The notes beneath the pieces are model-generated. The model was not told where the DNA came from and did no database searches. It saw only the letters and a program-made list of their open reading frames with translations. This document shows positions 1 through 64,000 of a stretch of 64,000 nucleotides of DNA, piece by piece. How positions within the stretch are numbered: position 1 is the stretch's first letter; each line of letters begins with the position of its first letter. Where the stretch lies: NCBI GenBank assembly GCA_947568835.1, contig OX387604.1, positions 17,947,076 through 18,011,075 of the forward strand. The letters run 5' to 3'. The stretch comes from Protonemura montana (Eukaryota; Arthropoda; Insecta; Plecoptera; Nemouridae). Made by a program: the position numbers and the translations under genes.

Positions 1-455
1 AAAATGTCACTCTCTTTTGAACGCAACGGCGTTTTCTTTAGAAATGCTTCCACTTGTAATTTAAGCTAATGTTTATACTTATAGCAGTGGCAAGTTTAAG
101 CAGGCGTAACTATTCACCGCATTTTGATTTGGATTGCATTGCGAGCGCAAACAGGTAATTATGTTACACGATGTTGATCACCCATTACAGATTCCTGCCG
201 CGATGAAGGTGTGACGGCCAAATGTCTCTAATGATATAAAATACATTGAAGTGTAATTTCTTTAAGTGCATAATTAAATTATAATTGGTAGTATCAGAAG
301 AAAGGTAATGTGGCTGCAGTAACGAGGAAGGGTTTGAAACAAGTTGTATTCAGTTAATCAGTGACAACAACCACGACCTAATCCAACCTAAAGAACCTGT
401 CATTCAATTTCCGCGAGTTCATAAGCTTTATGGTAACTCACCGCGGAAAACTTAC
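1..455. other. Left edge: intron of the peroxidase gene
   Basis: A donor, gtaagt on the minus strand, begins at 455. From there to the window edge no further peroxidase exon and no other coding signal is seen. Confidence 0.5.
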
Positions 456-2997
456 TCATCTTAGACGTTGGGGTGTGCGTCATGTCATGTTCGACGAAGC
501 GTGCCCATTCAACCAACGCCAACGTCTTGTCTTCTCCTAGGTTGTAACCGACGTTCGAGAGACGACTGCTGATCAGCCTGGCGCTGGGCAGGGGCCTGCC
601 CTTGAAATCTTCCCGCGGGAGGAGCATGGAGTCCCCGTACTCGGGGACTATCAGGCGACGGTAGCCCGAATGCGCTGCGCCGGCATCGACTCGTGGTAAC
701 AGGGGGTGGTTGCAAGAACCGTCCAGCGACCGATATTTGTATGACTTGGCACAGCGATCTGTGCTCAACTCTGGAGAGGAGCACTTTGTGCCGAGCGAAG
801 TTGTTTTTAGATTGAGCGTAGATATGTATTTAGCACACCGATCTTTGTTCAATCCAAACCTAAAAGCAAGCAAATACTTATCTTTGGCTGTGGCATTGGG
901 TTCGTGAAGCAATTCAGTTTTAAGCCAAGCCAAGCCAAGCCAAGCCAAGCCAAGCCAAGCCAAGCCAAGCAAACCAGAAGCCACACTGTAGCTGCAGCAG
1001 CTGACCTACCTCCTGCAGTGGCTATGTGCCAGGTGTTGTGAAGCCTTGACAGCGATGAGCGCGTCTCTGCCCTTGGCGAGGGCGTTAGACCCGGGGTACG
1101 AGTCAATCAGCAGTGAGTGTGAAGGTGTCCCGTGGGGCACAGTCACCCCTGCTCCTTCCAAGTTTGCCTCCAGCCTTGACATCCTCGCCACGGTGTCCTT
1201 GGCGAAAAGGATCGACGCCTCCAGGTCACGGGGTCCTGGTTTCAGGCTGCCTTTCAGGGGACCTTTCCTGATGACCTCCGATCCCGACTTTGTCGCCACA
1301 TGACGCTTTTCGAAGAGCTTACTGCACTCCACTACCCCTTCTGAAAAAAAGGTGCTAACTTCACTTTGCGCAATATGTGGTTTTCAACACAAGTGATATT
1401 AATTAGTTAATGATTAAGTGACAAGTGTTTTAATTAGCGATATTATTTGGCGATTCTATCTAAAATGTAGAAAATTCCGCGTTATTTCCGACGTCCATCA
1501 CGATGTGTCAGCGTAGGTGTAATTGTCTCTTCATACTCAGTCCTTGAAACCGATCTGCGTTTTTCTCGCCATGATAGACATTGTTTGGTATTTGTCTACT
1601 TTTTTTGGTACTATGATTTAAAAAAAGGGGGGGGGGGGGGAAGGACCAATAATCAAATTCTAATTTAAACAGGGTTTTAACCTGTTCCATACCTTTTTTT
1701 TCTGAAAGGAAAAGCAGTTCTACAGGAATTTTCGGGAAAATGAAAATTTTGGAAATTTTCTTTCATTGACCAAAATTTCTTTGATACACTATTTTCGTCT
1801 GGAATTGAAAATTTTAGTAGGATCTCAATCAGTAGTACTGTTACATGCTAGTGGTATTTAACACGCGAATTTCGAATGGAAGAGATTAAACTTCAAGTAC
1901 AACAACTACCAGCTATAACCTGTTAGAATATGTTTTTCCCGTTTTCCTGAAACCAAATAATTTAGATCGTAAAATTTGGTTTCAAAAAGTGTTGTAAATT
2001 TAATATCACGATTCACTAACGTCTAGCTAAAATAACATAGCAAGCAATCAAGTGGAATATATTTTCCTCCATCTTCCTCATATTTACCGCAAAAAGGTAA
2101 CTTTGTCATCATTTCTACAAGAAAGTAGTGGTCTGTCGACTGACAGCCAAGTAGTTATTTTCTAGTGTTAATTCCAGTTATCTCTTTCCTGTTATTAATC
2201 CAGTGACTCTATACTTAGTCGTATCCATGAAAGCTCGGTAAAAAGGTTTGAAAGACAATAAGAGTTCTCCAATAACTGAAATGGTAAGAGCAACACCCGT
2301 GACAGGTCGAAAAAGGGGTTTGAGTTTCCGAGAAGGTACACATTTTTGATAGGTTATTAATGTGTATAATAAAAAACAACTCTGCCCATTGCACGTATTT
2401 GCAATTTAAACAATATTTTATATTGACAACATTTTACTGTCACATTTATTGTCTCTCGGCTTTTGTGACCAAGATGGTGATTGGTACACAACGGCGATCA
2501 AGACTTTAGAATAACTTTAGAGTTCGTTATTGGTATCTGTTTTACACGTTCTGCCGATTTTTTCATACAGCCCCCCATCACTACCTCCTTTTTGCACTCC
2601 TTGCACGATGTAAGTGTTTACCAACTTGTTGCGCGGGTTGAGGAAAAGCACCAGAATTGCATTTACTTTTTTCTGCACCCTTGGGGACAACTCAGAACCC
2701 CCAATTTTAAGTTAATTTATACCTTTACTGTAAAAAAAAAAAAAACATGAAATGAAATTGGAATTGAAACCCCGGATAAGTGAATGCCAGGAACGGGCAC
2801 ATTTTTTTTCCAGTGCAGTGTGTGCCTGTAATCCGTATCACTTGCACCCCTGCCAACCCCAGATGAAACTCACCTGATTTTTGGGCATTCAATCGTGGAA
2901 TTTTGAAACTGGGAGACGACGCAAGTACGTCAATCTGAGTCCCAAGCGTTGCCACAACAACAACAACAGCAACTGCAAGCGCGGACGTGAAAGTCAT
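456..2997 (-). CDS. Animal haem peroxidase (peroxinectin/chorion peroxidase-like), 5' part only
   Basis: Three coding exons are visible on the minus strand: 2997-2874 (start ATG, then a hydrophobic Ala/Val-rich signal peptide), 1340-1010 (propeptide, with DLEASILFAKDTVARMSRLE and a gene-family-like 'KASQHLA' end) and 763-456. Phases agree: exon 1 ends one base into a codon, exon 2 ends two bases into one, and exon 3 starts with the single base needed if the acceptor is at 765-764. Exon 3 carries the peroxidase start signature YRSLDGSCN, then RPLPSARLIS and the distal-histidine motif WARFVEHDMTHTP. The family oxidises small substrates with hydrogen peroxide, usually outside the cell or in the egg shell. 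An acceptor at 3010-3009 implies a 5' UTR exon further right. The proximal histidine and C-terminal half would lie left of the window. In the active-site motif the usual Gln and haem-linking Asp are replaced by Arg and Glu. Confidence 0.85.
923..971. repeat. (AAGCC)n pentamer array in a peroxidase intron
   Basis: Nearly perfect tandem copies of the 5-mer aagcc (about nine to ten units) lie within the peroxidase intron 1009-764. The reading frame open across it on the minus strand (AWLGL repeats) is a by-product of the array, not part of the protein. Confidence 0.9.
1341..2873. other. Peroxidase intron 1
   Basis: AT-rich intron between the signal-peptide exon and the propeptide exon, bounded on the minus strand by the donor gtgagt (2873) and a pyrimidine-rich acceptor ending at 1341. 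It holds a 14-base G homopolymer at 1627-1640 and no coding signal. Confidence 0.7.
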
Positions 2998-4499
2998 ACT
3001 TGATTCTCCTGAAAGCAAAATATGTGAATGATATTTTACTTTTATATGAGAAAGCAAGGCAAGGCAATACAAACCTATCTCACCCTCATTACGAAGTGCA
3101 ATGCAGATCAGAATGCATTGTCAAACGTGTTAGATAAACTCGCTCTATGATTTCAAGGCAAAGTCAGTAATTTTACAAAAAGTATTTTATATCCTTACAC
3201 GGGTCAAGACAGCTGATAGCAATTCACATCGCGTCCATAAATCTAGACCAATTAACTGCACCTTTATGAAACGCCGATTTTCAATATTTCAAATTAATCG
3301 AGAAAGACTTTTCACGTGTCTTGCCGCCAGAGAAATGCGCTTGGTTCACGTTTGATTTCGAAACAGTGATTGAAATCTCTGCGTACACTCACTCCCAGAT
3401 CTGTGCCAGTCGTGGAGTTGTTGGAAAAATCTGGATTGCACTGGACGTAGCCACACGTTCTGATACAAGTATCTTTGTATTACAAACAGCACGGTCCAAC
3501 GCTCGAAGAAAGGTGTCTATGACGGAGATCTTCTGTTAGAATCTCGGTTGCCAACGAACACCAGCCAACTGTCATCTTCGAAGCAGTGGTTCAGTACTTG
3601 ACTCAAAATGCCGAGTAGTTTTTAACCGTCTTGTTTACGTAGCACGCACCAAGAATACGAATAGCTTTTAAGAGTCACGATCTCTTGCGTAAATCAAAAG
3701 CTCCGAAGATGCGTATGCCAGTTGACCTTCCGATATTGTAAACAAAAAAAGGACATTATTTAAGTTATCAATAAGCCGAAACCTCAAGTAAAGGTCATAT
3801 GAAGTGAATTATTTGAAAGTATCCACAATTTTGTTTCTTAATGCCCTACATGATTACCTAAAATAGTAAAGTGTAATTTTTAAACGTCAGTATCAACAAT
3901 TTCACATCACTTTCATTATGCTCAAACTTTGCTTGGCATAGTTAATCTATAAGATAATTTTCATTGTTATTAAAAATTGCAACAGCATTTCCATATTATT
4001 AAAATCATGCTTCTCGTTATCAATTACACTTCGTTTGTTACCAACAATTGGATTTAATTTGTATACGTCAACGTCCTAGGGATTTTGATGTTGGCTGAGT
4101 CTTGAGACTTGGAACAATGGTTTGGAACAAAGACTAAGAACAAGACTTGGAACAAAGGCTTGGGAAAGGGACTTGTGGCAGAGGCATGCAGCTGAGCTGA
4201 CTTGATTCGGGGGCTGTATTTGCCGAGAAAATTATGTTCTAAAAATGAAACAACAGAAACAAATGATATCTTTCTTCCGTTCACCTGCAGTGAGTACGTT
4301 TTAATGAACACTTGCCCGCAAACTGGTTCAGTTTATGCATCGATCAATCCAGAGAATGACAACCAAGTGTTGACACCACCATGACACCTAAACATTGTAG
4401 ATCAGCTTACCTTTTGCATCAGATATATGTGAAACTCGATGTTCTTTGATAGTTGTGGTAATTAGGCTCTTTTAAGATGGGTTTGCAGTCCTAAAAATT

Positions 4500-4640
4500 A
4501 CTGAATTGCACTGTTTTGGACTATGTTGCACTACGTTGGGCTAAGTTGGACTACGTTGGACTTCGTCGGGCGATGTTGAACTATGTTGAAATTTGTTGAA
4601 CTATGTTGAACTAAGTTAGACTATTTTGAACTAGTCCTTA
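4500..4640. repeat. Degenerate short tandem repeat around 'gttgaactat'
   Basis: Repeated variants of gttggacta and gttgaacta, spaced about 10 to 15 bp, cover roughly 140 bp. No coding role is visible. Confidence 0.7.
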
Positions 4641-6374
4641 GGATCTATTTTCCAATAAGTGTTCACACCAAAGTATCATCTTGGTGTCAATATAGCTTCA
4701 CAAGCTGATATCCCAATAAACGCGTTTGCACTGTTATCACTACCAATCGAATGTGAGTGCAGAATGAAGCAGACAGATACAAAAACAAGGTTTGTATATC
4801 ACTTATCACCCAGGTTCCAAATTCCAGATCCTGTTGACTTGTCAGAGGCCCATTAACAAAAAGAAACAATTACCAAAAAAAAAAACACATCTCCGAATTT
4901 GTAAGCAAAATTCTAGCATCTGGATTGAATGGGTAATTGATCTTGATTGATCAATTTATTGACTAATCGATTACCCTGATTAGGTCGGGTGCAAGTCCAT
5001 ATAAGATACATCATCATTTCAACACTTCATTGACGTAAATGCACTTGTTACACCAGCTGTGCAATTCTTCCTGGAAATGCATTTTTGCATAATCGCAAGA
5101 TCAATGACGGCATTGCAAGACAACAACAAGTCGAGAAGTAAATGAGATGAAAGGCATGAGCAAAGACCGGCATGAGATTGTTGTGATTGTAAGCAATAAG
5201 TATAACTTTATGTATGAATGCAACTAGCGCACAAATCACGACGCACATTTAAATATCTCGAGCAATCGCTAAATGCCATTACTAAAGTAACAAATGTGCT
5301 CGTGCACGAGTACTGAATTGAAGCTAAGCTCGAAACTAGTCACAAAAGTGTAAAAAATGTGCTAAAAAAACTGACAACTAAGGTGATATTTATGACTGGA
5401 AACTGCGACGGAGAGTGAATGGGCTAGTGCGGTCAATATTTTCGGGACCTTGCACAGTATGAGACCCCTGCTCTACGAATACCCATGGTTAAAACCCGTT
5501 AAAATAAACTTAGTGATCAGTTAATTTAAAATCGTACCAGGGAAGCAGCATGAACCTGTCAAAAACGGCCTAAATATACCTTTGTCTGCTGCTCTCGCTA
5601 CCCAACTGAATTGCGAAGCTGTTGTGTTAGTAATATATCTATATTATAACATTAATAAAGTAATATTATTTATATAGAGGTGAGTCCGGGTGCCCCGTAC
5701 CCGACCTTTGCGTCGAGCTCCCCGAGCACGTCGGAAATCCAGCTAACACCGGTGAGCTTCCTCCCCCCCACCCAGAAATTTACCCGATTGCCCGATAGCC
5801 CAGTCAGGCCCTGCTGGCAAAAATTAAATTCTAGAAGGTCCTTTCACAAAGTTCTCAAAGAACCCGTTGCAATTTTTCACATGCCATCTCGGCATACAAT
5901 TCAATTGGTGTGTATTTTAAGCAATTTATATGATGTCCGGAGATAAGAGATGCCGATGTGGTACTAGATAGACAAGGCAAGGTAAATTCGCATGGATACC
6001 ATTGAAAATGCCAATTTTTCTTAACTGCATTCATTCTGTTGAAACAGCAGCTCTTGGCTGCTAACAACTTTCAGTGGACTCATCATTTCTCCGGCAACTT
6101 ATTTTAATATTGATTTTGATAGGCGAAAAAAGGCAATTGATTTGGCTGCTATATCTGGTCATAAACTGGCTGCAATTTCAAGAGTTGTTCAATGCAGTTA
6201 TAAGACGTCATTACACTAGTGCCCCAGGCTAGACGTCAAAACAGTTTGCCTATCACTTTGTAAGGCAGTTTGCATATATTCAGGCACAGTAACACATGGT
6301 GTGGCGGGTTGCATACATTCAGGCAAAGCAAAGATCACCATGTACATTGGAAACAAGCGGTGTGGAAGAAGCAC

Positions 6375-6605
6375 TAAGGAGGACCAAAAATGACCAAAGA
6401 GCACCAAGGAAAATCAAGGAACATCAGGGAACATCAAAGAACATCAAAGAACACCAAGGAACACCAAGGAACACCAAATAACACCAAAGAACACCAAGGA
6501 ATACCAAGGAATACCAAGGAATACCAAGGAATACCAAGGATTAGAATGAGCACCAATGAGCACCAATGAGTACCAAGGAGCACCAAGGAGCACCAAGGAG
6601 TATCC
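6375..6605. repeat. 10-bp minisatellite (ACCAAGGAAC/ATACCAAGGA type)
   Basis: Successive 10-bp units such as acaccaagga, ataccaagga and gcaccaatga run for about 230 bp, with unit sequence drifting along the array. The short reading frame through it (KNIKEHQGT) is created by the repeat. Confidence 0.85.
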
Positions 6606-6907
6606 ATGAGTTGACTCCGGTCATTGTCTCAGTACTTTTTTCTTTTTAGACACATAGAATTTTGGAATTTCATGACTTAAAGCAACTTAACCGACAAAAT
6701 TATCTCAATCACACAAATTTAATTATTCACCAAAACCATGCAACTTTCATTGGTTACTGCATCTGGTTTGCTTTGAGACAAACGACAAAACTATTGGTAG
6801 AAAACACAATATCAGACGTTTATCTGACTTCTTGTGACGAGCCGCCGACATTTACTTGTCTTAGAGAAATTATACAAATGAAATAAATGCTTCCTGTTTT
6901 TACTGAC

Positions 6908-7108
6908 CTGGATTCTGGTGCACTGATAGGATTGACTTCACTGTAAGATGCAACTTGAAGAAAGGCTTTGACCATGACAACAGCAAGCGTATTTTGAAAG
7001 AAGGAATTGCAACGTTCTTCGGCGTGTAGCTTCGCGCTCGTTTCTTGATTGAGTGTCTGAATGAGTTCCTGAATGAGTGCCCGAACCCAACTAGACTTCG
7101 TCACTCCC
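6908..7108 (-). other. Candidate internal exon, unrecognised protein
   Basis: On the minus strand a 201-bp open stretch is flanked by a good acceptor (ttgtgtaacag, ending 7109) and a good donor (CAG|gtcagt, from 6907). It encodes about 66 residues, including WVRALIQELIQTLNQ and VVMVKAFLQVASYSEVNP, which look like an amphipathic helix followed by a hydrophobic segment. It starts with one base of a split codon and ends with two. I do not recognise the family and found no partner exon. It could be an exon of a minus-strand gene upstream of the peroxidase, or a chance open frame. Confidence 0.35.
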
Positions 7109-7784
7109 CTGTTACACAAGAAAATGGTAAGGAAGTAATCACCAAAATGAGTCAACGGGTCTACGGCTGGGTCTGGTCTCATATTCAGGAAAATCCGACA
7201 CCATTTTGATGTGACCACTTATCCGAGCAATCCAGTTGGTCAGTAACCACGACGGATATGAGACACCTACTCCTCTAATTACGATATGTGTCATATCACT
7301 TATAATTTGTATCCCCTTCTTATAAACTAATTAAAAAAGAGGATTTTATTTATCAATTTAAATTAACTACTGCGGTCAATATTCTAACTGTGATTTCTGC
7401 GATACCTGAAGATAAAATCGATAAGTATATTCAAACTTATTAAGAAATAAATCTAGTTTTCTTCAGCTGGGCTATGAATTATTTGTTTTAGTTTTACAAT
7501 TGGTCCCGAGGGCTATGGACTGTATGTACCTTTGGCATTACTGGTTCAATTGCGTTGGTGATTAATGTCGAAGAATGATCTTAGTCTAGCTTAGAAGGAA
7601 GTAGAGGAACCCTGAACGGCGCATTATCTACTTCCGTCGAAAAGTGTTTAGCCGAAGAATGATGCCAAACGGTTTACTATCGTTCGTATTCACTGCGGAA
7701 GTTGCATTTTATTATATTTTCTGCGATACGTACCATCTTGCCTGTCAGCGAAAAAAGTAGCTCACTAAAACGTTGATATTGAAT

Positions 7785-8226
7785 TTTGTGGTGTTTAACG
7801 ACGCACTGTTTTGTCAACTGGCCCTGCGGCGCTGGTCTAATGGTGTCGGTGAATGAATGGATGATGGTGATGAGGATGAACCTAACCTAGCCTAGAAGGA
7901 AGGGGAGGAAACCCGGTGCCGGCACGTAGCCTACTCTTGTCGAAGAGCACCAAGGGACCACCGGCTTAACGTCCCTTCCGAAGGACGGTACAACTTGAAC
8001 AGCAGGATTCCTCCACAAATACATGCCATCGAGAGGTTGATGAGCAAGGCGAATAAAATTGCTGTACTAACTTTCATCCCTCCATGACCTCTTCCCCGAA
8101 CAGAACTGGTTTTGTGAATGATGGTTACCCATCCATACCTGACTCATCGCAGTGTTGCTTAACTTCGGGAATCTCATGAGAACCGGTGTTTCCAACACGC
8201 CAAACTGTGTGGTCTAAACCACACTA
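7785..8226 (-). mobile_element. SINE with 5S-rRNA-like head (family R1), near full length
   Basis: Read on the minus strand, the copy begins with a head like the 5S rRNA internal promoter region (caccggttctcatgagat, then gaagttaagcaacactgc, then a tatggatgggtaacc box). A body shared with copies at 27.4, 32.7, 43.2, 59.1 and 61.3 kb follows (gtaccgtccttcggaagg, ttgtcgaa-type and cggcaccggg motifs), ending in cagtgcgtcgttaaacacc. The 5S similarity places it in the SINE3 class by structure. About 440 bp. Confidence 0.8.
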
Positions 8227-9853
8227 AAGGGAGGAAAGGAAAGGAAAGGCAGGTAAGGAAAAATATTTCTTACTTGAAACAATAGGATATCTAAGTTAAT
8301 AATCATTTAAATTTATAAAAATTACTGGAAAGGCATTGCCCGTAATTATAATAGCAGTGTTAAATAATCTGTGACGATATCAAATATAATTATGAAAAAA
8401 GTAAGCTGAATCGATCTTGGTATGGATGAACTCATAGTATTGCAAATTAATTATCAGAGCAGATATCTGAAAACTTTTTTGTTTGGTGATCATGTAACGA
8501 ATTAATTGATTTTAAACATCTACTCTAGTTGTACCTAATAGTTTACGGGTTTGGTTAGGCATGGTCAGGTGGGTGGGCTAGTGTCAGGTAACGTGGTTTA
8601 GTGGGTGGGTTGGACAAAATCACTTTATTAAAAAATATCTGTTCATTCTCATGGTCATTGCTCTATCTCCACCCCCCCCCCCCCCCCACACCACCTACCA
8701 CTCCCTTGATTCACTGATATGCTCAGTGGAAACGTACAAGAATTTAACACTATACAACTTACCTCTCCACTTACTCTCATGATTTTTATTTGATGGTTGA
8801 TCTTAAACTAAATGTGAAACTTTTTGCTATGAAATTCAGAGTTTGGGGTAGAAGCAAAAGGTAGGGGTGTGTTCAAAGAAGGAGAATGCTGGCTTCTCGA
8901 AATCTTGGGGTTGTCGGGGATTTGGCTTGAGAAGTTAGATGGATTGTCGGTTCTTGACGGTGACACTGTTTAGGTATGGCACGAACAATAGCGTCAGGTT
9001 GGGTGGTTGTACCGATATTTCGAAGTGTCCGGTTCCTCTTATAATTTTGACAATCTGGCAGGGGTCAGTTCGCTGGCGAGTCTCGCCGAGGCCATGAGGC
9101 GCACATGCGCAAACTGTTGGAGATATTTGCCCTTGGTAGATTCTCAGGGATGCTCTGCAAAACCAAGATAGCGAGCTTGCGGACAGAGGGAAGTAATTAG
9201 GGCATAACTTTTAGCTCAGGGAGATTGATGAACTCGTAATTAACAAAACATTAAAATTTACATAGTTAAATGTAAATTTGTTGTACTGTGGTGTTAAAAT
9301 CGAGACGGGGCATGTGCCCCTTTGCCCCACAGCACCAGCTGCCCTAACCTGCGTCCGAACACAGACCCACAAGTCTCTGACGCAACGACCGCCACACAGC
9401 CTGTTACGTTACAACTATTTAATCGATTTTCATCGTCAACAAACTACAATGCATAGTTACTTACATTAAAAGGAAACTTTCTTAGCAGATAAAACCACCA
9501 TGAAATGTTTTATGCACTTTGGAAGTAAACACAACACGATACATGTACTGACTCCTTCCACATTCCGCGAAACAAAAGATTTCATAATAAAAGTTATTCA
9601 GATCGAATTGTTTGAGATTGGTAAACAACCATTGTGTTATGTTTGCGTTTTTGACAGCTGTTAAGTCTACCTGAGAAATACTGTTCTTATAGAGAACAGC
9701 TCCACAGTGCTAACCAGTTTCGTACCAAATCACGACGTACTAGTTGGCTCATCGGTACCAGTAGCTGACATGCTAAACGTCACGTTTTTTACAGTCATTT
9801 GTTAGTGACGGTATTTTTTCATTCGACAACTGTATTGCAATAAAGACTCAAGC
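8227..9853. other. Intergenic tract upstream of transporter A
   Basis: No gene recognised. It contains a short aaagg-rich stretch just after the SINE, a 16-base C homopolymer at 8672-8687, and otherwise AT-rich sequence. The promoter of transporter A should lie near its right end, but no clear TATA/initiator pair can be assigned. Confidence 0.45.
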
Positions 9854-12800
9854 ATGTTCCTAAAATCAAAATTGAAGAGCTGGTTCTTACAAAGTTCGTT
9901 GAAGGAAAATGGGACAGACGGTCAAATAAATTTGAACAAATCCGGAGCAATGTATGGTAAAATAACTGAAACCATTTCTTATGTGTGACCTGTAAGTATG
10001 TGACTTAAGTTTGGACAGGTATTCATGTTTGAAACATGTGTTTCAGCATCAACCGCCGAACAACAGTATGGACTAAATCACTTCGAACAACGCCACGAAG
10101 AGAAACAACGCCAAAAGGAAGAAGTCGACTTTGAAACTGCAATTTCTGCAGCTGGTAAAAAAGTTATCGTCAATCGAATCTGGGCAGGGCCGACCGCTTT
10201 TTTTGGTTGAAATCGGGATTCATTCGGCCGCCTTTCCCTCTTAAGAAATATATTTTTGAGATTTGTATTAAAAATTAGCTGATGGGGTAGGGGTTTTGCA
10301 TTCTTAAGACAATTTTGAGTCAAGGTTAATTTAGAACAGTCTCTGCTCGTGTTGAGAAAATTCTTGTTGGATTGCATTAAATAGAAGCGACAGCGAGTAA
10401 GCCACTGAACATAGTCAATGAGACCACTGCCGCTCCGGTCATATACGTCACCGTTAAAAATATATTTTTTAACCATTTGTTCATGTTTGATTTTCGTTTG
10501 TTCTCGCTGGACATTTAATTTTGTTTATTTGTTTACGAAGTTTCAAAATTGAAACGGTTATAGCTCATTTGGTGAGTAAGGAGAGATGCATTTGAAAATT
10601 TGCTGATTTTTTAAAACGAAAATACCTCCCTTATAATAATGTCTTTCTGAGCGACCATCAACGTGGCTTATGTCAAAGTCCGGACCTATATCGAAAGTTT
10701 GTGAGAGATTAAAATACAACTAAACATGCCCTATCTCGTTACGAAAGAAGATCAGTGGATGCAAACTCAATAATTGCAAACATTTCGTTTCTCTCCGAGG
10801 TTTTGGCAAGTTCAATTTGCTGCTAATGCTGGCTACGATGCCAGGCATTATGAGCTCTGTATTTGACACGACAGTAGTCTCCTACGTCATGGGCTCAGCG
10901 TCTTGCGAGCTCAACTTATCTAGCCTAGACCAAGGCATACTCAGCGGCATCATCTATGGAGGTAACCAAAGTTTATTCTATCCTGATACTTAGAAACTCG
11001 GATATCTCAAGGTCAGAAGCTCGTAGCATTTCAGGAAACAGACAGCCGTTAGCGATTTTCACAAAGATTCTACCATGTCTCCTTTGGAAAGTAACGTATT
11101 CCTTCGGAGGTATCACATTCGTGAATCCCAAGAATCTTCTGATGTTAAAGTTGACGAAATTACTGCACTTTCAAATGAAATTCATCTTCATCTATCTTTC
11201 CTATCTATTCTATCCAACCTACATATTACATATTTTTTATCCACTGTTCTCCCTCCTGAATTATGACCTTGATTTTGAGTTTTATCTGTAAAACTACATG
11301 ACCTTGCAGGATTTGATATTTAACTGTGGGTGGTCAGCGTTTCCAAGCCTGCACTGAACTTTTTTTTTTTTTTTTTGTGTATGAAACTGTAAATAAGAAA
11401 CTTTTCAACAATTCTGTGTCCTTGGAGAAAAATTAAAGAAGGTGAATATCTTGGGCGATTCTCTGGTTACAGAAGGGAGTTTTACCTCGCCATCTTTCTG
11501 TGCGAAAAAATGGCGTTCTAAACTCATTTTTTGCCGGGGGGGAAATAAACTGGGTTGTCGTTCCAGAAAGAGACATGCGGTTAGCTCCAATCGAAAGAGT
11601 ACAAACTTTGCAACTTTATCTTAATTTAAAGGATTTTAAAAGTGATATTCTAGCTTATATATGGCTCGTATGTAATTCATAACATACCTGGTTGTCCAAC
11701 ATTCACTGAACAGCATGAAATTAAAATCAGTCATTTTCTTTTCGCAACTAGTGCAACCTTTGCGATAGAATCATGGTGTGTTAATAAATCAATCTTAGTT
11801 TTAGAAATACCTTCGTTTATTAGAAGGCAGAAGTCTCGGCGTGATCATGACTTTGCGACATGTTTTATGGGTGCAGTTGTTGACATTGACAGCAGTACTA
11901 TCACTAATGTAGACTTTGTTATTTAATACAAGTATGGCAACACAATTCTGAAGGATTTAAGGAAAAGGTCATTCCGATCCCTTAGATGCTTCTTGTCCTA
12001 AACTCCACAATCTCTTTCAGGGCCAACTCAATCCTCGCCAAACCCTAATATAGAATATCAATTTATCTGGGATCTCAGTTTTATAATACCAACACCATTT
12101 TCGGAAATGTTATCCACTGATAACAAAAGTTATTTTATTTTACTACTACATAACTGTTGTGTAGGTACTTGCACAAAATAATTAAACTACCCAGAAACTG
12201 GCTGGAGTTTCCCTCAATATTAACGCAATGTTTATTTCAGGAATGACTCTGAGTGCTTTTGTCTGGGGCCCTCTGTCAGATTACTTTGGAAGAAAGAACT
12301 TGATGGTGGTCCTTTTCGCCTGCGATGGAATGTGTTGTATCTTAGCAAGCATTGCGCCCACCTTTTGGATGCTCGCAATGTTCAAGTTTCTCGGAGGTTT
12401 CATGTAACTTTCGGTTTATTAATTTGATCTCTTCGCTTTTTTTTTTTCTAATACGTGTCTTTTTTGCAGAATAAGTGGCCCGGGAGCAGCTCTGATTGCG
12501 TTTGTGGCTGAGTACCACTGCGAAAAATATCGATATCCGGCTCTGATGGTGACTGGAATCTACACCTCATTTGGGTTCACTTTGATTCCATGTATAAAAA
12601 AGCATCTTATTTCGAAACTGATTCAACCGCAGCGAAAATACTCTTAAGAAAAGCGTCTTTGAGTGGATATGTTTCGTTCCAGTGCTGGCGTGGTATTTCA
12701 TACCGCAGACCTGGTCAACGAACATCTTCGGACTGATAAACTATAGCCCGTGGAGACTATTCATGACAGTAGCTGCTCTACCCAGCTTGATTGCGGCTAC

Positions 12801-15000
12801 TGTGCTCGTCTTCTTTGACGAAACTCCGAAATTCCTGCTGGCTATTGGAAAGAAAGATGAAGCTCTCAAAGTTTTGCAAAGAGTATACCGCATTAATACT
12901 GGGAGAAATATTAATACATATCCAGTAAGTGAATCACATTTTCTTAGCTTATTTGTCCTTACCCCATGCCACTTAGCCAGTTTTTGAAACTACCTCTTAA
13001 CTTACTAAAAAACAACTCTTGAACGACCACTCTTTTCACGCTTTGTTTCAGAAATTGTCTCTAGCCGGCAGGTTCAGAACAGCAATATCAATCATACCTA
13101 TTCAAGCGATTTAGCCTACACATTTCAGCTAACCATTCTTTCATTTTTAACTCCAGGTACAGATATTAATCGACGAATCGAAAGAAAAGAGAAATGATGC
13201 AGTCTCTGGTGTGCCGGAGAGCGAAATGCATTCCGTCTCTAAAAGTGCTGTTCGGATTTATTTTAATCAAATCAAGCCGATATTTGCGTACCCGAACGTT
13301 CTGAAAGCAGCATTGATTTGCTGTTTACAGTTTACTGGTCTGCTATCGTAAGCAAGTTATTTCCAGTGCTCTTAAAACACGAGATCCCGAAATACAACGA
13401 GCTGTTCAATATTTGGCTGCTCAAACTGTCCTATTGCATTGCTACGTTGCAATTTGGTACATCGACATAATCTCTTTGTTTCTGCATAGGGTGAATATGA
13501 TTCGTTTGTGGCTACCAGAAATGTTTGCATCAATGCAAGAGTTCTCCCTCGACACTGATAATTACACTAACTCGTCAAATATATTGACTATCTGTGATAT
13601 GCTGGGTTCTCTAAATAATCATTCGGAAACGAACTCGAACTTGACTGGCAATGAGTCCGTTGGAATGGAACCGTGTAGTATGGTAAGAACAAATGGCCCG
13701 GCAAACGTCTGAAAGAACAACCCAAATCTCATGAGCTTGCTCTAAAGATTAGTTGATTTTTCAGGGTGCAATGGAAAGTGCAACGTACATAAATGCAGTG
13801 ATCGTTGGAGCTACGGCAACTGTGGGCTACATACTAGGAAGCTGCATCATCAGTTTAATCGGCAAGCGGCAATTGATCGGTAATTTGGAAATAACGTAAA
13901 TCATAACACTCGAAATGACGGTGATTTCATTACTCGGCAACCACAATTTTTGTCCTGATAGTAGTCACTGGTTGGCAATTTTGCAAAAGCAGTTGTGCGC
14001 ATTATTGTGCAACATTAGCGATGAGACTCTGACTAAGCCTAAAAGACCGAGTGGTTCAGAGCTGGTCATGCTAGCTGTTACATCGGGTCTTTGGTCCTGA
14101 AGAGTACCGGGGTATTTGGCGATGTTTCGTCACCGACGGCACTGATATCATCAGGAATTAGGACTGATGGAACGTTTCTTTTTTTCTCTCTTGATAGTCA
14201 AATTAAAATCTTCAATTCGATTGGTACGCTAAATCTAATGTTCTGAATTCTTTTTACAAATATTTTTTTGAGAATGATAAAAAAAGTCTTGTGATGTTTC
14301 TGTCTTTAGATGAAATACATGTCAGACTCTCGTTTTGTATTTACCCTTTTTTCAGCACATAATCTTGTATTTAGCAATTGACAAATAACTTTAAAGTACA
14401 AAACTATAGTCGTTTAAATCTAGTAACATACAATTTAAAGTTTGTCACATCACTCCTAAAAGGTCCGCCATTACTGCAAAAAATGCACAAGATGCACTTA
14501 ATACACGAGCTGTTCCTTACAAATGTTGCAGTGGGTGGGTTCTTCGTGTGCGCGCTCTGTTGTGCGTTCGCCCTCACTGCGTCGGACCCCAACATCACGG
14601 TGGGCTTCTTAGCCGTTTTCATTGCAATCGGTGGCGTTTCAAACCTTGCAATTATAAGCGCGATCGTTGATGTGTTCCCAACGAATTTGTGGTAAATTCT
14701 TTATTATTTCAGTACTACTTGATAATCGTTTACACCATGTAGCATATCTTTATAATTTTAGCATTATATTTTGACTGCAATATTAAGAACTTGTATGTTT
14801 ACATTTTTTCCAGTGCAATGGCTGTGAGTCTTTCGCTTATGTGTGGGCGAATAGGATCATTGATAGGGAGTACCATATTTCCGTTGCTTTTGGAAGTACA
14901 CTGCGAGTTACCGTTTTACGTAGTGTGCGGCATGTGCGCTTTAACATGCATCTTGAGTATAATGCTTCCCGGCGAGAAGAAAAGAGTTAACAAGACTTGA
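9854..15000 (+). CDS. SV2-like MFS transporter A
   Basis: Eleven exons close in frame to 581 residues: 9854-9956, 10047-10154, 10800-10961, 12241-12403, 12470-12591, 12683-12924, 13157-13347, 13490-13682, 13765-13879, 14532-14691 and 14814-15000. The protein has the 12-TM layout of the synaptic-vesicle-glycoprotein-2/SVOP branch of the major facilitator superfamily. Seen are the TM2-TM3 signature WGPLSDYFGRKN, ETPKFLLAIGKKDEALKVLQ after TM6, and a luminal loop after RLWLPEMF with several N-glycosylation sites (NYT, NSS, NHS, NLT, NES). The substrate is unknown; a vesicle or plasma-membrane location is inferred from the family. A shorter start at 10025, with no first intron, would give 554 residues; the two-exon version is preferred because its phases match paralogues B and C. 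The last intron of the family is absent, and an extra intron (13683-13764) splits the luminal-loop region. Confidence 0.85.
10962..12240 (+). other. Largest intron of transporter A
   Basis: Intron of about 1.3 kb between the TM1 and TM2 exons, with donor gtaacc and acceptor tttatttcag. It holds a T homopolymer near 11360-11376 and no recognised element. Open frames within it look like chance. Confidence 0.7.
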
Positions 15001-15197
15001 TGTTGCCATGACTGCATTTCTAAGACAACACCAATCATTGTGGCTGACTCATTCACAAATTTAATTTCGAACTTTTATCAAACTGTTCTGGGTTATAATA
15101 ATTAAAAATTGATTTAGCACTAGTATCGTTTATATAAGTAAACAAGTATAATGATTCTTGGAATACATAAAACAAGAAATTTAAACTAAAAATAATG
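15001..15197. other. Shared 3' region between convergent transporters A and B
   Basis: Only 197 bp separate the stop codon of A (TGA, 14998-15000) from that of B on the other strand (TGA, 15200-15198). Both 3' UTRs must lie in or overlap this AT-rich stretch. No canonical AATAAA is obvious; an attaaa-like sequence occurs near 15101. Confidence 0.8.
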
Positions 15198-18100
15198 TCA
15201 ACTTATTGAGTACGCCTTGACTTTTTTCTGTGCCGATGGTAAGAAGAATCCAAGGAATCCGCAAACTAAAAACCAAAACAACACAGTTTCACATCTAGCA
15301 TACCGCGTATTACAGTTGCTTGACCTCGAAAAAATGAAATGGCTTGAAACTTGCCTAGGACGGTTCCACCAAGAAGGTAGAACATCGAGTTGCACTGAAT
15401 TTCGAGGAGGGCACCAACTAGGAAACTTCCGGTGATCGTACCAACTCTCCCCAGCATCAGCGAGATGCAGACAGCCATCGCTCTATCGGAACCAACATCA
15501 CATCACAAATCACTCTGGCTTGTACCAACCTAACCTGGCTTCAGGGATAGGCACAACAGCTCAAAAGTTCAATCCCTCCTCCTGCCGTTCAACAGTTTCA
15601 ATCGGAACCTAAAAAAAACGAGAGGTAGTATTTGAATGAATTTTGCTTACCTCAGCTGCGTGGGAAAGAGATCTACAACAGCGCTGTTTACTACGCTGAT
15701 GCAGCAGATCGACAGACCCATGAAGATGCACGACAGGATCAGCACGTTGGTGGCTGAGTGGATGAAGTTTATGCCGATTCCAGCAGCGCCAGCAATGACT
15801 AGGCACATTACTGAAACAAGGACAAGACCAGCTCGTCTGTGGCACTTTTTGAGAGATTACGAGATTTCAAGAAGGGAATTAGAAAAAAATCGATAGGTGA
15901 TGTACAATCCTCTACGGAACACTTATAGACGCGCTGTAGAAACGGCTGTGTTTGTCCGAATCCGTTGCGATCTGAGTACGTGCGATGAACTACTCTAGTC
16001 AGTGGGAACACATACATTCTTTGAGGTGTTTAACGACGCACAATTTTGATAACGACCATGTGGCACGTTAATGACGGCATATATTCCTTCGCAACGCGCC
16101 TGTTTTGAAATTCAATGCAGATCTTCCAGCGTACATAAAGTACGCGAAAGTACGCTATAAAGTACACAGCGTACATAAAGTACACAGCGTACATAAAGGG
16201 CCTTGGAATTTGGAAACATTTTCAAAGCAAATGTCAGCTTTTGTTTCTGACGACCCTGGCTTTATTTTAGATTGGGTTCGTATACTGGTGATTTTCGAGA
16301 CATGGCCTTCGAGAAAAAATGCTGGACTTCCCGTATTTTTTTTCCTTGGTTTTAGTTTTTTTAGTGTTAGTAGTTTTTGTGTTTATTGTTAGATTTTTTC
16401 TGGCCTTGCACGTTCTTGATTTGAGCACTGACAATTAGGTGCGATGCTGATTGGCACAGCTTGTAAGTGACCAAAGTTTTTTTGAGACGATACAATAGTT
16501 GCATGTACTTATATAACTTAAAAGTGTATATTTTAAGTGTCACGGTTATAGTTTACAAAATGACCGTAAGGAGAGCCAAGAGGTTATAGGATTGTAAAGC
16601 TATTTAGGACAATTCTCGAACGCGTATACCTTTCTATTCTCGGGGCTAAAGTTAAACCACCTCCGAGGTGGGTATAGGTGGGTACATGTGAAGTTTAATC
16701 TGTCGGAAATTTTGGATTTGAGCAGAGACAGTTTTTGACAGCTTGTTCGCTTTGTTTCGTGTTTTGATTGGTTTCTGTTGGTTTTTGTTGTTATTTGAGT
16801 GATTAAAGTGCGCGTTAATTCAAAGTGTATAAAATAAAAGTTTGTGTTTATTCACTTTCATGATTCTTTAGTTGGGGCCAAGTTATGGAAGTGTTTTTTT
16901 GGTAAGTAAAATTGTCAACCTGACCTAAAATATTTGTATTGTGTTTCTAAATTTTTATTTCCTACCAAAAATTCTTTAACTGTAACATAGTTCATTTTTT
17001 TCCACAGATGGCGGAGGCAGTTTTCGCGGCTGGGATTTTTGATGACGATCCAATTGTTTTTCATCGCATGAGGCTAGCTGATCTGACAGATCGCTACCTG
17101 CTCATTTGCTGCCACGCCAACATTGATCAAGGTGGCCGAAAGCTAACCATTTATGTTACCACTTCGTTTGGCCACTTCAGCTGCTAGCACTCTTTGCTCA
17201 GCATCAGTAAAATTGGGGCTCCGGTCCTTCTTTCAACAGTTATCGAATTTCCCGACATTTTTTGAACAGTTTTGATATTCAGAAATAAATAGGCGCTCAA
17301 ATTTTGTTTTACATATAATGTTTGCAAGTAGGCAGTGACCGAAATTTGAACCAAAGCCACCATATCTTTTGAATGGTCTGATTGGTTGGTTCAAGGTTGT
17401 AATGGAGGTGGCGCTTAGTTAACACTATCCAGCTGGTTATAGCTTAGTCCCGCGTTAACTCTGCTTCGTGAATTGTCCAGGGTATAAAGTTATACGTAGG
17501 GGCTAAGGTCGGACTAACTTAGCTTGGGTATAGAGAGGTATAGCGAAATGTACGTGAATTGGTCACCTGGAGATCATACTGGAGTCAACGTAGTCTGCAT
17601 AAGTCAACGAATTGTGTTTCGCAATTCCATACCCAATTCTGCACCAATATACCTGAATGGGATCAGCTCACGGTATGCAGTGAGACTATAGTTTTACTCA
17701 CTTAGCAAGTTCTTCTTGCCCATTATGTTGATGAGAGCGCCCATTACGACGAACACAGCAGCGGTGGAGAATCCAATAATTAAAGTGTTTTGGTAAACAA
17801 TCGGGTCCACAAACGAGCTGCATTCATCGATGTGTGGGTTATAACCATCTGGTTGAATATCCCCGCTGGCTGTTTGATTCCAAGGTGTGTAATTTCTTTT
17901 TGTTTTATTTAGCATCATTTCGTCGATTATTTCGCACACTGTAAATCCATGGTTTGGGTGTTCGTTGGTATACTCGGTGACGCGATTAAAAATCTCAGGA
18001 AGCCAAAGCGCCAGCCCGTTTGAGCTGTAAACAATTATTATTTTCACTATAGAACAACGAGCGGATAAAGAGGCGTCATCCCTTGGTTGCGAGAATTGGG

Positions 18101-21100
18101 AGAGAGGGCAGCACTGAAATGGGAAAATAAGGTGCAAACACGTACAAAACCAAGCTTGGTAAAGATTATAAAAGCAGCAAAGTGAAACAAACAGAAAGTA
18201 TCTAGAAACTATAAACGTATTATCCGTTCGCTTGAAAGTAAAACTACCAAAATAACGGCACAGATGCGTGGATAGATATCTGTAACCATAAATACATTCT
18301 ACAGTTCAATAGCAAAGTGATTACAGATATTTATTTTAAGTATACCCTTCCGTGTTTGGGAAATAATCAGGCCAAATTTTATAATAGAATTTTATGGGAC
18401 TCTGATATTTCTTGATTGAAATGATTTCCTAGAAAAAATCCGGCCACTCAGTGACAAAATGTGGGCATGCTATACCTACTAGTTGCCAAAATTAAAAAAA
18501 AAAAAATATATATATTTTACCAAAAGAAAATGCCGAAGTCGAGTGCACTGGCCAGTATGGTGCTGGTCAGGTACGGAAAGGTGAAAAGTGGTTGCGTCTG
18601 GTTCCACATCTTGCTGACAACCAAAGACAGTTTAGTCTTTCTGACTGCAAAGTCGTCCGTCAGATTTCCAGGCAGCAATATAGTCACGTTCGCAGGTTCA
18701 CCCTCAGATACAAGCGCCTTCACCTGTTGAACAAATCACTTGGAAAGTGCTCTAAAAATATTTACTTAAATACTTCCCATTTGGTTTAATTTCTTACAGG
18801 ATACGTATCAGGTGCTTTGCCTGTGTTGACAGTATACATCATTCTCAAAACTTGTAACGCTTCTTCTTCACGGCCAGCTGTCAATAAGAACTTTGGGCTT
18901 TCAGGCAAAATTATCAAGAAAATCAACCCAGTTATTAAACTAGGCAATGAACATATTACAATAAAGAACCTCCACGAGTTATAGGTGAACCAGGGAAGTT
19001 GGAAACTCCAAGATTGTGGTAAGACGAGCCAGGATAACCCTGTAGAAAGAAAACTGAATTATAGCTATTCCGTTTTTTATCGGGAAACCGTGAAAGTATT
19101 ACACGTTGCGAAACGTATATTACCCACCTGGAAGTCCAGTCACCCCCAGTGCAACAAATATGCCTGAAAACATAATGGCTCGAGTCCGGGTGGAGCTAGT
19201 GTGAAACTCTCCTAAATAAGCATACATAACAGCTCCTGGTCCGCATATACTGGAAAAGAGAGAAGTTTAAAAAGTCATGTTTACCCATATATTTTCTTCT
19301 CAATTCTCTCAAATACGTGCTCTTCTCGACGGAATTTTGAATTGCCTTTCGAGCTACAGCATGGAGATGTTACTTTCCGTGTACTGTTTATTTAAACAAT
19401 ATTCAACGTTATAACTGACGACATGGAGCTGGCCACGGTAATAGGGCAATTGGGAATCAAGCCTTGTATAAAGTTCTCTTTAGGGTATTCCAATACCGTA
19501 TCCAGTGACCTTTAAATGCCTCTAGATGGATTATTAAAGATACTCTGTATGGTGAGTTGAAGTAGAATTTCCGCTCATCACATTCACGTCCCAACAAATG
19601 GTGGCCAGTGGATGTGAAATTTCATTCACAATTTCATTTTTTACCTTTTCATTCCTACACATTTCAAGACACTATGTATAATCTATGTAATCAGACTTAC
19701 AAGAATCCATTAAAGAAACGGAAGACAAGTAGAACTTCAAACGTTGGCGAGAAACTGCCGAGTACGCCACACATAAAATCGAGAAGTAAAGTTATAATGA
19801 TAATTTTCCTTCGGCCCCTTGTGTCAGCGAGAAATCCCCACAGGTGAGAGCTCACAATCATACCTAAAAAATAACTGCAAATGACAAAGTGCAAAATTCT
19901 GCAAATGCGAAATAACAGCAAATGAAAGCTTTTACAACGTCTTAAAAGAAAAGGGACGTTTTTGTAAAAGAGTAAATAACTGTGTCAAGCCAAGAGTGGA
20001 CGCAGATTTGTAGATCACGTCTTTGGCATTTTCCAATTCAGCGCAAAGTTACGAAGGTTTTAGATAAGAGATAATACAATTGAAGCGGGTACCATATTTA
20101 TATGTTATAGTCGCTGTGAAAAAAAGATTGCATTGCTTTGAAAACAAGGCCCATGGTGAAGATTTAACGCATAGTTTGTTTTTATTTCATCAGTGACCAC
20201 AATTTCGGTTCATGTAAACCCGTATTTTTATTTTTTTTTAAGAATAAGGATTCTGATCTCAAGACTCAGCTCATAATATTTTAGTTAATTTTACTGCACT
20301 TTGTTTAGTTTCGGGGTGTGATGTGAAAACTAATAAAAACGCTTCGAAAAAAATCGTGATCGCTTTATGAAACTAATTCTATCCATTGTGAACCTTCGAT
20401 TTACCTAGAAAGCAGCTGGAGCTGAGCAATCCTTTGCTGGCGGTGGTAAGCTTCAAGTCGCACTGAGCCGACGGGATCAGGTATCCTGGTATCAAAGTCA
20501 CGATAATCATGGCTAGCAGGCACAATCCGCACGCAAGGAACTGAAGCAAGTGGAACTTTCCCAGACCTTCACGTAGAAGACAAAGCAAAGGGTCAGAATT
20601 TAACCAGGAGGGCCAAAACTCTGGAGGTAGGGAAAGTAGCTCGACGATCCCATGGTCCGACTTACCAGTAAGTCCAACAGCCTTTTCAAACTCCACTCTG
20701 TAATCAGCATCCTTCTCTGTGGAAACAGGACTTTCTAATAAAAATATAACATCTTTCAAGCGTGCTCAATTTTATCGTTAGTATGGTTTACAAATCGATT
20801 TAAATTTAGCCTAACAATATGTAGTAAGTAGTAGTAATATAGTTTAATGTAGTAATTAGTAATATATTTCAATTTAAGATTGCCTCCGATGCGGCTGCAG
20901 GAGATATAAAAATCAGACCAGCAAATAATTTAACAGTTGGTGTTCAGTGTCCGCTACAAAAGCCAATATTTGCATTGATTTTTGGGACGGCCAAATTATT
21001 TCACAGATATTTTTTATTATCATTTGTATTATTTTGTCACTGGGGGCAAGTTTCAAGGTTTAATCTTTGCTTTGTTTAATCAATCGGCCGTTTGTGATTC

Positions 21101-21278
21101 GCAATCTAATATCGCGCAATGATCTGTATGACCTTGGCAAGGAGGAAACAGCAATTTCCTGCTTTAATATTTGGAGGGCTGGACGTTTGAAACTCCAGTG
21201 CCGTCCAGTCCCTCCCGTCCAGTCCCTTCCGTCCAGTTGATTCAGCAACGTACCTGACGCTGCCTCTAGTGCGATCAT
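15198..21278 (-). CDS. SV2-like MFS transporter B
   Basis: Eleven minus-strand exons give 548 residues: 21278-21254, 20716-20666, 20566-20405, 19863-19701, 19249-19128, 19039-18798, 18723-18521, 18024-17702, 15810-15651, 15482-15355 and 15265-15198. Landmarks in order: FEKAVGLTG just before TM1, SSHLWGFLADTRGRRK between TM2 and TM3, LPESPKFLLTAGREEEAL after TM6, and GLALWLPEIFNRV opening a cysteine-containing luminal loop with NKT and NQT sites. The membrane layout and motifs match the SV2/SVOP family; substrate unknown. This copy keeps the fullest set of introns. Its last intron has a GC donor (CTAG|gcaagt) where C and D have GT. The 1.9-kb intron 17701-15811 contains a PIF/Harbinger remnant. 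The tiny first exon (8 codons plus one base) has the same length as that of C, which supports the chosen start. Confidence 0.88.
16021..16062 (-). mobile_element. Fragment of SINE family R1
   Basis: gtgtttaacgacgcacaatt and the following bases match the 3' tail of R1, as seen at 7786 and 59148, in minus orientation. Only about 40 bp remain. It lies in the large intron of transporter B. Confidence 0.6.
16118..16202. repeat. Short tandem repeat around 'cgtacataaagtac'
   Basis: Three to four copies of a unit containing cagcgtacataaagtaca are arranged in tandem within the large intron of transporter B. Confidence 0.8.
16609..17566. mobile_element. Deleted PIF/Harbinger DNA transposon in an intron of transporter B
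   Basis: Two coding relics point in opposite directions, as in Harbinger elements. On the plus strand 17008-17187, directly after a tccacag acceptor, encodes a 59-residue frame with GIFDDDPIVFHRMRLADLTD, resembling the start of a Harbinger nuclease. On the minus strand 17226-17143 encodes RSPNFTDAEQRVLAAEVAKR, resembling the Myb/SANT-like second protein. The flanks show an imperfect inverted repeat: caattctcgaac..tatacctttctatt on the left, and the complement of a right end containing tatagagaggtatagcg. The catalytic core is missing, so the copy is non-autonomous. Exact ends and target duplication could not be fixed. Confidence 0.6.
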
Positions 21279-22139
21279 CTTGTGGCACTCGCTTGAGTAG
21301 AATGGGGCAATGCGTGGAACTATATCAAGTTCATTTCAAAGTCCATATATCACAACTTCGTAACATAGAACAGGTATGTGCAAACAAAGAAATGTATTTG
21401 TATTTTATTAGGTGAGTAGCCTTGTACCTTGATTTAATCAAGCAACACCAATATATCATTGCGGCTGTTAAACTGATGCTTTTTACATTTAACGTAGTGG
21501 TTTAGAACTAAAGGTATGCATAATATATGAAAGGAAGGGGAAATTGGATTTCCAGCAGTGGAAAAGTGAAAATGAGGAGTACCCTGTTAAAATGTTCTGT
21601 AAAAACTATTTAGCAAGTACGCTTACTAATTGTAAGTGCCGTGTCATGTACCGTATATTTGGGAGGTATATGACCTATTTCGGTAAAGCAGGGCTCCAAA
21701 CCATGCATAGGACTTTTGCTGTGCTTCCGGGAGATCTACGTTACATGCTTTTGGACGTGAAACACGAGAATTAAAAATGTAACGTATGCTAGTATATGCT
21801 TTGTTATAGCTGCCCAAGCATGGCAGCTCAGTCATTTGGATTTTCAAGAAGGTTGATTGAAGTGAGGTGCAAAAATCAGGATGTGAGAGAAAATAAATAT
21901 TAAAATTGTTCACTTTGTAAATAATTTGTCGGATTTTTCTTCGTTAATTTAATTCGCATATAGTTGGTTAATATAGTAAAATTATAATTGATTGAAGCGT
22001 TCATTTGAACGTAATTTTGTATACAAACATGTTAAATAACAAGTATATATAATAATCATTGCTTCTTTTTTGTCTTTTAATTGACACTAATCCCCGCAAT
22101 TGCGGCGTTGCATTTAATTTATCATCTAAGTATGTAATA
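21279..22139. other. Spacer between transporters B and C
   Basis: About 860 bp hold the 5' flank of B and the 3' flank of C (same strand, head to tail). No TATA/initiator pair or AATAAA stands out. Just inside the B 5' region, a 12- to 15-bp repeat of cgtccagtcccttc lies in intron 1 at about 21200-21240. Confidence 0.5.
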
Positions 22140-25100
22140 TCAACAGTTCACGTTGTAGACGTTCTTCGGTTTTCTTGTCGTTGGGAAGAATCCTGCTAAG
22201 ATGCTGCAAACTGCAATAGAAAAAGAAAACAGCTCTAATTAATTACATTATTTGAAACATTCTTCCAGGTTTCCTTCCAATGATCTAACAAATAAAATAT
22301 GCAAAGTAAATCGGTTTCGGTGTGACTTTGTTGGGGTCATTCCAAATGTACCGAGAAATAATTAACAATTTTAGAGCCGCTACCGCAGACCGCTTAAATG
22401 TTTGTGGGAATCCTAAACAAACGATATGTTGGAACACTCCATGTCCATCAATTTCCATAACTGTAACGTTTAGCATACGCAAGGATTACAAACTAGCTAG
22501 CACAATATGGCATACTAGTCATGGCTAGCTTTCAGTTGTTGGGTTTATGACGTTTGTTTTCACTACTCCGAGTAAGGAAGAAATGTTTACCTAAAACTAC
22601 GCCGCTCAAAACGAAGAATGCCGAGGCACAGTTGAGATCTAGAAGAGTGCCCATGAGGAGCGATCCAAAAACCGTCCCAAGCCGGCCAAACATGAGTGAT
22701 ATGCAGACTGCCATCGCCCTGTGAGACAATCGAATGAACGTTCAAGACTGGCAGATACAGCTAGAGCGCCTGAAATACCTGAAACATCTGAAACACGTGC
22801 ACAAAAGATGTCCCCTGCTCTTCCGTGTCAATCTTCACAATCGTTTGTAGTTTTGTTACAATTCATATGGTCCATTTCGCCATATACTTACCGAAAGATA
22901 ACATTTTGTGTTGTTACCCGCCTTTTTTCCTGTCTCACCCATAAATATTTTGCCTACATTCTTTTTAGATTGAACGTAAAGAAAAACTAAGTGAAATGCT
23001 AAACATAGTCAAACTATTTTCCCAATGCTGCGATACCCTGCTTTGGAACATCGTAGCAAAAGAACGTACTAGGGAACTTCTCTAATTATTAATCAATAAA
23101 TTAATTTTTTTTAGCAAGTATTTCTAGAGATAATGCTTTAGCAGTGTGATAACGTTAATTTAGTGACGAATACAATTTTTTTAGGATAAGTTAGATCAGC
23201 TGTTACGCTTGCTCAAGTTACTGGTATAAGCTACGAACCAAAAAAAGAAACGTTTTGATTTTATTTGGGATTTGTAGTCAAGTTTGAATTTTTTTTGACA
23301 AATAATGCTCAGGATGCTCAGGACAATTAGTGCTCAATATGAGTAAAAGGCACAGCAAAGAAAATGTGCTTGCTGATGACTACCTGCTTTTCAATGCTTG
23401 TGTACTTAAGGGGTCATTTGAAAACTGACTGTTCAGCAAGGAATACCTGAGATGTGTGGGATACACGTCTATGACTGCGCTGTTCAGCACACTGATGCAG
23501 AGGCCCGAAAAGATGACGAAACTTGCTGACAAACTTGTGATAGCGATCTTGCCCCAGGCGAAGTAAAGACCGATCCCTGACGACGCCGAAATAAGCAAGC
23601 TTATCACTGCAACGTTCAACACTGAAATCAGCTGGCGGGTATCTCTGACGCAATCTAGGCATACATAGGAAAGTAACTGACCTAAAATTGCATCAATATG
23701 TAGTTTTGCACTTACTTATTATTAAAGGTTTCGGAACTATATTCACTATAAATCCGACAATAACATATGCGACCCCAGATCCAAGTCCCATGATCAAAGC
23801 ATTCATGAATGCAGCTTGATCAACAGTTGAGACACAAGGAGGTTCAATTTCTTGCAGTGGTAACAGCTCATATTGACTACTGAACACTAAGTCCGGACTT
23901 TGGTTCGAGATATTGAACACCAATTGGTTGTCATTTACTGAAAAATGATACATCGCTCTGATTTCCAGCCCATTTTCATTCGATGGCACTTCCAATGTTG
24001 ATAACCTTGAAATCATTTGGCAAATTGGAGCAGAAGAGTTGGGGTACATTGATTCGTATTCTGCTTGGCGATTGAAAATATCTGGTACCCAGAGTACGAA
24101 ACCATTGCAGCTGTAAAGATAGAAATGATTTACGTGTACACTCAAGCATTGACGCCAAGTGGGTTTTAATAAAAGTGCAGTAAAGTTTACCCGTCAAAAT
24201 CAGTACCCTACCTCGTGTAGAGGCCAAACTGTATCGCGCAAGCAAGGAGCGTTGCCCTCAAATGGGACTTTTGAAAGAGAGGCGCCGTTTGGTCGTACAT
24301 CGTTTTTAAAAATGCTAGTTTATCTTTAGAATCAACTTCCCTCACTGGCGGAACAATTTCATTTGGATCCACTTGAAGTTTCTTCACCTAAAATAAAATA
24401 AAAAAAAACGAGCTTGTTTTATTATGCGAAACATTTCCATTTTCGTATTTAAATGAAAGAATAATAAATGTACAATTACCGGGTAAGTCTCAGGATCTTT
24501 TCCAGTGTTCATAGCATAAACATATTGCAAAGCTTTCAACGCTTTCTCTGGATTACCCCTTGCCAGTAAAAATTTTGGACTTTCAATTAAGACAAAACCC
24601 AAGAGAAACGCTGTAAAAATGCTAGGAACTGAGCAAAATAACACAAATATTCGCCAAGATGTGAAGGTAGTGTGCCAAGGCATTTCAAACGCCCAGTCTT
24701 GTGGAATGACCAGCCACGCCAGCGCTGGGAGAGCAATCGTTCCGACACAGAGTAACGTACCGGCCCAAATAATCACCCTTGTCCTCGTTGCTGCTGGGTG
24801 GAACTCCCCCAGATAAGCGTACACAACAGCCGATGGACCACATATGCTGCAAACGAAAATTATTCTTAGTAATTACGTTTTTAAGTGAGTTATCTCCGAA
24901 AATAATATTCTTAGTATTCTTATTCTTTCGTCCGAACACGTTTAAGTTTTGATTCTCTCGTATGAACGAGCGTTGCCCATACGGCTTTATTAAGCCTCAA
25001 GGTTTAATTTCATCTTAGATAATTTAAACCGTCTCATGTGAGATATGACACTGATGTTGAGAAACGATGGCAAAAGTAAGCAAGCGAACAAATAATTCTT

Positions 25101-26199
25101 ACAAAAACCCATTGAGAAATCTACAGAAGAAGAAGAATGCATATGTGTGAGCAAAACTAGATATGATGGTGATGGTTGCATCCAAGCATGTTGTTAGAAG
25201 CAGAATATTTCTTCTGCCCTTCGTATCAGCCAAAAATCCCCATAAAAATGAGCTGGCCATCATTCCTGAAAGAGAATGTGATCGTTAGACCCACGTTCTT
25301 CTAAGAGCCACTGCAACCGCAATTACCTCTATGGTCCGCGGTGAGGAGATTATTTGTAATTCTTCGAAAACGTTCCGGCAATAGTAAGCTACGAAAACGA
25401 AGTAAATTTTCATTTTCTTTTAACGGAAAATACACCATGTTGGAGAGAAAAGTCGACAGCTTAAATTACCGAAACCTTCACCAAAATAGTGATAAATGGC
25501 TTCGGGCAATTTAAGCGATGTATGGTTTGATCCTTCATTGATTGTGATTTATGAGCGTAATTATTTTACCTATGAAAAGCGCCGAGTTTAGTAAGCCCTT
25601 TTCTTCGGAAGACATGTGGAAATCGCACTGTGCTGAAGGCAGTAAATAGGAAGTGTTTAGGGAGGAAAATATCAGAGAGATGAGACAGAACCCTGCCCCG
25701 AGCAGCAGGACAGCGTGGTATTTTCCATGCCCTGAAATCAGCATAGAGTCAACGCTCATACATCAAATTAACCAATAGTCTGTAGAAAGATCTGATTATA
25801 AACAATGTTTTAGTAAATTAAAATTTTCTTTACCCGTTAATGCAATAGCGTCCTCAAAATAGACTGCTTTTTCTTCTACAATTTCTCCAGCAGGATCTGA
25901 AATTTTATCATCCCTTTTTAACTCCTTAGATCCATTTGACCACTGTTTTATTGATTGCGTCTTCTTTATGCATTAAAATATTAATTGAAATAACATTGCA
26001 TTATAATATTAATTGCAAATGAAAACCGTACATATATCAGTCAGCATTACGTTTACTAGTGAACATTTTAATGGCGAGGTAGTTTACCACTGGTTGTTTT
26101 CATTAATGTATTATTATATTTTATTAACGAATTAATTAATTTAATTTGATTAATCTGTTTGATTGAGTATTTACCTGTCACTTTCCCTGCAGTAGTCAT
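22140..26199 (-). CDS. SV2-like MFS transporter C
   Basis: Ten minus-strand exons encode 569 residues: 26199-26175, 25896-25834, 25731-25570, 25265-25103, 24846-24480, 24387-24212, 24110-23716, 23606-23447, 22718-22591 and 22210-22140. Landmarks: FEDAIALTGHGKYH leading into TM1, SSFLWGFLADTKGRRN in loop 2-3, LIESPKFLLARGNPEKALKA after TM6, and a long luminal loop after FVLWVPDIFNRQ with NSS, NIS and NQS sites. This is the same family as A, B and D, with unknown cargo. The intron that separates the 122- and 242-nt exons in A and B is missing, leaving one 367-nt exon. The luminal-loop exon (395 nt) is the longest in the set. The first exon has exactly the length and phase of that of B, which supports a recent common ancestor or a conserved start. 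Confidence 0.88.
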
Positions 26200-27447
26200 G
26201 GTGCCTGTCCAAGGAGATGCTTCTAGCCAGGCTTTCGCGAGCGACTACCGTGAATCTAGGTGAGAAAAGCGAACTTCACTCTTTAAACACACTTACACAC
26301 GTACAGCACACAGACACACAGTACACACGCACACCGACTCGAATACTTTGTTTGCATATGTTCTTAGTGCGTTACAAGCATAAGACGAGAAAATACCTTA
26401 TCACTGTGCAGGCAGGTGGTTTGCAACTTTCAATGAAATATTGCTCAGTATTCACTGATACCGCAAAATTGATCAATTACGTTCAAAATGCAATCATAAT
26501 TCGCATTCAGTTCAGGGGTGGACTTGTAGGGATGATGCTAAAATATCCTGGGTCTTTCTCAATCCGGGCACCCAAAAATATTTAAGAGGCTAAGAAAATC
26601 ATAACACTCGTACAGGTCAAAAAACTATATTATTAAATTTAAGAGTATTGTTACAATTCTCGCATTTTAGATTTTGTATGTATTATGCGGGGCTGGAATG
26701 TAAAAATACTCTTACTCCCTTTTAGTCAGAGGTGGACTGACCTGACATGCCGTAACAGGTCTCTGTCAAAGTTTAACTCCGGTGACTCACCAAGTCAATT
26801 ATTGCGTAAAAAATGATTATCGAAATGATAATTGAATAAGTAACATCTTCCTAGTTACTTGCAGCAAATTGATACATTGTACCAGAGCTATCACAGGCCC
26901 AAAGAGTATGCCCAAGAGTATGAGATTCTGCATGTTTACATTAGACCGCAAACTCGGGGGTTTAAAGGGTTAGCTTTAAACTAATAAATTTTCTCCAAAA
27001 TCACTATCTTGATTCCTAAATATACTCCCAAAAGTATCCTTCCCCGATCTGTGTACACATATAACACTGGTGGTAGAGCCTCCGAAACGGATCCATAACA
27101 AGACCCCCAAATACCGAAGAAACAGATGAACATTTGCTTAAGATATTACCAATTGTGACCACAAGTGCCTAGATGAGCTGAGACCCTTCCAAGCCTTCGC
27201 CTTTTGTTCCAATCCCCGGACGACCTTCACCCAAGGCAGCACATGCCTTGGCCATACAAAGGCCGTATCGCCCTATGCCTAAGAGTTGCGGACCGGCCAC
27301 AGACAGCGTGACTGTCTAACAACCTTCCTTAAATGGCCGGGCCCTGGTAGACCGACACCAAGCAGTAGCCACAAGCGCCCCACCCACCCGACCACCTCTA
27401 AATCAACCTCCCCCCCCCCCCCCCCCCCCGCCCTTAAATTACATCTT

Positions 27448-27745
27448 GAGAAGGTTGGAGGGATGAAATTTGTACAGCAACTTCATACGCTATGCTTGTC
27501 AACCTCTCTATAGCATGGATTTATGGAGAAATACTGTTGTTCGCGTTGTACCGTCCTTCGAAATCGAAGTTAAGCCGTTACTCCCTTTGGTGCTCTTTGA
27601 CAGGAGTGGACTATGTGCCGACACCAGGTTTCCCCTTCTCCCTTCTAGACTAGGTTAGTTTCATCATAATCCTCATAATCATCCACACAATCACCTACGT
27701 AATCAGGCCAGTGCCTCACGGCCCTTTGTGCGTCATTAAATCCCA
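27448..27745 (+). mobile_element. SINE family R1, body only, diverged
   Basis: The sequence runs from gagaaggttggagggatgaa through gttgtaccgtccttcg and cttctagactaggttag to gtgcgtcattaaatcc, matching the body of the R1 family in the same order. The 5S-like head is not present. Confidence 0.75.
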
Positions 27746-27891
27746 ATTTATTAATCAATTAATCATCTAAATTGTTCTCATCAGCCTTTCCTAGGACAGA
27801 AATCATAACTTCACGCACAAGCCATATCGTTACGTGGTGTAGTGCCTACGATTAGCAAAACAACCGCCTCATAGGTATCACGCAATCCATT

Positions 27892-28074
27892 TTGACCAAG
27901 GAACCATCCCACCCCGACCACATATGCATTGTGTCTACACCTAACATTCAGGTCTCTCCAGATGTTGACGGTCTATTAGGCATCGATTTTTTCGACCAAT
28001 TTCAGGCAATTCTCGATTTTAAAGAACCGCCACGAAAACCCAAGATCTTGATCAGCATATTGCCGGTGCACTGA
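27892..28074 (+). pseudogene. Retrotransposon aspartic-protease (retropepsin-like) fragment
   Basis: A 60-codon open frame contains DGLLGIDFFDQFQAILDFK, which resembles the second conserved block (I/L-L-G-x-D) of retropepsins in LTR retrotransposons. The catalytic D-S/T-G block, reverse transcriptase and integrase are not seen nearby, so this is a detached relic. The assignment rests on one short motif. Confidence 0.45.
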
Positions 28075-28859
28075 AATATGATGCCGCTGAGTCCGGGCAG
28101 CGTAACCATAGTTAACCAGAGCGACTAGAGTTTCCCGACTAAAAATTGTATCTTGGTTTTTATTTCAGTAGACTCTGGCCATTTATGAGTGGTGTCTCAT
28201 TTTTTTATTGTGCAGAGCATCTTAAGAGACCTTACTGGGCCCCCACCGATTTTCATTCGGGCTACAAGTCAACCAATAGTAAAATTATTTAGGGATTATG
28301 TCGTTCCAGTCATAAATGTATCTTTATGTGCATTTTCTGTTTTAAAATAGCATGTCTTTTTATGAGTTGACGAGGGGGGGGGGGGGGGGGGCACGGAGAG
28401 ATAGAGCACGGGGAGATATGAGACATGGAACTTTTTGAGCTAATCCGCCCCTGATGATTCAGTGTGTGCGACGCGTTGTCTATTGGAATTCCAAAGTATG
28501 TGAGCAGAAATGTACCCTGTGAATTCATTAGTTCATATTTTCGAGATCAGCTTATGATGTCAGTGCAAGAAGTTTTCGTGTTATTTTTTTAATCATTGAA
28601 TGTATCTTATGACTGAAGCTTTGGTCTTGATAAAAATTCAGAGAAAAACTTTTGAGACATGAGAACTTACTGCCCCTGGAAGTCCCACCGCTGGACGCCA
28701 ATTGTGACATAAGAGCCTTTTCTATCTCCTAATACCCACCGACTGGAAACTTTTACTAACTATAATTATCTTTGAGCGTAAGATCTTTAAGCAAGATAAT
28801 TGCGTTCCAATTCTTCAAAAAGGATAATTCTGTTTCTGTGTTGTACCCACTACAGAGCT

Positions 28860-29050
28860 TCACCTTGGTGCACATAAGGCACGGCTCGACGCCCATAGAG
28901 CACGGTTACACACCCACACGGCGAATAAACACCCAGTGGGCACGGCTATGCACCCATAAGACGAATATACGCCCATTAGAGGAAGGATGAAACACATGCC
29001 CCTAGGGAAAATATACGCCATAGAGCATACATGTGCCTCTAGAGCGAACA
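28860..29050. repeat. Degenerate ~28-bp tandem repeat
   Basis: Variants of cacggctatgcacccataag and acgcccatagagcacgg recur every 25 to 30 bp across about 190 bp. No coding frame is conserved across the units. Confidence 0.65.
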
Positions 29051-29611
29051 TGCAACTATAGGGCGAAAATTAAAAAATATGCCCTTCAGGCATACAGTCT
29101 TCTACTTGTACTCACCAAGCCCCAGCCCCTTATTGGTTTATTGCAAAAAAATACATGATTTTCACTTGGTATGGGCGGTCAGCTTCTTTGACTTTTCTAG
29201 TGCGTTTCTTATCATCCCATTTCTCATCATACTCATCTCCGTGTTTTGCACAAGCTGATTGGTTCAAGAGTCTTTACTAGACACTGATAGACTTATTTGT
29301 TGATCTTTGTGTCTTTACTAGACCCCGCTAGACTGTATTGCTAATTGTATGTGTCTTTCGTGTTACTTAGCGCTAATACTACTTTTCCTACCTGTTTCTC
29401 AAATGTATACTTTCTCACTGTCAATCCTGGCTTCATATACCCTTATCATTCTAACGAGACCTGATGGTTCACTGCTAACCTTTACATTTCTATCTGCCCT
29501 GAATTCTGTACAAACCTGATTTTTGACAACACTTTTTCCGGAATGCTGGTTATCTCCCACGCCACTATTTAAAAGTTCACTGCCTTTTCCAGTAAATCGG
29601 TACGTCGTCGG

Positions 29612-29812
29612 CAGGAACCCTAGCAGGAACACTAGCAGGAACCCTAGCAGAAATCCTAGCAGGAACCCTAGCAGGAAGCCTAGCAGGAACCCTAGCAGGA
29701 ACCCTAGCAGGAACACTAGCAGGAACACTAGCAGGAACCCTAGCAGGAACCCTAGCAGGAGCAGGAACCCTCGCAGGAACCCTAGCAGGAACCCTAGCAG
29801 GAACCCTAGATG
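29612..29812. repeat. 12-bp minisatellite (GGAACCCTAGCA)n
   Basis: About sixteen copies of ggaaccctagca, with variants such as ggaacactagca, form a regular array with one 6-bp irregularity near 29760. Because 12 is a multiple of three, several frames stay open on both strands (NPSR.., FLLG..); these are not genes. Confidence 0.92.
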
Positions 29813-31100
29813 GCTGCCAATGTGACATTGTTGCCTTGCCTGCCTACCTTGTCAGTCTTGGTAGCCTTGCGTGCCTGCCTTGCCAGCCTCCCTGACCAGC
29901 CTCCCTTACCAGCCTCCCTTACCAGCCTCCCTCGCGACCTACGTAAAGCGCAAGAGTCTGCTATCGATTGGCTTAAGTCTGGCGTTGAGCTGGAGAGTGG
30001 GCGGTTGGAAGGGGGGGGGGGGGGGGGGGGCGCTTTGCCACTCTTCTAACGATTTTTCTTACCCCCGCCACTCACCATCGACAACCGTCGTTACTTCTTC
30101 TTCTTGCTGGAGCCCTAATATCGAGCAATTGTCAACCTTCCCTAAGACACATTTTTAGCACGGAATTTTAATTACTGTGGGTATAAGATTTATAATTAAC
30201 GCGTCTTTTAATTACTGAAATTTGCTCGGTTCGATCAATCTCTGAGGTTAGAGTAAAGCAAGAGTAAAGGATGAACTGGGAAGGAACGTTTTTTGGTAGT
30301 TTTGGCAGGCTACGCTGCCTAGGCCTCCCAGGCTAGACGTTGGATCCTCTTCGCGAGGTATATTCTCCTGATGATATGGGATCGTGGAAAAGCACCGATC
30401 TCTGGACCTATCCGATGAAAATTCAAAGGACATTTTTGAAAATTTTGCACTTGCAGCTCAATCTGCTTTCTTGCAGACAACCAGCTTTGTTGTACGCGCA
30501 CAAATGGCATTTGAACAATTTAAGTATGTGTGTGGGGAAATGTATACTGTGTAAATGCATGAAAAACTGTTCGGAAAATTGTGCTTGCTTTTTTTCTAGT
30601 TTTCCAAATGATTGAATGTGTTGAGACGAAGGTGTGAAATGACGTGATCTTCTCGGTAATAGACGATGTTATGATAATATATTAAGTAGACCAGCATTAA
30701 TAGCAAGGCTTCGAGGAAGTTTACACAGGAAATCCAGACATTCAAACTGACAATAAGTCATCAAAGAGCTTTCAATTAACAGAATTTTAAACACCTTTGT
30801 TAAATTTGTAAAACGTAAATATCGCTGCTGCTACAAGGCTCGTATTCCTAGAATTTATATCACCTTATCTTATTTCCTACTTCCTAATTATATAACAATG
30901 CAATTACAATTATAGAGTGCGATCATATTGCGATTTTGTTAAACATTTTTGTCACTAATGTCGTATGACAGGAATATTGTTTTCTTTAGACACGAAAGTC
31001 ACAAAGTTCAGGGTAAGGTTTAGCTCATTAGCTAGCCACGTGTGATGAATGGGTATTTAGCGGAAAGCGCGCTCGAGTCTCTTGCCTGTTGACTGTCACA

Positions 31101-31145
31101 CGTCCCAGGGAGCACTCCACACTGCGAGCGTCGTTCGCGAAACAG
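31101..31145 (+). other. Probable 5' UTR exon end of transporter D
   Basis: A GC-richer stretch ends in aaacag|gtaaga, a strong donor at 31146. A matching acceptor (ctcaatttccag, ending 31458) sits 63 bp before the start codon of D. Together they imply a non-coding first exon and a 313-bp UTR intron. The transcription start is not located. Confidence 0.5.
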
Positions 31146-31521
31146 GTAAGACTTTCTCATTACCAGTGAAAAAGTTAATCGATTTATTAGTGCTTCTTGT
31201 CGCCCTTGCGGTGTTGAGCCACATTAAAAGTTGTCACGAAGTAATATAAATATGGTTTGTTGACTACGAAAGTGTTGAAGGTATCTAGCGTGATGAGATA
31301 TTCGGTATTCCACAGAGAAACCTCCTTTTTAACAATCAACAGCAGGCTTACAAGTCAAAGAAACTGTTTTTCTTCATTTTAAGCGTAGATTTTTACTAAT
31401 TTTAATTTCCGCCCTAGCTTTGTCGCTGCTGTCCGTACATATCCGGCTCAATTTCCAGCTGAAACCTCGAAAAAGCAAGAAAGGAGAAAACAAGGATAAG
31501 TTTGGAGAATTTTCGTGAACG

Positions 31522-34500
31522 ATGGCGCAAACTCCCGTAGAGAAAGAGATGCTGAACGCAGGTGATGCTGACCGTGCCATCGCTCTGACGGGTAAGACCT
31601 TCTGAACTCACGACAGGGAACAAATTGCCAAAACAAATTGCCACAGCAAATTGCCAAATATATGCAAATTATCGATTTTTTTTTTTTATAAGAGACTTCA
31701 ATAATTTTTTTTACTCGACAACTTGTATTGCCAAAATGTCTATGTGATTTTTAATCTAGACTTTAAGCGGCTTTGCGAAATATAAGCTTGGCATTGGAAA
31801 TTTGTCCGCTTGCTCTTTGTCTGAATTACCCTAGCCATTTTCTAGTGCATTACATTTTCGTATAGGATTAACTCTGCTGGCTCCAAGATAAGCTCCTAGA
31901 TTTAATTAGGAAGATTGGAATTCCTCCCGTATTAAATAGTTTTAGCGTGTGAAATACTCCCATGGGTGGAGGGGGAGGGGATTCCATTTTTAGCATACTG
32001 ATAAGAAAGTGTTCTATTTGTGAAAAATTCCAACCGCACATGATCACAGAAGTAAAAAGATAGACCCATGTCTGTGCGATCCTCTCACACAAGTCGCCCC
32101 CCCCCCCCCCACATCTGAAAGGCATTTGTGTAATGAATGGGACACAACTACGATTTTCCATAACCATACACCATAATGAGATATTCAGGTTTATACCGAT
32201 GAAATTGTTGTAGGCAGGCTCCAAAACGAGCGTAGAATCGGGAACGTCTCCCACCAGTCCTTTTATACCTTTTCAATAAAAACGTTCTTGCACGTGCCTG
32301 CCAGTCTATCAGCTGTTCACTAGGCATTGCGTCACCCTGCGTCGGCTTACAGTCATTGTTCGGCTTCTGGTTCTGGCCGGAATTGAATGTTTTTCAACTC
32401 GAGACCGGGAAACAATCAAATGACGCTCTTCTAGGTTCATCAGCCAAATAAAATTGCATTAATTTTATCGCTTATGATGAGTAATTAAGTAAAAGAGAGC
32501 ACTATGTTTTACGATTTGAATTTAAAAACGCTACTTAAAAAATAGCTTTGGCGACTGTGAAAGGAACGATATGGTAAACCTGAAACTATATTGGCTATCA
32601 CATTTTTTAGTGGGGCTAGACAACAAATTTTGACAGATACCCGATTTTCGGACTTTTGTATGTGCTTAGGAGCTTACATAGCAGGCATTTCCCTTCCCTT
32701 AATTTTGATAATTCGCTTTGGCCGAACGGTTTGGGCACACCGGTTCTCATGAGAGCACCGAATTTAAGCAACACTGCGCTGGTATTGAATAGGTGACCAA
32801 CTTACACACGACTAATTTTGTTTGGGAGAAAGATTGAAGGGATGCAAGTTAGTTCAGCAACTTCATTCGCCTTGCTTACCAACCTCTCGGGGGCATACAT
32901 TTATGTTTGTCGGTGGTCCCCTTGGTGCTCTTCGACTCGAGGCTATGTGCCGGCGCCGGGTTTCCCCTCCTTCTTCCTAGGCTCATCGTCATCATCCACT
33001 CATTCACCGACACCATTAGTCCAGTGCCATATGACCCGGTATCAAAACAGTGCGTCGTTAAACCTCACTAATCACTGAATCAGACATAGGGTTTGAATAA
33101 ATCGTTTATCTTCCAGCGTTACAAGTTTGTGCCATGTCGTGTCTTGCCTTCGCGTTGTGTCACCTAGTATAAACTAAACCTCGTGATTTTGGGATTTTAT
33201 TTCATTCATTTGTACTATTGGTTTTTATTTTGATAGCAGATTCTAGCCGATGTTGAATCAAAGTCTTCGGATGTCATATAGCCATTCTATCGGACTTCAA
33301 AAATTTTTATCTTGCATATTTTATTCTCGAACTCTGGCAGCACGATATAATCCACATGGTGAATCACATATGTTCATTGAGATAATCTCTTTTCTGTGCA
33401 GGAAATGAGTAACATATGTGTCATTGGCCATGTTTTTATATTGGTATTTACAGACCACTCCATTCTAGCCCAAATTTAAGTCGTCAAAGGCCTGCCATAG
33501 GCCCAAAGCCCTACAATAGGCCCTCCAACTCCCAAAATATGTCCATTGTCGTACAATAGGCTTCAAAGCCCTACAGTAGGTCGTCAAAGCTATATAACAA
33601 AGCCCTGAAATAGGTTCTCAAAGCACTCCAGTAGGTCCTCAAAGCCCTACTTAATAAGAACTTAAAACACTACACTGGGTCCTCAAAGCCCTGCAATATA
33701 CCCCAAAATTTCAACTAGACCCCGAAGATACAATTGAGTCTTAAACCTCTCACACCAAAACATTGACTCCAAAGTCATGAAAAAAGAGTATACTCTTTAC
33801 GATCAAATGACTCGTTAATGTCTTCTTATTTCGTGTTACATCGTGTGGTGTAGCGTAGCTTTGTGCGGTATCGTGCAGTCTTCTGATATCGTGATGTCGT
33901 TTTGTCATGTGTTCTTCAGGCCGAGGCAGTTTCCAGCTGCGCATTGCCCTGGTATGCGGAGGATGCTTCATGGCCGCTGCCTTCCAAAGTGGGCTCAACT
34001 CGTTCGTCCTTCCTGCGGCTCGCTGCGACCTGCGCATGACCTCGGAGCAGATGGGCACTCTCAAGTACGTACGGCCTATCAGGACAATGCGTCTCCACCC
34101 AGAGCTAGAAACGCGATGTAGCTTGCTTTTTACAGGCTATGCAATACAATCCGTTTGAATGGGATTTTCCTAAAACCTCTTCGTGACAAAAATAGTTTTC
34201 CTTCCCTTCAGGAGATGTTCTAAAGAGATTACATGGTGCTAAAACACGACGCGTGCCCTGATGTTTTTCGGATTTAGGAAGCGTTAGGCCTCGGAGTTGG
34301 TTAGCCTTCGGTCAAGAGATAGAAACGTTAACGAACGCATTGTGTTTTCAAGTTTTCCCAAGTGCTCCAGCGAGCTGGGTCTAGTTGCAGAGAACTAGGG
34401 AATGGTCTCTTTGAAAAGATTCGATTGATTCTCCCATGCCTCAATGAAAATTAATTAGATAAGCAGACTAGCGGCGATTGAGGTTGCGACGGGAGCAGGG

Positions 34501-37500
34501 GCACCGGAGAGTTACAGGAAGATTGAAAGTTGGATGTTGTAGTTCTTTGTTTCTCTTTTTTAATCAGCGTTGCGTTCATGTTGGGAACCATTGTCAGCTC
34601 TTTCTTGTGGGGAGCTCTCGCGGACATGTGGGGTCGCAAAAAGCTTCTTCTAGTAACTTTCTTGCTCGACGCTGCCTGCACTGTCGCCTCCAGCTTCTCA
34701 CAAACCTACGTGGTTTTCCTCGTGTTCCGTTTTCTCAACGGGTTTATGTAAGTTCAAGAATGAATTAAATTGCCTAATCCATATTTGTGCTGCAATCAAC
34801 CGATCAACCGAATACATATTTCTTGATGGATGCAGCATTGGAGCACCGTGCAGCCTTATCATTCCTTACTTGGGAGAATTCTTCACCAATAAGCAAGGAA
34901 CCATGAGTAGCTGTGCCGCAGGCTTCTTTTGGACTTTAGGTTGGATGGTTCTACCAGGTAAATATGACGGTACTGATACGTACTTGGATTTACTTTGGCA
35001 TCTTAATGCCTCACGAGACATATTTTTTAGTTTAAACCAGTTATTACTGCTCCCTGCCTGTTCTAACAAGTCTTGTTTTGCTTTTAGCTTTTGCTTGGCT
35101 GATCATTCCCATCGAATGGAGCATAAATATAAACGGATTTGTTTACAATTCCTGGCGAATTTTTGTTTGCGTTATGAGCCTCCCATGCCTTCTTGCCGCT
35201 TTTACCTTGTCGTTTCACTCGGAAAGTCCGAGGTACCTTCTTTCAAAAGGAAAGCTAGACGAAGCAATGCTCGTTTTGGGAGAAATGTACTCAAATAATA
35301 CGAACAAGCCAGCCTCCGACTATCCTGTGGTGTTTAGCAAGTTGCCCGTGGCTATTGAAAATGAACCCCCAAAGAATGTCGAACACTCCAAGGAGGCAGA
35401 GACAAAGAATCCTAAGTCACCTTGGACTTTCGCGAACGTGTTGTGGAAACAAGCAATTACTTTATTCACACCCCCGATTTTGAGGAATGCTCTTTTGGGC
35501 TCTGGTCTGCTCTTTACGAACATGTTTGGGTAAGTTTTAAATTTTCACCATACGAAAGTTTCTTAACAGCCACCAAAGCATGACAACATTTCAAGCATTT
35601 CAAATATTTTGTTCACAGATTCTATGGTTTGGGGCTCTGGCTCCCGGAATTATTCAATCGTTTCCAGTCTTTCTACCAACTGCATCCAAACGCATCAGCT
35701 GTCTCTGTGTGCGAATTGAACTCTCTGGTGGTGCCATCCCCTTTGCTTGGGGCGCTGGGTGCAAATGCGACGACCGGGCACAGTGCAAGCAGCGAGTGCA
35801 ACAGCGCCCCAATCGACCCGACAGTATTCATCAACACTCTCACGATTGGCGCGGTCTGTCTTTTCGGAAACCTTCTCAGCGGACTGTTATCCGGCACGTT
35901 CCGCCGCTGGGTCATGCCAGGTCAATATAATATTTCATCGTACAATTTCCTCGCCCGGCCATATTTCACTTTCGTTTCTTTACTAAAGTGACTTCTATAC
36001 GTGGCTATAAAACTAATGGCGTGTTGTAAAAGGGCGTCATCAACCCTTAAGCGAGAGCTGTTACCCACAACTCACACTCAATACTCAAGAGCAATTAGCC
36101 AATTAAGGGTACAAATGTTACAGTGTCCACCATGATGATCGCTGGCATCTCTGGACTGTCAATCTACTTTGTCAGCAACTCGACAGGAATATTGGTCGTC
36201 ACCTGCATTTTTCAAGCTGCGATCAGTTCGGCGAACTTTGTCATTTCTGGAAACCTGGTCGAAGTGTTCCCAACGAATATCAGGTGAGTATTTACCAAAC
36301 TGTCCTCATTACAAAAAGGAGAGGACTCGTTTGATAAAAATAAAAACAAAGAAACCTAGAGAATGCAAACACAATTTCAGTACACATCACGAACAAGGGA
36401 GGACTTGGAGTTTTCACGTTGGAAACTGAGTTTAGAGATAGAGTGAGCTGAAAATAAATAACACTAATCACGTTATGGTTTCGTTGGTAAACAAAGTTGC
36501 CAGGAATACCATACTATTCTCAATTTACTATGAATGAGAAAAATGTTAACCAAGCAATATTCTTTTGAAAAAAGCATGCACTTTTAACTCTAGGAAAAAC
36601 CTAGCTATGACAGCTTTGCCTACAAGTGCTCTTCCATGCCAGTTAAATTGAATCGAGCATTGGCGCAACTTTTGCAGAAATCCTTCCGTTTCACAGAACG
36701 CTGCGTCCATATCTGCACTTAAAACAGAGCTCGCATTTTTTAGCTCGCATGGAAAAACTTCCGGGGAAAATGTTTTCACCCTGCTGGTGCTAAAATATGC
36801 TTTAATAGTGGGTCAGGAATTTGTTCAGATATTTCTTCTGCCTCAGGGCTCTGGCGCTGTGCACTTGCATGCTCTCTGGTCGGCTAGGCTCGATCACTAG
36901 CAACGTGCTGATTGGAGAATTAATCGACGTGTATTGCGACATACCGATTCTACTCGTCGGCGGAACGGTTGTATGTACGTACACATTAAGTTATATTAAA
37001 CAGCCTCTGTGTGTTAAGCACCCTGGCACCGGCCAATGGCCATCTGGCCAATAGTGGAGTTGTCTGCAAAAACACTGCTTAGATAACAATCCATGGCAAC
37101 ATGGAATGTTTGGTGATGCACTGCCAAGTAATCTTAACTTTACACAAAACTGTTCTGCCCCCCCCCCCCCACTTCCCCCACTCCCCCCGTAACACACTCA
37201 CCCAACGCCTTAATCGGTAATCCAACACCTCCCAAACTGAAGACTATTGAAAGTCGTTAGTGCTGTGATGTGTTGGGTTGGATAAGGTTGGATTATTTGC
37301 TAAAACCCTAAAAGCACTGCTAGCAGCACGCGTCGAAGTCTATCTATGTTTCCGATGCCATGGTTTCTCACAGCGAAAAGTTGCACTCTTAATAGGATGA
37401 GAATTCTGAGGAACATTTGAAGCCTCCTTTAGGCCAGGCGACCTGTTTTAGGCTTAAAACGAACCCTTAGTGAAACCGGAGTTTCCCATTAAGTGGAGAT

Positions 37501-38035
37501 AGGCAATTTAAAAAAAAAAAACGTCCCATGTGAATTTAACCTGGTAGTTTCCATTCCAATAAGATATACTCATGTCAGTCGCTAGTTTATTGGACTGGCC
37601 TTCCGAGCTCAAAGCAGGATATAATTTTCTTGCATCTACCAAAAAAACTAGTCGTGTCCTTAAATTCACCGACTAAACATTCACTGATATATAATGTGAT
37701 TGAAGCATAAATAAAACTAGTCGTATTATACAGTCTGGGAATTGTTTCTTATCTTGAAGAACAATAACTAGATTCATAGTAGTCAATAATTAATTATGAT
37801 GTAAGTAATAAACGTATCGTGCATAATTTGAATTAAGCCAGACTGGTCCATAAAAACTCATCACGGAAACTTTCAACGGAAACTTAATAAAAGATCAGAA
37901 CATATTCTTCGACGTAATATGCGGACTTATATGCAAAAAGAGAAAAGTTGAATTCTTGTTCCAGTTGGTGGTTTTCTGGCGATTCTCACGCCAAGTGGAG
38001 ACGAACCTGAGCCTCAACAGGAGAGAGAAGTCTGA
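31522..38035 (+). CDS. SV2-like MFS transporter D
   Basis: Nine exons encode 539 residues: 31522-31591, 33920-34064, 34568-34747, 34836-34957, 35088-35529, 35619-35920, 36124-36283, 36847-36974 and 37965-38035. Landmarks: RAIALTGRGSFQ at TM1, SSFLWGALADMWGRKK in loop 2-3, SESPRYLLSKGKLDEAMLVL after TM6, and GLWLPELFNRFQSFYQ before a luminal loop with NAS and NAT sites. The last exon adds an acidic, Gln-rich tail ending in GDEPEPQQEREV. The family is SV2/SVOP; substrate unknown. The intron that follows the conserved Tyr-Pro in A, B and C is lost, giving a 442-nt exon. The first TM-region intron sits 17 nt upstream of its place in the paralogues and in a different phase. A polyadenylation signal (aataaa) lies at about 38337-38342. 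Confidence 0.88.
32731..33072 (+). mobile_element. SINE family R1 with 5S-like head and internal deletion
   Basis: The head reads caccggttctcatgagagca, then gaatttaagcaacactgcgc and a ggtattgaataggtgacc box, matching the 5S rRNA internal control region. The body follows (ggatgcaagttagttcagca, cttcctaggctc, cagtgcgtcgttaaacc). About 60 bp around the usual gttgtaccgtccttcg segment are missing, so this copy is internally deleted. Confidence 0.8.
33480..33740. repeat. Degenerate ~21-bp tandem repeat (GGTCCTCAAAGCCCTACAGTA)
   Basis: Variants of aggtcctcaaagccctac recur roughly every 20 to 25 bp over about 260 bp in intron 1 of transporter D, ending about 180 bp before its second exon. Confidence 0.75.
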
Positions 38036-38977
38036 CTTTCCGCGACACTCTTTCTCTCACCCGGGGACATATGCTTACAATTCTGCACAGCGCGAAAGCA
38101 GCACCCACTCATTCTTCGGATTTTGCACAGCTTTTTACAAAGGAACCCAAGGAATCGATGTTAGCAGTTCTGGAAATCAGCAGAAAAGACGCTACAAGAA
38201 GAACTAGCAAAATGTATTTTTATTCCTGTTTTCCCACTATTTATCCAAAAGTTTGTTCAAATAGCAATGGCATTAAACCATGTGATACAGTTCCTTTTGA
38301 TACAATGTATACAATGTTTAAGATGATGTTCATAAGAATAAATTGGTGGCACGTATAGAAGAAAATAGAGGGGATGTTTTAACGTTAAGGTAACGTGCAA
38401 CGTAATGTAACGTAATATTTGTAACAGCGCCAAGACCTAGTAAGGTAATGACAGTTAAGCGACAATTTAGACTCAGAATAGGTACTTTATACTTGAGCTT
38501 CCATATATATCCTCGAAAAATTCCATTACAATGTTACATGTTACAAAACGCTAGCCATTACAATGAAAGGGCGATATATTTCATGAAGTTGGTCGTGCTA
38601 AAGTACGCGAGTATTTTCTCCTATTACCTATACATTTTCTCACATAAAGACATTTATCACATTGTTAAGACGTAGCGGTAGCCTTAAAACGCTTAATATA
38701 GGTGCCTTAAATATAACAATATTAAACATACAATTGACAAGTCGCATCAAATACAAAGTTACTCTTAAAGACTAAACTCACTTCCAAGAAGGAGTAAGAC
38801 TTAAAGTGTTCGGATATTGATAAGTTTATAGTATAAGTTGACAGTTAAGCTTGAATTTCAAACGACCCAAGCAACCCTGCTAGCTCTTTCAGAGGTGGTA
38901 GTTGTCCCAAGCCCCACAAAGCTAATCCCGATGCCCACATTCGCAGCAACTGCCGTCCCTTGAGGACAGAGCTCTGG
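38036..38977. other. 3' UTR of transporter D and spacer
   Basis: The first ~310 bp are the likely 3' UTR of D, with aataaa at about 38337. Then come short repeats of gtaacgtaat near 38390-38420 and AT-rich sequence down to the end of the convergent minus-strand gene. Two open frames here overlap the UTR and are not supported as genes. Confidence 0.6.
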
Positions 38978-39602
38978 TCAGTCAGGGTCGTACAAGCAGT
39001 CGATCCTCAAGACTGCGATGACAGCGACCACGGTGACTACCGAAAGGAAGATCTCTACAGTGGCTAGCGCCAGCAGGTTACTTGACAAGTAGGTAGTGTT
39101 GACGATAGTTCTGGAAGCTTGGACAAGAAGCGCCGCGTGCAGCGAGCAGGCGACCCCCCAAAGGAGGGCGAGTGGAGTCGCCACACGGACGGACTGCCCC
39201 AGGAACCGAAAGAAAGTCGTCGAGCTGCACGAGGAGGGACGGTAGCCCCCGAAACCTCGGCTAGTGTGGATGCTCGCAGCTACAATCAGAACAATTCACG
39301 TCGCCGTTAGTTGTGTGTCTTTGCAGAATATTGTGATTCAATATAATATGAGACGATATGGATATAGTTATTCATAGATGTGCAGACGTGAATTGAGAAT
39401 TGAAATAGCATTGAGCTTTTCTCAACCATATTTCTTTGTGATAAAAAGAAAATGAACAGAGGTATCTGTTGCGGAGGCATTTTGTACCTGCTGCGAGCAC
39501 GGTGGCTCCCCCGGCCGGAAGGGCGAGCCCGAGGTTCAGTTCATGTCGTTCCTCGATCACTCCCACCGTTCCCATCACCATGGCAGTTATCCCGCAAACA
39601 AT
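38978..39602 (-). CDS. C-terminal exons of a small multi-pass membrane protein
   Basis: Two minus-strand exons, 39602-39488 and 39279-38978, join in phase (donor CAG|gtacaa, acceptor gattgtag) to give 138 residues ending in RIDCLYDPD. Three or more hydrophobic segments are visible: IVCGITAMVMGTVGVI; the stretch containing PLALLWGVACSLHAALLV; and ATVEIFLSVVTVVAVIAVL. The coding sequence is much GC-richer than its surroundings. Layout and size suggest a four-TM protein of the MS4A/tetraspan-like kind, but no diagnostic motif is seen, so the family is open. The N-terminus is missing; a phase-compatible exon lies at 40594-40461. The last exon was chosen over the plus-strand open frame across it because of the splice signals and membrane segments. 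Confidence 0.65.
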
Positions 39603-40460
39603 CTGCAATAATTTAAAATTGCCGTGTTAGCAGTAGGTGTTGGTAAGAGTAGCTACAATAGAACTGACCCTGCGAACATGGATCACCGGCTATAGAATAA
39701 CTTCCTGCAAAGCAATACTGGCATTTTGTCGCTAAAAGAAGCCCGGGAACGATTTATTTAAACGAATAAATAAAAGGTGCATGATTTAAAGTAGAGAAAA
39801 AGTAAATATACCAAAATATGTCTCTTTTTTTTGCTGACAACTTCGATGTAGGGAAACTTATTTTCTGCTTCCCTCCGAATTCGTGGTAGAAGCACAGGTG
39901 GTTTAATTTGTCACATTTAAAACTGGAAGTTCTTAGATCTCAGAGTCGACATGTATTGGTCTTTTGGGAGGTTTGTGAGTTCATTTCGACAGGTCGTAGG
40001 TTCGTCGCTCGAGTCTGTCAATCGGCCGGTTCAGTTGACAGAGAGGAATTTATCGATAGAGGTCTTTTGGCTGCTTTCTCAACCATTTGGCGGAATTGAA
40101 CCATCAGCACAAAGCATGGCCATCTATATTCTGTAAAGACAACAAAGACCACTCTCTTCCCTCTTTCCACCCTTACCTTGCTCTTCTCAAAAGTGATGAT
40201 AGCATACGATTTAAGAAAAAAAAAAGAAGCAATGAAAAATTCGCGTGGAGATGACATTTTGATGGATCGTATACCATCTCGGTATTTAGGCGTGGTACAG
40301 CTGCTACTCAAGAAAAGCGAGCTGTTAGCACTTAGCTGAAAAATATTATGTTTAACAAACGTTTGATGTTCTGGTATTAAATATCAACAAAAGGAGAATT
40401 AATACACATTCATAATACACATGTTTTGTTCCAAAGAAATTTCTTGACGGACTGACCTAC

Positions 40461-40594
40461 TAAGTTTGGCGTGTCGGCCTCAAGCTTTACTACCCCAAAA
40501 ACTGACCGTGCACCTTTCCCCGTGCGTTTTGTGACAGGAACCGGTGATGAGTTTACTTGGCCAAGACTCCAATTAATGAAGACAACTCGGGGTT
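40461..40594 (-). other. Candidate upstream exon of the 39-kb membrane protein gene
   Basis: A 134-bp open stretch on the minus strand is bounded by an acceptor (caatcag, ending 40595) and a strong donor (TTA|gtaggt, from 40460). It ends in phase 0, as the exon at 39602 requires. It encodes a polar segment with SSPVPVTKRTGKGARSVFG and KLEADTPNL, plausible as a cytoplasmic N-terminal region. No homology supports the link, and another exon may lie between. Confidence 0.4.
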
Positions 40595-41872
40595 CTGATT
40601 GCAATTAAAACAAATTAAAACATAAATGTCACTGACTTAGTAAACGTGCTGTAAAATTATCAAGTACATGGCCAAACACGCACCGTTTGTTGACCCTAGT
40701 CATGTATTTGAACCGCGTACCAGAAGTAAGTGGCGCTTGGGACGGATGGTCAGGCCGGGGTAGTTTGCTCAACCAAAGCACATTGAATATTAATTGCTGA
40801 CAATTTCAGAAGAGGAGACCATCGAGAAATGTCAGCCCTAGAGAGCCTGAGGGTATAATAAAATACTTGAATTATTGATTTTTCTACAGTGTTGCACACC
40901 AGTCATCGTCAATAAATTCAGACATTCGAAATTCAATCGTGTCCATCTTTTTCCTAACAAAGGAAAATTGAAACAGAAAATTCTTAATTCTTGCCATTAG
41001 CACTTGGAGCTAATGATATTTGTTGAAATTTTCCGTTTTCCTTGCTTTGTTCATCAACACAAAGAGCAGCTTGTTAGTCGGATTTGGATCTATTTCCCAA
41101 GGTGTCAACCGTTGAAAGGAAGATCTGGGAATGTACTAAAAGATATTAGGAGTATGCATTCGACTGAAGCTGCTCACACAAAAAAAAAAAAACTAACACA
41201 AATTCCTATCTTTTAATTGTTCAATAGGAACACCCACAGAAACATTTGACTTTCACTGCATGTGATTGGTGATCGCCATGCCATTTGTGTCAGAATTTTC
41301 CAGGTTCGCCTGAGGAAAACGTATTAATAATCTGGTGTTTTTATGTCAATCTAAATTTCTAGTCGTATTGAACCATCCAACCTTTAGTCATTCGACACTC
41401 AAACAAGCAATCCATTTCCCAAGGTAGAGTATTACGTGAGTTTTTCACACCCAATGTTTATTAACGCAACTACGGCCACAGGCTTGCTCACATTTTCATT
41501 CCACAAAAACTCAGCGCGATAAACTGTTTAACGAAATAAAAACATAATTGTCCTTATTTTATCCAGGTCCAATTGCTTTTTTAAAGCTGTACTCTATATT
41601 TATTCATTTTCTAATCCCACTCAAACAAAAAAAAGGAAATTGCTATTTAAATTGAGTAATTGGATTTTACTGACGCCAGGCAAACAAACATAGAGCAACA
41701 TGTCGTCGTAAATGCAAGCGCTTTACGTGTCCACGACGAGGAACGAAAAACGAACAAAAATCTGCCTCGTGAACATCATGGGGAGACTGAGAGAGCAATC
41801 CATTACCCTGATGAGATCAAGAGCCAGGACCAGAGAACTTGTAACAGAAACACATGAAGAGCCGCAACGGCG

Positions 41873-42245
<373 letters not shown>

Positions 42246-43164
42246 CAGCAATGCTAAAAGTATGAAAAGAAAGACTAGCTCAGTGTAATGTCAACAGCTT
42301 TGATTGTGTAACAGCATAACTGTGGAGTGGGTAGGTGAGTGGAGGGGAAAGGAAGGTGAAATGGGGGATAAAGGGGGTAAAGTGGTCTTCCATTCCACTC
42401 CATAATACCTGGGTCATGAAGTGAACTTGCTCTCCCAGGGTCAACAGTAGTCAGTGGCTAGATGGACCGAACTTAACTTGTAGGCATAAAATCCGATGAA
42501 AACCAATAGCATCAAGGCTCTGTATATCCTAAAGTTTTCACTTATCTTTAAAAACGATATCGTACGATAAAAAGTAAATACAGTAATTCACTGGCGTATA
42601 TTTTTTATAAACGAAATCCTGTCTTTTTTGAAATCGATTTCCAGTAAACTAGATTTAGCTTGTCATATTATGGTAGATCAGACTTTCTGGGAAACTGTAA
42701 ATTCTAATTTAAACTATTTTGGTCAGGTAGTGTTTAGTTTTCCAAATTTTCATCTGAATGCCTTTAAGCGCAAGTAAGTGCGGTAACCGTTGATGTACCG
42801 TTGATGTACCTTTAATGTAACTTTGATCTCAATCTTGTTTCTCCACCGACGCTAAAAATGGATACAACGGAAAAAAATCTGATTTAGATCAGTCATGACC
42901 TAGATTGACCTTGACTTTACAGACTTGATCTTTGGGAAAAACGTTTCGTTGGGAGTGTTTCAATTGCGTTAACAGGGTTTTGGGGTTGATACTGATGGCA
43001 TACACATGTTTTTGGTGTGAAAATAGACAACAGTGACATAAAACTTTCAAAGCCGTGTGGGTCATTTCACGTGAAACCAGCAGACTTCGAAAAAAGTTCA
43101 AAGTTCAAAGTTCAAAAAAAAAGATTATAAATCCTTTCTAAAATTTCAGCGTTTTTAACCCATG

Positions 43165-43500
43165 TCACCTAACGCACATATGTTCGGGAGAGAGGTTGGA
43201 GGGATGAAAGTTAATACAGCAACTTCATTCGCCTCGCTTATCAACCTCTCGACAGCATGGATTTGTGGAGGAATCCTGCTGTTCGAGTTGTACCGTCCTT
43301 CGAAAGGGACGTTAAGCCGGTGGTCCCCTTGGTGCTTTTCGACAGGAGTAGGCTACGTGCCGGCACCGGGTTTCCCCTCCTCCCTTCTAGGCTAGGTTAG
43401 GTTCATCATCATCCTCATCATCATCCACTCATTCACCGACGCCATTAGACCAGTGCCGCAGGGCCAGTTGTCAAAACAGTGCGTCGTTAAACACTACAAA
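43165..43500 (+). mobile_element. SINE family R1, best-preserved body
   Basis: Starts at gttcgggagagaggttggag and runs through ctcgacagcatggatttgtg, gttgtaccgtccttcgaaag, cggcaccgggtttcccctcc and cttctaggctaggttaggtt to cagtgcgtcgttaaacacta, followed by an aataat tail (43500-43519). It lacks the 5S head, so it is probably 5'-truncated. It gives the cleanest consensus of the R1 body in this window. Confidence 0.85.
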
Positions 43501-43559
43501 TAATAATAATAATAATAACGCACATAGGGATTTTTTAATATTTGTAAACTAGTGTGGGA

Positions 43560-43690
43560 GATATGATCTTTCAAAGTTGGGCTCTAAGCTGCTCGCGCGT
43601 GCACGATACCTAGCCTGCAACTTTTAGTGTTGGAAAGAGCATTAAAAATTAAGCCGAAAATAGTCTCAAAATTTGAAGAAAAAAAACCCT
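43560..43690 (+). repeat. Dispersed repeat R3, copy 1
   Basis: Shares caaagttgggctct, the cgcgcgtgcac block and the following gttggaaagagcat / cagcgttagaaag and caaaatttgaag regions with 44890-45060. Same orientation, about 1.3 kb apart. Class unknown. Confidence 0.6.
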
Positions 43691-43734
43691 AGAAAATGCT
43701 CAAATATACTTTTTACATTTATGGAAGGGGAGCT

Positions 43735-43800
43735 AGAGTTGAAAAATTTGCAACCGAACCGGGATACGAACCCGGTTTCAGCTCCCTAGTGGAATCACCA
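43735..43800 (-). repeat. tRNA-like repeat R2, copy 1
   Basis: Read on the minus strand, aaaccgggttcgtatcccgg resembles a tRNA T-arm with a B-box (GGTTCGtatCCC). The same block followed by ggttcggttgcaaatttttc recurs at 57885-57960 (-) and 58190-58245 (+). It is a repeat, not a complete tRNA gene, because no anticodon stem-loop can be folded by eye. Confidence 0.55.
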
Positions 43801-44283
43801 GAAAAACCTAAAACTCTTTTACATAAAAGTTTTTTATAAACAACATTGAAGATTTATTTGCTCGGTATTTGAACGCGTTCCTTCCAGCACGTAGTTCAGA
43901 CAGTCCACTCGACCACGAGGCCCGCCATGCTGGGCAGATGTTTTTTAGGTTATATGAAGTACTAATTTTGCCAACAGGTAAAGCTGAATGTGCTGAATGC
44001 GTGTTTAACACGCAAAACCATACGGTTCTTTGTCCATTTTTCGTCTTATATCTTTCAACATACGCCTGGTGTAATAAAAAGCCGTGGCGTGCAAAGGATT
44101 CGGTCCAAGGACCACGTGGACCAGGCAAGTGGACCTACTCGTCTCACCATATGGCCGTATGATCTTCTTTAGCCGCTGAGTTTATATACCATACATACAA
44201 TGCAATGTTGAAGTTGCTGAAAAGTTGTTGCTAACCCTTTTTGAAGGCAAGCCAGGATGCTACCTGGTCGGGAGTCGAACTCC

Positions 44284-44465
44284 CCCGTTGTACCGTCCTT
44301 CTTTTAGAAGGTGGTCTCCTTAAGGCTCCTTAACAAGAGCAGGCTACTTACCGGCATTAATTTTTACCTCCACCCTTCTAGGCTGCGTTAGATGCATCAC
44401 CACAATTATCATCAACCACTCATTCACCAACGCCATTAGACCATGGAGCTCAAAACTGTTGGCGC
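44284..44465 (+). mobile_element. SINE family R1, diverged 3' part
   Basis: gttgtaccgtccttcttt, gagcaggctacttaccggca, cacccttctaggctgcgtta and actcattcaccaacgccatt follow the R1 order with many substitutions. Head and tail are missing. Confidence 0.7.
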
Positions 44466-44889
44466 AAAACAGCACAATCAACCAATTGACCTCCAGGCTC
44501 TAGGGGCACGCCTGCCCCGTATTTTTTTTGACACTGACAAAACGTTTTAGTCACCGGTGAAGCACCACCCCCACCCACCCCACTGCTGACTGCACCACTT
44601 ACGTCATTCCACTCCACCATTCTGTACCTACCTGTAAAACTCTGAGACGTAAGACGAGCGCGAAAGGGTAGGTTTTCTCGAAGACAAGACCTCCCCCCGG
44701 AAGGCCAACAGGAAAGTCGCCACGCGATTCAGGCGTTTGGCACTCGGACCCAGCCAATGGGCTCGGCGTCGACTCCTTGCGCCGGCTTACACGTACCTGA
44801 GGACTTCGGGTAGTAGAGTGCACAATCAATTATGGGTCAACCCAAGTCACCAAATGCACCAAAGTATTTTTTTGATAATGTTATGCCTT

Positions 44890-45060
44890 CCAAGACCTTC
44901 CAAAGTTGGGCTCTTTTAGCGGTCCGCGCGTGCACAGTTTTGCATTATAGCCGATATCTAAAAAACTATTCAAGTTATAGACTTGCGATTATCAGCGTTA
45001 GAAAGAATATAAAAAACTTAGTGGAAAACGGTTTCAAAATTTTGGAAAGCCCCCAACAGA
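44890..45060 (+). repeat. Dispersed repeat R3, copy 2
   Basis: The longer copy of the repeat at 43560-43690; the shared core is ccaaagttgggctctttta followed by cgcgcgtgcac. It ends in a tttcaaaattttggaaag block. Confidence 0.6.
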
Positions 45061-45137
45061 TTGTTGGATACTGTTTCGGCGAAGCATTCTTTATGCCCAA
45101 TTATTAGTTAATTACTTTTGGTCCCTTGAGCCGGAGC

Positions 45138-45185
45138 TATAAAATGACCTGCCTTTTCCTTCTTCTCGTTCAGTCGCACTCAGTC
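45138..45185 (+). promoter_or_regulatory. Promoter-like TATA box and initiator
   Basis: tataaaa at 45138 is followed 34 bp later by ttcagtcgc, an arthropod-type TCAGT initiator with the A at 45172. No gene follows on the plus strand; the next 900 bp are satellite. It may be the core promoter of a solo LTR or a non-coding transcript. Functional status unknown. Confidence 0.35.
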
Positions 45186-45399
45186 CCTCAGTCTCCCAGT
45201 AGCAGTTGTCGCTGTCAGTCTCAGTATCATTCAACCTCTATTTGTAATTCAAAATATACAGTTTAAAGGAAAGTACTGTCTCTGTGTGATTTTTCTCCAT
45301 CCACGCACCAGAAAAATAAAATAAGTGTTTATTCAATACAGATACACTTTATACACTTATGTATTTTGAAACGACTATAATAAAAATTCGTTTTATCAA

Positions 45400-46190
45400 A
45401 AATGATCCAAATTTTTATTGAACGTTACTTTTATATTTATATTGACTGCTGCAAAATGTAATTGTTGGCACTCTACAGGTTAACGAGAAAAAAATCCATC
45501 GTACTTCTAAGCGTCAAAAAAGCAAGGTTTTTGATCAGTACCGAGAGTTTAGAAGTTCATAACTATAATACGAGTTCTAATAACTAGCTGAAACTTTTAG
45601 AAAAAGTTGTCCTTGTAAGTATCTTGGCTGGTGCAAACTTATATGTTTGGCACTTTTTAAGTTTTTGAGAAAAAAAATCCACTGTTCGCCAATGGGTTAA
45701 TATGCACAGTTTTTAGGGAAACTTGACTCTTTGCAAGCGTACAACTACGCTGTATGATCAAATAATTAGCTTAAACTGTCAGGAAAGGTTTTTTTTTTAT
45801 GTTTAATTACTGGTGCAAAATTTCATCTTTGGACCTTGGCACGTTTTTAACAAAAAAAAGTCTTTCGCCCATGTATTAGATAAAAATTTATGGTTTTTAT
45901 GCACAATTGACACTATTCGTGGGTGTCTACTATGCTCTATATTTTAATAACGAGCTGATAATTTCAGGAGAACATTTTCATGAATTTATTTTAGCTTGTG
46001 AAAAATTTTATATTTAGCACTCTTTACGTTTTTGAGAAAAACCCCGTTTTTCGTCATCGCGTACTTAACATATAATGTGTACGCAATATCATTGTATCCG
46101 ACTTATTCGATACGACTTATCCGACTTATGATTCTATATTTAAATAAAAAGCTGAAACTTTCAGGCGACCAGGCTGTGCATATTAACTGT
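45400..46190. repeat. Degenerate ~183-bp satellite, about four units
   Basis: Two landmarks recur with the same period. The gagaaaaaaatcc-type block is at about 45484, 45667, 45849 and 46033. The gctgaaacttttag-type block is at about 45587, 45769, 45954 and 46151. Between them each unit has a variant of ggtgcaaactt...ttggcac. Unit identity is low, so the array is old. Confidence 0.75.
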
Positions 46191-47092
46191 ATAAAAACTT
46201 TACGTAGGGCAGATTGGTATAAAGGTAACTCTATCGCGTCGTGGCTTGAGCTGGATTGATATGATTGAGTTTAAGTTGGGTTGGATTCAGCGTTATTTAA
46301 TTGGATTTTGGAAAAAAGATTCGGATATTTTAGGTGGCGGCCCAGTGTCAAAGTTGTGGTACTTGGGTCAAAACCGTAAAAATGTCTGAGCCAGTGTGAT
46401 GAAGTGCAAACCTTTTGCTCTGTGTCTGGCGGCTGCGGCGGTGGTTTTCAACTACAAGTGGTCGTAAGTGTAAAGTAATAGACTCAGATGAGTCGACCGA
46501 TCCTAAGATATCGGTGAAGTACAAATTTATAGCATTTTTGGCGTAGGATTATTTAGGACGACAGATTTTCTCCAAAAGAATAGGCCTAAGAGCCACGATT
46601 AAACGTAAATATACAAATCGAAAAACTTCTTCTATGTTTCTGATTCGGATTTCGCGCCCGATGAAAGTAACTCTAACTCTGAAAGTTTTTCTAGCCTGTG
46701 TCAAGTTTATGTAAATTCGTATTACATTTTCTCTCTCGTGGTCGAGCATTGAGGCTGTCCGATCGACGTGGCATTGGAATCCCCGTCCAAGAACTTTTAC
46801 CATGCATTTTTGTGGCATCCGGCTTACCGACCGATATTCAATATTAAATGATCAAGCACATTTAAGTGTGTGTGTATGTTTTTTTTTTGTTTTTATTTCG
46901 CCAAACGCCATATTCGTGTATTTTTTAAATAGACCCCTGCATTTTTTTAACAAAATTGGACGAATAGTACTGAAATTATTTGACCGATTTCACTGAAAAA
47001 CGCTGGAAGTTCCAGCTGAGAACACAAAAATATGCTCTGGAAATTTCGTTCAAATTGGAGCAGGCCGCTAGAGCGCGAACAAAATAAAAAAT

Positions 47093-47117
47093 AAACACAC
47101 ACACACACACACACACG
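47093..47117. repeat. (CA)n dinucleotide run
   Basis: A pure aca/cac run of about 12 units follows aaaataaaaaataaa, typical of the 3' end of a non-LTR element, though no element body is identified upstream. Confidence 0.8.
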
Positions 47118-48319
47118 TGAAATTTTTGGGGGTAAGTGAAATAGAACATTTCGTACCGTTTTCTTCGCTAGCTACGCTCATTAATCAATTTATTTGAATA
47201 TATTGAAACCAGCTCACAATAAAGAAATACCTAAGACGAGTAACGACCGTTGAACATGGACATTTGGCCAAAAACAGAAACTAAAAAATAAATGTCGTGA
47301 GAAATATTGCGGGATTTGGGGAAACTTTTCACGCTCAAATATCCGTCAACAGGAACCGTCAACAGGGCCGTGTCAACAGGAAACAGACACACCAAGTTAT
47401 TTGATCAAGTTGGATGTTGAACCTCTTTTATTTGATGGGACAAGTTTGCTGAAATGGAACAGAATGGGGCTGCCAACGGCACCAGCAAAGCGAAACACTT
47501 TGAAAGAGCGTCAAGTCGATTGTTGTGAGACACACATGATAAACGTTTTTCTTGTAATAGAAAAAAAAAACATAGCATTTTCTTTCGTATTTACAGTGTA
47601 TGCGTATCGAGTGGGTGATTTCATAACACCGTCCCCCCCCCCCCCCCCCTCCAACATACCCACAACCCATTGCCAACGATGGCACGGATACTGTAAAAAC
47701 TAGAACACATTAAACTTAATTTTGTTTGCAAATTTTTTTGTTTGAGTCGAATGTCGATTAACTATTGTAGAAAAACATTGCAAGCTTTTAGTCTCCACAA
47801 TTTTGCTAAATAATAACACTTGTTGGTCGGTCGTGCCAATCTCCTCCCCCCCCCCCCCCCCCCCCCCCTCCTTCGTAACACACACCGACCAGCGTAATCT
47901 TTGCTAACAACTTCTAAGACTATATATTTTTGAAGATAGCATAGCCAACAGCAAATGCACTGACTTGGTGAAGCGCATTCTATTTCTTCTTTCAAATTAC
48001 CAAATTCCTATTCAGAAATGGTCAGCTTACCGTGTCGGCCTTCCGAGCGATTGATATGCAGAGAAAACTGTGGGCCTAGAAGAGCGTCCAGCTTTGCCGA
48101 TTTTGCGGATCTGATTTCGCAAGTGATAAGTGCCTAACAATAGGCTGCCAGATACAATAACCAGTGCCAGATTCGAGTTTAAAAAAATATAACCCCTGTA
48201 AACTTGGAATCCTCGGAGTACCTTAAGTGCTGGTGTCATGGCGTTAGTTTATGACGAGAACGGTAAACTTATATCTAAAGAGAAGTAGGGAAAACCAGGT
48301 TCCGGTAGTTCGGAAGGGA

Positions 48320-48395
48320 AGGGCGATACTTCCGAAGGGCGATACAACTCGAACGATTCCTCTACTAATTCATGCAGTCGAGATCAGGCGGTTTA
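48320..48395 (-). mobile_element. Degraded fragment of SINE family R1
   Basis: Minus-strand body motifs of R1 are recognisable (cttccgaagggcgatacaac, gattcctctactaattcatg, cagtcgaga), as in the copy at 7985-8035. About 75 bp. Confidence 0.5.
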
Positions 48396-51300
48396 CTTTA
48401 GTAAACAAAGTCAGTGCCTTTCCAGTCCTCTTATTTTTAGCTCCGACAATAAATATACGCACTCAAGCGGCTGATAAATGTTGGCCATCTTGGTAGATTA
48501 CTTCTGTACAAAACGCTTCACTGGGCAAAGCATAAGGCTCTGCTTACCCCCGATGCGAGCAGAGGTCCACGCGGTCAGACTTTAGGGGGTCAAAAATTAT
48601 TCGGAAATATTTACAAATATATATACATATAAATATAACGGAAGATTGTGGTTAGGAAGAGTGGGGGGTTGCTAATATTTCACTTTTTGAATTTTAGAAT
48701 TCAACAGTTCAACATGAAGTTACACGAAGGCATGAGATGGCACCAGATGTTAAAGCGAATAAATAAAATAGTTGACATTCCTGCGATACTCCGCGTCCGC
48801 AATCTCGTTTTTCGTGGTGGCACTGCCTTCCTCTTGCTTAACCTAAGTCGATTTAGGCATAGTTACACTTGCTTTTTCTTAAAAACAACATAAAAACAGT
48901 ACCCCCTGAAAAAACAATGTGCACTCATTTTTTAGGCATCGACATATTTAAGGCCCATCATTCCCGCGGGTAAAATCGTTAAAAATGGGTCTCAAATGGA
49001 TATATAGTGTTTGTATTATGTTAACGGCAAGGAAAAATAAGTTCCGGAAAATTGGTGAGTTTTCCGGGAAAATTAAAAATCAAATCCTTGGCGCAAATCA
49101 GCGCTGCAAAACCACGAGTTAAATAGTCCGCGATTTTTTCCCAAAATGCCTCAACATGGTCTTCTCACACAAACAATTTTGGAAGTCACAGCTTTAAAAT
49201 TGATTGAGATATCAATTTTCAAAAACTCTTCATTTAATCTAAAAAAGTTTCTGGTTTTAAACCGATCGTCAGTTGCACAAACAAATAATCCATTAAACTA
49301 ATAATAAGGATGTCATGAAGCCTGAAGCATGCAGATTTCAAATATGTGTGTTTTATCACGATCGGACGAACGATGTAGGCACTGGTTTGAGCCAGGTAAA
49401 CGCTTGCGAGGCGCAACTTTTCGGACAAGTCGAAGTCGTAAAAAATGCGCATTGCATACATTCAGGCTGATGCTAGTGCCTGCTAGCTAGTTGTACCAGC
49501 TACTTCGAGCGCGACCTTGCAGTCTTTCATGAGGCAGGAGAGTCTGCAATCGGTCTTATCGCTGTAATCCTCGAGTGGAATTTTTTAAATTCCCTAATGA
49601 ATGAGCTGAGATTTGTAAACATAGCGCGCGATTTCAGAGTGAGTAGCAAGTATGATTTGCCTGCCAGACTTCAATTCCACATTATTAGTTTGCGAAGGAG
49701 CGGGAGCAATTAGACGTGTATTTCATTCGGGTTCTCCAATAGTCGCGATTGACTTATTGGCGCTACATATTATTGTAGCTGTACATTATTTCTTCACAGA
49801 TTGCAACACGGTACGCAAACGTCATTCTAGAATATAAAATCTTCAAACCATGTTCTGTTTGACGAAAAATTAGCCAATTACCAGAACCGATCAGGAATCT
49901 GATATTTCACATTGCAACCATCGATACACAATTTATTTCTTATCTAAGTGAGGCACACGTGGGAAAATAATTAGAAGTGAAATTTGAAGTGCTCAGCGTA
50001 ATAATTCTACAAAGAAATGCAGTGTAATTCTTGGCTTACCAGTGGTGGGCCACCTATAAGAGTCCTCGTCAGTTTGTGCCAACTTTTCGTTCATTGAATA
50101 CATGATAGTTTACTGTATCTTTGGTAAGATTCTGGACATTTTTAAAATGCATCCACCAGAGGCATCTCACGAGGTTTTTTTATTCCTCGGTCAAAATTGA
50201 CTCTAAAGTTCGTACAAAAAAGGATCATCAGTTGCGAGTCGATGCAGTTACGATAGTAATCACCAAAGAATTGAAATCAAAAAATCAATTGATTTTAAAC
50301 GTATTAATTTTTATCTCCTCTAAGAATTTTGCTGAGTATTTTAATGCCTTGCTTCAAGCGCAGAGCAATGAAAACATCAGTCTTGCGATAAGAAGGCTTA
50401 GCGAATAGCGATGACTCATTTGCAAGGATACGAGAAATCATTATTTTACAGCGCGCGAACGCACTTGGCGTTCCACATTTCTTGTGCTAGAAAATCGATT
50501 GAAATTGATTTGAAATCTGCATATTATCACGAACTCAATGATATCAAGAAAATAATGAAACTCCCGATTTAGTAGGTTTGTTGTTGTTGTTGCATTGGTT
50601 GGGGAATTACTTGATAAATCATAATCCTTCGAGTGCGATAAGCCTGGTAGTGTTTACAACATGATATAATTTGCTCCCTGGCTAGACTGAATTCTACCAG
50701 TGGAATGAGAGGTAAGATACAAGTGGGTAGAATAGTTCGACCTTTTCAATACTTCGCGACTGGATAAAACCAGGAGCTTGCGAAATGAACATCCTGTCGC
50801 TTTGAGAGCTGAAACTCGACAAATATTAATATGGCAACAGCCTGGAGTAGATCCTCGTCCTACATATGCCAACAGCGGAGTGGGGATTGGCATGATACGC
50901 GTTAATTCGAATATAGCACAAAGTTTACGCCAAAAAATCTAACGTTTGTTTTACAATCTGACATTTTGGGATTACAAGTAACGCCACGAGTTCGTCAATA
51001 ACGCGTGTGAAAGACACACGCACCTTGCGACTCTCACACGCATTATGAGTGGTAATGATCATTTTACGTATTTTGATGTGAAACTGTTGAGCGACGAATC
51101 TACAAAGCACGAATCCTTCTCAAACGATTAGAAAGTATCCCCCCTCGCCCCCACCCCCCGCCCCTTCTATCTTCCACCCCTTACCAAATGTAATCAACGC
51201 GGAATATTAGCTCGATTAACTAAATCCAGATAATTACTGAAGTCCAAACGTATCTTAAATTGGTCAAATATTTTTACAGATTAAATTTAGATGGTAATTA

Positions 51301-51896
51301 GTTTTATACTGATGAGGAAAGAGTACATGGTCTTATAACTCAAATATCAAGGTATATTCTTAGATCTACAGAAAAGAGAATGAAATGACACTTGCAATGA
51401 ACTTGTTCCAATGAAGATTTATTGTTTGTTATAACCAACTATGAACTTTAAGCCTTTTGTGTATCAAGAGCTTTAAACTAGGCTTAAGTTAAAGCATAAA
51501 GATAATTCTTCAATTGTACAACAGTAAATCTCTGCAAACGTGTTAATGTTATTTGCAGTCTCACAGAAAAGGGGTTACATCAATAATTTGCGTATCTCCA
51601 CCCTTTTATTTGACGCAGATATCTGATATAAGTAGCACTCGCCGAGAAGAATTGTCAAAAAGTTCGTTACTTCCACTTCCACCTACAGCTGTTACTTTTG
51701 TTTTGCAGAATAGTGATTTTGCTCTCGCGTTTTTTGCTTTCAAATCGTTGACAATCGTCGACATCGTTGGAATTATACTGCGAGTGCCACACTTGATGGG
51801 AAAGTAGATACAGTTTCCTATCTAAACCCCAAGCCGAGTGTACTTTTACGGAAAAGGATTGGCACTGCAAGCGCTGGCAAACGGACTTTTTGAGGG

Positions 51897-54800
51897 ATGA
51901 TCTCGATCACGTTCTTCCTGCTGGTGGCATTCCCCTTGTTGCGACCTGCAGACTCGGGTAAGTGCAAAGCGAGGGTAGACACTTGTCCCCCGTGCCCTCC
52001 CCCGCTCAACGGGCAGAGCACGTGACACCTGACGCCTCCAGCAAATCGACACGGCAAGGACCTTGCCCGGAATGTAACAAGGTAAAAATGCTTATGCATA
52101 ATAAATTTTCTGTTTCAGCGAACTGGGCTTACAGAGGACCGAATGGTAAGCAAATATTGCCGAAATATTTCCGCATTTTTCCCAAGCTACAAGTGTATTG
52201 TAGAACAAAACAATTCTGCATAAAATAGGTTAATAATTTAGTCCGCCGCTCATACCCTGTTTGATTTATAACTGAATTATGAATGCTGGTTCTCTGCTCA
52301 GGCCCTTCCTACTGGGAAAATATTGAGTCCCAGTGCGGAGGTTACGCTCAGAGCCCCATCAATATTAAAGGTGGAATAACCACCAGCTCACCAAAGCCGA
52401 TATGGCAGTACTACGATCGCACACCGGCGAAGATGACAGTATCAAATAACGGGCATTCACGTGAGTTAAAAAGCTGACTTGAATTTGACATTTCTCGAGT
52501 CTTCCTACGACCTATTACCTATGACGAGGCGATTGCTGATGTCCTGTCTGCAGTTGTGCTGACGGCCGAGTATGACGGGGCACCCATACCTCAAGTCCAG
52601 ATCGGGAGAGACACTTTCCAGTTGGACAACGTTCACTACCACTGGGGCCGCGACGACTTCGATGGCACAGAGCACGCGTTTCTTCAGCAAAAGTTAGTTA
52701 TTGCCAGCTGTTCCCTAGAGGCGGGTGCCTATAAGCTATCAGCTCTGTGACACGGGCTCATGACAGTCATTTCAAGCTTTTATAGCCAATGAGCAAGAGA
52801 CTCATCTGCTGTGTGTCTTTTTTAATGCAAACTATTAAAGTAACGGAAAGTAGCGGAATGTTTTTCGTTTGAAAAATTAATTACTCTTATACTAGCTGAT
52901 ATAACGACTCTCGGGCAGTAGAGCTGGCGAGTAAATAAAAGAAACATTTGTTCACATAAATTTCATAATAATTTTCTTAGAATTTTCTTGCGGTAAGAGA
53001 AAATAGAATGAAAGATGACGTAAGGAGTAGATAATAACAACGATTAGCAAATCTACATTACATTTTCTTGCGATGGAATCTTGCAAAAACACGAATATAG
53101 TTTGCTTTCGAATTTCGGAAAAATGCGAATAAAACACAGAACGAAACGGTCTTACTTGAGACATGTTTGACTTCGTCAGTTGTATACAAATATTTTTAGC
53201 TGTTTAGTGAGAAAATTCACATTTTTAACTCGCGGTGTGGAAATATTTGTGAAAATTGTAAACAATTGCGTAAGGTTTGACTGTTAAAAATCAATTGGCC
53301 GATTTCGCTAAAAATACGGGGAGAAAAATCCATGAGAAATTGAAATGGTTAAAAAATGCCATCGAACGTAGGGCAGTCGTTTGGCCGATATAACCGCGAC
53401 CAAACAAATTACCCTTGTACATAAAAGATTTTTTTTTTCATAAATATAAAATTAGATAGTGACACTAAACGAGATGGACGGCGCAAAAGTGCGTGGTGTT
53501 TCAAGAACATGCTTGTTCAAGAAAGATCTTCTGATTTAAGGCTCGTATCACTTACATCTTACGAGATTACTGGCAAAAGCGTGAACCCTCTAAAGGGCAT
53601 CGATGGCAACCGTGGACATTTCTCAGCAACTCAGCATTGCCGCCAAATGACAAGAATTCCATTTACTGAGTAGCAAAACGATTCTTATCGCCAAACAGTT
53701 TGAACTAGTTTATAGATGCAGATTATTGGTGCTTTAGTTAGTTGTTTCCAGCCACGTAAACTACACGATTTGATAACGGATTACGAATACAGGCAGTTTC
53801 AAGTTGGAGAGACATTTTAATGCCCCGTCTGCGAGCCTCTTCTTATTTACCTTCACAAGTACCTATCCATGTTTTTACCGTAGAATGGATTCTGTTGCGT
53901 ATAAAATGTATACTGAATTTTCTAGACTTGAAAGTTACGTGGGCTACACGTTACTTATTAGCTTACAAACTTTCAGCATTCTCAGTATAAGTAAGAACTT
54001 GAAAAGAGGAACTCTTGTCAATAAGTTGGGGGATCCTTAGTAAGTTGTTCGAAACCATGAGAACAATGAAATACTCGGCGTGATGTTACATGAAGTGAAA
54101 TATAATAATAACAAGAAGTTTCCATCATAAGACATATTTCAATAGCTGGTTTTTGAATAATGCTTTGTCTATGCTTCTCGTTATCTCTGTAGTACATCTA
54201 ATTGTAGCACTGGTATCTAATAAATCACTTATGTGGTCGGTGTTTTTTACAGGTATCAGCTAGAAATGCATGCTGTGCACAAGAGAGTCGTCAACGGCAT
54301 CATTCAGTCAGAAATATCAGTGTTTGCCATTTTGTTCTCGGTAAGTCTTATTCTAAAGCAATTTGCATCCCTATTAGCGATAACTGCATTGAATTATGAA
54401 GACCACTTAGCATTGATGGTTTCAGTATTATTATAGGTATTGGTATAATGTGAGTGTCAACTTTTAATGAAGCCCCGCCTCTACACAAAGTTTAGCTTGT
54501 TAAAAGCCAATATATTTAGCAGTTTCCACTTATTAGTTATGAAGTAAATTCACGGACACATTTTCAGAGGAAAAGTATCATCGCCGTAAGTGCTTTGTAT
54601 TTATAAATAGAGCTTAATGTAAAATGTTCCAACTTTTAACTAGTCGTCTCATCATTCGGGACGAGACTCCATTTAGTAAAGTGCCCTAAAAAGTAGTACC
54701 TAAAGTTGCGTTTTTGACGACAGCTTACATATGACCATTGAACGCATTGTTTAAACGCATTAGACAGTAAAAAGCCAAAGTCGAGGTCAACTCACCACAG

Positions 54801-57800
54801 TGTTTCCCAAAGTGTGGTATGCGTACCCTCTGAGGTACGCAAAGAGTTTAGTGGGGGTGCGCGTTGCACTTTTCTTGAGAGCTTCACATAATTGCTAGAT
54901 ATATTTCAGAGATATTTTTTGGAGTAGGTGAAATTAAAGATTTTTTGCGCTCATCTATTCAACCGAAATGAGGTTATAAAAAGCCGGTCAGGTAGGCAAC
55001 CACTATTACGCGTGCGTGTATCGCGTGTTATGCGTGTCTGCAACAGTCCCGACTCGGCTAAAATCGTCTGAAACTTGTCATCAAAACTGCCTTGTAGTAC
55101 CAGGCGCCCAGCCGACGAAAGAGTATCGCCAAGCGCGGTGCACCAAAGTGCGCGTGACGTCACTCTCCACGTGAGCGATCGATCCCTCCCTCATAGTTAT
55201 CGATCGACTGAAGCTCGGCTCTCATTGGCTAACTGGTTTTTAACGCCCATCGAAGTGATAAGAGCAATGGCGACCGTGACCCATTGATTTCACATCAATC
55301 CGATGGTGCGCAATGGTTTACAGCGCTAATGTTAACCAAGCCTAAAAGCTCGAAGCTGGACATAGTCTTCGCGAAAAATATCAAACGTCAAATAATACTC
55401 CGACGCAAATGGAAGTTGTTTTAAAGTGGAGTAAACATTGTATTCCGTTATTTTTCACAGATTACTCGGATTTGAGAAAGGATTCCGCTCAAATAGCCGT
55501 TATTTATGTATCCTCTACTATTGATGATATGAAATGATGAAATATACATAGATATGAAATCTATATGAAATATGTTTATGTTGTCATGAATATACGCTGA
55601 GAAAAATATGCTATATATACGCTATTTAATAATAATAATATAATAATATATATAAATATATTATATATATTTTATTCTACTATTATTATTTATTTATATA
55701 TGTCTAAGCCAGAATATCAGTTTTATTCTCATCAATGGTTAGTCAAGAGGGTAATACAATCCTTACAACATACGGAATGTTAATTTGTTATCCTTATTAT
55801 ACGCATTTTAGAATCTAAAATACATATTTCATCCCCTCAAGATTGTTTCTATAAATAAAATACTGAAATATTTGTGTGCTAGGCAAATAGCATCTCAGCC
55901 ACTCCTAGGAAGCAATGCAAGACAAAACCAAGACTAAGGTTACGGATGCATTTTACAAAAAATGCAAGGCAATAAATAACTCCTAATGCAACAGCAAACA
56001 AAAAATGGAACATGAAACACACATGTCAATATTGAGTATAGAAAGCGGCTGGAAATCTCAGGTAACATTGCAATTTGATGTTTGCAGCAAGAAATCGTCT
56101 CTATCTCCTCTGCCTTGCCACATATTTTCTTGCATTTCAGATCTTGAGTAGAATTGTCTTAACAGACAAGTTAGTGATGATCCTATTTCGTCGAGCCACA
56201 ATATCGCGATCACAATTTCTCGATCGTTTAAATTTATTTCATGGCGTTCGTGGTGTGCGATTTTTCCCCCTGATTTGAAAATAATTAATTGGAATTTGAT
56301 GCTTACCCTCCCCCCAACATGAAAATCCTATGAAATAGGACCCAGCTTTGTACATGACAAAGCTCATTGCTCTTCGATGGCAAATTGTAATAGGTTACTG
56401 TCCAATGAAATAACGCAATGTAATTTTTTCCTTCTGGTCTAGTTTTATTGTTTTCACTTAGTTGAGTCACCGTAAGGTCCATAGATCTTGAAAACGATCG
56501 CTATTGTAACTCGGTTCCACTGAATTCCTCGATGAAAACCAAATGGAGTTTTGACAAAAACTATTTGAACTTGGTTTTGAATTCTAAGTAAAGAACAACT
56601 TAATTTAAACAGTACCTGTTACTTTTTCAAGTGTAAGAGTAGTCCTGACAATTTTCCGATAGCAAAAGAACTATATAAAATTATGACAATTATCTAGTTC
56701 AAGCATCCTTAATGCATCTAAATAAAATAATCAGGGTCAATAACTAAAAAACTAACGTATTTTGTATTTTCTTAAATAAAATCCCGAACAAATTGGCGTT
56801 TTTTACTAACTAACCAATTATGTGTATGAAAAAAAACTCATGTCAAGCAGACATGAGTCTAAATACAATCAAATGGAGCTGTCTTTTTTTTTATCTTCTC
56901 TGGGTAACTTCCATGGGTAACTTCTAGTTCAGCTTTAAAAGAAAAATGCCACATACCCTAAAGTGGTCAATAATCAATGATGATGATATTCAATTTCTCA
57001 AGGTTTTTTAAAAGAGAAAACGCAGACTTTTTGAAAACGATAGAACGGGAAAGAAAAGGAGACGTCGGCATATTTATGTATTATTTATTTGTATATTTTA
57101 TTATGTTTATTTGTGTATCTTTATTTACACATATTATTTATATGTATTATTGTGTATTATATATTTGCACAAAGTGGGATTCTATTTCCTTTTCAACTTG
57201 CCGCACATCGTCTAGCTTAACGTTTTGCAAATGATTTCCAGGTGACACCTGGGAGCAACTCTGGACTGGCTAGATTTATCTCTAACGCTACCGCGGTCAG
57301 GGACGCGGAGACAGACGTGGAGATACAACCGTTCCCATGGTCTGTAGTCATCCCTCAGTTCACTACAGCCTTTTACACATATAAGGGATCGCTCACTACT
57401 CCTCCGTGCTCCGAGGTCGTCACTTGGTATATTCGAAAACAACTGGCCAGGGTATCTCACGAACAGGCAAGCATTTGCAATTTTATTCGCTATGTCCCTG
57501 CATTTTTTACTTCATTAGTAACAGTAAATAACTTTGTGTACATTTATTTTCTTACCCGGGCGAAATTTTCGCGCAACCGTTGTGTGCAACCCTCGTGCCT
57601 AACCCTCGTGCCAAACTGTTCCACATAAAATGTTGTATACTTCGGTCGGTGTCCCATCGAATACAATCTGCCTAGTATAAGAAGTTGCTGAACTTTGCTG
57701 AGGTTGGTGATTTCGCGAGGACTAGAGTTTTCAAGAAGAGAAACTGTTTGCTATACAGACAGTCTTTCACTGGAATGTGCTTCCCGTCTTTTGACACTGT

Positions 57801-58766
57801 CAATATGCACTTCTACTTTTGCAAGAGGTTTTCATTTCTTTTGTTTCCTCATAGGAGCTAAAACCAGCAAGCTATATGTGGTGGGGGAGCGACGCTGGAA
57901 AAATGTGCGACCGAACCGGGATAGGAACCCAGGACCTTTCGATTGCCGGTGGGGTGCTATTCTGGAAACAAAGATAGCCGTGTATGCTCACGGGGCCGTT
58001 TAATGACCACTAAATTCTAGTTGCTAAGGACTTATCCGTGCATAAGCCACCTTGGTCTCTTTTTTTACTTATGGAGATCCCTGATTCCGCCCTGCGAAAC
58101 CAATTGTGTGCCTCATTTTGTGTGCCTTATCTTGTGTACCCTACCTTGTGTGCCCTTCATAAGCAAAGTTTGTGGATCAACCGGCCGTCAATCTGAAGAC
58201 ATCCCTGGCTCTTATCCCGGTTTGGTCGTACATTTTTGCAACCTCACTTCTCTAACTATCATCCTAATCTCGACAGCAGAGATTTCCGTTGGAAACTCCC
58301 GCTACAGATGGAAATCGGAGTACGATTTCCCATTTGGGCAACAATATTTGAGAGGTTTTGAGTGTTCCTAATAATTGAAAGCGAATAATTATTTTCTAAT
58401 TCGGAGCTCAAATAATTTTCATCGTGTACCTTTAGCTGAACTCGTAGCGATGAATAGGTAGCACTGAAGGACTGAAGGGCGCACGAAAGGGTGGCGCACA
58501 GAATACCGAGACCTAGATTTTCAAGTAGCCTTGCATGCTCGAGAGTGTAGCTACAGAATATTTAATCAGTTAAAACTGGCCAGTGTAGAACGCACAGCAA
58601 ATGTCACTGCCCCATATACCAACACGCAACTGTCATTGGCTATTTCTAATTTGTATTTCAGTTGGATTTATTCCGGCTTTTGCAAAACGAGGAGCAGGAG
58701 GAGATGGCAAGCAACTTTCGACCCCTGCAGCTGACTTGGGGCCGCCCTGTCTACTACGTTGTTTAG
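51897..58766 (+). CDS. Secreted alpha carbonic anhydrase
   Basis: Seven exons give 267 residues: 51897-51957 (signal peptide MISITFFLLVAFPLL), 52119-52145 (only 27 nt), 52302-52460, 52554-52692, 54253-54340, 57242-57466 and 58662-58766. The enzyme interconverts carbon dioxide and bicarbonate. Active-site residues are present: the NNGHS proton-shuttle His, zinc ligands in VHYHWG and LEMHAVH, the gate Glu in GTEH, and Thr in SLTTPPCSE. Two cysteines (SQCGG and PPCSE) are placed for the disulfide of extracellular forms. The C-terminus (NFRPLQLTWGRPVYYVV) is complete and has no GPI-anchor or membrane tail, so a soluble secreted enzyme is inferred. The last intron uses a GC donor (CAG|gcaagc) and is required to join SHEQ to LDLFRLL in phase. 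Length is normal for the family. Confidence 0.93.
52693..54252 (+). other. Carbonic anhydrase intron 4
   Basis: A 1.56-kb AT-rich intron with donor gttagt and acceptor ttttttacag. A stretch at about 53280-53440 resembles other intergenic low-copy repeat material, but nothing can be named. Confidence 0.7.
54797..54870 (+). mobile_element. hAT-type terminal inverted repeat (one end only)
   Basis: cacagtgtttcccaaagtg followed by gtatgcgtacc...gaggtacgc and gggggtgcgcg resembles the ends of hAT elements (CAGTGxTTCCCAAAxxxTGG with an internal GTACGC hairpin). No matching inverted end (gggaaacactg) was found in the window, so the element is truncated or its other end has decayed. Confidence 0.5.
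55550..55700. repeat. AT-rich low-complexity sequence
   Basis: Interspersed tata, taat and tatgaaat runs with short inverted repeats lie within carbonic anhydrase intron 5. Confidence 0.8.
57885..57960 (-). repeat. tRNA-like repeat R2, copy 2
   Basis: On the minus strand ctgggttcctatcccggttc is followed by ggtcgcacatttttcc, matching the copy at 43735-43800. It lies in the GC-AG intron of the carbonic anhydrase gene. Confidence 0.55.
58190..58245 (+). repeat. tRNA-like repeat R2, copy 3
   Basis: ctggctcttatcccggtttg followed by gtcgtacatttttgcaac repeats the block of copies 1 and 2 on the opposite strand. Copies 2 and 3 thus form an inverted pair about 250 bp apart in the last carbonic anhydrase intron. 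Confidence 0.55.
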
Positions 58767-59146
58767 CGGTGTTTTAAATCTATCTTCATCCAAAACATGA
58801 CAACCAAGGCAAACATTTAACATTTGCAATTTCAATTACTTCACGACAGATTTGTAATTGGATTGTGTATGTCATTCCTATTATCAATTGAGCTTATTAA
58901 AAACTGCCAAAGTTAACAAGATTGCAAACATTTGTTTTTAATGTATTTTATTTTATTATGTGAATTGATATTACCTCGTAGTATTTTATATTTTTTATCC
59001 ATGGTCATAATGCACTGCTTGTAAATAATCAAATGCTTTTAAGATGTCATGCGGACGCAGCTGATTAAAGCACTCGTTCGTGATAGTAATTTATAGCGTC
59101 AGGCCATGCCAGGCTTGCTGGTTGACTCTTTGATTGATTGATTTGT

Positions 59147-59566
59147 TGTGTTTAACGACGCACTGTTTTGACAACGACCTAGGTTTGACCTGTGGCACTG
59201 GTCTCATGGCGTAGTGAATGATGATGAGGATGATAAGGAACCCAACCTAGCGTAGAAGGGAGGAGAGGAAATCCGGTGCCTGTGCGTAGCCCACTCCTGT
59301 CGAAGAGCACCAAGGATAATAACTGGCTTAACGAACCTTCCGAAGGACGGTACAACGCGAACAACAGAATTCTTCCACAAATCCATACTGTCGAGAAGTT
59401 GATAAGCAAGGCGAATGAAGTTGCTGTACAAACTATCCCTCCAACCTTTCTCCCGTACAGAACTGGTCATGTGTATGATGGGCACCCAGCGCAGGACCGG
59501 GAACCGACCGGGGAAACGGGAACCGGCAGTCACCAGCGGCACAAATGCTTGGTCTAACATTGCCTG
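59147..59566 (-). mobile_element. SINE family R1, long diverged copy
   Basis: Minus-strand copy. The tail complement tgtttaacgacgcactgttt at the left is followed by cctagcgtagaagggagg, ctcctgtcgaagagcaccaa, cttccgaaggacggtacaac and ctccaacctttctcccgtac. The head region is strongly changed, and the 5S-like blocks are not clear here. Confidence 0.75.
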
Positions 59567-60009
59567 GACAGCAAAAATTGAGGGATTTTAAGCGTAAAAC
59601 AGTGTCTGATGCAAAAAAATGAAACAGTGGCACTCACCATGGTCAAATTTGTCACAATATTTGCGATCGTCTAAGTGTAACAACGACTAGAGATTTAGCG
59701 CTCCAGAACAATTTCAGGAAAGTGGAGATTGATTATAAAATGCGCGGTCATACCATAAGCTTCACCTGTCATTTGATTTACGAGGGTTTTGAACTCTGAA
59801 CTAGTCTTTTTTTGAAGACTAGAGAATTCCACGGAAAGCACATCGCGTCAAACTTTCGGAAAACTATCGTTAATATTATCAGTGGATTTACATGCAGTGT
59901 TGAAGTACGGAAAAGTCAATAAAAATCGTCGTTTTTGTGACGGGCACTGGCGATAATTTTGAAGCTGCTTTTAAAAATCCGCTTTAAATCTCAAAGCCAC
60001 GACTAATCA

Positions 60010-60330
60010 ACACTCTCCTCCGAGAGGAAGAAAGACGCCAGGCTGTCGGCGACAAATCTGTGATGGGTGCGTGCGCTCGAAAGGACGTCGTCGACAACCC
60101 TCCAAAGGAACAGCTCGAAGTCTTCGGACAATTTTCGGAGTTTATGGACATTGTGAGTGCGACGGGTGAACTATGGCGTGACGAACTCGATAGGTTTGCA
60201 GAAAAAAAGTGTCAAGTGCCCATGATGACAACATAACAAATATCCTCGTGTTCTGGACGAAGCACCAGAGAGACTTCCCTCTTCTCTCAAAAGTAGCACG
60301 GAGTTTCCTTGAAGGTATGAAGCATGAAGG
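60010..60330 (+). pseudogene. hAT transposase C-terminal remnant
   Basis: A frame around 60229-60306 reads NILVFWTKHQRDFPLLSK then VARSFL, which matches the hAT C-terminal dimerisation motif (W-x(4)-FP-x-L-x(2)-A-R-x-xL). Upstream, in a shifted frame, ELWRDELDRFAEK fits the region just before it. Frame breaks and the missing core show that it is dead. Confidence 0.65.
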
Positions 60331-61261
60331 TAAATACTGAATATACTACTTTTATAGTGAGAAAAGCTTCCCTGGCGTTTAACAGTAAATATTTTAGATC
60401 GTAATATTTGTTTTGATCAGAAAAAAAATGCTGTGACTCATGCTATGACCAGTGGTGTAGTCCAGCATTTGAAACTTTATGGCAAATAATGAAATTTAAT
60501 ATACTGTTTAATTTAACTTGGCGCAACCCACTCTTGTATTTCAAGAAATACAAATAGTGTACGACAAAGTTTCGAGAGTTTCGTTAAACTTCTACAACAC
60601 TCAATAAAATAGCGAAACTCTCATTCGAGGCACTTTGTGTTGTTTGGATATTTTATTTGGAATTTAAGATTTGAGTTAATTAACTATAAAAACCAGTAAA
60701 AATGTCAACTAAACCTCGTAAAGATTGAAACTTGTATTCCAGTAATCCGGTGCAAGTATATTAAGTAAACGGTAATTATGGAAACGTTCAAAATGTGTGA
60801 GAATAAAAAATTGGGGTATTATATGATAAGAAATACAGAAACGGTAAATTAAAATTAAAAATAGAAGCAATTGATAAACATTTTCAAAAATTGAATGAAT
60901 TTCCACTCACACGACCACCTCTAGTAAATACCGTATTTTGAAACGTTATTTTTTTCAGCTTTTTAAACAAGTAGTGTGTTTCCAAAGTTTTCAGGTATTC
61001 GCTTCCCCATAAATCTATAAAGAATTAGAGATCAAATACTATTGCTGATCAAAGGTTGTAAAATCATTGAGTTCAATTTTGCTGTACCATCACACCAATA
61101 CAGTCTATACACGATCTGCAATGGAAGTCCAATTAAATTTCCCTTTGAAATCAAACAATATTGATTTCTGGTTTTCGGGGTCACATATACGATGATCAGT
61201 TTTGTATTAATGTGCACATATAATGGATTAATTACCCCATCCCCTCGGCGTTTTATGTACT

Positions 61262-61690
61262 AGACGGTTTGGCGTGGCGGAAACATCGATCTCGTAATAT
61301 CCCGGTCACGGCGATTAGTGACATCATCGAAGTTAAGCAACACTTTACTGAGTCAGGTATTGGATAGGTGACCACTGAAAGGCTGGGCGCTTGGGAAACA
61401 CCGGTCCTCGCGAGATCATCGAAATTAAGCATGACACTGAGCTGAGTCAGGTGCATGCTCATCCTTAGTTATCTTACTATCTCTTGATTTCTTATTAATC
61501 TCTCAACAGTATGGATTTGTGGAGGAATACTGCTGTTCAAGTTGTACCGTCTTTCGGAAGGGACGTCGAGCCCGCGGAACCTTTGGTGCTCTTTGACAGG
61601 AGTAGGCTACATGTCGGGAGGAGGATCACCTCCCCCTTTCTAAGCTTGGTTAGGTTCATCTTCATCTTATCGTCACCAACTTATTAACCA
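61262..61690 (+). mobile_element. SINE family R1 with duplicated 5S-like head
   Basis: Two 5S-like blocks follow one another: catcgaagttaagcaacact with gagtcaggtattggatagg (61323-61370), and catcgaaattaagcatgaca with gagctgagtcagg (61417-61452), separated by cttgggaaacaccggt, itself like the 5S 3' part. The R1 body follows (ctctcaacagtatggatttg, gttgtaccgtctttcggaag, tttctaagcttggttag). Confidence 0.75.
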
Positions 61691-62064
61691 ACGACATTTG
61701 ACTGTCAGTATTTTATCAATCAATCCATGAAATAATTTGTAAGAAAATACCTTCAATTCATCGCTGAAACGTCCTAGCATTTTGCATATCATCTCACCTC
61801 AGCACAATCAGCTGCAGCCGAGAACTTTGAGGAAGCGGCACAAGGGAAGGGAGGGGATGTGGAAAGAGAAAAGTATGGGATTAGTTGAAATTGTTCAAAC
61901 ACTGCTCTAGAAGCTTGCTTTTTATACCATGTATAGCTGCAAGCGTAGTGCACTGTTCCAACCTTGTTTCTCCCTTGGTCATTATTTAAATTGGTCTTAC
62001 ATTTTCCTTTTCGTGCCGTTACATGACAATTCTTCTTGCAACTAAAAATGCGATTTAATTACAG

Positions 62065-62215
62065 TGATCTTTATGTTTTTAAGGCAGACCGTTGCCTCAA
62101 AGAAATTTGCAAGTGGGTGGCAGCGAGAGAAATAGAAGATGAGCTTATTGCTAGATCCAAAGGGAGGATGGGAATTGGGATCGCATCTCTTTTCAAGGCT
62201 CGTAAAGTTCGGTAA
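62065..62215 (+). other. Candidate terminal exon, unrecognised
   Basis: After an acceptor-like atttaattacag an open frame of 50 codons ends in TAA at 62215. It encodes ADRCLKEICKWVAAREIEDE and a basic end with LFKARKVR. It could be the last exon of a gene, but no upstream exon or family match is seen, and chance is a real alternative. Confidence 0.25.
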
Positions 62216-62886
62216 CAACAAAAAAATATTTAGATCAGAAGTTTTGTTTAGAAACAGCAGCTATTATTAAATAGACTCAGCGCTAGCATGCACTAGCACC
62301 CTTTAGTCCTAGGAACATCTAATACAAATGAGGAGGGCGTGGAGAAGGATCGGCGTATTTACCTTGATCTATCGTGCTTGAAACTTTCTTGCTAGAATTT
62401 CTTGGGGTTATTCTGGCTAGCACTGGCCTGCTCTGATCTGCCCTAGCATGTCCTGGCGTGCCCTGGTCTGCCCTGGCATGCCCTGCCCAGGTATGGCCTG
62501 GTTTAGCGTGCCCTCAAAGTTGAAAAGCCACATGCATGCCTTCAAACGCTGAAAGGACGCGTTAGTGGCTTCTGGGCTTAACAGCTAAACTCTCGCCCAC
62601 TAAACTATTCCAATTAGATAATACAGGTATGGCTAACTTATTTAGGAAAATCATTGCTTGCATGAAGAACTGTTCTGTAATTTATAGTACGAGATGTGTG
62701 CGACTCACGCTTATTTGCGAATACCAATTGGTTCTTTTCCAATTTCCACTCGGAAGAAATCGGACAGGCTAACGGCCATTTTATTGGGCCATTTTATTAA
62801 ATTGCTTAGTGTTGTTGATGAACGAGGGTGGTGGGAGAGGGGGGGGGGGGCTTATCGGTTTGCTAGAGAAAATTCTCCCTCATAAC

Positions 62887-63222
62887 GGTTCCGAGCTCAG
62901 AGCTGGTTTGCCAGAATCAGTTCTCTCTCATAACGGTTCCGAGCTCAGAGCTGGTTTGCCAGAATCAGTTCTCTCTCATAACGGTTCCGAGCTCAGAGCT
63001 GGTTTGCCAGAATCAGTTCTCTCTCATAGCGGTTCCGAGCTCAGAGCTGGTTTGCCAGAATCAGTTCTCTCTCATAACGGTTCCGAGCTCAGAGCTGATT
63101 TGCTAGAATCAGTTCTCTCTCATAACGGTTCCGAGCTCAGAGCTGGTTTGCCAGAATCAGTTCTCTCTCATAACGGTTCCGAGCTCAGAGCTGATTTGCT
63201 AGAATCAGTTCTCTCTCATAAC
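62887..63222. repeat. 48-bp minisatellite, seven units
   Basis: Units start with ggttccgagctcagagctgg at 62887, 62935, 62983, 63031, 63079, 63127 and 63175, with a broken eighth start at 63223. The 48-bp period keeps a 16-residue frame open (LRAGLPESVLSHNGSE). Units 5 and 7 share the same two changes (gatttgctag), suggesting two-unit duplication. Confidence 0.95.
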
Positions 63223-63754
63223 CGGTTCCGTTTTGGGAGCTGCATGCTAACAACGGATTCTCCAACTGCTGACAGTACGTGTTACGTCATTTTTAAACGT
63301 TGGCCAATATCTAAAGATGTTTAGCTTCTACCGAGCTCTTTTAGTTTCTTATTCTTTCTCACCGATAGTTCCGAAACTACGGATTTAACTGACATATAGT
63401 GTGTTCGTGTCAGCTGTCTATAAGAAAACTCCGCGAGAATGCAGTGCTGGTCATGAAGCAGATCATGCACCGTTCTAATTATTTGTGGATACATTTTGGG
63501 CTTGCCAGTACTTTGTTATTCCTGGCAGTTAATTTTGCTTAAGCTGCGAAAATCCTTCTGCCTGTGCCCCTGTCTCTAACTCTACCAGTGTGATTTATTG
63601 GTGTGGTTTATATGTACATGGTAATGGGTAGACCCTGCGTTCTGTAGGTATAACTTAGTGAACCACTGGACACTCTTGATGTCGATCTATGCTGGTTTTC
63701 GATAAGCTTTACCGAAGCCGATGGGGAACCAAACGCTACAAGCCACTGAAGGCT

Positions 63755-63835
63755 GTTCCTACTGCTGTTCATTCGGCTGTTCCTACGGCTGTTCCTACGG
63801 CTGTTCCTACGGCTGTTCATGAGACTGTTCCTGAG
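63755..63835. repeat. 12-bp repeat (GCTGTTCCTACG)n
   Basis: Five to six imperfect copies of gctgttcctacg lie directly before a fragment of SINE R1. Confidence 0.85.
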
Positions 63836-63837
63836 TT

Positions 63838-63890
63838 TATCGTCCCCTTGGTGCTATTCGACAGGTCTAGGTTACGTACCAGTACCAGGT
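63838..63890 (+). mobile_element. Fragment of SINE family R1
   Basis: cgtccccttggtgctattcg, acaggtctaggttacgtacc and agtaccagg match the middle of the R1 body. The match then breaks into an attt-rich run. Confidence 0.65.
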
Positions 63891-64000
63891 GTCTTTATTT
63901 ATTTATTTTATTTATTACAATACATTTTATTGCACCTAGGTGCATGCCCTTTGCGTAATTACAACATTGTTGTTATCACAAGCATTAAAAATTGTCAATT

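Follow-up and report, generated by a model that had tools for sequence, protein, structure and literature searches.

Four SV2-like MFS transporter genes in Protonemura montana: a probable old cluster with one member on another contig

Four spliced MFS transporter genes, here called A, B, C and D, occupy 10.0-38.0 kb of a 64,000-nucleotide stretch of the Protonemura montana genome (the window, C16:17947076-18011075; the assembly comprises 258 Mb in 34 contigs), in the orientation +,-,-,+. They are probably best explained as an old cluster of SV2-like (SLC22B-type) MFS genes, built by local duplications and inversions, of which one member is found on another contig. The evidence comes from the divergence of the four genes, from their place in a tree with the related genes of the same genome, and from the residues and luminal loops of the predicted proteins.

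Locus and Gene Models

Models of the four genes were assembled from open frames and splice sites and are predictions without transcript backing. Splice choices were made by a simple matrix ranking, with near-ties settled by alignment to the sibling genes. The resulting features, in window coordinates, are as follows.

10025..15000, + strand: gene A, coding for an SV2-like MFS transporter of 554 aa; 10 exons, first ATG coding exon at 10025
20765..15198, - strand: gene B, coding for an SV2-like MFS transporter of 563 aa or more; model of 10 exons, lacking the start exon
25972..22140, - strand: gene C, coding for an SV2-like MFS transporter of 586-591 aa or more; model of 9 exons, lacking the start exon
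31522..38035, + strand: gene D, coding for an SV2-like MFS transporter of 539 aa; 9 exons, the first at 31522-31591

A and B lie tail to tail with ~200 bases between them, C follows B on the same minus strand, and C and D stand head to head. The introns of the four models are GT-AG in 33 of 34 cases and GC-AG in one, and no model contains an internal stop. The weakest junction of B is that from exon 7 to exon 8, and one splice acceptor of B is weak; exon 7 of gene C can be joined at acceptor 23621 or 23606, of which alignment length favours 23606. By a crude hydropathy count A, B and C each have 12 segments; D has 13, with the additional peak in its luminal loop.

The preliminary description had seen four complete 12-TM genes of SV2 type in 28 kb, oriented +,-,-,+, and the array can indeed be rebuilt as spliced, uninterrupted models. 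Completeness holds for A and D and not for B and C, whose start exons were sought and not found; twelve segments are recovered in all but D. The lengths given there (539-581 residues) agree roughly with our models, and its starting point for the array, position 9854, is unsupported.

Pairwise protein identity among A-D is 29.7-44.8% (44.8% for B versus C), and blastn among the four genes at 1e-5 returned zero DNA-level matches, which together exclude recent duplication and uphold the earlier judgement that the array is old. When the whole genome was searched with A, B, D, the C4 gene C4b and the model of the SV2 gene, every match inside the window was a piece of A-D. That some of the copies are pseudogenes in decay, or duplicates produced by the assembly, is very improbable: the start exons missing from B and C and the weak acceptor in B would fit such an origin, but the frames are free of internal stops, the splice sites are canonical, MFS motif A is present in all four products, and the copies share no DNA-level similarity.

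Elsewhere in the window, positions 400-1005 (-) cover part of a gene for an animal haem peroxidase (66.5 bits with PF03098), and 52478-57628 (+) holds carbonic anhydrase exons, of which 57221-57628 scores 63.6 bits (cut-off 27) and 52478-52750 scores 18.9 bits, below that cut-off. Simple-repeat tracts at 29400-29900 and 41712-42290 give rise to long spurious open frames.

Family Membership

All four window proteins match Pfam MFS_1 (PF07690) at 98.5-108.3 bits (98.9 for A; cut-off 33.4), and all four retain MFS motif A between TM2 and TM3, in keeping with the earlier remark that family motifs are conserved. In the PDB the best match of each is SV2B, with SV2A next (SV2B E-values of 2e-36 for A, 4.2e-42 for B, 1.1e-43 for C and 1.3e-51 for D), and the best SLC22 chains are far weaker (4.6e-11, 1.1e-13, 2.2e-8 and 4.6e-11, respectively). 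A partial gene B query (235 aa, made of second-half pieces) failed to find any relative in the PDB at E 0.01; the full B model matched.

Against the NCBIfam model for SV2 (TIGR01299), A, B, C and D score 121.9, 152.4, 167.3 and 196.0 bits, all below a cut-off of 637.3 that is strict enough to fail the SV2 model of contig C11 as well (504.8). The NCBIfam organic cation transporter model (TIGR00898) gives 150.4-173.2 bits, also under its cut-off in every case; A, B and C score higher with it than with TIGR01299, and D the reverse. The LD_SV2 luminal domain (Pfam PF23894) is absent from all four window proteins, which are therefore classed as SV2-like and not as SV2. As judged from sequence, A-D are MFS transporters related to SV2 but not SV2 proper. 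The SV2/SVOP label first attached to them is thus sound as to the relation, SV2B being the best PDB match in four of four, but too narrow: the gene with LD_SV2 is found on C11, outside the window, and a further, SVOP-like gene on C5.

SV2-Like Genes Elsewhere in the Genome

Genome searches returned at least three further SV2-like loci: C4:13.83M (C4a), C4:12.13M (C4b) and C11:9.08-9.09M. The C11 gene (C11:9075864-9093398) carries LD_SV2 at 59.5 bits (cut-off 29) and is the sole place genome-wide above the cut-off, a stretch on C3 reaching 23.4 bits and so falling below it. In a control, one of 14 prokaryote genomes also passed, so the domain model alone is no proof of SV2. The luminal stretch of the C11 product, of pentapeptide type, has PDB matches to SV2A/B/C, the best at 2e-31. 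The whole model scores 504.8 bits against TIGR01299, aligning to positions 157-739 of the 742 in the profile, below 637.3; C4a scores 262.4 bits. Taking tree, luminal domain and residues in combination, we regard the C11 gene as the SV2 of the Protonemura montana genome.

A gene at C5:14.79M, presumably SVOP-like to judge from its C-terminus, is 18-21% identical to A-D over its modelled second half. Two TIGR00895 matches (on C1 and C2) considered as SVOP candidates were set aside as sugar-porter-like by reading of the sequence, not by test, and weak matches of the SV2 search at C16:1.235M, C5:3.72M and C1:29.36M were judged sugar-porter-like from their open frames. Contig C4, which is chromosome-scale, also holds COX1 copies (C4:5760925-5762262 and C4:5776811-5777755), one of which scores equal to the mitochondrial contig C34; they stem either from insertion into the nuclear genome or from an error of assembly. 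A contig of 15.9 kb carries COX1, and there the succession nd2, cox1, a spacer of roughly 65-70 bases and cox2, together with a Gln tRNA encoded on the other strand, matches the gene arrangement of insects and crustaceans.

The C11 gene agrees with a statement, in the available text of PMC7934909, that SV2 has been reported in most organisms examined, and not with a 2017 review whose available text describes SV2 isoforms as not yet found in invertebrates (PMC5438990). A literature search for arthropod SV2 luminal orthologues, with all terms required together, found nothing.

Phylogeny and Origin of the Cluster

The trees sample Protonemura montana genes and two partial human sequences (SV2A/B), nine rows in all, rooted on SV2. 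The C5 row was omitted from the nine-row trees for its long branch and half length and serves as outgroup in a ten-row tree. A, B, C, D and C4b form a single clade (100/99 in the nine-protein tree) that excludes C4a and SV2. Within this clade A is sister to C4b, on contig C4, at 100/100 (100/99 and 99/98 in the two protein halves), so A-D form no exclusive clade. An A-D-only clade is rejected on the whole alignment (log-likelihood 37.7 lower, AU p 2.1e-6) and in each protein half (AU p 0.0073 and 0.00046); since the two halves concur in pairing A with C4b and in rejecting an A-D-only clade, the result is not masked by conversion between neighbours. D is the earliest branch of the five-gene clade. 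B and C group at 89/89 (64/72 in the first half, 82/87 in the second), A, B, C and C4b at 96/92 (69/76 in the first half), and a clade of B, C and D is disfavoured (p 0.034). We are less sure of the branching order inside the five-gene clade, the first half by itself giving no firm order among B, C and D.

The C11 gene groups with human SV2A/B (98/99 and 100/100), with A-D and C4b outside and C4a beside. In the ten-row tree, which takes the SVOP-like row as outgroup, the branch that parts C4a and the five-gene clade from SV2 has weak support (76/76); that row covers the second half only, is provisionally named, and has a branch length of 2.57.

These placements retain part of the local expansion first proposed, as A-D all fall in one five-gene clade, and remove its exclusiveness, as C4b belongs there too. 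Within this genome and the two human sequences, the four genes were not seen to pair with different single-copy orthologues outside SV2/SVOP. The apparent age and clade limits of A-D are accordingly those of one genome and two partial human sequences.

It is also conceivable, if unlikely, that the four genes became neighbours secondarily, as old paralogues of separate origin brought together by rearrangement and not by tandem duplication. The closest relative of A on another contig, the rejection of an exclusive A-D clade, the low identities and the mixed orientations all agree with such a history. Set against it, A-D lie within a single five-gene clade to which C4a and SV2 do not belong, and in a genome of 258 Mb four of five members would hardly come to lie within 28 kb by chance. 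In the preferred account, that of an old cluster grown by local duplication, the starting gene, on a lineage beside that of SV2, would have undergone several local duplications, with inversions, and C4b would most likely derive from a dispersed duplication of the A lineage. Duplication in place is suggested by adjacency, and A itself may have been moved in.

Intron positions were compared across seven modelled genes. All seven have introns at 162 phase 2 and 363 phase 2, and six of the seven at 604 phase 2; all three positions are also found in the SV2 gene of this genome, which makes them ancestral, and shared introns were dropped as proof of tandem duplication for that reason. The column at 501 phase 0 is found in A and C4b alone (2/7). 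An intron of D at column 102 phase 2 is near but not identical to one of SV2 at 102 phase 1, and was given no weight.

Residues, Luminal Loop and Function

Residues are numbered as in human SV2A by way of the alignment, in which the letters at these positions correspond to the numbering of PMC11026379. The SV2A cavity set (W300, Y461, Y462, I663, W666, D670) is kept in full by the C11 gene (6/6); C4a keeps four residues, D two, B one, and A, C and C4b none (0/6). Among A-D, W300 is present in D only, and W666 and D670 in none. The TM1 acids at D179/E182 are both present in C11 SV2 and C4a, one remains in A and in C4b, and B, C and D have neither. The luminal TM7-TM8 loops of A-D measure 60-91 aa and contain two cysteines and 2-5 sequons each. 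According to the available text of PMC11026379, W300 and W666 mutants do not rescue transmission, the D179/E182 double mutant loses synaptic localisation, and the transport function of SV2 is not settled. In yeast deficient in hexose transporters SV2A restores galactose growth, although PMC11026379 observed no binding of galactose.

A rival view is that A-D are lineage-multiplied co-orthologues of vertebrate SV2, working on synaptic vesicles. SV2B is the best PDB match of all four, all four match TIGR01299 (under the cut-off), and insect SV2-like proteins have been proposed as synaptic regulators in the available text of PMC2374702. The tree contradicts this view by joining the C11 gene, which has LD_SV2, to human SV2A/B (98/99 and 100/100), and A-D lack both that domain and most of the cavity residues; we consider it distinctly improbable.

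Given the residue changes and the retained motif A, we take A-D to be putative working carriers with an altered substrate site. The cavity replacements would fit solute transport unlike that of SV2 and probably outside the synapse, and the lost SV2A cavity residues would be consistent with the non-synaptic roles suggested for the array at the outset. Each product, motif A being kept, would be a 12-helix alternating-access carrier of the plasma or an organelle membrane, with a short luminal loop that is probably glycosylated and closed by a disulphide. With a substrate site unlike that of SV2A, such carriers may move small organic solutes, in tissues wider than synapses (gut, Malpighian tubule, glia or similar). 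We put forward tentatively, at somewhat less than an even chance, that A-D and C4b constitute an arthropod subfamily beside SV2 in which the substrate site has been rebuilt and the role of SV2 is no longer performed.

If this is in fact the case, the set and the C11 SV2 (luminal domain, 6/6 residues) would help to tell the requirements of the SV2 fold from those of synaptic SV2. An SV2 with its luminal domain and six diverged paralogues (A-D, C4a and C4b), which have lost the SV2A cavity residues to varying degrees, provide natural variants for weighing the importance of individual residues. The array itself is an ordinary old family expansion.

Comparison with Known Systems

Expansion of SV2-like genes in insects has already been published, as the available text of PMC2374702 indicates; it is known in outline, and A-D would be further members of that kind. 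The accessible table of PMC4231875 lists Drosophila CG3168, CG12783, CG31103 and CG33233 as SV2 or SLC22/SV2, with Yes for CG3168 and No for CG12783, CG31103 and CG33233 in a column presumed to give CNS expression, and the available text of PMC7358622 names CG3168 as the fly orthologue of SV2A-C.

A-D resemble SV2A/B/C (SLC22B1-3) in the twelve-helix MFS plan, in motif A and in the three introns common to the SV2 gene of this genome. They differ in having no LD_SV2 pentapeptide luminal domain, in a loop of 60-91 aa versus 127 aa in C11 SV2, and in the replacement of most of the cavity and TM1 acidic residues. With SVOP/SVOPL (SLC22B4-5) they share an MFS transporter plan without a large luminal domain, but the genome has a separate, presumably SVOP-like gene on C5, 18-21% identical over the second half. 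Compared with SLC22 (OCT/OAT), A-D match TIGR00898 at 150.4-173.2 bits, under the cut-off and, for A, B and C, above the SV2 model, whereas their PDB matches to SLC22 are far weaker than those to SV2B.
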